From Hemileia vastatrix (taxonomy: Eukaryota > Basidiomycota > Pucciniomycetes > Pucciniales > Zaghouaniaceae), in contig JASXTE010000017.1 in assembly GCA_030280995.1 (NCBI GenBank), forward strand, positions 10,440,498-10,504,497: 64,000 nt of DNA, written 5' to 3'. The notes beneath the pieces were generated by a model. That model had not been told where the DNA came from and made no database searches. It was given only the letters and a program-made list of their open reading frames with translations. The position numbers were made by a program, and so were the translations under genes. Below, piece after piece: positions 1 to 64,000 of the stretch; position 1 is the first letter of the stretch; each line of letters begins with the position of its first letter.

Positions 1-1352
1 AATAATTCTTTTTGGTTTAATTAAAACCTTTACATCTATTTGTAATACCTGTTTTAGATTTTCTTTCGAACAGTTCTCAGGTTTCACACTCATGTAGTTA
101 TTCATTATATTAATTGTTTGTTTTGGGATTCTATGGTGTGAAAAATGGTTACTTATTCACGGGTTTAATTTACTGTTTCATCTCTCTCCTTATTTTGGGT
201 GTTTCAATTAAATTACTTTAATAGTTTTTTTCACATTCTTACTTTCTTTGTATATGCAATTGTGAGGCCTCAGAGGTTTTCTTTCCTTTAAAAGGGCCTT
301 GGAATTCCCCTTTGGTGATCATCACTTACATTACAACATTTTAAATACTTATAATACATTATTATTATTTTATTAGCAGTAAAAATCTAATATTAATACA
401 CAATAATTAATCTAAGGTTGCTTTAAGTTTATTAATAATAAGAATTTTTAGTTGTGCAGAGAAATCTTTACTTACTTAATTAAATATTTACTACTAAACC
501 AAACCTCACTGTTGTGTCATTCCTTATAACTTGTCATTACATCCCTCTTCTTTAATTTAATTTTTTACTCTTTTCATTTTCTAATTACCTTTTATATTAC
601 CTCTTTTATTTCTTTCTTCTCCTTTCCTTCATTTTCTCTTCTTCTTCTCCTTCTTCTAGACGACCAGCCAAAAATTGGAGGCCTTTCCAAACAACATAAT
701 GCATGGACCACCTAGAGCAAAACAGCAAATTTTTTCCGCAACTGTGTTTTGAACTTGGGTTCAATCTTTTTGGTTTATAATATATTCAAATATATATATT
801 TTAAAGTGATTTCTCGATCACTATAGTAACTAAACCTTTGCACCTCTTATATATATTATTAAGTTTTTATTGCAATAACAGTTTTTTTGGCTTAATTGCT
901 GAATCACTGAATGTAAGTGATCATATTTTTTTAAAAATTATTTCCTAGTTGACCATAATAGAGTTATACTCTTAGTCCTAGAGGATCATTATTTTTTTTT
1001 AAATAAATTATTAAATAAATTTTTTATTGAAATTTTTTTGATTTATTGGTTGACCATAATAGTACTCAGCGCTTAGTCCAAATATTACCAATATATTTTT
1101 AGTATAAATTATTTTTGGTTGACTTATTAAACCTTTTTGGTTGGTCCCATAATAACTATTGTTGTTTTTTAATGAAATAATTTGTAATTACATATTTTTT
1201 GTATTACTTTTTACTTTTTTTTGGTTAATTAACTAATTTTTTGAATAAATTTAAATTTTTTATTTTTAAAAAAAATCATTTGATTAAAATTTTTTATTTT
1301 GAAAATATAAATTTGAATAATTAAATCCATTTGATCTTTTGTTCACAGTTTT
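1..1352 (+). mobile_element. Leader/LTR region of a Ty3-like retroelement, plus-strand copy
   Basis: This AT-rich stretch has no ORF and ends just before the gag start at 1353. Several blocks match, in inverted orientation, the stretch upstream of the minus-strand gag at 37118-38250. Examples are a segment with AGTACTCAG..TTAGTCCAAAT near 1063-1095, TTGGTCCCAT near 1141-1150, and the CTAGACGACCAGCCAA block near 655-672. It is therefore the 5' end of a second copy of the same retroelement family, in the opposite direction. LTR borders could not be fixed because the left end is outside the window. Confidence 0.55.
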
Positions 1353-1945
1353 ATGTCCAGTAGGTTGGCAAACAGCATGGATAATCTTCATGTTGATGAA
1401 ATTGAAGTGGATGTTGATAATAAATCTGTAGGTTCTTCAAAATTAACTTACAAGAATTCTTCAGCTGACAAAAAACCTTCATACTCTTCAGGACATAGAA
1501 ATGTCAGGAGAAGTGGCAAACCCCCCTCAACAAACTACTCTGAAAGAAGTATAGCCTCAGATAAATCAGGAAAATCCTCTAAAGGATATAAAAATAAAAA
1601 TGATCCCTCTGATGCAACAAATAAACAATCTGTCCAGCCACATAAAAGAACTGAAGGCAGAAAGCACAAAGTACAAGGCAAGATTAGACACATTCTGGAA
1701 ACAGATGCAGGAGCTCTTAAATCACAAGCAGGTTCAACCTCCTCTTTTACCAGCCTCTCAGTCTCACCCTCAGTCTCAACCTCAGCCCCATCAGGCACCC
1801 AGCTCTTTCACTCAAAATAAAAAAACTCTACAAGTGGAACAGTTGAAATGGGACTACCTGATGAACCATTACCAGAAGAATGTTCAGCAGCCAGAAGCTC
1901 AACACCCTGGCTCATCCAGGACACAAACTTACCATCAAACTCCTG
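1353..1945 (+). pseudogene. gag N-terminal fragment of Ty3-like retroelement (plus-strand copy)
   Basis: The frame opening at 1353 encodes a protein starting MSSRLANSMDNLHVDEIEVD, clearly related to the minus-strand gag start at 37117 (MSSSLAKSMDNLHVDETKVD). It stays open to 1820. A second frame from about 1600 encodes a Q/P-rich, coiled-coil-like stretch (KELKAESTKYKARLDTFWKQ) that also matches the other copy, and better than the first frame does. Similarity to the 36.6-kb copy stops near 1945, where the sequence meets the C-terminal half of gag running in the opposite direction. The copy is truncated and cannot make a full gag. The function, as in the family, would be capsid/nucleocapsid assembly. 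Confidence 0.7.
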
Positions 1946-1989
1946 TCATGTGCCACGTGACACTTGAGGAAAAAGCAGCTCATATAATC

Positions 1990-2882
1990 CTTATCTACTG
2001 AAGCTAAAGCTTTTTCAGACACTACACTTCCTCCAGCACCAGAATCAAGAACTACATCAACATTTTTACCATTAATGATAACAGGTGCCTTCAAAGGGGA
2101 TATGGCTATAGGATTGTTAGTAATATCTTTAATTATCTCAGAATTTTCTACTGAAGATAATTCCAATAAACAATCTTCAGATATATTATCTAAATAATGG
2201 ACATCCTGTTCCAACATTAAAACATCTTTACCAGATTCATTTTCATAGGAGATATTACTTTCACAGTCACTAGAAGAATTATTGACCTCCATTTCAGCCT
2301 CATCAGTGTCCTCATTGTGTTCAACAAGATTAATTTTCTTGTCACAAACATGACCCTTTTTCCATGGTTTGTTACATTTATAACAAGTATTTGTTGCATA
2401 TTTTTTATGTGAAACTGGGGCAGATGGTCTGCCAGATTTTTCTGGGAGCTTTATAGAGGGTTTATTCTGATCATTATAAGGTTTACCAAGGTAATTCTTA
2501 GGTTCATATCTATGGTTGAGTAGTACCTCATTACAAATATTAATGAAAGAAGAATGTTTCCTCACATGCTCAGTTCTAGCTACAATTAAATCCCTAAGAG
2601 AATTTGGCAATTTATACAAGATTTTATCTCTCCAAATATCATAATCCATTTTTGGATCAACTGCTCTTAGGATTTTTGTTACTTTCACAAGAAAAACAAT
2701 GGGTTTTTCAACAGAGGAGGATACATATCTAGTATTCTCATACAGTCTTTGCTGAGCCAACCTGAATTTTGAACCACCAAATTGATTCTCAATCAAGGAT
2801 TTCCACTCATTACATGTATAATGGCTATTATCCAATAGAAAAGATTCATACCACAACAAGGCTACATTGGAAAATAAAGAAA
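1990..2882 (-). pseudogene. Ty3-like gag C-terminus plus retropepsin start, cut by the giant transposon
   Basis: The minus-strand frame holds a typical gag core (NVALLWYESFLL, then EWKSLIENQFGG), a Ty3-type zinc knuckle (CYKCNKPWKKGHVC) and then a protease active-site motif (VVLDSGAGGS). The frame enters directly from the transposon end at 2883, after the AAA duplication. The missing N-terminal part lies at 37117-35332: excising the transposon and one AAA restores an open frame across the join. Beyond the protease the frame runs into unrelated, inverted gag DNA at about 1945-1990. Reverse transcriptase and integrase are absent here. Assignment to gag-protease is firm; the family name beyond Ty3-like is not claimed. 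Confidence 0.85.
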
Positions 2883-2922
2883 CACCACCGAAAAAATGGG
2901 GGGGTATTGCTAGCAATACCCC
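2883..2922 (+). repeat. Left terminal inverted repeat with internal 22-bp palindrome
   Basis: It starts CACCACCGAAAAAATGGGG. The last 22 bp (2901-2922) are a perfect palindrome: half-site GGGGTATTGCT followed by its reverse complement. The right terminus at 35328-35289 differs at only three positions. It is preceded by AAA (2880-2882), which is repeated after the right terminus. Confidence 0.92.
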
Positions 2923-4827
2923 TTGCTTGAACTCCGTTGAGCCACAAATCTATGCTTGAATTATGCACACATCATCACCATGTAGGAAATTGTTTGGCCT
3001 TACATTTAGTCAGAGATTTGTCACAAATTGAGCTCAAGATGAACCTACATTGATCACCGTTTGATCTTTTAAAATCCTAATTTGATCATCAGTTGAACTC
3101 CCTTTGATCTCAATTTGATCTAACATAAGCTTTTGCATATCCAATATGTCAGCTATTCACTTTCAAAAAGATTTGTAATGAATTTCACATGGAATATGAG
3201 AAACGAAACCAGTAATTTTGAGTAAATGGCTCATCAAAATGATTTATCTACAACAAAATACCATCAAAATTCAATCTGATTACTGAAAACTTTTGGTAAA
3301 ATGACTAATAGATATTTAAATTGGAAAATAATATTCCATTTCTCAATTTCAAATTCAAAATATAAATCCTCGTTTGAAATGTGAATTTTGTAGATTCCTT
3401 GCCTTCCTATATTATGAGTAATATTTGAGGTATTTTACACCTTTGTAAATATGGTGTTGTGCTGCTAGAAATTATCTCTGTTTCAATTCAACTTTATTGA
3501 AGCTTGATTCCAGAATGATACATATTTTATAACTATTTTGAGAAAAAAGTCACTAGTAATGAATTTAGCCTTTTATCTGTCCTTTATTAAACCTCACTTA
3601 ATCCTACTTAAATCCAAATTGAACCACAAAAACCTTATTCAAGATATTTTTTAGACCAGGATGATTCAAGATTGGAGCAAAATATTATTTTAAATATCCA
3701 ATATGCCTATTGATTAAATTTCTTCAAGCTTACTTTAAATTCACATTAACATTAACTTTCACAGGAAATATTAAACACAAATCTTGAAAATATAGTATTT
3801 AAAATCATAATAAATATAATATAATATGCTTACAACAAAATTTTCTTTCTGGATTGATTGAAACAAAAAATTGTTCATTTGTGAAAATAGAAAAAATACT
3901 ATCCATCCTGAATTTAGAATTAATTTTTAAAAATTTAATGCCCCCTCACTTTCAAGTTTATCATGTATTTTGAAAATTATATTTTTAATAATTTTGTGAA
4001 TAGTACACCTGAGATATAAACTTGGGGATATCAAAAACTAAAACATCAGCAAATTGAAATGTTTTTTATTGTTATGAATGGAAATAATGATTGAAAAACA
4101 CCATTAGAGCAAGTTTGATTTTGAATAATAGGCATACTTTCTCATGTAAATTTCAATAAAAATAATTTTTATTCTTACATAAGTTGCGGTGGATACATTT
4201 GAGCTCAAAAAGAATTAAAATTGACAAAATAAGACTTCTATGATTCATATTCAAAAATGAAATCACCCTTCATTATCTACCTGTAAACTATTTTAAATTG
4301 AATAATTTCAAAGTCAGTATATACTGATGTTATTTTTTCTTCTAAAAAATTTATTATATAGATTAATAGTCATAAATAGTTGACATAGATGTTAAATTTA
4401 TATAAGCAATCTTTAATTCATAAAATGACAAAACTATCTTTTATGTAAAAAGTGATGAAGGAAAAAAATATTATTAAATTTTTGATGCACTATCAATAAA
4501 ATTGAAGATAGAGCATATCAAAAGTTTAAACTTAATTTCAATTTTGATATCTTCATTTTATTTTATTTTACTTGAGTAGAAAACAGATTTTAAATCTCAA
4601 TATAATTTTAAATCCCATTAGTTTGTAGATTTCAACATTTGAAACTATGAAATAAATATTTATGAAAGAATTTTACAATATTTGCCCTTCTAAAAACTCA
4701 TAAATCCAACTTCAAATCTTCTAACCTTCACAAGTAACCACAATGCATTCTGAAAATACTCTATATTTAAATAATTAAAGGTAAATAAAATTATGTTTTT
4801 ATTCTTTATTTCAATTTTTGATAAATA

Positions 4828-4858
<31 letters not shown>

Positions 4859-5252
4859 ATTTCTTAAAAAGTCTAAGAGGGAACTTAATAGTGGTTTTGG
4901 CATTAGATATATAGATTCAACTTTCAAAAAATTTGTTTGGAATAAATTACAAAGACAAAAAGGATATATTTTGATGAAAGAATACTGATTTAGGTTCTAT
5001 TAAAATTTTATTAACCATTTTTATGGAATATTAATCCATGGTTATCATTCTTTATGATATTATCATAGAATTTTTTCCTTTTTTAATATAATGATTTTCT
5101 ATTGTGTGGTATGTAGGCTAAGATAAGTTTAAAAGATTTATTGAAGATATATATACCAGAAACAGTATAATCTGTAGATTTATAACTATAACTTACTTTT
5201 CTGATGTTTTACATCATTGATAAGTAGCTCATGCATTACACAAGTAAATAAT
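2923..5252. other. Left subterminal AT-rich region of the giant element, no gene
   Basis: No protein-like ORF is seen. Five TTGATC motifs cluster within 3049-3120, close behind the left TIR, and could be subterminal transposase-binding repeats (inference). A short TA dinucleotide run lies at about 4826-4859. The rest is unstructured AT-rich DNA up to the nested Harbinger insertion. Confidence 0.6.
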
Positions 5253-5603
5253 AGGGGGTATCAATGTTGACTGATCCGCAATTAAATTAATTGCGGAAAA
5301 TAATCTGCATACCCCAATTATCTTCCGCAATTATTTTTGCTAATAATTGGGTTATTAGACACTTTACGTGTCAATGTTCACCTCTTATCTGACATTTTTA
5401 TCCTCAATATTTGATAACCACATCTTGGACAACTTTCTGGATATCCCAGCCTTCTACCTTGCTGCGCACTTCCATTCTCATCCCATCCTGTTCATTCTAT
5501 CCGCTCAGAATTTCTCCCCATTTCATCTATTTGATTCTTCTCCTTTTCATCTCGCTATCTCATCTGCTTGTTTCTGCTCCTTTTCATCTTCATTTATAAT
5601 AAC

Positions 5604-7001
5604 ATGCCTCGTCATCCTAGATCTTCTCAAAGGCAGCCATCACCCAGTTGTTCTTCAATTCCCACTACTTCCTCTTTCCCCCGCTCAGCCAAGAAATCAA
5701 AGACTGTTCAATTAAAAAAAGATGAACATCTCATTCTTATCAACTGGCTGAAAACCAAATCTAACTATGATTCTTGTTTTGGTACTGAGTATGCCACTAA
5801 AGTAGGACGGCCCCCCACATCAAAAGTTAATGGCTATCTTCTAATGGCAAATGAATTACGCAATAAGACCAAGGGAAGGATTGATCTTTTGCCTAAACAG
5901 ATGTCTGAACGCTTCAAGCATTATCGAGCAAAATACAAGAAGGCAAAGGCTCTTTCATCTTCCACTGGTTTTGGGGTTACTGACATTGATATAACTAAGG
6001 GTATCAAATCCATAGACAATAAACTTGATTCTTTATGTCCTTACTTTAAAGAGATGGATGCAATTTTTGGAGAGCGAGCCGATTTTAATCCTGTAAACAT
6101 GTTGGATGGAGAAGATCCTATCTCCAAACATGATGTCGAAGCAAATCTTTTCCCATCCTCTTCCTCCACTCAAGCCTCCCCTCTTCTAAATTCTACGAAT
6201 CTAGATAGCTTTGCTATTGATCCTATTGGCGATTTAACCCAACCCAATCTAACTCAGGTCTGTTTCTTTTATCTTATCAATTCTATTTTTTTATTTACTT
6301 ATCTTTTTCTTATTTCTTAAAAGGCTGATGAACAAACCCAGGATCCTCAATCAACTGAGTCTGAAGCTAGTGACAATGATGAGGAGGAAAATGCTACGTT
6401 GAACAAAAAGAGAAGGGCTTCAACTAGTCTAAATTTCCTCTCCCAAAGAAGACAAAAAAGTGATACTTGATCACAAACACCTTTTTCTTCGATGGAACAG
6501 TTTTTAGAGAAACGTGATGCTGGTAAGTGATATCATACCTCTTATTACTTTACTCTGCTTTTCTTCTACTTTATGTTAATTTTTATTCTCACTCTAGAAC
6601 AAGTGGAAATTGCTAAAGAGACACTGAGCTTTGAAAAGAAGAAATACGAGCTCTCTTTAAGGAGGGATGACAGAGTACAAGATTTGGAAGAGAGGAAGTG
6701 TAAGCTCTCCTTACGGAAGGATGATCGGATCCAAGATTTGGAGGAGAAGAAGTTTGAGCTCTCTTTACAGAAGGATGGTAGGGCCCAAGATTTGGAGGAG
6801 AAGAAGTTTGAGTTAACTCTTAGTATTGAAAAATCCAAAAATAAGGAAAAAACACTTGAGCATCAAAACTTAATGGAACAGATGAAGTATAAGCATGATC
6901 TCCAAGAAAGTTCTAAAAAGAAAGATTTCTTGATCCAATGCATTAAAGCAAACAAATCTGTTGAAGAAATAGAACGTTTAATGAAATTTTTTGTTGACTA
7001 G
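5604..7001 (+). pseudogene. Harbinger Myb/SANT-like accessory protein, one in-frame stop
   Basis: The start is the ATG at 5604 (MPRHPRSSQRQ). Exons are 5604-6257, 6324-6532 and 6598-7001, with introns GTCTGT..AAAG and GTAAGT..CTAG. The N-terminal half resembles the Myb/SANT-like DNA-binding partner of Harbinger transposases (LKKDEHLILINWLKTKSNYD, later MSERFKHYRAKYKKAKAL). The C-terminal exon is a charged coiled coil with three to four 18-residue repeats of the type KFELSLQKDGRAQDLEEK. Exon 2 carries a TGA after QKSD-T that would be CGA by one C-to-T change. The partner protein normally helps the transposase bind DNA and enter the nucleus. The second copy at 63650 is nearly identical in exon 1. 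Confidence 0.75.
6639..6818 (+). repeat. 54-bp tandem repeat coding an 18-residue coiled-coil unit
   Basis: Three full units and a partial one are each 54 bp long, keep frame, and encode variants of K-F/Y-E-L-S-L-x-K/R-D-D-R-x-Q-D-L-E-E. The regular charge pattern predicts an extended helix at the end of the SANT-like protein. Confidence 0.8.
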
Positions 7002-7130
7002 TTTCTTTTATTTCTTTCACACTTCATGTGTTCATATTTATTTGTACATAAATTTTACAATTATTTTCTGTATTTCTTGAAATATCGTATTTTAATGTTA
7101 AATATTCTTTTTTTAAATAAAATTTTCAAG

Positions 7131-7556
7131 TCTCCTTTGAAAATTTGACAATCCCCCACCCCTGGATTTTTTTGAAGTAAGGGGTGGGTATCACAAAAAT
7201 TCTTTCATGTCATGAATCTTGAAAGTTTTACATGAAAATTTGGCTTTACTACCCCCTGCATTTTACCGGTATCCTAAAAATTCTTACATGTCAAGAATTT
7301 CACAAGTCTTATAAAAATTTTTGGCACAACCCCCCATGGATTTTATTGAAGTAAGGGACGGGTATCACAAAAATATTTACAAGTCAAAAAAATTCTATAT
7401 CTGTTTAAAAAAATTGGCAATACTCTCCCCTGCATTTTATTGAAGCAAGGGGTGGGTATCACCAAAATTTTTCTAAGTCATCAATTTCACATGTCAGATT
7501 TGAAAATTTGGCAATACCCCCCCCTGCATTTTATTGAAGTAAGGGGTGGAAGTCAT
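7131..7556 (+). repeat. About five imperfect tandem copies of a ~95-bp unit
   Basis: Each unit contains a version of GAAAATTTGGCAATACCCCC, then TGCATTTTATTGAAGTAAGG, GGTGGGTATCAC and a T-rich tail with AAGTCA. Two units carry a C-run next to GCAATA. The last unit contains GCAATACCCCCCC, an exact 13-mer also found at the giant element's TIR. No coding capacity is apparent. It lies just after the SANT gene. Confidence 0.75.
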
Positions 7557-7849
7557 CTAAATTTAATATAATTACATAAATTATTAAATAAATATCTAAT
7601 ATATATCAATTTCCCTAGTTTAAAGTAATGACAATCCCTCAAGCCAAAATGCAGACCAAGTCGAGAAACATAAGTTTGGGACTTTCTACAGGTATAGGAA
7701 AGAGGAACCCCATGAAACAAATAAATGTTATCATGATTACCTGTTATACAACACAAGGTCGATGGCTCATCACATTATTTGAGAAAATTGATATATAAAA
7801 AATATTTATTAAAAATTTATGGAAAAATATAAAATTTTTGATGACAACT

Positions 7850-8464
7850 CTAATCCCCATACTTTTTGGATCTAGATAAAGTTTTTTTAAATCGAATAAC
7901 TTTACCTTCTTTCTTTACCTTATTGATTCTTTGTATCAACTTATTACTGATTTGAAATGAGCAACCAAAATGAGTGAAATCTTGACAGGATTTCAAACCA
8001 GGAGGAGCTTTGGTCGTTTGATGATTATCCTTAGAAGAATTCCAAATAGTTTCAATGATACCATTTCCCAAACCAAAATCAATGATGCACCGGTGGTCTG
8101 GAAAATATAAACCATGTCCTTTGATTTTAGCTGGAGATGGTATTGGGTGGCCAGTTATCAGATTGATATATGAGAATATTCCAAAAGTAAGAAAATTGGC
8201 ATCATTCCTATCGATATGAATCCTATTGTGGAATCCAGAATGAGTGATAATAACATTAGAAAATAAAAGATATTCGTGGCTGATATCTTCCAATTCGGAG
8301 TCACACCAATTCAGTATTCCAACTTTGGTTGCAAGTTCATGATTTTTTTCAAATGCTTTATTACAGAGCTTGTTGAGTTGAAAAGCAAGAAAAGAGTCAA
8401 AGGAAGGTAGAGTGTCCCATAAGCGAAAATCTTCATCTTTTTGAGCTTTAGTGATATTCTTGAC
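7850..8464 (-). pseudogene. Tet-like 2OG-Fe(II) dioxygenase, catalytic half only
   Basis: About 200 residues match the C-terminal catalytic part of the Tet-like dioxygenase family common in rust fungi. It has the iron-binding HxD (HNRIHIDRNDANFLTFGIFS), a GHGLYFPDHRCIIDFG block, a distal histidine candidate (SSKDNHQTT) and the closing FTHFGCSFQISNKLIQRI. In the intact relative at 17217-17944 the corresponding closing motif is FTRIGSSIQIS; here the arginine expected to bind 2-oxoglutarate is histidine. There is no ATG at the beginning (the open frame starts at a TTG), so N-terminal exons are missing or unrecognised. It sits inside the Harbinger element, between the SANT and transposase genes. 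It is probably inactive. A host-derived capture or an older nested insertion are both possible. Confidence 0.7.
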
Positions 8465-8574
8465 CAACGAATATATGCCTATATAATTGAAATGCCTAGA
8501 TAATAATCATATAAGAGTTTCAGAATCCTTATCCTCTAAATATGCAATATAAAAATGTGAAATAAGACAAGTGA

Positions 8575-8910
8575 AATTTGGAAAAAAGGCTCAACTTCAA
8601 AGGTCAAAATCTCAGCAACCACTGAACCTAATTCAAACCTGTTTGTGGAAAATGAAAGATATGCTTTAGTAGAATCTTCAGTTAAAGGACATGCGATTTA
8701 AATAAACCTAACCCTAATTTGTTACATAAAAAAATGAAATAAAAATTTAAATTGGGAAAAAAAAGGCTCAACTTTAACGGTCAATATCTCAGCAACCACT
8801 GAATCAAATTCAAATCTGTTTGCAGGAAATGAAAGGTAGCCTTCAGGAGAATCTTCACTAAAAAGAACATTAGATTTGAATAAACCTAACCCTAATTCCG
8901 AGTCTGATTT
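8575..8910. repeat. Duplicated ~150-bp block inside the Harbinger
   Basis: Two copies (about 8578-8725 and 8755-8905) share AAAAGGCTCAACTT, GGTCAA..TCTCAGCAACCACTGAA, TTCAAA.CTGTTTG, GAAATGAAAG, AGAATCTTCA and AAATAAACCTAACCCTAATT. They are imperfect direct repeats, upstream of the Tet-like fragment on its coding strand. No function is evident. Confidence 0.7.
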
Positions 8911-9743
8911 TCAAAATTTTACAAAAACTTGAAAAGTGGTAATGAAGATGAGATCAAAAGGAGTTTTATAAGTTCACTGTTATCCAGATAAGAGTCATAC
9001 ATATATTTAAGTATGAAGTTTTCATAAAAGGAATGAGATATCATATAGGCATGAAAAAAAGGAGATGAAACTTACCTTGATTGAAAAGTAGGAAAAATAG
9101 AGTGAGAAAGATTGATGTTGGAATTGTGGGGAAATTGAATATGGAGTAAGTGAAATGCATAAAGAATGTGCAATGTATGTGTTTCAATGAAATGGAGCCA
9201 AAAAAAAGTGAAATAAGGGAAAGGGGGGATAATGACAATGCCAAGGAGGGATGAAGAGTAGGGTGATGGAGCTAAAAAAGAAAGTAAAGAGGGAGAGAAA
9301 AAAAAGGTTAATTATACCATTGAAATCCAAAATAACCACTTACAAAAAAAATTTAGATAAAAAAAATAAAATAAACAGAAAAAAACAAAAAAAATTATAA
9401 TTAGTAATCAAAAAATCAAAAAAAAAGAATAAAATGACTTACCTGGAGAGATGAGATGACAAAATGAATGAAACCAAATTGTTTGAGGGATGTTGGAGGA
9501 GAATAGGAAAAGGATATGAGGGATGAATGAAAAAAAAAAATCACTGACAAAATATGCAATTTCAGAAAATATGCGATTTCATGTTGAGCTGGTGAAAGAA
9601 AACCAATGAGCCATCCAAAAAAAAGATATTCACCGTAAATTCAAAAAAAAAAAATGAATATGCAACAAACCAAATTACAAAACCAAGTGATTAAAGTACA
9701 CAAAGAGGACATTTGGAAAGTATGAAAACATAAAAATAAAAAA

Positions 9744-10376
9744 TTAAAAGGGTGAAGAGAAATGTTGGAGAGTAATTGCAGGCTTTTGACTCAAAGGGAT
9801 GGTTGTGCCATCAACAAAACCTACACAGCCAGGGAAACCTTCAGCTTGCATTACTTGAGAGGATTCAAGTCGCTGTTCTGGAGTTGGCCAAGCAAGAGTT
9901 TGAGACTTGAGGGAAAGGATAGCAATCATACAGCGCTTGGTGTATAATATCACGGTACCATATCCTATGTTAAAGAGATTATCCAAATGTCTTACGGCAG
10001 CACCATTTCCATTTGAGCCAAAGCGACATAGAGCAACAGCAAGTTGGATGGCAGGATTACGCTGTTTGTTATGAGAATTGTTATGGAAGATAGGATGATC
10101 GGAGATGAGTTGATAAAGTTTGAAGAAAGAATCGGGAGAAGTTCTAAAAAGTTGTGTGAAGTTTAAATGAGGAATGTTGAGAATGGAGGCCAGATCATAT
10201 CGGGGATCATGATAAAGATTTGGCCCCCTGGTGATGATGTAACACTTTTTGGAAAGAAAACACATATAAGCTAAAGCATCTTCCAAATCAGAGTCAGATT
10301 TATAGTAAAGAACTAAAAGAAAAGTAATAGCATTCATTGTTGAGTGAAGTAGCTTCCTAGTAGAGAGGTGTTTCAT
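9744..10376 (-). pseudogene. PIF-Harbinger (HARBI1-like) DDE transposase, C-terminally truncated
   Basis: From the ATG at 10376 the frame encodes the Harbinger N-terminal helical region (FRTSPDSFFKLYQLISDHP), the QLAVALCRFGSNGNG block, the GYGTVILYTKRCMIAI helix and the first catalytic motif GFPGCVGFVDGTTIPLSQ. It stops about 20 residues later, so the second D and the E of the DDE triad and the rest of the nuclease domain are missing. No continuation was found in 8911-9743. In a complete element it would cut and rejoin the TIR ends together with the SANT-like partner. As it stands it is catalytically dead, and the element would need a transposase from elsewhere. Confidence 0.85.
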
Positions 10377-10755
10377 TGTTGCCGGTGGAAGGGTTATGTG
10401 ATGAGGGAAGTGGGAATTCACCGCCAAATGTGCAGTTGGGGTGTGTAGATAAAAAAAAACTTAAGTGTTCGCCACCAAAATTAAGTAGCATAGAGTGTGG
10501 AAATACTTAAGGATGGCATCAGCAATTATAAGTCATGTGACTTTCTTAAAAATCCATCATGGATGAGATGAGTTTGGGATCAGGAATTAGGAATGGAAAT
10601 TGGGGTATAAGAGGCGGGATAATGCATTATCGTGGATTTCTTATCCACTAGCCCCAGGGCTAGTGGATAAGAATCTTCCGCAATTAATAATGTCTGATCC
10701 CGGGAAAAAAAATTCCTGATCCCTAATTGCGGATCCCTGAACATTGATACCCCCT

Positions 10756-12073
10756 AATTATAGTCTCTGGAAATAATTCCTTGTGAATTTCAAATTTTTT
10801 GTTATTCTTAAAATCATTACTCAAATAAACTAAAAATTTCTTCAAATATTGATTGAAAGAAGGAGTTACAAAATCTTATTTTGTAGTTATAAAAGTTTGA
10901 GTTATTTTTCATATTATCAAGTATAATGAACATTTGTAAATTTTAACTTGAAAACTAGTGATCATAGCAAAGTAATACTGGAAGAATCAGATAAAAAGGG
11001 TGGAATAAAGTCATAGCACAACAGGAAATGATACAAAATTGTTGATTTTTATCTCACAAAATTCAACATATTTTTAACATATTTTACCACCTTTAGATAA
11101 TGTTTAGTGGATTTTAACATTATTATAACAAGCAAACCTAACAATGTTTTGATTTTTTTAACAAAAATAAATATTGTTAGATCATTTTTTTAAAAAATAT
11201 GACTTATTTTTATGCTTTATCTACAATAGTTAGTAGTTTTTTTTGCAGAAATTACTTGTTTTGATATTCTATTTTTGAATTTTTTAAGAGACTTCATTGC
11301 ATTAAAGTTTTGTAATAATTTTTCATTAAAGCATCATATTTTAAATCTAGAGAATTGGTTTTGAAATAATATATATTTTCATGTTAATTGACTCATTATT
11401 TTTGGATTGATAAATTATGTTAAAATTGGGATTGCTTATTTCTAGTGAGTGTACATCATAGTTTGTTTTCAAATCAAAGATTAATAAATGGTGAAATTTG
11501 GTAAAATTCTAAATATCTTTTAAACCTTTTTGATTTAAATAATGTTTAATGTTATGTAATCATTCTATAAGTAGAACACAGTTAAAATCTGATAATGGTA
11601 CATTGCTTTCAATTTCTAATACTAAAATTCTATTCTACTTGAAACAATGTAAACTAAAGCTTGGTATCTCATAAGAAACTCACAAGTTTCAAAAATCATA
11701 TTTCCAACTTTTTAAACATGATACACATTAAAATATATTTTTAGAATAATTTCCTAATTAGTTTCAAATACTAGAAAATAATGACCTCAATTTATTTTAA
11801 TACTTAAACCATTCTGATGAGTGAATTTCACAATCCTCTAAGTAACATATGGTTACCATTTATACACATATGCATGAATTCTCCTTTTGTTTAATTTTAG
11901 CTGAATCTAAAAAGTAAAATCACATGTTGAATATCATCTATAGATAAACTTCTTATATTAGAAGCTAATATTTCATATGAGAAATTTGTTATTGAGTTTG
12001 GGAAACATTAATAAGTGTTGGGTATTATAATTGAGCCATTTATTCAAGTAAATAAAAAAGGATGACCTTCTAA

Positions 12074-12122
<49 letters not shown>

Positions 12123-14279
12123 AAAATTAATTATATAGTAGCATTTAACCATGTTTTTATACTAATGTCATATAAAAAAAGGGATTGAACTAAAACTTTC
12201 AGTAAAGAAAATAAAAATAAGATAAGTTAATATTCTTGTTTATATTCTCATATTTTTGAAATGGCTTACTTAAGGGAGAAAATTATTTGGTTTTAGAGTA
12301 CAAGAATTTCTAGATAAAAATCTTCACAATATAGTTTGACCCTCTCAAAAAGAAAATTCCTCAAATTTTACTATCACATTTTATATATTTGTTAAGTAAT
12401 AGAAAATGGAGTTGTGTCTTTGACAATGAAGCTTTAGAAAAGGAAATAAATGATTTAAATTTATAATATAATTTTTGAAACAATAAATCATGTATTCAAA
12501 AAAAATTATATATCTTACAATCAAGATAACAGTATTAATTAAGCAACTCTAACAACTTTGGAAAGAAAACAAGAAAAAAATAATTAGTAAAATGCATAAG
12601 TTATTTTTAGAATTTAAGGAAACTTAATAGCTCTACCTGTAAACTAGCCTTAAAGCAGGTGTGGATTTAACATGTGGAAATTCATACATAGTACCCTTCC
12701 ATCATTAGAGCAGAATAAAATTTATGTAGTTTTATTTTTTTAATTTATAATAGTATTTTTATTTTTGGCTTTTTCATTAGTATAACTATATATTTTTTAA
12801 CTTTTTTGTTTTTCATAACATAAGTTCAAAGCTACACATCACTACTTCAAGATGAAACTCCATATAATGTAATCAATGAATGATATATTATAATGAATTT
12901 TACTAGAGACTTTTCAAAAATGGTGATTAAGAATACTTATTATAATTTTTTAAATTTTTATTATTATTCTATCTCTTGAAAGGAGATGGCCATATCTCAA
13001 TTTAATTAGTTTTTCCTCAGAAAAATTTATTCTTGATCTAAATAAAATTGCATCACTATTAACTAGATGTTATTATAAAATTTTAACAATTTTTTTATCT
13101 GAACATAGTTGAAAGTATGTATAAATTAAAGTGTTTCCACATAGTCTTACTATTATCCCACCATTATTTTCACATTTAGATTTCATTATAACTGTAAAAT
13201 AAGTTTTTCAATAATTTTAATAATACCTTAATATTTAATAATTTAGTTACATAGTAGATTTTTTATCCTTTTTTTTATATGAGGCTTATTATATAAACAC
13301 CACTTTTAGATTTTATCCATTTTGATGTCTGATAATTTAAATTTTCATTTAACTACCCAAATTATATCAAAAAAAATTCAAAAGTATATTTTTTTAATGT
13401 ACTCTTTTTGATAAACTTATCATTTCTTATAGGTTATTCTTCAACTATTTATTGTAATTAATTACCCACTCATTTATGGTCTGTTATTGTTGTTCATTAC
13501 ATACAGACAAAATAAGGATACTCTCATATTATATTGGAGTTTTAAATTAAAAAGTAAATACTAGTGGGTGGTATTAAATATGAAGTTGTTATAACTAAGT
13601 TGAACATTAATTAATTATTAAATGGCATTTTATATTACAAATTTTATTGAATGTATATAAAAATAACACTCAAGAAATATATATAAGATATATATATAAC
13701 CATTGTATATCAAAAATGAAGTACTTATAAACATGGTCTTTTTAAATGATTTTCAAATTTACTTAAAGAGACATTAATATTACCAATTCAAATTTTATAT
13801 CAAATATAACAAAATTATTATTTCATTTTTAATTATTTTACAAAAAATTTGAGTTTCAAAGTAATTTAATTCAGTGTTTAATGAATGTTTTTGAAAAATA
13901 TTTTTAAAAATAGAAATAACCCCTCACAAAAAAAAATATAATTTTTTTTACTTACAATTTGCACCATATTTCTACCCTTAAAATATTTGTATTCTTCTAA
14001 CAAAAATATTTTTTAAATAAATTTAAAATTTTTTTCATTATTCAATTACAAAATGTCAAATTTATAATTTATTTTACCTTACTAAAAAATTTAGTTGAAA
14101 ATTTAATTTTGTATTTCCAAAAAATAAACTTAAATGTCAAAAATTAAAAAAACAAAATTATAAATATAATTATGAGAAAGAGGTAGATTAAATTTATAAT
14201 ATTCATATAAAAAAAATTCATATATTTTATGGTGTTTGAATTTTAAATTTAATGTATTAAAAAATAATTATTAAATAAC
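10756..14279. other. AT-rich gene desert within the giant element
   Basis: No protein-like ORF, splice-linked exon or recognisable repeat was seen. A perfect TA dinucleotide run lies at about 12080-12119. Sequence before the Harbinger (up to 5252) and after it would have been contiguous before that insertion. Confidence 0.6.
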
Positions 14280-14989
14280 CAAGCCAAATGAAATTGGCTT
14301 GAATTTTTGGTATCACTAGCACTTATTTTTTTTCTTATACTCACATTTTAATTTTTAATTTTAATTTTTTTTTCTACATTTCTCATTTTTTTTTATAATT
14401 TTTAATGTTTTTAAGACCGAAGTTGCTTTCAAACAACTTCGGTCTAACATTTCTCTCACTTTCCCACCAGATTGCACCTGGTAGGGAAAGTCGCTTCCAT
14501 TTTAGAGACCAAAGTCCCTTGCAGGGACTTTGGTTTCTATGTGTGCATTGCACAGCCAGAAAAAAACTGGCTGTGCAATGCACTGCATGCAGCACATGCA
14601 ACACGCATCGCTGGTGCAAGTAATGCGCATTGCATGCAGCAGCAATGCAGGCTGCATGAAACGCGCGTTTATGCTGCATGCAGCTGACTTGATATCAGCT
14701 GCATGAGATATGGTAGCGATTGTGCAACGCGCGTTACTTGCAGCAGCAACGCCCGTTGCACACTGCTTTGGCCACCTCCCAGCCTAGTAAATTAGCTGGG
14801 AGGGTGGCAAACATTACAGCAAGCAATCGAAGTTGCTTTTAGCAACTTCGATTGCTTGAAAGAGACACTTCCAGCCAGGGAAAACCTGGCTGGAAGTACT
14901 GAATTGCAATGTAAGGGACCCAAGCCAATTTCAAAGGCTTGGGTCATAAATTAAGGTTTCTAAAAAGCAGCCAGTATAAATCTGGCTGC
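14280..14989. repeat. Array of about eleven consecutive, mutually different hairpins
   Basis: Successive inverted repeats follow one another with little spacing, in a locally GC-rich island. Stems: 14280-14301 (8 bp), 14414-14445 (12 bp, AGACCGAAGTTG), 14459-14490 (one bulge), 14508-14534 (11 bp), 14543-14583 (17 bp, GTGCATTGCACAGCCAG), 14677-14705 (11 bp, CATGCAGCTGA), 14718-14761 (8 bp, weaker), 14771-14808 (13 bp, one bulge), 14820-14858 (18 bp with 3-nt loop), 14867-14897 (13 bp, ACTTCCAGCCAGG), 14917-14945 (10 bp) and 14967-14989 (8 bp). CAGCCAG/CTGGCTG recurs in three stems. ORFs here on both strands are products of the repeats. Function unknown. Confidence 0.9.
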
Positions 14990-16143
14990 AATAAAAAGTA
15001 AATTTTTTAAATAAAATACATAAAAAAATAAAAATGTGTTCAAATAAAATATACAACACTCTTCAGCCAGTAAGAAACAGCCTTCCATTGTTACACATAG
15101 AAACAAAATCAAATGTTTCTTTCATCAACATTGGCCATGTTTCAATATTTTGAACCAAGTAAGATCAGGAAAAAGGTCACGGCAAAAAAATTGCATAATT
15201 AAAAGTCTCCCAATTTAATATGGTGCGGAGGTTCATATTTTAGAAATAGGTGGTGCACATTATAGTTCCCTTTAAAAAAATTCAAAAATGAATTAATTTT
15301 GGCACAATGTAAATTTAAATGTGATGAGTGTATGTTTTTTAGCTACGTGAAACATGGTAGCTAGAATTATGTGGCGTCAATTTTTTTTAGATGTGAAATT
15401 CAGTGTTCCACAAATGTGCATCTGTACAACATGCAGCCAAGTAAATTCTAGCTGGAATTAGTATATGCATAGGAAAAAATGATCATGCTGTGTACAGTGC
15501 CTTGGCAACATCATTCTTGGAATTTAGATGAAGTTTATCATATGACTTGGAGAGCTGCATTTTTTTGAAAATGTGATCAGTGAAAATTCATGATATATAC
15601 ATCTGTTTGCCACCCAATTTATTTTTCCTTTCTCTTTCTCACTTACCTTTTTCAAAAATTATCAATCATATTTTTGCTTTATCATTTTGAATTATTGGTA
15701 CTATTTTCATGACCTTATCTGATTAACGGTAAGCAAATTTTTCTTGCTATTGCATTTCATATCATTTTGGTTTGTTACACTTTTTTACACTTTTGACAAG
15801 TTAATCTAATGATTCTAATTCTGAATTTATTTTTATGGTATCTTTTACTGTACCCTTTCGATTCATTATAAAATAATTCTTTTTCAGTTAAATTAAAGTT
15901 TTTTTATTTGTTTTTCAATTTACTTTTCTTTATTCCTTATCAAAAATGTTCAATTTATTTATCTAACCATTTATTTTTTAAAACAGTGATTATAAAATAA
16001 ACTTTATAATTAATTTTGATCAATCAGCTACAAATGGAAGAAGATTTAATAGACGTATAAGTTCATGTTTTGCTTATCATTTTTCTATATTTCTTTAATA
16101 CTTTCTCAACCATTATATTATTAATATGAAAAGTAAAACATCA
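14990..16143. other. Non-coding spacer after the hairpin array
   Basis: No gene was seen. It contains weak echoes of the hairpin array: a 7-bp stem TAGCTAC..GTAGCTA at about 15340-15363 and isolated CAGCCA words near 15063 and 15434. Otherwise it is plain AT-rich DNA leading to the repeats upstream of the Tet-like gene. Confidence 0.5.
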
Positions 16144-16489
16144 TCTCGTACTTGCTGAAAGCATACAGGATAATGTTTTGCTTTTCATAATAATAATTAG
16201 ATTGTTTGTAATTTACCTTTAATTTATTGATTTTTAAGTTGTTTCAAAGTCTCGTACTTGCTGAAAGCATACAGGACAATGCTACAATTTAAAAATTAAT
16301 AATTTATTGAAGTATAACTTTCTAAGTCAATATATTGATCAGAGCAAGATTTTTCATTTTATATATGTGGATATCATAATTCCGTAAATTTTTTAATATT
16401 ACTAGTGTATTGGAGTTATACTTTCATTATATTATTAATATTAAGTGTAGAGCCAAATCTCGTACTTGCTGAATGCATACAGGATAAAG
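16144..16489 (+). repeat. Three dispersed copies of a 32-bp motif upstream of the Tet-like gene
   Basis: TCTCGTACTTGCTGAAAGCA followed by TACAGGATAATG occurs at 16144-16175, 16250-16281 and 16458-16489, with one to three differences between copies. Start-to-start distances are 106 and 208 bp, roughly one and two units of ~104. The intervening DNA is AT-rich and poorly conserved, so the short words themselves seem to be under constraint. They lie 320-670 bp before the first ATG of the dioxygenase gene and could be regulatory sites (inference). Confidence 0.8.
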
Positions 16490-16811
16490 CTATACTCTTT
16501 ATATGTATAATTTAATAAAGTATACCTTTGAAACGCTTTCTTAATATTTGAAATAAAGAAAAAGTATATAAATTTACTAATATGTAGATATGCTAACTTT
16601 TGTATTTCTAATATTGAAGATATGATAAAGTTAAAGGTATCATTGAATGATAATTGAAATTATGTTACTATTTTCTAATTTTTGATTTTTTTCTATTTTA
16701 AATCAAAATTGAATTCTCTTAGGATTGAACCATCAATGAGTAACGATTTGAAAAAAAAAACGGCCAGGGAAGAACTCTAACAATAGGTGGGCGAAAGACA
16801 TTGCTACTGGA

Positions 16812-17944
16812 ATGAAACTTGTAAACACTCTTGGAATGGATACAAACGGGAAGAAGCCACATTTCTATGCACGATCTTATGCAAATAATATGACAGATTG
16901 CAATAATTATTACAATTTTTTTCCTGGATGTAGTATTTATAAACCAAAAGGTGTCTTAATACCTAATGTTCTTGTGCAGACTTTTGAAATTCATGAGCTT
17001 AAAGAGCTAGATATGTTAGAAGCTACGGTGCAATGCATTAAGGATCTTTCTTACTGCAAACATGAAATTAAAAATAATGGTTATCATCAAAGAGCTGGTG
17101 GTTTTGGAAAAATGTTTGGTGGTGGCTTTATTTTAGATAGAAAGAAATCTTTACATATTCGTAAGTATCACTTTTTTTAATTTAAATACTGAATTTTTGA
17201 ATGCTTTTCCTTGCAGATGAATACACTGATGATATTGTAAAAACGGATGAATATAAAAAACAAATGAAGAGGATTGCAATGTACTTTGAATATTTTTTTA
17301 AAAAAATATCATATGTAAAGTACAATGAGGCAACTAATCTTTGCGCAAAACTTGGTATTCCTGGATTTTCAAAAGTTTCTAGTGAAGAAGAGGGTGTACC
17401 GTTTGCTAGTAATTTAACTTGGACATCTGGAGGGAATGGTAATGGGTTCTCTAATGAGGTTCATCTCGATAAGGATGCAAGTGAGTATACTTTAGGAATA
17501 TTTTTTCCTAAAGATACAGAAAAAAACACCATTCATATGAAGTATGATAAGACCCAACCACGACAAATAGGTGGAGAACTTATGTTTCCCAAAATTCGAA
17601 GTAAAATCAACTTTGAAGCAACTAATGGAATAACAGTGACATTATGGCCTGCCAATCAACTAAGGCATTTTACCTCAAGATGTCATGAAATTCCTGGCTT
17701 CACTAGGATAGGTTCTTCTATTCAAATCAGCACTAGACTTTTTCATGCTATAGAAAAGCTTAATGTTTTTGATATTGATATTTTAGAATACTTAGAAATT
17801 AAAAAAGAAAAATTTAGGTTAGAATATTTGATTAGTGCTTTGAGAGTTTTTTTGAAAAGAGATGACTTAATAGAGGAAGAAATAGAATCAGCAAAGTATT
17901 ATTTATCTAATGTTAAGACAAATCTAAAAAATCTAGATATATAA
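16812..17944 (+). CDS. Tet/JBP-like 2OG-Fe(II) dioxygenase
   Basis: Two exons, 16812-17160 and 17217-17944, flank a 56-bp intron (GTAAGT..TTGCAG); the spliced frame gives 358 residues. The C-terminal half carries the double-stranded beta-helix signature: HxD in SNEVHLDKDASEYTLGIFF, GGELMFPKIRSKINFEAT, a distal histidine in ANQLRHFTSR and the 2-oxoglutarate-binding arginine in GFTRIGSSIQIS. All expected catalytic residues are present. Known relatives oxidise 5-methylcytosine or thymine; rust fungi have many such genes. An open frame continues upstream of 16812 to a poly-A run at 16751-16760; an ATG at 16736 would join it if that run were one A shorter, so the true N-terminus is uncertain. It is the only cargo gene on the plus strand in the left half. 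Substrate is not deducible. Confidence 0.82.
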
Positions 17945-18742
17945 ATATTAAAAATTTATATTATATATACACAACTTAATGCAAATTTAAACATGATAAA
18001 TACTGGGAGTAGCTGTAACATTTTCAGTTTTGATAATTATAGTATTATCTATTTTTTTTATTTGTGAAATAAAATAATTTTTTTTCATAATACTATAAGA
18101 AAATTTGATTTACTTTTGAGGAAATATATAAGTTGTGAAATCTTTAAATGTCATTTTTATTAAATTGGTAGCAAAGGTTCTAAAATACAAAAACTATAAT
18201 TAAGAATTTGAAATATATTAGCCATAAAAATGTGCTTTTAATGCTACCAAATTAACTGTATAGTATTTTAGGTCAAACAAGCTTATTAATAAAAAAGTTA
18301 ATAATAAAGAGTTGATGAAAGAATTTTGAATCAAAAATAGATTAAATTGTATTTTTTTAAGAATACACACATTTAATTATTTAAGTTTTTCTACTTCTGA
18401 TTAAAAATGTTACAATCAATGAAAAAATTTGTAATAATTAATAGATTATTTAATATTAAAGGTAAAGTAACAAAACTAGAGCAGTTATCATATTTTTATA
18501 TAAACAATAAAATATTTAAGAATTTAATACAAGTATTTGAAATCATATAAGTAGATTTTAAAATCTTTGTTATTGCTGGACTTACAATAATTTTTTTTAA
18601 TAATTAATTTAGAAAATCATGTCAAAGGTTACTTAATAAATTTCAAAGATGGTCACATTTTTGACGTATTTGAAGGAAAATAACTTGAATTATACAAGAT
18701 ATATCATATAGACAGAACTTTATCTATTTACATGTTGGAATA
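17945..18742. other. Intergenic AT-rich DNA between convergent genes
   Basis: Nothing coding was recognised. The dioxygenase gene (plus) and the five-exon unknown gene (minus) both end into this interval, so it holds their 3' ends. Confidence 0.6.
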
Positions 18743-21173
18743 TTAATTTATTGAAAGGCTATGTTTAGCAAAAAAAGGTGATACTGGCTGAATGGAGCTC
18801 CAGTGATTAAGAAAATCTGCAGAAATAGCCCTAGCAATTCCCGGAGGACTTGGGGTATCAAATTTTAAAGGAAATGGATCACACTTGCCTATAAAAGGTT
18901 TTATTAATGTTAAAATATAGTTATTTAAATTTTTCCAAATTATTTCTTCCATCAAATGATTTTTTTTTTCATGTAAATTAAGAAACTTAACTTCTGATAT
19001 TACCTCCAAGCAATCAGCTTCTGAAGCCAATCTATGATCTTGAGAGCTCAGAAATAAACCACGGACACCATCGATTATATAGAATGTGAAAGATTGATAT
19101 CGGTGGTGGGAGTATTCAGAATTTATTTTGTTTAGTGCAGCCTTTTGTTTCTCTCTCATTATAGTCAGTTCAGTATTTTCGTTTTTCTCACTTGATTGTT
19201 GAGCTTCACTAGTCTTGCCACTTGATATTGTTGCAGCACAATATTTTGATTTAAGAATGATAATTGACATAATTATATCAATGATAATATTGCTGATTTG
19301 AAGAAGAGTTGACATTGATATATCACGGGTTTGAAGTGCAGTGGGACCAACTTCTAAGCCATCAGAAATCGGACTCTTCAGATTTGAAAGGTGAGCTAGA
19401 AGCTGAAGACCACGTTCAATTGGAAAATCTGAGTTAATGTTTTGATGTGATGGAAGCTGGCTGAATTCATGTGCGGTCAGATAAAGTGAAGATGATATAA
19501 GAGATACCCATGAAGAACGGCAGTGGTCACTTGGGATCATTAATCTCATGAGCATTCGGATAAGATTGGATTCAGGGTGATCCGTTTTCTTTGTTGAGGA
19601 AAGAATTTCAGTATTTAAACCATCAGGATCACATAAATCTTCCATTTTTTTGAAATCAATATTATCGAGTACCCATAGCTGTGAGCTATCAATCTCTAAA
19701 AAAATATTTGCTACAAAAGGAAAAAAAAATAAGTAAAAGAACAAAAGTCAAGACTAAAAATTATGGTAACTTACATAACTCAGTAAGTTTTGAAAGCCAA
19801 TCTTCTCCACAAGATTTTTCCCAATGAAAATTAAACATTGGAATATTTGACATGGGTTCTTGGGAAGAAGTAGAAGAGCGTAATTCGAGGAGAGTAAAAA
19901 TTTCCAACCACGACCTGAGGACCTTTGCCATGCTGATTCTACCTTTATAAAAATTATGAATTTTACAGAATTCCTCCTGCAAATCAGATTCTTTTAGAAC
20001 TGAGGGTGAATAAGTTAGAGGTTTTTTTGATATCTTGATTGGAGTTGATTTAATTGGTAGAGAAGCTTTTAAAGTGGTCAAAGTAGGTAATTTAGGAGGT
20101 GATGGGTATTGCTTCTTAGAAATGAAGGAATTCGCTGATAAGCTGTTTGAATCATCATCTTTATCAAACATATCAACATGTCTTGAAGAAGATTTTAAAC
20201 TTTTCTTTTTTTGATGAACAAGCATAGCTTCATATTCTGACAGTTGATCATCGCTATTTTCATCGCTCTTTTCATCATCTTCATCAGGGAGAGGGCGTTT
20301 ATGGATGGAACAATCTACAGCAGGTGAGTTTCTGGTACAAAATAACAAAAGAAAGATAAAAAGTACAATATGTAAGCAATAAAAGAGATATGTGATAGAA
20401 TTTTAAAGATAAAAGAATAACAATAAAAAAAAAAGGAAACAAGAATATACTCATTATCAAAACCTTTGCTTTTTTTTTGAGATTTATTATTTGATACATC
20501 AGAAAATTCATTAGCAGAAGCCGGTTTAATACGTCGAACAAAAGAGGAGCCTTGGGATAATCTCTTTTTCTTGGAGCGGATAACAGGTGTTTCAAGATTT
20601 TCCTTAGAAGTTGAAGCATGAGTTAAATCTGATGGTTCATCTGTCTCATCATCATCCCTAATGACAATGATTTCATCAGGAGGAATCATACCCTCCTCAT
20701 AAGCTACAAATATATATGAAGAAAAAAAAATATTAATAATCTTATCTACTAATTTAAAAGGAGACAAAAAAGGTGATGAACATACATTTTTCAAGGCTTT
20801 TCACATACTGGAGTAAGTCATTACAAGGGTTAGATAAATATGAAGGAGAAGGATTATTTTTAAGGATCTTGACAAGCTCTTCTGTTTTATCTCTAGCCAA
20901 TTCAAGTAAGTTGTGATACTGAACTCTCGTTATTTCCTGCCTCTCATTGCTAAGTACAGGAGGGTTAGGTGCCATGCCATGTGGCAGACATGGTGCAAGC
21001 TCAAAAGCTTCAAAGCGAGTATCAATCAGAGAGTGGGATGAAACACATTCGGGTGCTGGAAAATCAAATTTTTGAAAAAAAAAGATATAGAACATAAGTG
21101 AAATATATAACTTAAGAGAGAGGAACATGATATACATACAAAGTGGAGGTGTAGGATTTTGTATACTAGACAT
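18743..21173 (-). CDS. Unknown intact five-exon protein, 693 residues
   Basis: Exons 21173-21140, 21055-20786, 20703-20451, 20331-19775 and 19710-18743 join in a continuous frame of 2082 nt with standard GT-AG introns (GTATGT, GTATGT, GTATAT, GTAAGT donors). I do not recognise the family. The first half is acidic and serine/lysine-rich with likely disordered and nuclear-signal-like stretches (RSKKKRLSQG, KKKSLKSSSR). The second half looks folded and helical (NLIRMLMRLMIPSDHCRSSW, ISNIIIDIIMSIIILKSKYC, YQSFTFYIIDGVRGLFLSSQ) and ends near FAKHSLSIN. Five exons without a stop imply selection until recently. It lies between the Tet-like gene and the palindrome lattice; a DNA- or chromatin-related role would be a guess from position only. 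Confidence 0.75.
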
Positions 21174-22206
21174 ATTGATTAATGAATATTAAAAAAAAGT
21201 ATTTGATATCAAAAAATTATGATGTAATATGATGAATAATTATAAGAAACTCTATTCTAGAAAATTGAAGTTGATAATTTAATAGGATAAAAATTGAATA
21301 AGATTAAAATTAAAGTGAGGATGAAAGAAACAGAAAACATAAAGAGGGGGATTTTATATTATTTGAGCTTTTTTTAACATGTATTATTCATAGTGGGGTA
21401 AACTGAGTAACATGCTAAATCACAATCTGTTTATATTGAAGCAAAATTTGATGTAGCTAACAGAAAATACTAGTGATTCTTTGGGGACTTTTAGTGTGAA
21501 AAACAAATAATAACAAATGTATATCCCATATGCAAATTGCCACGGGTAAATACAAAATTTTTTAAATTAGAATTTACTCCTAAACAATGGAGATACACTT
21601 AATTAGTATATTATATGAAAAAAAAGGATAATCCTTTATGAATATTTGTTAAATTTACTTTCAGATGACAATGCGAGATTCACATATATACTGATATGCC
21701 TCATCAAACAAGAAATGAATTATAAATATAAAATTGGTAACATTAGAATTTAAGATAAGAATTTGTTTTTTAAGTGACAGGAGGAGTGTCAGGCTAGGGT
21801 GTGGGCACCGTGACCAAACCTTTGATAAACTTGGATACAACTAAGGGAAAAAAAAATTGAATAGTTTTATTTTGCAATATATCTTAGTCTGAACAAGATA
21901 TTGCATTGTTGTCCCTAACTATACCAATATTGTTACTTTTCAAAAGTTATAGGACTACTAAGTTGATAAAATATTATTATGAATCACCCAATGAAATACC
22001 TTAAGCAACATTCAAAATTATTAAAATATTAATATTCAATTTGAGATTTGGATTAGCTAATTTTTCACAACTTACCACAGTTTTGATTAATATAATAAAA
22101 CTTGAAAAAAATTGTTGAGATAACCTAGAAATGGGTGCAAGAAAATGATGAAACATATGACTTGAAACTTAACTCATACACTATTGATAAACTTCATGGA
22201 TCCTGA
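21174..22206. other. 5' flank of the unknown gene
   Basis: AT-rich with no ORF. It precedes the start of the five-exon gene on the minus strand, so it is its likely promoter region, and it merges into the palindrome lattice. Confidence 0.5.
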
Positions 22207-24143
22207 TTAATTTCTATCGAAATTAATTTTGAGACTAGCATATTGAATTTTAGCTATGACCAAGTACTGTAAGTGCCATGGTTTGTATTCAATATATTGG
22301 TGTTGAAGTTAATTTTGATAGGAATCAACAAGTATCATATGGCACCATGCATGAAACACTGACAGAAACCATCAAATTTATGAGGCAATGAACCTCATAA
22401 TTTCGATCGAAATTAATATAGACCCCTGCATATTGAATACAAGCCATTTCACATGGACTACACAGACATAGATAAAATTCAACATGCATGGCTTAAAATT
22501 AATTTTGATCGAAATTAACCAAGGCATTAAAACATCAATTTTTATATGGTGTACTTGATCAAACCAGTTTATCTAACTGCTTAGCTTACCTATACTTATA
22601 GGAATTTTATGCATAGTCCATGTCCATATTAATTTCAATCAAAATTAATGTTGACTAATACATAATGAATACATGCTATGCCACTTACACTTGCCAGGCA
22701 TAGCTACCATTAAATATGCCAGTATCAAAAATTAATTTCGATCGAAATTAATGAGCATGATAATCATGAATTTCTGGAGTCAACTGCTTATTTTTATGCA
22801 TGGTGCCTTGCCAACATTAATTTCGATCGAAATTACTTTTGATACTGGCATATTGCATGTATATATGCCTGGAAAGTGTAAGTGGCATAGTTTGTATTCA
22901 TTATGTATTGGTCAACATTAATTTTGATCGAATTTAATGTTGACATTTGCATATTGAACCCAAGCCAGAAAACAACCCAGAAGATTCTCCATAAAACTTC
23001 CCATTAATTTCGATTGAAATTAAGGCTGACCATATACATATTGAATGGTAGTTATATCTGGTCTGAGTAAGCGGAGATCACTTATATTCAATATGTATTG
23101 GTCAACATTAATTTTGATCAAAATTAATGAGCATTTTGATCATGAACTTTTTCAGTCAGTTAGTTGTTTCAATGCATAATGGCATGCCAACATTAATTTT
23201 GATCAAAATTAATGTTGAAATGATATAATGCTTTTTTGCATGACATGTAAAGGACGGCAAGTATTTTTAAGTATTGAAATTTACTATACATGTTGAGGGT
23301 AAATATAAAATTTACATATCCATATTAATTTCTATAAAAATTAATGTTGACCAATACATAATAAATAGTAAATATGCCTGGCTAGTGTAAGTGGCATAGC
23401 TTTTTTTCAATCTGCACTTGGCAACATTAATTTTGATCGAAATTAAGGTTCATGATTATCATCAATTTATTCAGTCAGTTGCTTACTGTTATGCATGGTA
23501 ACATGTCAACATTAATTTTAATGAAAATTGAATTTGACATGCCACCAAGCATTTATATGTAAGATGAAAAGTAGGGAACTCTATTCTTAAGTAAACACAT
23601 TACAATGAATATTGAGCATGTAAATATCATTTACACATTAATATTAATTTCAATCAAAATTAATGTTGACCAATAAACATTGAACACAAGCTTTAAAACT
23701 TACACACACCAGATATAACTACCATTCAATATGTATATGGTGCTCACTAATTTCGATTGAAATTAATGAGCAGTTTTATGAAGAATTTTTTGGGTCGTTT
23801 GCTGGTTTGGGTTCAATATGAAAATGTCAATATTAAATTCTATTGAAATTAATGTTGACCAATACGTAATGAATACACACTATGCCACTTACACTTTCCA
23901 GGAATAGACACCATGCAATATGCCAGTATCAAAAGTAATTTTGATTGAAATTAATGTTGGCAAGGCACCATGCATAAAAATAAGCAGTTGACTCCAGAAA
24001 TTCATGATTATCATGCTCATTAATTTCGATCGAAATTAATTTTTGATACTGGCATATTTAATGGTAGCAATGCCTGGCAAGTATAAGTGGCATAGCGTGT
24101 ATTCACTATGTATTGGTCAACATTAAATTCGATTGAAATTAAT
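22207..24143. repeat. Lattice of ~19 copies of a 22-bp palindrome in alternating inverted modules
   Basis: The core is half-site ATTAATTTCGA followed by its reverse complement. Perfect palindromes are at 22731-22752, 23107-23128, 23192-23213 (30 bp with flanks CAAC/GTTG) and 24019-24040. Imperfect copies start near 22207, 22397, 22497, 22628, 22816, 22917, 23003, 23324, 23426, 23511, 23643, 23746, 23832, 23934 and 24122. From 22628 the spacing alternates 101-104 and 85-86 bp, with two intervals of 132. Spacers are also repeated in opposite orientations: 22621-22960 is an inverted match of 23820-24150 (shared words GCCACTTACACTT, TATGCCAGTATCAAAA, GGCACCATGCATAAAAATAA). The block fills the spacer between two minus-strand genes. 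Function unknown. Confidence 0.93.
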
Positions 24144-24357
24144 ATGGATACATAAATGTGACATAAAGAGGTATGGACCATCAATTTGTTGAAAATACAT
24201 TTTTATATCTCATACATTATTTGTTTTTCTTAAATAAAATGTTACTCTCTCTCAATATCACTTTATAACATTTACCAAGCTGCTTTGAAAAAAAAAGAAT
24301 ACATAAAATTCAATATAAGATAGCTATATTACACAGAAGATCACCGTTATACCTAAG

Positions 24358-26035
24358 TTATGATGATGTTGATGCTCTATTAATTGATTCCCAAATCTTT
24401 ACCAGATCAATATCAGCTCCAACCCCAAGTGACTCACGTTCATTCACAGATAATCCTTGAAAAAATATTGCTGAATAGCAATTCTTGGGGAGGTATTTGG
24501 GAACATTGAATATACCATTTTGTGCAACTGTCCTTTCTGATGACCGTGAATATGTTTTTAATGCTGATTTTTTTTGAGCTGGTGTATGGGCTAAGTCCTT
24601 TGTCATCTTATCCATTTTTTTAAACAAATCATTGAGTTCAGGATTTTGCCATCCAGGAATAGCTCGGATAGGTGCAGTTGGGGCTGGTGCTGGGCCTTCC
24701 TCGATATCAGAGATGCACCTAGTATCATGAAAAAGCACAACAAAACCTGGCACATCACTGCAGAGATCTCTTGCTAACTTGTAGCGTGCACTAGCAATCT
24801 GAATTCCAACTAAATCAGCTTCATAATAACAAAAAGCAAAGTAAAATAAAAAACTTACCTTGGTCAGATAACGTTTTACTTGTGCCCTTGCCCTCTTTTC
24901 AATCTTTTCTCTTGCTACCCTTTCCTCTTCTTGCCCAAACAACCTTATCATCTCCTTCCCCTTATTAACTACCCATTTCTCAATAACACATTGAGTGAAC
25001 TGAAGCTTTGACTGATCGATTGTATTCAAGGTGGTGAGCCATCTGGTACAGTGGTCGCATACTATGCTTCCCATGACTTGATTCCATGTTGATTCTGAAA
25101 AATCACGGCAAGTCCAATCAAAAGCAAATTTCCGAAAACCTTTTTCTTGCAATTCACGCTCTAAGTTTCTTTTGACAGAAAGTGGGATTGGTGCTCCTCC
25201 TTTTAGTCCTCGAGGCTCAGGTGCTGGAAAAAATTCGGGTAATCGAATTTTGGATTGCAAGAAGGCTATAGAATTGGTTATCAGAAATTGTCGATCAGCT
25301 GCAGAATTGGCACGGTTAGAAGATTGGACTTGGGTTAGGACAGTTTGAATGGTTTTTAGTTTGAATTGGCTCCAATCTTTCCAATTTTCAATCTCCAAAG
25401 GTGTTGGGCTCGCAGGATATTTTGATATTTGTGTTGGTCACCCAAGACAATACTTCAGAAAGTGGTAAATATTTCTATTTAGACTGTCCGAGCTCCTGGG
25501 AACATCATTCCTTCTAACTAAGCCTCTTACAGCCCTTAACCCCCGTTCTCGCTCATGAGACTCTGCTGAATTGAGTCTGTGGTAATCACTGATACCCATA
25601 ATGATTGAGGGATTCACTAACAATTCAAATAAGTTAATTAAATTGGTTATTTTTCAATAAAAGAATACACTACAAATTTGACTTACCTGCTCCACTTGTG
25701 CTTGCTCCTTGGTTAGGCTGAGCAGATGATGATTGGTCTCCAAAAAATTCCCTCAATACTTCACTAGCCCAATCTCTTCCTAGCTGATCAGCTTGCTGAT
25801 CAGCACTTTCAGAAGCAGAAGGATGATTGGGATTAAAATTTCTTGGTTCTGAATGAGACTCTTGGCCTGGATTGGGATTAGGTGGTGGGTTAGGATTAGG
25901 TGGTACAGATTGAGATGCATCTGGAGGTGGATCAGCAGAGGGTGGTGGAGGAGTATTTCCAGTATTAGTATGTTGAGGCGGAAAACAATCAGAATTGGTT
26001 GGGTCAACAGACATCCCTTCAAAATTATCATCCAT
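24358..26035 (-). CDS. Unknown transposon-associated protein, family member A (one apparent frameshift)
   Basis: Exon 1 (26035-25687) encodes a P/N/S-rich disordered leader (MDDNFEGMSVDPTNSD..). Exon 2 starts at 25616 and runs to about 25440, where the frame ends in TGA; the next block needs a frame change and continues through 25398 to 24859. A phase-0 intron (24858-24799, GTAAGT..TTCAG) precedes the last exon to 24358. The folded part shares landmarks with member B at 30900: GFRKFAFDWTCRDFSESTWN aligned to GFPGSTFAWNLDWFDKWN, an R/K-rich helix before the same intron position, a CxSD(I)E block, and a C-terminal GLPxNCYSxxFxxxL-type motif (YLPKNCYSAIFFQGL). I recall similar proteins near basidiomycete transposons but cannot assign a function. 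The frameshift may be a mutation or a missed micro-intron. Confidence 0.6.
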
Positions 26036-26462
26036 AATGAACTGTAATAAAATAAAATAAAATAAAAATAATCAGTTGTTAAAATTTTTACCTATCAAAG
26101 CTAAAGTAAAAAAAGATACTATGTATTATAGTCTTGTAAACGTGTATGTTCTCTTGTCGAAAAATAAAGTGAATAATATATAGCTATCAGCTAAAGTTGG
26201 AAGGTCAAACTATTTATAGTAGATGAATGAGCAAGAAGATCATTCATTAAGTAAAACTTTTATCATATTTCTCATTATCATGATTTTATTTCTTTCATTC
26301 TTACATTTAAGATAAAAATGACTCATTGAAAGCATGGGTTCTCTCGCAATAAAAGCAACCAAAGTAATTGTTCACTAATTTATGATAAGGTAAGTTGGAT
26401 GCATTGCATTTTTTAATCGAGCATTGAATTATTTCTTTCACCATTTACAAATATCACCAATC

Positions 26463-29400
26463 CTACAAATTTCCCCAATCCCAAATTAACACAAAGATGT
26501 TAGTCAACAGAAAATAAATTTGATTAATTTTTTCACTCACTACTGTCTGCAGTCCAATGGCAGTTAAAACCTCATCTTTGATTCCAAACATTCCTTTTTT
26601 GTGCTCGACAGTAGCTGCATGTCCAATTATTGCATCTTTCTTAATCACAATTTGAGTTGCTTTGGCTACTCTTACTAACTGACAATGCACTTGTGGGAAA
26701 AGCTCATAGGGATCCTTTGATGTTTCTTCTGGACGGAGCTCTTTGAAAGGACTTACTATTAAATATATTTGATCATTCTCTTCCTTTGATCTGAAAAGAT
26801 CATCAATTCGCCCAAACTGGCTATCTTTTCCATAGTAGAATTCAATTGTTGAATTAGCAATGTGTCAATGGTAACTAGTAAACCTCTTTCCATGTATCAA
26901 TATGCTTGCTACATTTTCAACTACCCGATCCCCACTTTTCTCCGATGGTGTCAAAGCCCGTCTTGAAGTTTCTTTTCCCATTCGTGCCCTTACCCATTTA
27001 GTAAATAATGCCATACTTAGATGGATCCATTTGTTTTGTTTATCGAGATCAATATGGATTTTTTTAGTCTCACATTGATCATTATCTTCAGCTTCACCAC
27101 TTCCGATACCAATGTTTGAGCATTGTTAGCGGTATCTCTCCTGTGGTAAATATTAATAAATTAGCACAGCTGAGTTTTTAAATCATTGCTTACAAACATT
27201 ACATACGTGGATGGTGATTGTTTGGAATTTCAGATAATATATGATTCACCCGCTCTCCAGACCAAGTAGCTGTACCTGAAGGTGGACCAAGACGCTTTAT
27301 TATTTCAGGATAATGTTGAGTGATATGCAGATTTGGCTTTGCATTAATATTCTTCCAACCCTCTTCAAGGCACTCACGATACTCTAACAGAAATTGATCT
27401 AGATCTTTAAGCTCATTAGTCTGTATATTTTTTAATGTCAAAAAATTGGTGATCGAGCATAATGTTACAAGTGACTTGAGAAGATAATATTCTCTTAGTT
27501 TATCAGCTGAGGAAGCTGAAGATTCAGATTCTTTAAATTTTTCAAACCAAAGGGGTATAAGTGACAAAGGGAAGTAGAGAGTATACAGCATGTGCCATTC
27601 TGCTGCCTTGAGGGATCCTGCCTTTTTAGATCCTACTGATTTTGGAACTCGTGTTAGCCAGGAAGGTCTTCTTACTTGATCAATCATCTTCCATACAACC
27701 TGTAGCTCTGCTGCTGTGATTCGTGGATTACTACTACCTTCATTTTCTTTCTCCTTACCTTTCCTTTTATTTTCTTCATCTCTAGCTGTCTCATTTGATG
27801 AGTGAGATCCTTCACTCTGTGATATGCTAATGCTTCTTTGCCTTAAGTTATACAATGAATTCCTACTGTCACTGCTGTGAGACTGTATTGAGGCCACATC
27901 GCTATATGGAGGAATAAATTTGGAGCTGGATGACCTACTCTGGCTTCTTGATCGATTTGTTCCCAATCCTTCATTATCTAGTCCATGATGACTTGATGAC
28001 TGTCTTGAACTTGTACGTCTTTGCCGCTTGTGCTGTCTCGTGTGTCCTGAATCATCATCATCATTATTTGTGGTGCTTAAGCTACTTCTACGTTTTTTTG
28101 AATGTTTGTGCAGTGAAGTATCAGAAAAGAAATCAACATCTTCTTCTCTTACATGCCAATTTTTATCCTTTTCCAGCTTTCTTTCTAGATCTTTTGCTGC
28201 ATTTTGGATTTGAAAATAGCTTAGACTGTGATCTTTTAGGTTGCCAAGCATATGTGAATGCATAACATCAATTGAGCAATATTCAGTTGGACGCCAATAT
28301 TCAAGGTTATTCAGCTCACTCCATCGTACCCCATGATTTTGAACAATTGATACACGCTCCCAATGTGACTTAGAATTTTTCCACTTTGTTGCCCAGCACA
28401 TATGATCCTCATGATTCCGTAATGAAAAATTTCCCACATTCTTTTCACTAATTTCATCTTTAGAGATATTACAGAAAGAGCAGAACATTTTTTCAGAGTG
28501 ACTCGAAAAGCCAGCCAATTTTCGTATTGCAGGAATGTCACCTATCAAAGAGAACAATGCAACTCTTAATTTCTGGCCTTGTGGATAAAGATGTGTCTTT
28601 TCAATCAATATACCATCCCATAGAGTTTGTAGATCATTAACCAGTGGTTTTAGAAGGTGATTAAGCTGTTCACTTGTGGGTTCTGTTGGTCCAGGTATAA
28701 TAGCATACAAAAAAAGATTTTCCATTTTGTATCTATCTTCTTGAGGTAGGTTCATACACACCATCATAATATTGCCTACAGACTTCTGATGACCTCCAAT
28801 CCTATTGCCACCAGGCCTAAACCAGTCGACATATAAAGTAAACATTAAGTTGCCTGAAGTTATCGTATATTCATCATCATTGCTATCCAGAGCTGGAGTG
28901 GTTATGGGAAAGTTTTTCCAAATTGAACCATCACAAACATCCTTCATCAAATCACACTCTACACGTTCTGCCACAGGGGTTTTCTTCTCAATCAGAAGCT
29001 CAAATTTGAACAGTTTGATCTTTTCCTTAAGCCAGTGGATAAAAGAATGGTGATGAAATGTTTTAAGAGATAAGTATTTTACATGTTCTTGATGTTCCTC
29101 CATCAAATACAGCCTTTCATCACATTTAACTGTAATTTGTCCTGCTCCAAACATTTTTAAATAGCGCTTTGATGATGAAAGAAATGGTTGATTGCAACAT
29201 AGTATAGATGGTTGAGATTCAGAGTTATACTCATAAAGAGCAAAGCATTTAGGACAGCATGTTTTAGTGAAAAATGATTGATTGAGCTTTAATCGACTAT
29301 AAACTGTATCTATCAAGCGTGGGACCAGGCGGACAATGCTATCAGAATCCAGTATTCCACTATCACCTAGAAGTTTGAGCTTCTTAATTTCTTCATCCAA

Positions 29401-29824
29401 AAATTGAGTACAACCTTCTTTGCTCAAATGATGAATAAGAGAAAGCTTTGCTGCCTGCCACATAATTATTTAGCTATACCGTTCCCCAAGATTTGAGTTT
29501 CTAGAGACTGTTGAAGATACTTCTGCCCCCAATAGCAACTGCCCCTATGTAATAAATCATTGAAACATCATAAAGACTTTAATTCTCACATTGAACTATA
29601 GATATACAGCTTACTGTTTCTGTGGAGCGGGAACTTCCAATGTTAAGTGGATTGTTGGAAGAAATAACCATCTGGTCCTTCTTATTTCTTTCCTCTTGAT
29701 GTTTTGCATAAGAATTAGAGCTTTTGAAAGCCATACCAACTTCAAAGGACCCAGAAGAAGTTTGATACTTTCTATTGACACATCCAAGATCTTGACATTG
29801 ACATACATGAAAAAATGGAGGCAT
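26463..29824 (-). pseudogene. Plavaka/Tnp2-like (CMC superfamily) transposase, damaged C-terminus
   Basis: The leader exon from 29824 encodes MPPFFHVCQCQDLGCVNRKY, typical of the N-terminal C/H zinc region, and ends near 29621 at a GTAAGC donor. The main block 29463-27199 (754 codons) carries a CPKCFALY..CCNQPF zinc motif, LYVDWFRPGGNRIGG with a candidate catalytic Asp (near residue 213 of this block), IIPGPTEPTSEQLNHLL, GDIPAIRKLAGFSSHSEKMF with CSFC following, and IDVMHSHMLGNL. A low-complexity S/R/K insert spans residues 430-580. It continues across a GTATGT..CACAG intron into EIPLTMLKHWYRK, where a frameshift occurs. The conserved C-terminal region (STIEFYYGKDSQFGRIDDLF, KDPYELFPQVHCQLV) follows down to about 26500 with one further TGA at about 26869. 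The superfamily's CAC ends and 3-bp TSD match the giant element, so this is probably its own, now broken, transposase. Confidence 0.85.
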
Positions 29825-30899
29825 TGTAATTGTGATAATTGTAGGAATAAGTTAGCTATTCGAAGTTACCAATTGAAGGTATTCCTTTTTTTGAAAGGCA
29901 CTAGCTAATATAAGCTACATTTTTTTATCAAAAGAATATGATGGAATGTGAGTTGAAATTATTTAAGTTTAAATGTTTAATTTTTAATCGGATAAATTAT
30001 ATATTAATTTAAAGTTATGCAGTCTACTTTATTTGTATTCTGTATACTCTCTGCATTTGTACAACAATGCATGCATGTTTATCAGAATATTTTCTATCAT
30101 AGAAAAAATTCTGTTGTACGCACAAGCATCTTAATTATTTTTCTATCAAATGCCTTCTGAGTTATATCTAACTACCCTATAATTATTTGATTTTGATAGA
30201 AATTCTTAGTTATGGACTATAAGAAAAGTAATCCATATTTTTAACATAATTATTTAAAAAATTACCCCAAAAATCAAAGTTAAACCCAAAAATAAGGTTA
30301 ATATTTTGTAAAAAACAATCACAAACATATTTCTTTCACTTTGAAAATTGGTCTGTACTAGGTAGAATTTTCTATAAAGAAAAAATCAAAAATACTCAAA
30401 TAATAGATGCTACAAAAGTGTAAACCTTAAAGAATTACATAAAAGCTGAAACCTTGTATAACTTTTCATACATAAATGTGATGAAGTGAAACTCTAGTCT
30501 ATTTATTCAGGTTGAAAAAAATTACTCAATAGAATATGTATTACTATCATATTGGACCAAAAATAATTTTTTGGTAATCAAAAAATGAACATAGCCTCAC
30601 ATTTAACAAATTATTTTTGTGGAAGAATTTTTTGAAAAGAAAAAAAAATCCGTTTCTTAAATGAGTCTGCTTTTATCACATAATCATTCTCTTTATTTTA
30701 TACCATTCCTTTTGAGTTCAAGTTGCATATAAAAATATAATATATGCATATTATAATTCCATAAAGTTTAAATATTTCTTATTCTTAATTTTTGTGATAT
30801 TTCTCCTTAAATCAACTTTGATCATAAAGTTTTGGAGCTCAACAATTTATCCTTCCTCTTTGTTTAATTTAATTGAACACTTTCTTAATCTAATTATTT
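29825..30899. other. Intergenic AT-rich region between divergent genes
   Basis: No ORF or repeat was seen. It separates the transposase start (minus strand, 29824) from family member B (plus strand, 30900), so both promoters must lie here. Confidence 0.55.
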
Positions 30900-32021
30900 A
30901 TGAACCCTAGTAGCTCTTACTTTCCTCATGGAAACCTGCCCACAAACACAAGAACACTTAATAGAATTTTTAATGAGACTTTGCCTCCATTCAATTCTAA
31001 CTTTTGTAGATCTATACACAATTTTTGTCGTTCACTTTTGGATATGTCACCAGAATCAAATGGATGGAAACAAAACCCTACTGAAGAGCAATTAGACAGA
31101 TTTTCATCATTCGACATGAATTCTTGCAACATTACCTTTGAACTACCTCATCCAGAATCAAATTCAGCGGTTTCGGAAAAGTTTCCACCAATTTTCCGTG
31201 AATCTTTTATTGAGCACCTTCGCATGTGTGGTTTCCCAGGATCAACTTTTGCTTGGAACCTAGATTGGTTTGACAAATGGAACCAGGTCTTGGCAAATAT
31301 TCTCATTAAACACTGGGACAATGCCTTAAAAACCAATAATTTGATTGCATATCCAATTGAATCAACTCAAATTAGCTTCTCAAATCAAATAGGAGTTCTT
31401 CACCGTTGGTTTTTAGGTCATGCTGATAGATTAAGACTTGGGAAGGATTCTCATAGCTCTCAAGAAATAATCAAAGTGAGAAAGCATAAATATAGAATAA
31501 AAAAAAAAGTATGAAAATCCCTTTTTTTTCAACCATTTTTATTTATGACCTTTATTTCAAATAATAAAGATTCTTAGAATTCAGTTAACCGAACTAAACT
31601 TCTTAAACAACTTCCACATTGTGAAACTTATCACAACCTTTTCACAAACATCAAGTGTTGTTCAGACACCGAAATCAATAATGATGGATCGTTAAGACGT
31701 ATCTTAATGCAATGGAGGTCTGAAGATTTTTCTAAAGTTGCACAATATCTTGACCAACAACACTTTGATATTCAAGATAATTCAACCTACTCTGGAAGTC
31801 TGCTAAAGGACTTGGCCTTGTACAAAAGAATCAGTTTGGTTTCAACATTATCCCCTAACCTTAATCCTTCTCATTTCCCCCGGGGTTTGCTGAATGACTG
31901 TTATTCTCCCTTATATCTTGCATCTCTAAATCCTCAACAACTCAGACTTTTAAATCCTCAAAATCCCATAAATTTACCTGCTCTCCTTGAAATTCTTTCT
32001 TCCTCTAATGTGAGTGATTGA
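30900..32021 (+). CDS. Unknown transposon-associated protein, family member B, intact
   Basis: The start is the ATG at 30900 (MNPSSSYFPHG). Exon 1 (30900-31508) joins exon 2 (31578-32021) across a 69-bp intron (GTATGA..CTTAG), phase 0, giving 350 residues with no internal stop. It has the same layout as member A: a variable N-terminus, FPPIFRESFIEHLRMCGFPG, AWNLDWFDKWNQVLANI, a basic helix KVRKHKYRIKKK exactly at the intron, a CCSDTEI block and a C-terminal HFPRGLLNDCYSPLYLASL. The shared intron position with member A proves common descent even though identity is low. Its 3' end meets the SNF2 gene coming from the other side, and the two may overlap by a few bases. Function unknown; the Trp- and Cys/His-poor fold offers no clue. 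Confidence 0.78.
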
Positions 32022-32153
32022 CAAACTCCCTTAATAATAGGTTTGCACACTCATACTCCTCATTTCCACTGTTTGGGACACTTAGCCTTGAAAACAAAAA
32101 CAGAATTTTAATGATTACTATTATCATTAAAATTTATAGAAATGAAATTTGGC

Positions 32154-34433
32154 TTACATTGTTAGCTCCATTTTTTTCCTTTGAATCTTATACATGCTGA
32201 ATTCTATACTTCCTTGTACAAAATAATTCAAAACATTTACTTCATTTTGCTGCCCCATTCTATACAGCCGATCAACAGCCTGTTGCTCAACTGCTGGATT
32301 CAAATTTGGCCCCTATTTCAACATTGAACATATAAAAAATTTAATATTTTTGTTCTTAATATGAAATAAAAGACATTGAGCTCACCATTATATATACATT
32401 TTGAGAACACCTGAGATCTATACCCACTCCTGCAGCCTGAATCGTTCCAACCAAAACTTGGCAATTTTTATTAAAATGAAATTCATGCATATTTTTGTCT
32501 TGCTTTGTCCTGCTGAGTTCACCCGTAAGCTGGGTATACCTAATATTGTGGTCATCTAAAGCCATTTTTATTCTATTTTGAAATATTAGAAAATTGTTTT
32601 TAATAAGCCAACACAATTTTGTAAAACAATTCATTATAGAATCACTTACATCTGCAAAAAGTCTGCAAAGTTGGAGAATATAACAGCTTTTGGAAAATTT
32701 ATACCCCTTTCACCAGACAAAAAGTTTTTTAAGTGGCCTATAAGATGACAAATCTTTGCGGAATGCTGCCAGGTGAAATCAAAAGTTGGAGTTTCATCCA
32801 GATTTTCGTAGATTGGATGGTTGCAGAATTTTCTTAAAATCATCAGCTCTCTTAGAAACTCAGATGAGTCCCAAGGGAATTCAGTGCTTCTGGAGGGCCC
32901 ATATCGCTCAGTGAATCCTTCTTGAAGCACATCAAGTTTAGACCTCCATGAATCTGCTAATTGAACCGATATCCCCCTTTGAATCTTTTTTGGAAGAGAC
33001 AAAATTGCATCCTTTGTTCTACGTAGGCTTATGACTTTCATTAAGTGATTGATTGATTTAATAGAATTAGCCTTTCCTTTTTGCAAACCTGGAAAAAGGA
33101 AATTCTTCCATAACCAGTCTTCTTGCCACTTTTCGATTCTAAGAAAAAATATGAGACTTTGAAGGTCAGTGGGCCTGTTCTGAAGTGGAGTTCAAGTCAA
33201 GCATAGTCGGTGTTGGGATTCCAAGTCAAATATTGTTTGAGCCCTCTGCAAGTAAGGATTTTTAATGTAACTAAAAGAATATTTATAAAAATAGATTATA
33301 AAAATTAAGTTTTAAGTTTTAGATATAGAAATGGGCACTAACTGAGCTTCATCTAAAACAACTCTATACCAAAAGAGCATTTGAGTCACCGGTATCTTTT
33401 TTTGGCTTTGATTTTTTGACATCGTTGAGCTAGCTATTTCAGAGGTCGTTAAAACAATAGCAGTGTCCTGTAGCTCATTGACATTAGTATTTTGACAATC
33501 CTTCCCATAAAGAACCTTGAAAGGAAGCGCATTATCTTCAAAGTGCACACTTATTTCATTGATCCAATTTGATAGTGTTGCCAGGGGGCATATAATCAGT
33601 GTGGCTGAACTCCAATTAATACCTTCTTGATTTTCTGATACCTGGAATTGTCTTGCTTCACCTTGAGTTGCACTTATAAGAGAAAGAGTTGAAAGTGTCT
33701 TTCCCAAACACATATCATCAGCAAGTATTGACCCGTTTCCTTCAGGCGTTAATTGATTGTTAGGAAACTGATCTTTATAGTCATCGAATCCAGTTCTAAG
33801 CCAATGGTTGTCCTGGTGCCTCCACATGATATCCAACTTTTCCTTTAACATTTGTTCATTGTCAATCATAAAATTTATTGCTTGAAGTTGATGTGTTTTG
33901 AGAACTGTTTTGATTCCTCGGATAAGTTGATCAGCTTTCCAATCTTGAGTACTCTGAGATATTTGGAAAGAGCCTTCAAAAATTACATGCGGGATATTAA
34001 AAAAGATAGTGGAGTCGTAGTTCAGGATTGGACATAAATCGATTTGTGCAGAAGAAAATGCTTCTTTAGCAAGACTGATTAGTGTAATTGAAGAAAAGAG
34101 GCATCCCCAAAGTTGATACTGATTACCAAAAACTGGAACCAAGTAAGCATGAAAATAGAAAGGCTTCATAGGATTCAAGGCACTTCTTTGGTTTAAATGG
34201 TGAGATCCAGAGCCAATGTCACCCAATAGTGGTCCAATGTGCTGACTCTGCACTTGAGAAAGATTACCGACAAGGGTTGGTTTTCTTTCTTCAAATAGTC
34301 CAAAAATATGAACATTGGAATGGCCTCGCTGTAAAATTGTGGGGGTTGGTGAGTTTTGAAATCTTGAAATTACATTCATATAAATTTGATCGATTGTTAT
34401 TGAGAACTGTCCAACACATCTGAGACTTGACAT
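32154..34433 (-). pseudogene. SNF2-family (Rad5/Rad16-like) DNA-dependent ATPase with one stop
   Basis: Exons 34433-33343, 33243-32650, 32572-32386 and 32312-32154 splice in frame; one more short exon ending near 32004 is possible. Motif I reads ILADDMCLGKTLSTLSLI (DDMC instead of the usual DEMG), Ia is LIICPLATLSNWINEI, and motif II is VVLDEAQ at the first splice site (DEAH is usual). Motif III, LT-G-TPLQN in relatives, has TGA in place of the glycine codon (33192-33194). Helicase C follows with VISLRRTKD, LRKFCNHP, VLVGTIQAAGVGIDL and motif VI NPAVEQQAVDRLYRMGQQ. All other blocks are intact, so the stop looks recent. The family moves nucleosomes or works at stalled forks. Its N-terminal 160 residues are not recognised. 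Confidence 0.83.
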
Positions 34434-35235
34434 ATTAAGTAAGAATAGTATCTGAAGATAGTGGTTGTTAAAAGATGAATTGAAGCAAAAAATGAATAAT
34501 CAGTTTTGAATAAAACGACAAAATAACTTTTTAGCATATGCTATGCTAAGCTCATAATTTTTTCACATGTATTATTATTATCTTTTTAATAAATATTGGA
34601 AGTAAATCAATGATAACTGAAATGAATAATATGGCTTAAAAATAAATCTTGAGCCTATAGAGTAAATTTTGGTTTGTGGAGGAAGAAAAATTTTCTCAAT
34701 AAAAATGTGCTTTATTGTTACATTATAATCACAAAATAGAATAATTTCACTCTTATTACACTTATTTATGTTTCTGTCTAATAGTAAAATGCTTTAGATG
34801 TCAGTTCAAAATCCAAATTGAAACTACTACCTAGAACGATGTCTTGATACTAACATACTTTTTGTAAGTCTTTGGACAGACACTTATGGTGATCTCAATA
34901 ATATTAAAATTGATTTGAATTGTATGTTTTATCAAATATCTATGTAGTCTAGTGTAATAATTGAGATACTACAGTTTAACCTTCTGTTACCAACTTGGCA
35001 AGAAAATATATGTAGATATTCTTAGAACAAATATCAAATTTTGCTTTCCACTAGATGGGAAAGTGAATATTATGATATGTTAAGTGATATGTTCAAGCTT
35101 TGCTCAATCTGTGCTCAGCTCAAAATCAAAGTAATCACCAAGCTCCAAGAAACCTGTGATTGAGTTTGGTTGAACCTAGGTCTAACTGATTACCAAATCT
35201 TTGTCCAATTAATTTAAATCTGGTTTCACAATGAA
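34434..35235. other. Right subterminal AT-rich region, no gene
   Basis: No protein-like ORF is present inside the element. The interval contains the upstream region of the SNF2 gene. Confidence 0.5.
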
Positions 35236-35276
35236 CTCCCAACAGCCTTCCAACAGCTTTCCAACTACTTCCCAAC
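35236..35276 (+). repeat. Subterminal 11-bp tandem repeats near the right TIR
   Basis: Three and a half copies of an 11-mer of the form CTTCCAACAGC (variants CTCCCAACAGC and TTTCCAACTAC, then TTCCCAAC) end 12 bp before the right terminal palindrome. CACTA-type transposases usually bind such subterminal repeats; here that role is inference. Confidence 0.75.
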
Positions 35277-35288
35277 ATTTTTAAATGA

Positions 35289-35328
35289 GGGGTATTGCTA
35301 GCAATACCCCCCCAAATTTTCTGTGGTG
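35289..35328 (-). repeat. Right terminal inverted repeat with internal 22-bp palindrome
   Basis: On the minus strand it reads CACCACAGAAAATTTGGGG.. and ends in the same perfect palindrome as the left TIR (35289-35310). It differs from the left copy at three positions (7, 13 and 14). AAA at 35329-35331 duplicates the AAA at 2880-2882. Confidence 0.92.
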
Positions 35329-35331
35329 AAA

Positions 35332-37117
35332 TTAGCTTAGAAACAATTTCCTCATCAGGTAGTTTATAAGATCTCTTTAAATTATCAATCCTTTGTATAA
35401 AGTGTTGCCAATCAGATGAATAATCACCATCAAAGGTAGGATATTGATCCAACTTAGGCCAATTTTTCTGGCTACTGGAATGTTCCATCCTATGGTTTGA
35501 ATTATTCATGGTTATCAGTTCCTGAAGCCTTGAAAGGTGTTCAGATATTTTATTATTCACAGAGGCAGCTGGCTCATGGTGAGCATTAAATTTCTTTCTG
35601 TTTGATGCAATAGATTTTTCAGAATGAAGTTCAGCTGGTAAAATTGGTACATTACAAGGGAGAGAAGAGCTACTCTGTTCAGGCTGTTTATTATTATGAT
35701 TAACAGCAGTATGAGCAATATTTTTTAATTCATGATAATGAGAAGCCTGGACAGTTTGTAATGCAGAAAATAGTTTCTCAAGGTCAGATAATTTATTTCT
35801 CAAATCAGGAATGTAAGATAGTTGATCAATAATTCTAGAAATAGATAAAACATTTTTGTCCTCATCTACAGAGCATTTATTACTCAAATTCTGAGAATCA
35901 ATTTTAAATTTTCTTCATTCACTGTGCAAAAGCATATTGTCATTCTTTAAAGCAGTATTTTCATCTTTTAGATTATCAACAGTTTTGCGTAGGTGACTAT
36001 ATTTATCTGAAAGTGATTTGTGGTCAGCTTTAATAGACTTTTGTTGAGCCAGGACATTATTTAATGTGTCTTTCAATTTTAAATAAGAAGTTTCTTGGAC
36101 AGAAGAACTCACTTTGCAATGTAAATGCAAATTATTTAATCTATGACTCTCATGTATTAACAAATCTCTCAAATGTTTATCTTTCACAACATTAAAATCA
36201 AGAGTATCTTTCAATATTTCTTCAGAAGTTTTCTCAAGTAAAGTGTAAACTTCAGGGGAAACAGAATCATTCTTGATTGCAAGAGAAGGGTTAATTAAAA
36301 AAGTAGAATTGAAATGTAAAGGTTCATCAAATGATAATTTGCTAACTACATCAATGGGGCTACTTATTAAAGGAAGTTGTTTCTTCAAGGGTTTAACTGT
36401 TCTTTCAGGGTCCACATTATTACCTGAAGAAGATTTGTTATTATATATACCAACATGCTTATCAAACAAATTACTTACCATGGCAAGGGAGAAAAATTCC
36501 CCTGTGCCTTCTTTCTTCTGCCCCTCTGATAAGGATGGTGCTGAAGAGATGGATTGTAGTTTGGTGTCATGGATGGGCCAGGGTGTTGAGCTGGTTGTTG
36601 TACATTCTGTTGGTAGTGGGTCATCAAGTAATCCCATTTCCATTTTTCCACTTGCAGAATGCCTTGATTTTGGTTGAGGGAGCTGGGTGCTTGAATGGGC
36701 TGAGGTTGAGGCGGAGGTTGAGAAGCTGGGAAATGAGGAGGTTGACCCTGTTTGGGATTTAAAAGCTCCTGCATCTGCTGCCAGAGTGTGTCTACCTTTG
36801 CCTTGTACTTCATGCTTTCTGCTCTCAGTTCCTTTATATGGATTGACGGATTGTTTACCTGCTGTGTTAGTGGAATCTTTTTTATTTTTATACCTCTGAG
36901 TGGATTTTCCTGATGTACCTGAGGTTTTACTTCCTTCAGAGTTGTTAGGTGGGGGGGGTTTGCCACTTCTCCTGACATTTCCACGTCCTGAAGGTTTTTT
37001 GTCAGATGAATTATTTTTGTAAGTTACTTTAGAAGAACCTACAGATTCAGTGTCAACATCCACTTTAGTCTCATCCACATGTAAGTTATCCATGCTTTTA
37101 GCCAAACTACTGGACAT
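35332..37117 (-). pseudogene. Ty3-like gag N-terminal part, interrupted by the giant element
   Basis: The start is the ATG at 37117. One frame runs to 35915, passes a single TGA and continues in the same frame to the transposon end at 35332. It contains an acidic S/T-rich leader, a long coiled coil (SYLKLKDTLNNVLAQQ..ENTALKNDNMLL), and the start of the gag core (WPKLDQYPTFDGDYSSDWQH, DEEIVSKLIS). The remaining core lies at 2882-1990. Between 36984 and 36475 another frame is open, richer in protein-like features, and better conserved in the second copy at 1600-1945. It ends at a GTAAGT, so frame usage or splicing in this gag needs care. It is a structural capsid gene of a retroelement, now broken. 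Confidence 0.8.
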
Positions 37118-38700
37118 TTAAAACTGTGAAAAGGAGAATCAAAATTAATCAATGATTCAAATTGTTATTTCAAAATAAAATATAATCAATTGGATTTAAA
37201 TTTTTTTATTAAAAATCAATTAATTATAAAACAAAATGTAATACAAATAAATGAAATTACAATTTTTATTAAGAATTAACAATAATTAAAATGGGACCAA
37301 CCAATAAAGGTTTAAGAAGTCAACCAAAATAATTAATACCAAAATTAATATAATGGTAAATTTGGACTAAGTACTGAGTACTATTATGGTCAACCAACAT
37401 ACAAAAAATAACAATAAAATTAATTTAATAATTTATTAAATATTAATTGTCTTCTAGGACTAAGTGTTTTACTCTATTATGGTCAACTAGGAAAAAAAAA
37501 TTAATATATTGAAAACTTACACTCAGTGAGTCAGCAATTAAGCCACAAACACTGTTATTGCAGTAAAAATATAGTACTATGAGTGAGAGGTGCAAATATG
37601 AACTTACTATAGTGATCTTAAAGTCACTTCAAAATAATATATAATTTAATTTAATATAAACCTAAACTATCGAACCCAAGTTTGAAACACGGTCACGGCA
37701 AAAATTTTACTTTTTGGCTTGGGTGGTCTGTGCGCTTTGTTGTTTGTCGCAAGTTTTTGTCGTCATCATTTGGAAAGAACCTCAATTATCGGCCGGTTGT
37801 CTAGCAGAATGGAGGAAAAGAAGAGGGAAAAGGGACAGGAGGAGGGGAAACTATAATATATTATAATTATGAGTAATAAAAATAAAATATTTGTAGTTTG
37901 AGAAGAGAGGATGACAAGAGAGTTTGAAGAGTTGACAGAATTGTAAAGAATTTATTTAAATTGTAATATATTATAATTAATAGTTATTTTTCAATGCGCG
38001 ACATTCAATGATAGTATTATTAGACTTAAAGCAACCTATAGTTATTTATATAGTATTTAAATTAGATATATAGAACTAATAAAAATAATAAATAAAAGTA
38101 GTATATTTAAAATATGTTTAAGTGAGTGTATAATAAGTAATGAGCTACCAGAGAGATTTCCAAACACCTTTTATAGGCAATAGGATCTTCTGGAGTGTTC
38201 CAATAGTAAGTACAAAAAGGTAAAATAATATGAAAGAAATAATTAAAAAATTTAATTAAAAACATTAAAAATAAACCTGTGATTAAACAATTATCATTTA
38301 CAATCAGAAATTCCTAAAAAAGAATAGAACTAATATAGAAAATAACTACGTGAACATGGAAAATGAGAACTATGAGAAAGAATCCTAAAGAGGGAATAAA
38401 AATAGCTAAAAAAGTATAATTAAAATAAAAGGAATTATTTTTACGCTTTTAAATAATCTTCATTCAGTATAAGTAAAGGTAATTTAATTATTTTAACTAT
38501 TACAAGTAATTTAATGATTAAATTAATTGAAACAATTAATTAAATTAATAAAGAAACTTATTTAACATGAGAAATTAAATTTAATCATATTAAATAAAAT
38601 TTTTTAATTCATTTAGTAATTTTAGTGACACAATTAAGGGTCAAGGAAGCGCCAAATATTTATGGATATTATTATATGATAAGTTGTACTTAGTTTATAT
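37118..38700 (-). mobile_element. Leader/LTR region of the interrupted Ty3-like element
   Basis: Non-coding stretch upstream of the gag start, sharing inverted blocks with positions 1-1352 (for example TGGACTAAGTACTGAG near 37364 and a GGGACCAACCAATAAAGG word near 37292). Identity is patchy over at least 1 kb. Exact LTR ends could not be placed. The right part (38250-38700) is plain AT-rich DNA. Confidence 0.5.
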
Positions 38701-39784
38701 AAATGTTATTATTAAAATTGTAATTACAGTGTAAGTTAAATTTACACTTAAACTATAATTTTAAATAATTTATTTATACATACAATTTACACCATGATAT
38801 TATAGAATATTATATTTGTTTATGTAATAAAATTTATTTAATAATAAAATTAAGTATAATAATCATTTTATTTATTCATAAAATATTTATAATTTTATTT
38901 TAATAATTTTTTGTAATTACATAATGTTATTCCTCAATATGATTACAGTAATTTATTGTATAAATTACTGGACTCTTGAGACAGCCTGGCTGACAAATAG
39001 TCTGTATGATCATGAATTTTCTTCATACCCTACAAAAACAATTTTCTCTCCTTTTGCCTGAAATTATGATTAACAATTTTCTTTTTCAATGTGGTGTATA
39101 GTGAGAGCCAAGTTGTTTAAAAAATGTGAGCTAGATGGTATGTGTACCATTTCTAGGGATAAAGGAATTTCAATGTTCAAGTGAAATGTTTTTAGTTTCT
39201 GAGTGATGTGAGATGTTGATTTTCATAGATGAGAGCTTTTTTCTTGTCAAAATGGACTTGGAATCCTGAGATACTTAGTTGTGTAACTGAGATTATATTT
39301 ATTGAAGATTTTTCAACATCAAGGACATTTTTAAGGGTGAGATCTACCTGATGGATAGCATTTAAAATGTTTGCATACCGGCTTTCCTAATTTTCTGGTT
39401 GGATTTAGTGGCTGTATATTGGTAATATAGGGGGGGGAAATTTCTCAACTAGATGTCTAGTTCTGTTTTTTGTTTCAGGGTACAACTCTTGGTCTGACTT
39501 GTGGAGTGACCCTTTTTGGCACCACCTTATTTTTTTACTTTTTTAACATTGGAATCTCCTTGTCTCATTTCCTCTCATCTTTATGGATTCATCTAAAAAT
39601 TTTATTAGAACATCCTCTTCCCTTCTCTTAAAATCATACCCACACCATACAACCTTAATCCTCTTCCAAAGGCAAAAAATACAATGGGATTGAAAATTGA
39701 CATTCAATGGTTTGTCAAAAAACACATGTAGGAATTGAATAGGATCACAAAACTGAACTAGAAATCTAGGTCAACATTTTTCCC
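38701..39784. other. No recognisable gene
   Basis: AT-rich sequence. A 60-codon minus-strand frame at 39725-39543 looks vaguely protein-like (WKRIKVVWCGYDFKRREEDV) but has no context, so it is not called. Confidence 0.4.
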
Positions 39785-40330
39785 CCTGTGAGACAATCTT
39801 AGACAATACAACAATTATTTCAGTAACCAATAGCTAATTCACACTGAATAACACCTTAATAATAATCACCTGTCCCAGTGATTATTTTCACAATTTATAT
39901 TTCATCAAATGAAATATTTGGCTTGTAGCTGAATATTAGAGGTATTTAGAATGAATAAGATAGTTGGAGAAATTTTTAGTCAGTAAATTGTTGAAGATAT
40001 AATTGTGTATGGTTAGTAAGAGATATTCACCCTATAAAATACAATAATTTTCATCACTAACCAGTAGCTAATTCACACTGACCAAAAAAGTAATAACAAT
40101 TACCTAGTGATAATGGTTTGTAACAATATTATAATTATATATATTAGTAATAATCAATATACCTGACACATTGATTATTCACACAAGTTGTTGTATGTCA
40201 GTAAATGGCCTATTTATTTTGTAGGTGAAAATAAGAGATATTTAGAATGAATAAGATAGTTGGAGAAATTATTAGTAAGTAAAGTGTTGAAGATTGAATA
40301 AGTAAACAGTTGTGTTAATGGTCAGTATAT
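39785..40330 (+). repeat. Imperfect tandem duplication of ~250 bp
   Basis: Each copy has AACCA.TAGCTAATTCACACTGA (39817 and 40058), an ATAATCACCTG or AATTACCTAG word, and TTTAGAATGAATAAGATAGT followed by TGGAGAAATT (about 39944 and 40238), then AGTAA(A)TTGTTGAAGAT. The unit is AT-rich and non-coding. Confidence 0.7.
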
Positions 40331-40808
40331 ATATTCAATCCTCTAAGTGATTTATGTAACTATTTACATGACTACTAATATCAAATTATTTTAATCACAG
40401 TTTATAATAAAGCACAGTTTGAAATATAGTATATGAAATATGATGAAAGTGAAATTTGATTTTAGCATGATATTGGAAATTTGGTTGTTAGGTGTTGTGT
40501 AGAAGTATGAATCTGTCAATAAATACTACTTTATTATTTCCTTAATTAATTATATTAATATTACTAATAATTACTAAATCTATAAAACTCTCAATATAAT
40601 ATTTATGCACTTTCTTGGCTGTTATGTGTATCAGTATAATGTTCCTTGCACTTTAAAATACTGCACCTTTTTGAGATGCCAAAGGCCAATTTCCCACTTC
40701 AGTGATCATAGGTTTTTTCTTCAACAAAACATAGAGTTTGCAAGAATCACACCCCCTAGAATATCCCCAACTCATATGCAGATATCCTCATTATGGATAT
40801 CCTACTTA

Positions 40809-40977
40809 CACTACAGCACATTTTTTTTCTGCCATGGGGTGAAAAAGTTATGAACCAGTTTTTATTTGTACTTAAGGCCAACTTAAGACCCTTAAGTGGA
40901 ATAAATTATTGTTACCTAACTTTTAAGTATTTATTGTGCCACTTTGCACCCCATAACAAAAAACATGAGTTGTAGTG
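40809..40977 (+). mobile_element. 169-bp CACTA-type MITE
   Basis: The ends are CACTACAGCACATTTTTTTT and, inverted, CACTACAACTCATGTTTTTT; both then share ATGGGGTG. A 3-bp TTA duplication flanks it (40806-40808 and 40978-40980). It has no coding capacity. Confidence 0.82.
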
Positions 40978-41744
40978 TTAATGCATGTTGTAGTGCCATT
41001 TTGGAAGATTTTAGGGAATACACCAATCTTTTCTGTGGTTTTCTGATAATATCACTACACCCAAGGTTAAATATACCAAATGCATATATCCATGGCTTGG
41101 TTGGGTATATTTTTAGTTGGTTTGGTATATTTTTTTAAAAAAAAGATTTTTTTAATGGTGTGAGATAAAAAAATTAAAACTTTTTTAATAAACATGACAA
41201 AAAAAATTTATAACACTACACAGCAAATAAGATATCCATGATGGAGATATACCCATGAAAGATAGGGATATAGTAGAGAGGGGCATAAGGTTAAAAAATT
41301 TATGAAAATCAAGAGCAAAACAAATAATGGTAAGAAAAATATTATTCAACCATTATAATTTTTTTTTCAAGAAAAAAACATTAATAAATTAAAATAGTAA
41401 AAAAGAATACAAAGAAAAGATATAAAGAAAAGAAAGAAAAGAATAATAAATGAATGAATGAAAAAAGATAAAAAATAATGAACAAAATTAAAATAAATTA
41501 CACAAATTACAAAAAATTTGAAAAAAGATCAAGAGAAAAAGGAGAAGAAAAAAAATAAAAATTAGAATAAATAGAAATAGTAAAAAATAGAAATGTAAAA
41601 AATAAGAAATGTAAAGATTTAATTATTTAAAAATGTAAAAATGTAAAAATGTAAAATGAAAGATGAAAAAATGAAAAATAAAAAAGTAAAAAAATTATAA
41701 AAATAATAAAATGAAAAAATGAAAAAAAATTTAAATTATAAAAC

Positions 41745-42110
41745 TATTAAATTAAAAAATTAAAAAATTAAAAAATTAAAAAATTAAAAAATTAAAAAAT
41801 TAAAAAATTGAAATATTGAAATATTGAAAAATTGAAAAATTGAAAAATTGAAAAAATTGAAAAAATTGAAAAATTGAAAAATTGAAAAATTGAAAAATTG
41901 AAAAATTGAAAAATTGAAAAATTGAAAAATTGAAAAATTGAAAAATTGAAAAATTGAAAAATTGAAAAATTGAAAAATTGAAAAATTGAAAAATTGAAAA
42001 ATTGAAAAATTGAAAAATTGAAAAATTGAAAAAATGAAAAAATGAAAAAATGAAAAAATGAAAAAATAAAAAAATAAAAAAATGAAAAAATGAAAAAATG
42101 AAAAATGGAA
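41745..42110 (+). repeat. 8-bp and 7-bp A-rich microsatellites
   Basis: ATTAAAAA units (to about 41805) pass into about 28 ATTGAAAA units (41805-42028) and then ATGAAAA/ATGAAAAA units (42029-42110). Each change is a single base step, as expected from slippage with point changes. Confidence 0.95.
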
Positions 42111-43022
42111 AAATGGAAAAATGGGAAAATTTGAAAATTTTAAAAATGAAGAAATGAAGAAAAAATTGAAAAATTGACAAAATGAAAAAATGAAAAAATA
42201 AAATGAAAAGAAAGGAAAAAAAATTGTTAAAATTTTTGAAAAAAAAATTAAAAAAGTAATAAAATTTCAAAAAAATAGAAAAAGATAAAAAATTAATAAT
42301 GAAAGAATGAAAAATATAAATAAGAATATATAAAAATGAAAATATAAATATAAAAAAATGAAAATATAAAAATATAAAAAGAATGAATAAAAAAACAATC
42401 AAAAAAAATGAAATGAAAAAATGTGAAAAAAAATTAAAAAAACAAGAAATTATTAAAATGATAAAAGTAAAATAAAAAAAAAAGTGAGAAATGAAAAAAT
42501 AAAATCAAAAAATTGAAAAATTGAAATTTTTTTTAAAAAAATTAAAAAATAAAAGAAAAAAGAAAGAAACATAGAAAAATTTAAAATAATGTAAAAGAAG
42601 ATAAAGTAAGAAGAAAATAAAATAAATAAGAAAAAAAAGAAAAGATAGAATAAGAATAAAAGAATGATAAAAGTTAATAATAGAAAAAAAAATTACAAAA
42701 AAGAAAAGAAGAGGAAAAGATGAAAAAAATCAAAAAAAATAATATAAAATAATAAAATATAATATAATATAAAATTAAAAATAATAAATAATAATAATAA
42801 TAATAATAAATAACAAAAAATTATTAAAAATTAAAAATAAAATTAAGCATAAATAAAATGGAAAAGGAAAAAAAAAAAAATTTAAAAAAATAAAATAAAA
42901 AAAAGAAAAAGAACATAAACAACAAAAAAAATTACCAAAAAAAAGAATAATAAAAACAGAAAAAACCAAAATAAAGTAAGATAAATATAAATATATGAAA
43001 TTAAAATTAAAATAAATATAAA

Positions 43023-43568
43023 AATTAAAATAAAATTAAAATTAAAATTAAAATTAAAATTAAAATTAAAAATAAAAATAAAAATAAAAATAAAAATAAA
43101 AATAAAAATAAAAATAAAAATAAAAATAAAAATAAAAATAAAAATAAAAATAAAAATAAAAATAAAAATAAAAATAAAAATAAAAATAAAAATAAAAATA
43201 AAAATAAAAATAAAAATAAAAATAAAAATAAAAATAAAAATAAAAATAAAAATAAAAATAAAAATAAAAATAAAAATAAAAATAAAAATAAAAATAAAAA
43301 TAAAAATAAAAATAAAAATAAAAATAAAAATAAAAATAAAAATAAAAATAAAAATAAAAATAAAAATAAAAATAAAAATAAAAATAAAAATAAAAATAAA
43401 AATAAAAATAAAAATAAAAATAAAAATAAAAATAAAAATAAAAATAAAAATAAAAATAAAAATAAAAATAAAAATAAAAATAAAAATAAAAATAAAAATA
43501 AAAATAAAAATAAAAATAAAAATAAAAATAAAAATAAAAATGAAAATAAAAATAAAAATAAAAATAAA
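43023..43568 (+). repeat. Hexanucleotide array (AAAATT)n then (AAAAAT)n
   Basis: About eight AAAATT units are followed by about 83 AAAAAT units, nearly uninterrupted (a single G at 43542). Long overlapping ORFs on the minus strand (poly L-F or F-Y repeats) are artefacts of this array. Confidence 0.97.
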
Positions 43569-43617
43569 GAATAAACAAGTAAAATAGTAAAATAGTAAAA
43601 GATAAAAAGAATAAAAT

Positions 43618-43860
43618 GAATAAAAAGAATAAAAATAATAAAAATAATAAAAATAATAAAAATAATAAAAATAATAAAAATAATAAAAATAATAAAAATA
43701 ATAAAAATAATAAAAATAATAAAAATAATAAAAAGAGTAAAAATAATAAAAAGAATAAAAAGAATAAAAAGAATAAAAAGAGTAAAAATAATAAAAATAA
43801 TAAAAAGCATAAAAAGAATAAAAAGAATAAAAAGAATAAAAAGAATAAAAAAAGAATAAA
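43618..43860 (+). repeat. 9-bp array AATAATAAA passing into 9-bp AATAAAAAG
   Basis: About a dozen AATAATAAA units are followed by units with G substitutions. The derived poly-Asn/Lys frame is not a gene. Confidence 0.93.
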
Positions 43861-45528
43861 AAAATAAAATAATTTAAAAAAATAAATAAATAACAAATCT
43901 AAAAAATTCATGGTTTAAAATATTTTTCTTACACTTGTTACTTTTATTACACTTAATTTTCTGTCTTTATGTCTCTTCCTAGAATATCTTTAACACAAGC
44001 ATTAATATTCCCACCAGGGATATCTTACCTGCTTTCCTGAATATTCCCAGAACTGAGTAAAAAAAGCATATAAAATATAATAGACACATGTAGTAGACAT
44101 GGGGAGAGTAAGTGAGTGTATAAAATATGTATACATAAGTGAAATAAGTCATATACTACAGTATATGCCATTAGAATACCTTAAATAAATGCATATATCC
44201 ACCTCTTATAGGTCTTATGTACTTAAAATTAAGTTTTAATATGTTAAGGTAATCTTAAGTACCTTAAAAATTATGTTACATAATTTTTAAGTGGTCTTAA
44301 AGGTTTTTGTTTATAATCATATTGAAATAATTTGTAAGTGCATCCACACTTGTGGGTCAACTTAGCTTTGGTATGCATATTTTACTGAAAATAGCCACTA
44401 AAATTCCACACTCATCTATTTTCAGTCTTTTGGGAAAGGGTCAAATCATTAATTTTTTCAGTAAATTGTGGATTTTTCCACAATTCATTGAACTATTTCT
44501 TTAACTCATTTTCTGCCTTGCCATTTTTTCAGTAATTCATCTCACTTTCTCGACCTTGCAAAACCTCACTACCTCCAATTCATTAAAACTTCACTCTTGC
44601 TGAACACTACATTACTTGTTATTCTCTTACTCAACACAAATTTTATTACTTCTTATTATCACATCAAACCCAAAATTATCATTTTATTTTATTATAATAC
44701 TTTCTAAACCATGTCTACACCTAAAAGCTCCAACAAAATTGAAAATGGTTTTTCCTAAAGTAGTCTTTCATTAAGTGTGCATTACCAGTGTAAAAATCTT
44801 GTTCCATCCATTTTGTTTTGGTCTCAGTGTTGTTGAATAATATTTTTGTTTATTTTAATAGGTAGTTAACAAATATGTAAGAAGCATATATTCATATTTC
44901 ATGTCTAATAAATCATCAAGGAAATTTTATGGAATGGGAAATACAACAGTTGAGTGAAGAAAAATGAGTAGGGTAGAAGGAGGGATAGAATAAATCAGTG
45001 CAATGGAAGGAGTGATGTAATTGAATAAACCAAGAAAACAAGGGATGAATATTTTGTGTAACTGGAAAAAAGTTAATTTTTCAAAAAATGAGTGTGAAAT
45101 GATATCATAAATTTGTGAAACTCAGAAGTAATAGTCATGTAAGTGGGAGTTTCAATTCCTAACAAGTGTGGATGCTATAAATGCACTTCAAATCAATTTA
45201 AAGCTAGATATATGCGCTATAATATAATTTATATTTAAATTGTTCCTTGACAGATCAAATTACCCTATTCAGCGCAATTTATTTGGCTACTTAAATATCT
45301 AAGAATAAGACTTCTAAAAATTGATGATTTTTATGCTAGAAATGGCTCATGTGTACTTGTCTTATGCTGCCTGGATTTATCTCACATTCATAGCCTCATT
45401 AATAAAAAATTAATAATTTTGCACTAAATTTCCCCTGCAGTGTATGCTCTATATGTTTAATCATGCTAAAATAAGAAGGAGGTACATATTTAGTGTCCTA
45501 ATTGAATTTATAGTGCATTGACCTCATT

Positions 45529-45950
45529 AGGGGGCATCAATGTTAAGGGATCCACAATTAAATTAATTGCAGATAAAAATCATAATACCCTAATTATCTT
45601 CTGCAATTATTTTTGCTAATAATTGGGTTATTAGACATTTAACATGTCAATGTTCACCTCTATCTGAATTTTTTCTACTCAATTTTTATAACCACATCTT
45701 GCATATAATGAAGAGAGACATAAGGATGTCATGTGAGATTCTGACAAACCAATCATGGATGTGATGAGTTTGGGATCAGGGTTTGGAATGGAAATTGAGG
45801 TATAAGAGGTGGGATAATTCATTATTGTGCAATCCTTATCCACTATCTTCTTGGCTAGTGAATAAAAACCTTCCACAATTAATGATGTCCGATTCTGGCC
45901 AAAAAAAATCCTGATCCCTAATTGTGAATCCCTTAACATTGATACCCTCT
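45529..45950. mobile_element. 422-bp Harbinger-derived MITE
   Basis: Starts AGGGGGCATCAATGTTAAGG and ends with the inverted ..CATTGATACCCTCT. The left ~130 bp match 5253-5430 and the right ~170 bp match the end of the 5.5-kb Harbinger (shared GTGATGAGTTTGGGATCAGG, TATAAGAGG.GGGATAAT, TTATCCACTA). It is an internal-deletion derivative. Flanking triplets are ATT and ACT, so the duplication has one mismatch. It is nested in the 6.1-kb CACTA-type element. Confidence 0.88.
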
Positions 45951-47138
45951 ACTATATGCACTAATTAAGTTAGTAAACTTAAGATTAGCACCCAGAATTC
46001 ACAAAAACACTTAAAATCTCCTAATTAGTCAAGGATTTACCTGTGCAAGTGCCTGCCAAGACTGTTAATTCAGTCACCCCACATCTCATGTCCTCTTTTT
46101 GGTTTCTCAATGGGTTCTTATGTTATATTGGTTCTTTTTAAATGGGAATTTCACAGGGAAAATTTTTATAATTAGTGTTTTAATTTCTACTGTTAATCCT
46201 CCCTAATTAGACATTATTTTAAATTCCTTTTATTTCCTTATTTAGTATTTTAGTTTAAGAATAACACGCACATACTCTCTTTTTGGGTTATTACTATATT
46301 TTGATGGATTACCCCCATGTTATTCTTGTATTTTGGCATGTGATATGAATCTTCCTTTGTTATGGGAAAGTCATTGGGTTGATGGGAATGTGGAATTTCT
46401 AGAAAAGAGCATCATTATCCATGTAGAGGACTGGTAAAACAAGGGGTGGACACTAGGGATTTATGGGTATATAAGGAGGAAATGTTTGGGCTATTATTCT
46501 ACATTCTTTTGCATCACCTTTTAAATATATAATTAAAAAATTACAATACATGTTCATTAGCACTGTTAAAGTCTTTTAAATATTATTTTATATCAATAGT
46601 TCTATTTTTCTTCCAACTGTAAGCTGTAACCATTTATAATAAGTGAGAATAAATTACTGAGACCATTATATTTAATTATATTTTAATACTTAATTGGATT
46701 TGGACAACACTATTCATAATGGACCATTAAAATGTTCTAGACAACTGACTAAAAAAGCTATTCATGTCTCTGTACTTGAGCTCAGCCTGACATTACCTGT
46801 TGCGTAGTATCATTGAGTGGAAGATGAGGATACCAAATGGTAGGCCAGAGGAAATAGGTTTAGTAGTTTGGGACAGACTTTAGATTTTTCAAGGCTGATT
46901 TTTACTTTTGTTGATTTTTTTTTTTTTACTTTTTGTAAGTTTTGCTTCTAGGTGAAAAAAAATCAGTTTTTTGTTTCTAGATGAAAAAAATGCAGTTTTT
47001 TTTTTTTTTTTTTGTGAGATTTTTTTTGTGAACTTTTTTTTCCACACCACCAAAAAAGGAATGAAAAAAAAAACTCAAAAATATACCCAACCTAGCCAAG
47101 AATATACCTATTGTGTATATTTTACTCTGGGTGTAGTG

Positions 47139-47562
47139 TATCTGTGTTTGGGTGATTCTTTGTTTCAAGATCTGGATTGGTATTATCACTCTGTTAAATA
47201 GTGATAGTATTCATCTTGCAACTTTACCTATTCTAAAGCCAAAATAATCCAAAACTCTTCAATAGATATTACATTATTTTTTTTAAAAAAAAATGGATAG
47301 AGGTCAATGACAGCATTTTCTATAACTTCTTTAAATTCTGCTTATAGCTAGTGCTATCAAGGCAGGAGAACCCCATTAACTGGACATGTAGAAGTTTTTT
47401 TTGATTTATGGTTGGGACCCTATGTATAATGCTGGAAGTGACTCTGTATGAGCCCTTTCTGAGACTTGCCTGAACCCTGCCTATTTCCCCTCTACGCATT
47501 GACATTGATTTTCTTTACTCTACCTACTTTTTTCCTCTCTATCTTAACACTATCAAATTTGT
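47139..47562. other. Spacer, nothing recognised
   Basis: AT-rich DNA right of the 6.1-kb element. No repeat or credible ORF was seen. Confidence 0.45.
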
Positions 47563-47722
47563 TTTTTACACCACACGGCGTAACAATTGAGTAATGGTTG
47601 TGCAACAAATACATAACAATTATTATTGATTGCAAGGAGACATAGAGATTGTTATGTATTTATTACGCAACCGTTACACAACTGTGACGCATTTGTTACG
47701 ACTTGTGGCGTAAAGAATGGTT
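47563..47722. repeat. Foldback (hairpin) element
   Basis: The arms CAACAAATACATAACAAT (about 47603-47620) and its inverted partner ATTGTTATGTATTTATTACG (from 47649) are part of a longer imperfect inverted repeat extending to GGCGTAAC (47577) and GTGGCGTA (47704-47711). The outer ends read ACACCACA.. and ..GGTAGTG(TA). It resembles a small MITE, but no clear duplication was found. Confidence 0.6.
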
Positions 47723-48753
47723 TTGGTAGTGTACGCTCTCCATGTTTGGGCTGTTTTTCTCTTATTCATACTCACCCTTCCTTACAAATATCCTATAAGC
47801 TTCTCTTATTCTTCATCCATTATATTCTTCTAGATCAAGTTGGATGCAAGCTCTGAAAATTTTATCTGGATGAAAAGTAATAGCATTAAATAACTTTTTT
47901 TAATTTAACTTTTAACATGATGTTTTGTACATTTATACAATTTTTATTCATCACCAATGTCACAAACATTTCCGTTCTTTTGTTAATTTTTTCTTTCTTT
48001 TTTTCTTGAGTCCTATTTTGCCTATTTTCTGTTGCATTGGCCATAAAGACATGTTGACTCAACTATTCGTGAATTGAGATTGAAATGTGGATGATGCAAA
48101 TGATAGGCTTCTAACATTAATAATTAATGTTAACATTCCCTCAACCATACCGGTAGCCATTCCACTCAATTAGAATTTCTATACGTTATAATGTGTCATA
48201 TTTATATTCTTCATTATATTTGATACTTTTTGGAAACTCTGTAGGGCCCCACCTTCCATAAAATATACTTCTAATGTTGTGCTTCTATTCCTTTTTTGTT
48301 GACAATCTGAGTATTTTTTATCCCTGTAAAATATTTTCTGGTAACCTGAAATAAATAACTTGCGTTTCACTATTCTGTTTCTCGTCAGATACTGGAAATG
48401 CGTTTTGAAACAAATGTAGTAAAGATCGAAATTGGGTAGTACCACTTTTGGTGCAAGATAAGGGCCTCCCAAGACTGAGAACCTTTAGGAAAATCAGCTT
48501 CAGAATTTCGAGGTGGTGTGATATAACACCATAAGGTGAGCCACGACTACTTCCACTTAAGAGAGAGTAATAGGTTTAGCTCGGTGTTGTCGCTCGACCG
48601 GTGGTTATTTCCCCTCCGCCATGAGGAACTCACAATTACAAATTTGAGACAATGAATATAGAATTCCGGCTTTGTGTTGAATTACCGCTGCTGAATTTAT
48701 ATAGAATATGTTTGAATGTAAGAAGATGGGGAGATAAGTCTGAAATAATGAAG
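47723..48753. other. No gene recognised
   Basis: Base composition starts to shift from about 48.4 kb: CpG and GC become more frequent. Only short, unconvincing ORFs were seen. Confidence 0.4.
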
Positions 48754-48938
48754 ATACTGCTAATTCCAAAACGCTTGCGAGTTTACAAAAAAAAAAAAAA
48801 AAAAAAAACACGCCTCCCCTGCCATAATGTGCTTGCATATCAGCTGACCTTGCACATCCAAGCACATTTTGGCGGGCGATGGGGGTTTTTTTTTTTTTTT
48901 ATTTTGAAAACCACAAGCGTTTTGGAATTGGAAGTACT
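48754..48938. mobile_element. Poly-A/poly-T foldback element, copy 1
   Basis: The outer arms AATTCCAAAACGCTTG (48762) and CAAGCGTTTTGGAATT (48914) flank A23 on the left and a T-run on the right. The inner arms are AATGTGCTTG and CAAGCACATTTTGG, around a central CAGCTGACCTTGCACATCC. It is nested palindromic and non-coding. The same inner and right parts recur at 55420-55590. Confidence 0.75.
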
Positions 48939-51900
48939 AATAATGAGAAAAAAAATATCTGGATGGCTGCTTTGCATCGCAGGTGCATACTGTCGCCCCA
49001 GTTTCTTTAGAGAATACAAGCGAGAATACCAAACCGCATTTTGAGTGCCGATGACACAAGTACTTAATCTTAACCAGTGACTGGGATGACTTTTTCTTTT
49101 CCTGAACCTTTCTATTAGCTATTCTGTGGAGTTACTTTAACCTTGCATCATTTTCGAACTTACTTAATCCAAGGTTACAAGTAATGTTTTGAATGATCAA
49201 AATCGTGCCAAAAACGTTCGACTCAAGCACAAGCTCAATTCAAAATTAATCTTAAACTTGAATACTCGGCAAAGAAATTCCAAAATACTTCTTCGTCTGC
49301 CTTCTCAAATTATCAAAATATGAGTCAAGATCAACATTTTTTCCACTTGGAAATTTTTTCTGGACATTTTCTCGAAATGTATCAATTTGTCACTCTATAG
49401 AAAACATTTACTTCCTTTTTTCTACTGAGGGCGCGAAAACTTAATAGCATAATGAATGTATGTGCATAATTTTCATTGGGAAGGTATACCAGAATTAAGA
49501 TAAAAATGCGATAAATAATCAATAGAGTCTCAGAGATGGAGGAGTGGTTAAAATAGCTAAAAGAGTGCGAACAATTTGAAGGACATTAAATAATCTACCG
49601 CAACTCTTGAAATAAATTCAGTATTGTCCGCAGTACATGGTGTGAACATGAGACGCAGAGTCATAATAGTTTTGAAACTTGTCGCATCTATTTTTTCTCT
49701 TCTAGAAATACTTTTTATTGTCACTTAACCTCGACTCTAGATTCAAACAGACAGATTACTTTGAATATTTTATCCTGAAGAAAAAAAAAGCGATTTGTGC
49801 GACCTTTTTTTTCAAAAATGCTTGAGATTTTATTTTGTAATCATATAAAAGAAAACTATATCTTTTTCTTTAGTTTTTATTGATGTTTTATTCTTTTACA
49901 TTCAAGTTTCTTTCTATTTTTCAGTAAAAATGGAATAAGATTTTTTCAAGTGGGTAGTGTTGATTTGGGTAAAGAGTTTTTCTTAAGGTGTAATTTTTAT
50001 TCAGGAGCTGTAAGCCTTTATTATTTCAAAAGAACTCCTGTGAAAGCTCTTTGCCTCCTGAATTTTTTTCTCGAGATATTTTGCCCAGCATGAGTCACGC
50101 GGAAAGAACAAAATACAATTCGACTTGGAAATGTAACAAAACGGTAAAGTTTGTATGTATTATCAGCTTAGGAAATCACAAACAAACCAGTTGTTGGACA
50201 GGAACACGGTGCTGATGCGAAAGATAGTCGTGAAAAATTTCAAGGCTGAAGTAGCTTTGATGATACTATTTGAAAGATCTCGGCACGTAGGATTGAATAA
50301 ATTTATAGTCAATTTTCTGCTTGCATGCTGTGATACCAAATCGGCACCGAACACTAATGTTTGTGTCCTGCAAAATATCGGAAGCAGCGGTGTAAAATTC
50401 TTGTTGGCTTCTCTGTATCAGATTGGTAAGCTGAACTTCGGGAATATTCAATAAAAAACATGTAACGATCGTGTGTTTAGTCTGTTTGGTTTGTGCGTCT
50501 GTATTTTAGAATGAACATATGAATTTTAAGCTTTTGAAAATATAAACAGTGCGTAGATTTCTTCAATATGTTCGGCGCAATAACATTTATTGGCTGCAAT
50601 TAATTTCAGGTAGCTAAATATGCTTGAGGCGACAAAGGATATTTTCAAGGTGGGATTGACCCACAGGCTACGACAGCGAAATTAGAATGTCGCCTGTATA
50701 TACTGTTAAGTACATGCACTGGGCGTGACATCTTACTGAACGTCGTAAGGTGTGAGGTCAACAAGCACAAACATGGACTTGACATGAAAACACCAGCACG
50801 GGGAGTGGATACCACAAGCGAAAAAGCACTCAAGAAAACCTTAAGTAATTGTTTTAGGCTTTGATTGCTTAAAGTGCAGATGATACTTTGCTAGTAGCGC
50901 GATGAAGATATTCTGACTTTAAGAATAATCACAAACAATAAAGATAACATTATCAGTACTTTTTCACTTGTATTGATACGTTCAAACATTCTTTCACCTT
51001 GCATTTGTGTGTTTTTTACTTTGATTTATGAGCGCAGCGCTTCAGAGATTGGATACACGTTAGTAACATTAGCACTTGCGCAAGACAAGCTCCAATCTCC
51101 GCCACCATTTCCTTTTCCAACTTTTTATACCTCTCTGAAGAATTCAAAAACCTCAGTTTACGTTTAAACTTCCTTATCATATTATCCTCTTCTGTTTTTC
51201 TTCTTAGAAAAATAGTATCGACTAACTGAGCTAATATATTGAGAAATATTCATTCGCTCTCGCTTTTAGCAGGCTGAACTCCTGTTCACTCATAGCATAG
51301 TAGAGTTGAATATTATACTTATCCCCTCCTACTCCTCTCATTAGCCCCTATATCTTAAACTGTTTGCTATAGAATTGAGTAAGTTGAACCACCACGACAA
51401 AATACGGACCAAAGCTTGAATTTAGATAAATAAGGCCGATAAAACCTAGAATTCATTGCAGCAGCGATTCTTCCTACATTTTATCGAAAAATTGTAAGTA
51501 AGAACTAATCTTCTTTAGGTCATTGTCTGGTAAGTACTATTAGATTCTATATCTCTCCTTCTTTTCAATTTTTCTTCAGCCGTGTCAAACTTTATTATAA
51601 AAGCGATAGTTATCTAAGCGTTAAGCTCACATACACTTTGAAGTTTACTGTGAAGCAGTAAAGAAAAAGGACGCAGAAAGAACTGTTGCAAGATTGGAAA
51701 CCGTTAAATTTTAGATATGATCTGACAAATGATTTTGACCCTTGATTTTTTTTGGATTTCTTCGCTAAAATTTTATTTCGATCACGAATTTACGATAACT
51801 TGCCATTTCTTCCCTTCTGAATGGGGTTGGCTCGGCTTTGACATGATATCATGGATGTCATTAATTACCCATTGCTTAGTAGGCGGGGCCAAGTTCTTTA

Positions 51901-52064
51901 GGAAGTGAAACTGGAACTCGTAACGTCAATACTTCGAAATCACATTGGATTGTGTAAACAGATTGCTCGCCACATTTGAGTAAATCGATTATTCTTCTCG
52001 ATCAACTCTAAGGGAGATATCTATTATCCTCCGAATATATACATTCCAAAATCCACATTTAAAG
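48939..52064. other. Non-repetitive segment without a callable gene
   Basis: Higher GC and CpG than the transposon regions, with few repeats. Short frames exist (for example minus strand 50451-50266, starting MNIPEVQLTNLIQRSQQEFY) and could be exons of an unrecognised gene, but no multi-exon model could be built. It is upstream of the WOPR gene and may hold its promoter. Confidence 0.4.
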
Positions 52065-53507
52065 ATGAGTGAATGGCATAAATCTTGGGCTTTAGAATGC
52101 CCCTCATCATCCAATTATTCCGATGAATCTCCCTACTCCCACCCTTCCCCTTCTTCAACCACTGCACTCATCTCACCTAGCCCACATGAAGGACTCGGAG
52201 ATCATCTCCTTCATGCTTGCCACTCCATACGCTCAAGCTGCTTCCATTATTCTCAGCACCACGCAATTTGTGGACAGCATCCACTATCTTTGGTTCATCA
52301 GTTTCAACCTATTGTGCGTATCCGATTACATATCTTTCATTTAAAGTCATTTTTTGTTCTTTTCTGTTTGAAAACTTATCTTCCTATTACTTGCTTCCAT
52401 AATTTCTTATTTAATCGCTTTATAACTTCATGTTACTGTGCTTTGAATATCTCTATCTCCTTCCTGCTTTGTGATTGCTCATACTTGAATCAACAACACG
52501 TTATTTCTTTCTTGTTCATTTACTAATATTGACACTGGCTTACCTTTATTGGTTCCTACTAATATATAAATGTATATTTAATCTCAAACCAAAGCCTTCA
52601 TCTTTTACTATGATGAATGAAACCTGGTTTGGACTAGTTCAAACGCCTAAAGATGCCTATATCTTATTGGAAGCTTGTAGGACAGGAAAATTACATCGAA
52701 TCACTCGTCGCTTGACCGATCTCGAGCGTAGCCAGGTTATTAGGCCTGGGGCGATTTTTGTTTGGGAAGAAAAAGAAGCAGGCATCAAGCGTTGGACGGA
52801 TCATGTTCGCTGGAGTCGTCAGTGTTATTAACTTTTATTTGGAAACATTTAAAATATATAATTATTTTCTTGGCTTCACAGTTCTAAATTCTATTCAACT
52901 ATGTTTTAAATCTAAGGATATAGTTTTTTTCATTCCGCCTTAAAATAAGAAATTTGCTTCTAGGATGTGTAGTTTTCGCGTGCTAAATGGTTCTTGAAGT
53001 TTTTACATGATCATCACAGCTAGACTAACTGATATATGTTGAAAAATCTTATTTAATATTTAAAATGAGTGCAGTTGGTAATATATTACCTAAATAAATG
53101 TTCCCTTAACTTATTTTTTTAGCTATCATATGACATATCATAAAACACCAATAACACTAATAGATCCTTCCCTGGCTTTTCAATATTCACTTTTAGCTTC
53201 CCGAGTTTCAGGTGCTTTCTTAATTTACTCTGAATTACTTTCTGCCTCAACTCGCCACAGACATCCCCATCCAACAGACCCCTTGCTCAAGCAATCCTTT
53301 TCCTCAACCACCGTTGATGGAAAAAGACTCCATTTGATTGCTTATTATTCGAAAGCCGCACTTGATTCTGGATATTTACCAACTCCGACAAATGATGAGC
53401 GTCTTCGAGAGATTGTTGTACCCTCTGGTGTATATCCGGACCATCGAGCCTGTGGAACTGCATCTGGAGAGCTTGTCCGCTACCGCTCCAGAACAGCCCT
53501 TCATTAA
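52065..53507 (+). CDS. WOPR-domain (Gti1/Pac2-type) transcriptional regulator
   Basis: Model: exon 1 52065-52313, exon 2 52595-52817, exon 3 53197-53507; introns GTGCGT..AAAG (with TACTAAT upstream of the acceptor) and GTCAGT..TTTAG; 260 residues in a continuous frame. Exon 2 is the WOPR N-terminal half: ETWFGLVQTPKDAYILLEAC, then RRLTDLERSQVIRPGAIFVW and KRWTDHVRWSP. Exon 3 gives SRVSGAFLIYSELL, then LLKQSFSSTTVDGKRLHLIA and DERLREIVVPSGVYP. WOPR proteins bind DNA through both halves and control morphology and virulence switches in fungi. The splice giving W-S-P-S-R-V matches the family exactly. Exon 1 (serine/histidine-rich) and its weak donor are uncertain. It is shorter than most family members and is the only likely host gene in the window. 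Confidence 0.8.
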
Positions 53508-55419
53508 AGGATTTTTTTTTTGATATACTTAAAGATTTAAACTCTGCTTGTTCTTGCTTACTTCAAAATTTCTGTTTGAAATTTGATCTTGGATGATTAG
53601 ATGATATTTGATATCACCTTTTTTTAACAGAAGGAGGGAGATGTAAATCAAAGATTTCTTATTATATATGGAGGCATTTAGATGCACATTAACTTTCTCA
53701 AAAAAGTGTTGAAAAAAATTATAATTTTTTTACGCGATATATAATCAAATTTAAGCAAAACTATGAATGGCGACCATTAATAGTCTTAATAAGTAATTTT
53801 TTTTGAAGGCTGCCTTGAATATTTTAGGGAAAAAAATACTGCTGCTTTAAATTTCGCGGTGTAGTTTCTGTCAGTATTTAGGTTTTACCAGGAAAAATTT
53901 TAACGACTCAAGAAGTCTGTGCAACTGGGTAAATATGATGATTTAATACACCTAAAATCATCTATTCATAGGTGGTAAAATGAGCTCTGCTTAAGAATAT
54001 GAATTAGTAAAAAATTCAAATGTAATGTAATTTCTCTTGAGGCTATCTAAAGTAGCTACTTCTTTTAGTCTACACAGATATCAGAAAATACACTACTCCT
54101 TTATAATGGCGCACCTTCTGCTTTTGTTCTTTGCTTTCAAAAGGTTTAAAAGTATTTTATCCGATAATTAAAACTTGGTATGTGCAAAGGAAAAATATGA
54201 TAAATACCTTAATATTAAATTATTAAGACATGTTTTTTCAATTAAAATGTAATTTCTGAAATTAAGTGAAGTGGTTTATACTTTTTCTTATGTTCTCAAG
54301 TTTATTGCGAACTATTCATAGGCCTGAGAAATATCGGTTTTTTTTTGTTTTTTTTTGGAAACAAAGAAATCATGTATTAGCCTGATACCGGTTTAGGTGA
54401 AAGAATAGAATAATCGACTTTTTTAATTTGGAATTTTCTTTCCAAATAACAAAAGATATCATGCCACTATACGCACATATATAAATAGCCAGATATCAAC
54501 TTTTGTTCTAGCTTTTGACACTAAAAGTGCATAGCTGGGTAACTGCTTGAGGTTTTCTGAGATTTATAGCTAAAAATGTACAGCCACTTTAGAAACGCTT
54601 GCGTTTTCATGATATTTCTCTTTGTCTCCCCTCCTTCAACGAAATGCGAGGTTAAGACAGCTGGCCTCATCCATCTTGTCTATTAAATAGTCACAGGCTT
54701 GATCCCGCAATTAAAAAAAAATTGAAATCACATTCTGGGAGGGGTAAGGGAGGAATTATCTTTCCAAAAAATTTAGGCTTTTCTGAAATAGCTCTATTTT
54801 GATTACTAAGAGCTCAAGAGTTTTCTTTATTAATTAAAATTAATAGTCCAACTTGCAAAAAACGCACGCTAAAAAAATCCTTTAGTGACAACGCAGACGA
54901 TCGTAGAAAATGTCATGATTGTCTAAACTTTATCAGTCTGCTTGGCCTCTCATGTTTCCATCTTGTTTGAATTTAAGTAAGAGGAGGATGCATGGGGCCC
55001 AAACCTTGCATCATATTCCGACATACATTTTTCAGTTACAAATGAGTACATCTCAATCTTCAGCATAGTTTGCATATGTTTCCAAAAATACAGATTCTTT
55101 GATTTATTTGAATATTTTTCAATGTCATTATCAGCTTATTCTTCCGTCTCTATCTCATAATCTTAAGAAGAAAAATACGGTTATTTTTTGCGTGGAATTA
55201 GTTAACTTGAAACTGATGAAGTATTTGTTTTCTTATATAATATTTTCTTATCTGTTTTACAAAATTTACTATGCTCATTGGATTTACTGGTCTCCGTATC
55301 TTGAGGTCATGGTTTTCATCATCAATTAAATTAATAAATTTTTCCCAAGCAACTTTTATTTTGCTTGACTTTACGTTTTCGCCATTATTTCGCTACCTTC
55401 TTAACTTTTCAAAAAGAAA
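53508..55419. other. 3' flank of the WOPR gene, no further gene seen
   Basis: No protein-like ORF of note and no repeat until the second poly-T foldback element. Confidence 0.45.
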
Positions 55420-55497
55420 AATAACCACCCTTCTCATGCCAAAATGTGCTTCTATGTCAGCTGAACGTGCACATCCAAGCACATTTTGGCGGGCGGT

Positions 55498-55554
<57 letters not shown>

Positions 55555-55590
55555 CGCAAGCGTTTTGGAATTGGAAGTACTTTTAGCACC
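55420..55590. mobile_element. Poly-T foldback element, copy 2
   Basis: Shares with copy 1 the order AATGTGCTT, CAGCTGA, TGCACATCCAAGCACATTTT, GGCGGGCG.TGG, a long T-run (about 50 T, 55500-55550) and then AAGCGTTTTGGAATTGGAAG plus TACT. The left outer arm is missing or degraded, so this copy is truncated. Confidence 0.75.
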
Positions 55591-56264
55591 GACTGAGTTA
55601 AACGCAGAGATTATGCGTTGAATCAGATCATACTAGGTTGAGATTGAGATAGACACTTCTAACAATTGCAAGGTCATGGACAGTTTAGTAAATTTTTAAA
55701 CTGAGTGTCTCACCTAATCCCACCAAAATCAGGTTTTCACATCCAAGAAAGCACATGCATAAGGAAGAATGAAAAAAAAACAGTGTAGTATGATAACCTT
55801 TTTTTAAGAATTATTAGTGATTTTACTGTAAATGGGCCTTTAGCAGGTCCTTTGTTCAATTTATATGAAAATAATTGGTTGATTGGAGTTTTCGTAAGTT
55901 TAAATTGGATTTTTAGAGACTTCTAAAGGGTCCCATACTTTCATAATAATGTTGTTCAATTTTTATCCATTTCATTTTTAAGGTTTTGGATGAAAATTAT
56001 CAAAAATGTGTGATTTTCTGTTTTGAAATGGGTTTAACGTGGTTAATAAAGCGTCAGAATTCAAAGCCTTATACCTCCTAAATCACCATGTTTCCCGTTA
56101 ATCCATAATCTACTCTTATCTTAACTGTAATGATTTATTGCAGAAATCGCTATATATACGACAAAAGTAATGTGCATTACTGAATGATAATAGGTTTAGT
56201 TTAGATAATGGTGTTAGTTATATAACAAGAAAATTATTGATACTATTACATCCATTGATCATTT
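55591..56264. other. Spacer before the Copia element
   Basis: No gene or repeat was recognised. Confidence 0.45.
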
Positions 56265-56839
56265 TGTAAAGACTTAAGAATAATAATAATGTTAGTTTTA
56301 AATAATAGGACTGGACTGGACACTGAGTAAATTGGACAATGAAGAGGACTGGACTGGACAATGGAATGAGAACTGACTGAAAAGAAATATAGTTATAAGA
56401 TATTGATAATTGGATTTCAGAAACACTGTAGAAGAGCATACATACATGTTACCTTAAGAATAATAATAATGTTAGTTTTAAATAATAGGACTGGACTGGA
56501 CACTGAGTAAATTGGACAATGAAGAGGACTGGACTGGACAGTGGGCTGAGAACTGACTGAAAAGAAATATAGTTATAAGATATTGATAATTGGATGCTGC
56601 AAAGAGTACAAATGCAAGCATCCTTTATAGTGAACCGTTCAGTGTAGATGGAGAAAGAATGAAGATTGAGAATATGAATATAGATAGTAATAAATTGTTA
56701 AGAAAAGAGAAGAATTGAAATAATGTAGATAAAATAACTGATAAATTAAAATTATTTAAAACGGAGTAATTGAAGATTATTTGCTATTATATTAATAATA
56801 AGAAAACATGATTGGCAATAAGAATAAATTAACTTGACA
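56265..56839 (-). repeat. Copia 3' LTR (575 bp)
   Basis: TG..CA ended. It contains two copies of an internal ~180-bp tandem unit (AAGAATAATAATAATGTTAG.., GGACTGGACTGGACACTGAG..). It differs from the other LTR in repeat number. Confidence 0.93.
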
Positions 56840-56850
56840 CCTTCCCTTGC
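56840..56850 (-). other. Polypurine tract of the Copia element
   Basis: On the minus strand GCAAGGGAAGG lies immediately before the 3' LTR TG, the expected second-strand priming site. Confidence 0.8.
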
Positions 56851-56863
56851 TCAATACAGTGAT

Positions 56864-59800
56864 TCAGTAGAGATTTAACTTTAATAGATAGTTTTCATGA
56901 GTTGATTTTGGAAGCGATTTAGTTAATAAATCAGCAGCATTGTTAGAGGTAGAGATATATTCAACATTGATTTCTTTGTTATCAACAAGGTCTCGTAACC
57001 ATTGAAGTCAAGATATCATATGACGAGTCCTATGTTGAAATAGTGGATTTTGGGTGAGAGAAATGGCGCCTTGATTATCTCCTAATAAGTTGGTTTGAGT
57101 AATTTTAATTTTGAAATTTTCAAGTAAAGTTTTGAACCAAAGTAAATCTTGTCCACATTCAGTCATCGCCCTATGTTCAGATTCAGTATTTGAAAGAGAT
57201 ACAACTTGTTGTTTACTGGTTCGCCATAGAATAGGACCCAAATGAAAAACAAGACTACCAGATATAGATCTACAATCACTAGTACTATTATGACTAACAT
57301 CAGAAAAACCAGTTACAATATTTAAATTATAATTATCTAATTTACCAAGAGTAATGCCGTAAGTTTTAGTTTGTTTTAAATATCTAACAATATGTTTGAA
57401 GGCATAAACATGCTCATCGGTAGGACAGTTTTAAAATTGAGCAAGTAGACTAGCAGAATAAGCAATGTCAGGACGGGTACATAATACTAAATAATTCAGT
57501 AAACCGACTGCTCTTCTGTAATTAAAATTGGAAGAGAAGATAGTAGAGGCGTTGGGATTAAATTTTAAATTGGTTGAGAGAGGAGTAGAAACTGATCTTC
57601 CATTTTCAAGACCATATTCTTTGATTAGATTTTCAATATATAATTGTTGTGATAAAGTGATGGTTTGTGAGATTTGATTTTGAGTGACTTTCATCCCTAA
57701 TACCCACTTGAGTTCTCCCAGATCTTCCATATCAAAATAACTTTAGATTTTAGATTTGAAGAATTCTACATCAGTACCAGCAATAACTAAATCATCTACA
57801 TGAATAAAAACATAACAGGGATTTTTACTAGAGTTATTACAAAATAAACAAGGATCAGAATTACTAGAAATAAAATATATAGAACTAAAGAATTCAGTAA
57901 TCTTCTTATACCAGAAACGAGGGCTTTGCTTAAGTCCGTATAGTGACTTGATTAGATGTAAACAGGAATTACTTTTTGAGGTTGAATAGCCTTTTGGAAT
58001 TTGTAAATATAAATTTTCTTCAGGTTCACCATGGAGAAAAGCGGATTTCACATCCATTTGATGAATTTCCCAATCATTGAAAGCGGCTATTGATAATAGA
58101 GTACAAAGAGTAGGTAATCTTCCAGTAGGAGCAAAAGTATCATTATATTCAATACCTTCTATTTGAGAAAAACCTTGTACACATAATTGTGCCTTGTATT
58201 TAGTAATGTTGCCATCAGCATCAGTCTTCTTTTTGAAAGTCCATGTAGTACCAAATAAATTTTTATCATTAGTAATATTCTTTCTTCCCAAACTTGATGT
58301 TTTTCAATACTGTTTAGTTCATTTTTGATAGCTTTGATCCATTTTTCTTTGTCGGGAGAATTGATGACTTTGGAGTAATTTTTAGGAGAATCATAAGTAG
58401 TAACTACTAGCTTGACAGGGTTTTTACTACGCCTACTGTAATTAAGTATGTTAGAGCTATCTATATTAGAACTAATATTTTTAGACGGAGGTAAATTTTT
58501 ATCAACCCAAGTGTAATTTTTATAAGAAGGTAATGATGAGGATTCATTTGAAGTAGAGTTAGGAGAGATTTCTGAAGTAAGATTTTGAGTATCATTTTTA
58601 TTATTATTATTATTAATATGAGTATTATTAGATTCAGGATGAATGTAATAGTTATCTAGATCAGGAAAAATTAAAGTATAAGAAGAATTGTCAGATTTCA
58701 AACTAGAAGCTATATAATAAGTATTAAGAAATTTAACATTATGAGTATAAATAACAGATTTTGATTTAGGATTGTAAATTTTATAACTATTATGACAATC
58801 AACATAACCAATAAACATACCATTGAGTCCAGTATTTTCAAATTTACTATGTCTTAACGCAGATGATACATAGTAAATCACATCAGAGCCAAAAGCTTCA
58901 AAATTAGAGTAGTTAGAATTGGTTTTGTCCCACAAGTTAAATGGAGATTGATTATTGGGTAGGTTTAAAGATGGAGTATGATTGAGTAAATATGTATCTG
59001 CATTGATATCTTCAGCCCACCAGGTTCCATCAAGTCCACTTTGAGTAAGTAGACACCTTGCTTTTTCAACTAATGTTCGATTACCTCTATCAGCTATAGG
59101 GTTTTGTTGAGGCATATATGGAGCAGTGAGTAAGTGTTGAATACCATTATCTAAAAGAAAGTTTTCGAATTGATGACTCGTGAATTTGCCCCCATTATCG
59201 GATATTATTTGTTTAATTTTCTTTTCCGTATGATTCTCAACCAGAGTTTTATATTGTTTAAAATAAGTAAAAGCTTCTGATTTATAAGTAAGAAAATAAA
59301 CATGTCGATATTTAGATAAATTATCCACAATCTGATAGAAGTAACGTTTACCACCTATAGACATGGGATTAATGGGACCACATAGGTCCATAGAAATAGT
59401 ATCTAATAAAGAATGAGGTTTTGAAAAGGGACCAGGAAAAGGTAATATATGAGATTTAGAAAAATTACATGATTGACAAGTAAAGTTAGATAAATCTAAT
59501 TTTGGATACATCAACTGTAATAATTTGTTGTTAGGATGTCCAGCTTTGTGATGTATCAGAGCAATATTACTAATGTTATGATTAGTAGCAGAGTAAATGA
59601 AATTGTCATTGAAGGAAAAACTTAGAATATTTCCTCGAGAAGATAATTTAAAAATAATTTCATTTAAATATTTTAAAGAGAAAGATCCATTATCATTACA
59701 GATACTCCATCCATTTTTCAGCACGTCCAAGGCTGATATTAAAGTGGTTTTAACGGATGGTACATAAAGTCCATTAATATTAAATTTTTCTCCATTATTG

Positions 59801-60870
59801 GCTGTAAAGGAAACAATGCCTTGTCCAAGGGCATTAAGCTGTTGTCCATCAGCCATAGTTAAGGTAATATCAGTGGGAGATAAAGATGTAAATAAGGTTT
59901 TGTCATTAAATAATGAATATGAAGCGCCACTGTCCAATATGGCTATTGATTTTGAAAAACTTTCAGTGGTGACGGTTAAAACTTTAGATTTTGCCTCTTT
60001 ATCTTTGCGTCGTTTAAGAAATTCATCTCTCTTTTCAGGATGTAATTGAAAACAGGAACTTTCAGGATGGGAAGCAAGAGGATTATGACGTCCTTTAGTG
60101 CACCATAGTTTGCTCTTGTCGGAATTTTTGTTGTCCACATTAAAAACAGTCCCAGAAGTAGAAGGGTTGGAATGAATCCTTCGAGTAACTTCGGATTCAA
60201 TTTTATCAAATACTCGTTAAACAGTTGGTAAAATATTGGTCGCTTCGTGATTGTTGTACATAAACTGAGCAATAGATTGATATGATTCGGGAAATTTTTC
60301 CAGTAGATAATAAGCAAAAATGCATGAAAAATTATCATTTGTAAACAAATCAGGTGAAACTTCTTTAAGTAAAAGAATGGCTCCTCTAAAATCATCTACA
60401 GAACCCAAAATGTTACTCTCGTTAAATTAAATTTTAAATAGTCGAGTGATTACATGTGAGCAGTTAGGACCAGTGGATGAGGCATAATGATTTTTAATTG
60501 ATTTCCATAGTCCAGAAGGATCAATTTGATCATCATTAACTACAAACTTTCGATGATTGGGTCTGTCCAAAAACATCTTAAGTATATTATCAGTTTGACG
60601 ACGTTGTAAATGATAAATATCTTTAAGTTCTGGATAATTAGGCTCAGAGAAACTTTCATCGAGAAAATAATCAAGATTTCGAACTTTGAGGGCATATTTG
60701 ATATCAACTTTCCAAGTGGCATAATTCTTGTCTGTTAATTTATCGACACCTTTGATTTCAGAGAAATTAGTGTTATCTAAGGAGCTGAGACAAGCATTGG
60801 AATTAATAATAGGAGTAGTAGTTGATTTAGAAGAAGTTTCAGAGGATGCTGTTGAAATAGGAGTGGACAT
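56864..60870 (-). pseudogene. Copia gag-pol polyprotein with several stops and a frameshift
   Basis: The ATG at 60870 begins gag (KLTDKNYATWKVDIKYALKV). Protease motif AILDSGASYSLF follows; then integrase with the HHCC zinc region (HHKAGHPNNK..CQSC), MDLCGP and SDNGGKFTS. The catalytic glutamate in the usual AERxNRT block reads ADRGNRT here. After a frameshift near 58290 come reverse transcriptase (HQMDVKSAFLHGEPEENLYL, YGLKQSPRFWYKK, FIHVDDLVIAG), MEDLGELKWVLGMK and RNase H (SLSNTESEHRAM, LLGDNQGAISL), ending at a TGA at 56864-56866. In-frame stops lie near 60427, 60200, 57729, 57431 and 57008; most are one C-to-T change from CAA or CGA. It would encode the retroelement's full replication machinery; it cannot be expressed intact. 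Confidence 0.93.
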
Positions 60871-60909
60871 TCTTAAGTTGTTAAAAATAGGTTATTGAAT
60901 TTTAATGGA

Positions 60910-60927
60910 GCGCTGGGCCCATAACCC
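60910..60927 (-). other. Primer-binding site for a half-tRNA-iMet primer
   Basis: On the minus strand GGGTTATGGGCCCAGCGC directly follows the 5' LTR. It is complementary to the anticodon arm of initiator tRNA-Met, not to a tRNA 3' end. Drosophila copia is known to prime from such an internal half-molecule; the match implies the same here. Confidence 0.85.
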
Positions 60928-61575
60928 TGTAAAGACTTAAGAATAATAATAATGTTAGTTTTAAATAATAGGACTGGACTGGACACTGAGTAAATTGGAC
61001 AATGAAGAGGACTGGACTGTACAATGGACTGAGAACTGAATTTTACCTTAATAATAATAATAATGTTAGTTTTAAATAATAGGACTGGACTGGACACTGA
61101 GTAAATTGGACAATGAAGAGGACTGGACTGGACAATGGACTGAGAACTGACTGAAAAGAAATATAGTTATAAGATATTGATAATTGGATTTCAGAAACAC
61201 TGTAGCAGAGCATACATACATTTTGCCTTAAGAATAATAATAATGTTAGTTTTAAATAATAGGACTGGACTGGACAATGGACTGAGAACTGACAGAAAAG
61301 AAATATAGTTATAAGATATTGATAATTGGATGCTGCAAAGAGTACAAACGCAAGCATCCTATATAGTGAACCTTTCAGCGTAGATGGAGAAAGAATGAAG
61401 ATTTAGAATATGAATATAGATATTAATAAATCGTCAAGAAAAGAGAAGAATTGAAATAATGTAGATAAAATAACTGATAAATTAAAATTAATTAAAACAG
61501 AATAATTGAAGATTATTTGCTATTAAATTAATAATAAGAAAATATGATTGGCGATAATAATAAATTAACTTGACA
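60928..61575 (-). repeat. Copia 5' LTR (648 bp)
   Basis: Same ends as the 3' LTR, but three internal repeat units of unequal length (starting near 60938, 61050 and 61230), the last with a deletion. Unequal units explain the 73-bp length difference. Confidence 0.93.
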
Positions 61576-61821
61576 CATTTTGCCTATTGTAATTAATTTC
61601 ATCAACAATAATTATTGCGACACATCTAGCGTAAAACGTTTTTACAATTGTACAAGCATACATGACAGGAGATCTTTGACTCTAACCACCACCTTGCACC
61701 TCTCACATGACCTCATTTCTTCACCAATCTTCTGTCTTCTCTTCTCTCCTACCATCAAAACTCCCCTCTTCTGGGAGGTGGTCAGGCGAACTGCCTGACT
61801 TACCCGCCCCCCCTAGGTCGC

Positions 61822-62473
61822 ATGAAACCAAAAAATCACAAGGCCCCTCAAACTGTTGAATACCCACTGGCAAAACTACCTGGTTCTTGCTTGACTAAGC
61901 CAATCATGATATCACCAAACTCTGGAAACCCCTTTCATTCATACCCTTTTACTCAAGCTTTCACCACCCTTTCCCAAGACAAATGTTGTTTGGAACATTT
62001 AAACTCTATCACACATAGTGAATGCGATTACTCCTCAAAAAATCAATGATATTGACAACTTGGAACTCTTGCCTAGTTCTGGTGATCCAACCTCTGGCTC
62101 TATTCCCCCTCCATCTGGTGTGCTCCCCAGTTTGTCTGGTATTTCAGCCTCAATCCTTCCATATTCCCCATCCAATCCCTATCCAATCCATAGATCATCT
62201 CTTCAATAGCTAGTACCCTCTCCTGAAAACCAAGCTTTTGAACCCTGTAATCTTATGGATTCCTCAACAAGCCAAGAAATAGATATCATTGGTGTCTCTC
62301 ATACCTTAGATAGAACTCACATTGCCAGGATAATGAAAAACATACTCCAACATGTTAGGCTGACCTCCTCACAGGAAACTGCAGTGAAAAACAATCTTCT
62401 TCTTGACTTAAATGCTCTTTTTGATCTCCTGGATTATCAATGTCAGGAAGAAGACTCACTACCCCCAGTGTAG
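61822..62473 (+). pseudogene. Broken reading frame of unknown origin
   Basis: A proline/serine-rich frame (MKPKNHKAPQTVEYPLAKLP) to 62049 overlaps a second frame from about 62018 that is closed once by TAG and then continues to 62473 (IARIMKNILQHVRLTSSQET, LLLDLNALFDLLDYQCQEED). The last part looks helical and protein-like, possibly a gag-type leader of a retroelement. No family is recognised. The stop and frame change indicate decay. The flanking GGGGGG/CCCCCC-type tract at 61805-61815 is unremarkable. Confidence 0.35.
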
Positions 62474-63299
62474 AAGAGCTCTTACAGTTGCCTTTATGTA
62501 AGCAGAACCCAGAAAAGTTGGAGAATACAGACAAAACCCCTGTCTTCCTAGAAAATTAAAATAGAATTATCTTAATGCAGCAAAGTAGGACTGAGTTTTT
62601 ACAGCCAGAACATAAGAAAGAAAGGACAGTGATGTTCATAAAAGAAAGAGCATAAAAATTTCAGTCTACTGATGTGTAGAAGTGCTATGAAATCTCTATG
62701 AATTACTCTAATAGAATGGTTAATAATAAAAGAATAATACAATGACTAATTAATTCTAGAAGGTTAATATAAAAATTAGAGCTCCTTTATAATAAAACAA
62801 TGCATTCATCTCAATAAAACAAACTGCTCTTAGAAGTTGTCTTGTTCCACTTTTATCTCAATACATTAAAAATCAAAAATAAGAAAAAAATTAAGGAAAC
62901 TAGAATGACTAAATCTGACTTATTGAATAAATAAAATGTCAGAAATAAAATTCGTCTGCTATTTCATCAATTATTTCTCACACCATCTCACAATGACTAC
63001 CTCTTTTGGTTAGCCAAAATTTCATCATGCCATATCAAGTAATTTCCATATGTTAAGAGTACCATTTTAGTAGCTCTAGTGATTAAGTAAGAGATTGATG
63101 GAGCAATTATTATTTTTAGTTATATACCATGCTCTATTTGTTATTATTCTCCATTGATCTCAATCTTATTTCATTTCGATCATCTAGATAAATTTACTTA
63201 TCTTTAGCAATTTTATATTATTACATTGCCTCTTACAATTAGCATTACAGGTATTGCATTTGTTAGAATCATTTTAAATCATTTATTTAAATCATTAAT
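62474..63299. other. No gene recognised
   Basis: AT-rich DNA between the broken frame and the last Harbinger copy. Confidence 0.45.
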
Positions 63300-64000
63300 A
63301 GGGGGTATAAATGTTCACCGATCCGCAATTAAATTAATTGCGGAAAATAATCTGCATACCCCAATTATCTTCTGCAATTATTTTTGCTAATAATTGGGTT
63401 ATTAGACACTTTACGTGTCAATGTTCACCTCTTATCTGACATTTTTATCCTCAATATTTGATAACCACATCTTGGACAACTTTCTGGATATCCCAGCCTT
63501 CTACCTTGCTGCGCACTTCCATTCTCATCCATCCTGTTCATTCTATCCGCTCAGAATTTCTCCCCATTTCATCTATTTGATTCTTCTCCTTTTCATCTCG
63601 CTATCTCATCTGCTTGTTTCTGCTCCTTTTCATCTTCATTTATAATAACATGCCTCGTCATCCTAGATCTTCTCAAAGGCAGCCATCACCCAGTTGTTCT
63701 TCAATTCCCACTACTTCTTCTTTCCCCCGCTCAGCTGAGAAATCAAAGACTGTTCAATTAAAAAAAGATGAACATCTCATTCTTATCAACTGGCTGAAAA
63801 CCAAATCTAACTATGATTCTTGTTTTGTTACTGAGTATGCCACTAAAGTAGGACGGCCCCCCGCATCAAAAGTTAATGGCTATCTTTTAATGGCAAATGA
63901 ATTACGCACTAAGACCAAGGGAAGGATTGATCTTTTGCCTAAACAGATGTCTGAACGCTTCAAGCATTACCGAGCAAAATACAAGAAGGCAAAGGCTCTT
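63300..64000 (+). mobile_element. Second full-type Harbinger copy, cut by window end
   Basis: Starts AGGGGGTATAAATGTTCACC after AAT and matches 5253-5952 nearly base for base (about one or two differences per 100 bp, including a one-base deletion near 63530). It continues past the window. Confidence 0.93.
63650..64000 (+). CDS. Harbinger Myb/SANT-like protein, 5' part
   Basis: The ATG at 63650 opens a frame identical to the gene at 5604 except for a few residues (for example AEKSK for AKKSK, CFVTEY for CFGTEY, RTKTKG for RNKTKG). It is open to the window end at the KKAKAL segment. It is expected to serve as the DNA-binding partner of a Harbinger transposase. Whether this copy is intact beyond the window cannot be seen. 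Confidence 0.85.
   Translation, partial: MPRHPRSSQRQPSPSCSSIPTTSSFPRSAEKSKTVQLKKDEHLILINWLKTKSNYDSCFVTEYATKVGRPPASKVNGYLLMANELRTKTKGRIDLLPKQMSERFKHYRAKYKKAKAL

What the first reader, a model, noticed from the sequence alone, without database searches (positions are those of the whole stretch)
2883..35328. A 32.4-kb cargo-carrying DNA transposon split a retroelement gag gene
Matched 40-bp TIRs (CACCAC start), an exact AAA duplication, and restoration of a gag reading frame spanning 37117-35332 and 2882-1990 on excision define one insertion of 32,446 bp. It holds a Plavaka-type transposase plus at least five non-transposase genes and large palindromic blocks. Giant cargo transposons are known as Starships in ascomycetes, but those use a tyrosine recombinase. 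A CMC/Plavaka-type counterpart of this size and content is not one I know of.
Basis: partly seen in the sequence, partly recalled or inferred. Interest (0 to 1): 0.96.

Follow-up and report, generated by a model that had tools for sequence, protein, structure and literature searches.

The report
27-kb transposon family carrying TET and SNF2
This is one of an estimated 800 copies of a 27,000-base, likely cut-and-paste jumping gene, in what is probably a rust fungus, that carries, beside its predicted jumping enzyme, genes predicted to erase DNA methylation (TET) and to remodel chromatin (SNF2), so it likely fights the silencing its host would use against it.

Summary
The 2883-35328 insertion has TIRs matching at 37 of 40 bases and an AAA duplication, and sits in a gag gene whose uninterrupted relatives show the precise empty site. 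It is not a single 32.4-kb unit: 5253-10755 is a later Harbinger-like insertion, absent from a second complete copy. The canonical element is 26.94 kb. In the 748-Mb genome the exact 40-base left terminus occurs 798 times, the right 728. Of 99 left termini examined, 66 have a correctly oriented right partner within 60 kb, 42 of them at 26.5-27.5 kb (orientation-flipped control: 2). TET and SNF2 genes sat at the predicted offsets in 10 of 10 copies probed. The transposase has tnp2/CMC motifs. Termini (CAC..GTG) and 3-bp duplications match the TET-carrying EnSpm elements described in Puccinia, not Plavaka or Starships. CpG sites in copies mutate about 19 times faster than other C/G sites, which suggests methylation. 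Most likely a giant autonomous EnSpm-class transposon whose TET and SNF2 genes counter silencing; that role is inferred. A giant, high-copy, SNF2-bearing variant of a known kind.

The parts
2883..2922 (+). left terminal inverted repeat (CACCAC...GGGGTATTGCTAGCAATACCCC)
   Evidence: the family version (A at the seventh base) occurs 798 times exactly in the genome
35289..35328 (-). right terminal inverted repeat
   Evidence: 728 exact copies in the genome
2880..2882 (.). target-site duplication AAA, left copy
   Evidence: empty sites in L011, L025
35329..35331 (.). target-site duplication AAA, right copy
26466..29466 (-). transposase gene, tnp2/Transposase_21 (ORF 27202-29466; predicted second exon within about 26466-27140)
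   Evidence: Pfam PF02992 E=9.5e-16; D, D, C(2)C, H(3)H and E positions agree with relatives; intron modelled in copy C1 and lifted to the window
16736..17941 (+). TET/JBP-like 2OG-Fe(II) dioxygenase gene of the core element (predicted exons 16736-17160 and 17217-17941)
   Evidence: PF20515 E=4.5e-22; HxD and H in alignment; exon model from copy C1; at predicted offset in 10 of 10 copies
32202..34433 (-). SNF2/Rad5-class ATPase gene (predicted exons 33343-34433, 32650-33270, 32386-32572, and about 32202-32312)
   Evidence: PF00176 in two pieces; spliced model of copy C1: PF00176 E=1.8e-56 plus Helicase_C E=2e-17; motifs I, II (DEAH), III, VI present; exons lifted to the window; at predicted offset in 10 of 10 copies
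18746..21188 (-). gene C, multi-exon, unknown function
   Evidence: ORFs of 334, 213 and 144 aa; corresponding ORFs in copy C1; no significant Pfam match
24361..26071 (-). gene B, unknown function
   Evidence: ORFs of 359 and 133 aa, 396 and 133 aa in copy C1; no significant Pfam match to the 359-aa ORF
30894..32018 (+). gene A, unknown function; weakly similar to gene B (23% over 101 aa, E=1e-4 for the single comparison)
22620..24164 (.). non-coding block of direct and inverted repeats (arms up to 237 bp, 96% complementary)
   Evidence: present in copies C1 and L028
5253..10755 (.). nested Harbinger-like element, a later insertion and not part of the 26.94-kb unit: Myb/SANT-like gene 5535-7001(+), second TET-like gene 7853-8506(-), N-terminal part of a Harbinger-like transposase 9747-10460(-)
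   Evidence: absent from copy C1 with a clean AAT duplication; PF20515 E=6.7e-29 for 7853-8506, weak PF13837 E=0.0041, below its cut-off; the Harbinger label of 9747-10460 rests on recalled motifs, no Pfam match
1915..2882 (-). interrupted retroelement gag, part downstream of the insertion (weak aspartyl-protease match at its end, below Pfam's cut-off)
35332..37117 (-). interrupted retroelement gag, part upstream of the insertion (one in-frame stop near 35915)

Best explanation
This is one copy of a 26.94-kb DNA transposon family of the CACTA/EnSpm (tnp2, CMC) class, present in an estimated 800 copies, that likely moves by cut-and-paste and is predicted to counter host silencing with its own TET dioxygenase and SNF2 ATPase. 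Shown: matched 40-bp TIRs, 3-bp duplications at 7 of 10 copies read, precise empty target sites, tight length clustering, the transposase signature, and TET and SNF2 in all 10 copies probed. Inferred: the transposase cuts at the CAC..GTG ends and inserts with a 3-bp stagger. The element is CpG-methylated by the host, and the methylated cytosines deaminate. The TET protein oxidises 5mC on the element, and the Rad5-class SNF2 ATPase opens or repairs its chromatin, keeping the transposase gene expressed or helping to process a 27-kb excision. The window copy inserted into a gag gene, was later hit by a Harbinger-like element, and is decaying (TET start out of frame, one stop in SNF2).
For: TIR, TSD and empty sites. 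Second complete copy at 98.66% identity. Right ends sat at the predicted 26.94-kb distance in 13 of 19 correctly placed 1-kb probes. 18 pairs measured, 13 of them 26,869-27,099 bp. Exact termini 798 and 728, reversed-pattern controls 0. 66 of 99 left termini paired within 60 kb, 42 at 26.5-27.5 kb, flipped control 2 of 99. TSD read on both sides of 10 copies: 7 exact. Transposase PF02992 and DDE/C2C/H3H positions. TET PF20515. SNF2 model with Walker A, DEAH, TGTPxQN and RIGQ motifs. TET and SNF2 at predicted offsets in 10 of 10 copies, 20 of 20 stretches at 95.3-99.6%. In those copies a 309-bp TET stretch is open in 7 of 10 and a 264-bp SNF2 stretch in 7 of 10. CpG decay: C>T 6.6% and G>A 6.2% at CpG versus 0.33% elsewhere; 97 of 260 CpG versus 48 of 732 GpC sites differ between two copies.
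Against: No activity was observed; transposition is inferred from structure. The host's DNA methyltransferase could not be looked for (the PF00145 search did not complete). CpG transitions are only 81 of 444 changes counted, so CpG decay is fast per site but not the main source of change, and it could come from a RIP-like mutator rather than silencing methylation. TSDs fail in 3 of 10 copies: one single-base difference, one altered terminus, and one 52-kb pair that is probably two different elements. 33 of 99 left termini had no exact right partner within 60 kb. The TET protein found no relative at E<=1e-3 in the protein database and its structure model was poor, so enzymatic activity is unproven. 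Of 10 copies probed, 3 are interrupted in the TET stretch, 3 in the SNF2 stretch, and 2 have lost the HxD aspartate of TET.
Confidence: 0.7

Rival explanations
1. The element is the same EnSpm-class transposon, but SNF2 and TET serve transposition mechanics or the host rather than anti-silencing: for example, the Rad5-class ATPase helps repair or replicate across the 27-kb excision, and TET acts on a base other than 5mC (6mA, as CcTET can).
For: The SNF2 best PDB match is RAD5 (6l8n, E=5.2e-48). It lacks a RING-like pattern. Kojima 2025 notes that other activities of PU-type TETs cannot be excluded. The review PMC13297926 relates the SNF2 domain of fungal DNMT5 to Rad8 proteins (passage).
Against: The fast CpG decay of the copies points to 5mC on the element, the usual TET substrate. 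TET genes have been captured by many unrelated transposons (PMC12730594).
Confidence: 0.26
2. A Starship-like cargo transposon: the non-transposase genes are host cargo picked up by this insertion.
For: Large size and several non-transposase genes.
Against: 10 of 10 copies probed carry TET and SNF2 at the same offsets, and 42 of 66 pairs have the same length within 26.5-27.5 kb. The ends are TIRs with 3-bp TSDs and a DDE transposase; no tyrosine recombinase appeared among the 16 element ORFs scanned. There are about 800 exact left termini.
Confidence: 0.03
3. Chance or composite: the two ends belong to different short elements, or the window is an assembly artefact.
For: A 3-bp AAA duplication in 30% GC DNA is weak evidence on its own.
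Against: Paired ends at a near-fixed distance in dozens of loci, flipped control 2 of 99; a second full copy; empty sites.
Confidence: 0.01

Closest known systems
TET+ EnSpm families of Puccinia (Kojima 2025, PMC12730594; abstract, parts 2-4 of the text, figure legends and found passages read; figures and supplements not)
   Same: Plavaka-like tnp2 transposase, CAC..GTG termini, 3-bp TSD, encoded TET/JBP dioxygenase, rust hosts (host here inferred).
   Different: The main text does not contain 'SNF2', and I saw no element size or copy number in the parts read. Here: 26.94 kb, 798 exact left termini, a Rad5-class SNF2 gene and three further genes in the element.
Plavaka (PlavakaA/B)
   Same: Related transposase of the same CMCT clade; some Plavaka carry TET genes (PMC12730594).
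   Different: Plavaka termini are TGT..ACA or CATCA..TGATG; here CACCAC..GTGGTG.
Enlarged En/Spm elements of the red alga Chondrus crispus (16-20 kb, 4-5 ORFs; cited in PMC6431247, passage read)
   Same: Oversized CACTA/EnSpm elements with several ORFs.
   Different: Here 26.9 kb with TET and SNF2 genes, about 800 exact termini, fungal host.
Starships (ascomycetes; also reported in Tremella fuciformis, PMC13066641, passages read)
   Same: Large fungal DNA elements with many genes.
   Different: Starships use a tyrosine-recombinase captain and carry variable cargo. This one has a DDE transposase, TIRs, a 3-bp TSD and the same TET and SNF2 genes in all copies probed.
AcademH and KDZ/Dileera transposons
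   Same: DNA transposons that encode a helicase (AcademH, title seen in a reference list) or a TET gene (Dileera, PMC12730594).
   Different: Different transposase classes (AcademH recalled). A TET+ Dileera family has 8-bp TSDs. The kind of helicase in AcademH was not read.

Membership tests
CACTA/EnSpm (CMC/CMCT clade) | tnp2-type DDE transposase with C(2)C and H(3-4)H between second D and E | tested here: met
   PF02992 E=9.5e-16; invariant D214, D310, C329, C332 in 10 aligned sequences; H-x3-H and E shared with the relatives that reach that far (read by eye)
CACTA/EnSpm (CMC/CMCT clade) | TIRs with CAC..GTG ends | tested here: met
   CACCAC..GTGGTG in the window; GTGGTG at the right end of 17 of 18 measured copies
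CACTA/EnSpm (CMC/CMCT clade) | 3-bp target-site duplication | tested here: met
   7 exact of 10 copies read on both sides; empty sites
TET+ transposon | encoded TET/JBP dioxygenase with HxD...H inside the element | tested here: met
   PF20515 E=4.5e-22, H88-D90 and H156, gene present in 10 of 10 copies; HxD lost in 2 of them
TET+ transposon | dioxygenase activity on 5mC | not testable with these tools
   needs biochemistry
Plavaka | termini TGT..ACA or CATCA..TGATG | tested here: not met
   CACCAC..GTGGTG; criterion from PMC12730594
Plavaka | transposase groups with Plavaka in a tree | not tested
   no reference set of EnSpm and Plavaka transposases was at hand; the relatives found are uncurated tnp2 proteins, the second best from Puccinia striiformis
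Starship | tyrosine-recombinase captain gene | tested here: not met
   no such Pfam match among the 16 element ORFs scanned, which are not every ORF; a DDE transposase is present
Starship | variable host cargo | tested here: not met
   similar length and the same TET and SNF2 genes in the copies probed
Rad5/HLTF-class SNF2 | SNF2_N and Helicase_C domains with Walker A, DEAH, RIGQ motifs | tested here: met
   (spliced model of copy C1); best PDB match RAD5
Rad5/HLTF-class SNF2 | inserted RING finger and HIRAN domain | tested here: not met
   no RING-like pattern, no HIRAN or RING in Pfam at E<=0.01

The most novel reading that the evidence does not exclude
A giant 27-kb EnSpm transposon that has amplified to about 800 copies (about 21 Mb, 3% of the genome) because it carries its own anti-silencing kit, a 5mC-erasing TET plus a Rad5-class chromatin ATPase with three unknown partner proteins. 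It would be the first DNA transposon known to pair a demethylase with a remodeler, escaping both methylation and the usual size limit on cut-and-paste elements.
Probability: 0.4. Interest if true: 0.85.

Novelty: new variant of a known kind. Interest (0 to 1): 0.7.

Why it matters
Cut-and-paste transposons are expected to lose efficiency with length (PMC6431247, passage), yet here 42 of 66 exact end pairs span about 27 kb and only 2 of 66 are shorter than 26.5 kb. If TET and SNF2 act together against methylation, the family is a natural experiment in transposon counter-defence: hundreds of identical termini in one genome, with a CpG clock that may record which copies were methylated. It also gives a candidate function to the multi-copy SNF2 family of Puccinia whose members are its closest relatives.

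Tried and rejected
Two separate short elements: rejected by end pairing. Host cargo: spoken against by the same genes in all copies probed. A 32.4-kb unit: rejected, because the 5.5-kb block is absent from copy C1 and most measured copies pair at 26.9 kb (13 of 18). The first test of copy length (10-kb stretches centred on 32.4 kb) looked mostly empty: 5 of 20 held core sequence, plus one 189-bp match, because intact copies end before it. I then predicted 26.94 kb and tested that: 13 of 19 correctly placed stretches contained the right end, one lay wholly inside an element, five showed nothing of it, and one further stretch (L058) was misplaced by my arithmetic. The 52-kb pair C67:1855885-1908012 is not taken as one element: its TSDs disagree. 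Structure predictions of TET (pLDDT 42) and transposase (pLDDT 46) were too poor for fold searches, so none was run. The TET homologue search found nothing at E<=1e-3, and TET had no PDB match. Subterminal repeats: no signal. Plasmid search with the transposase: no match. Genome-wide TET and SNF2 pattern counts were tried but not answered. The host species was not identified; 'rust' rests on the 35 best SNF2 relatives of 120 listed all being Puccinia. A synonymous/non-synonymous count for SNF2 between two copies (8 versus 21 codons) shows no purifying signal. In the same call my lifted transposase and TET exon ranges were rough, so its stop counts for those two genes are not used.
Full report
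CHECKING THE OBSERVATION. The ends at 2883 and 35328 carry 40-bp inverted repeats identical at 37 of 40 positions, flanked by AAA on both sides. The flanks belong to one gag gene: rejoined without the insertion they give a 494-aa open frame, preceded after one stop by a 400-aa frame. Among stretches fetched for another purpose, two (L011, L025) hold uninterrupted gag relatives, 87.8-92.3% identical, that cross the insertion point with a single TTT/AAA. A third such empty site (82-92% identical) lies beside another copy in L055.

THE UNIT IS 26.94 KB. A second complete copy, C1 (C42:18180378-18217043, 36,667 bp), aligns to the window element from end to end, 98.66% identical over 26,903 aligned bases. 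It lacks window 5253-10755, which in the window copy is bounded by inverted AGGGGGTATCAATGTT ends and an AAT duplication. That block is a nested Harbinger-like element with a Myb-like gene, its own TET-like gene and a truncated transposase. C1 has instead a 9.7-kb Ty3/gypsy element, with GCTAT read on both sides of it. Removing the nested block (5,503 bp plus one AAT) from 32,446 gives 26,940 bp. This predicted where undisturbed copies should end. In 13 of 19 correctly placed 1-kb stretches the right end was there; one more lay wholly inside an element and five showed nothing of it. Eighteen end pairs were measured through fetched stretches: 13 of 26,869-27,099 bp and five of 36.7-52 kb. In C1 the extra length is a nested insertion; for the other four that is presumed.

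COPY NUMBER AND CONTROL. The exact 40-base left terminus occurs 798 times (reversed pattern 0) and the right 728 times (reversed pattern 0) in the 747.6-Mb assembly. The tool listed only the first places. Of the listed rows I used 99 left termini (one C11 row left out) and 91 right termini (nine rows of C26 beyond 51 Mb left out). 66 of 99 left termini have a correctly oriented right terminus within 60 kb, 42 of these at 26.5-27.5 kb (median 26,966); 33 have none. Only two pairs are shorter than 26.5 kb. With orientation flipped, 2 of 99 pair. Nine pairs cluster at 28.53-28.67 kb, which suggests a subfamily. If each left terminus stood for one element, the family would hold about 21.5 Mb, 2.9% of the genome; the share that is full length was only sampled. 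Duplications were read on both sides of ten copies: seven exact (AAA, AAT, CCT, ATT, ATA, ATT, AGA). Three were not: one differs at one base, C1 has an altered last base, and one 52-kb pair disagrees and may join two elements.

GENES. The transposase is Pfam Transposase_21 (E=9.5e-16). In an alignment with nine relatives the two D and the C(2)C positions agree, and the H(3)H and E positions agree in those that reach that far. Its best relative covers the full length at 36-39% identity, and a Puccinia striiformis protein is second. The TET-like gene matches PF20515 (E=4.5e-22) and keeps HxD and H. The SNF2 gene, spliced in C1 over three short GT..AG introns, gives 685 aa with SNF2_N (E=1.8e-56) and Helicase_C (E=2e-17) and motifs I, II, III and VI, without a RING-like pattern. 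Its best PDB match is RAD5. Its 35 best database relatives of 120 listed are all Puccinia proteins, 31-46% identical, many from P. triticina, which makes a rust host likely. The ORFs of genes A, B and C that were scanned have no significant Pfam family; A and B are weakly alike. TET and SNF2 lay at the predicted offsets in 10 of 10 other copies, 20 of 20 stretches, 95.3-99.6% identical. In those copies a 309-bp TET stretch is open in 7 of 10 (6 of 10 open with HxD kept; 2 have lost its aspartate) and a 264-bp SNF2 stretch is open in 7 of 10. The window copy is decaying: its TET start is out of frame and SNF2 has one stop.

METHYLATION SIGNATURE. Between the window copy and C1, 97 of 260 CpG sites differ against 48 of 732 GpC sites. 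Against a per-column majority where at least four copies were aligned, CpG cytosines changed C>T in 6.6% and CpG guanines G>A in 6.2% of cases, against 0.33% at other C or G, about 19-fold. CpG transitions are nonetheless only 81 of the 444 changes counted there, because CpG is rare; observed/expected CpG in the core is 0.34. This is what deamination of 5-methylcytosine gives; a CpG-directed RIP-like process is not excluded. The search for the host's DNA methyltransferase did not complete.

MECHANISM. Shown: ends, duplications, empty sites, near-fixed length, shared gene content, dispersed copies. Inferred: cut-and-paste by the DDE transposase with 3-bp stagger. Inferred more weakly: TET removes 5mC from the element, and the SNF2 ATPase opens silenced chromatin or assists repair of the large excision. 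Rust TET-carrying transposons and their likely anti-silencing role are proposed by Kojima 2025 (PMC12730594; abstract, parts 2-4, figure legends and found passages read). The TET part of this mechanism is that proposal, applied here. The SNF2 partner, the size and the copy number are what this locus adds. The word SNF2 does not occur in that paper's main text.

COMPARISON. By termini (CAC..GTG) and 3-bp TSD this fits the EnSpm group that Kojima reports in Puccinia, and fails the terminal criteria given for PlavakaA and PlavakaB. It does not meet the Starship features tested: it has a DDE transposase and TIRs, and the copies probed share their genes. PMC6431247 (passages) treats elements over 20 kb as giant and cites 16-20-kb En/Spm elements in a red alga as enlarged. 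The listings of my paper searches showed no EnSpm-class element with an SNF2 gene or of this size and copy number. The library lacks most subscription papers, and Iyer et al. 2014 is known to me only through its citation in Kojima and recall, so absence in print is not established.

ODDS. On checking I corrected an earlier wording that copies decay mainly at CpG (81 of 444 changes). For that reason I lowered the best explanation from 0.8 to 0.7, and set the first rival at 0.26 (from 0.3) so that the list adds up.

VERDICT. A real, complete giant DNA transposon: one copy of a large family that spread recently enough to share identical termini. New variant of a known kind, with an inferred but testable anti-silencing function.

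Noticed in passing
window 5253-10755: Nested Harbinger-like element with a TET-like gene, a Myb/SANT-like gene (weak match) and a 3-bp AAT duplication. Kojima 2025 reports TA duplications and no Myb/SANT for TET+ Harbinger elements of rusts, so this may be a different TET+ Harbinger lineage. Relatives at 78-89% identity lie in L010, L012, L019, L022 and L043.
   Followed up: partly
L029-L030 (copy C1, at window-equivalent 16477-16493): A 9.7-kb Ty3/gypsy element with an open 1976-aa gag-pol frame, TGTCAG..CTGACA ends and GCTAT on both sides inside copy C1: a young insertion.
   Followed up: partly
genome, contigs C2, C18, C19, C26: Nine end pairs cluster at 28.53-28.67 kb, about 1.6 kb longer than the canonical unit, suggesting a subfamily that has itself spread.
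   Followed up: no
L006 (C67:18059419): Another left end is inserted in a copy of the same gag family, about 14 bp from the window's insertion point; its right end was not found at the two distances tried.
   Followed up: no
L008 (C67:1908012): The left flank of this copy reads, by eye, as coding sequence of a related tnp2 transposase gene, i.e. an element inserted in a relative.
   Followed up: no
window 1353-1894 and 36591-37117: A second, inverted copy of the start of the same gag family lies just beyond the interrupted gag (79-85% complementary).
   Followed up: no
window 57746-60891: Ty1/copia pieces on the minus strand (weak gag, integrase, RVT_2).
   Followed up: no
Puccinia proteins P0083-P0117: A multi-copy SNF2 family in P. 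triticina, P. graminis and P. striiformis, 31-46% identical to the element's SNF2; possibly transposon-borne there too.
   Followed up: no
window 22620-24164: Non-coding block of inverted and direct repeats with arms up to 237 bp, inside the core element and at least two other copies; function unknown, possibly an old fold-back insertion fixed in the family.
   Followed up: partly
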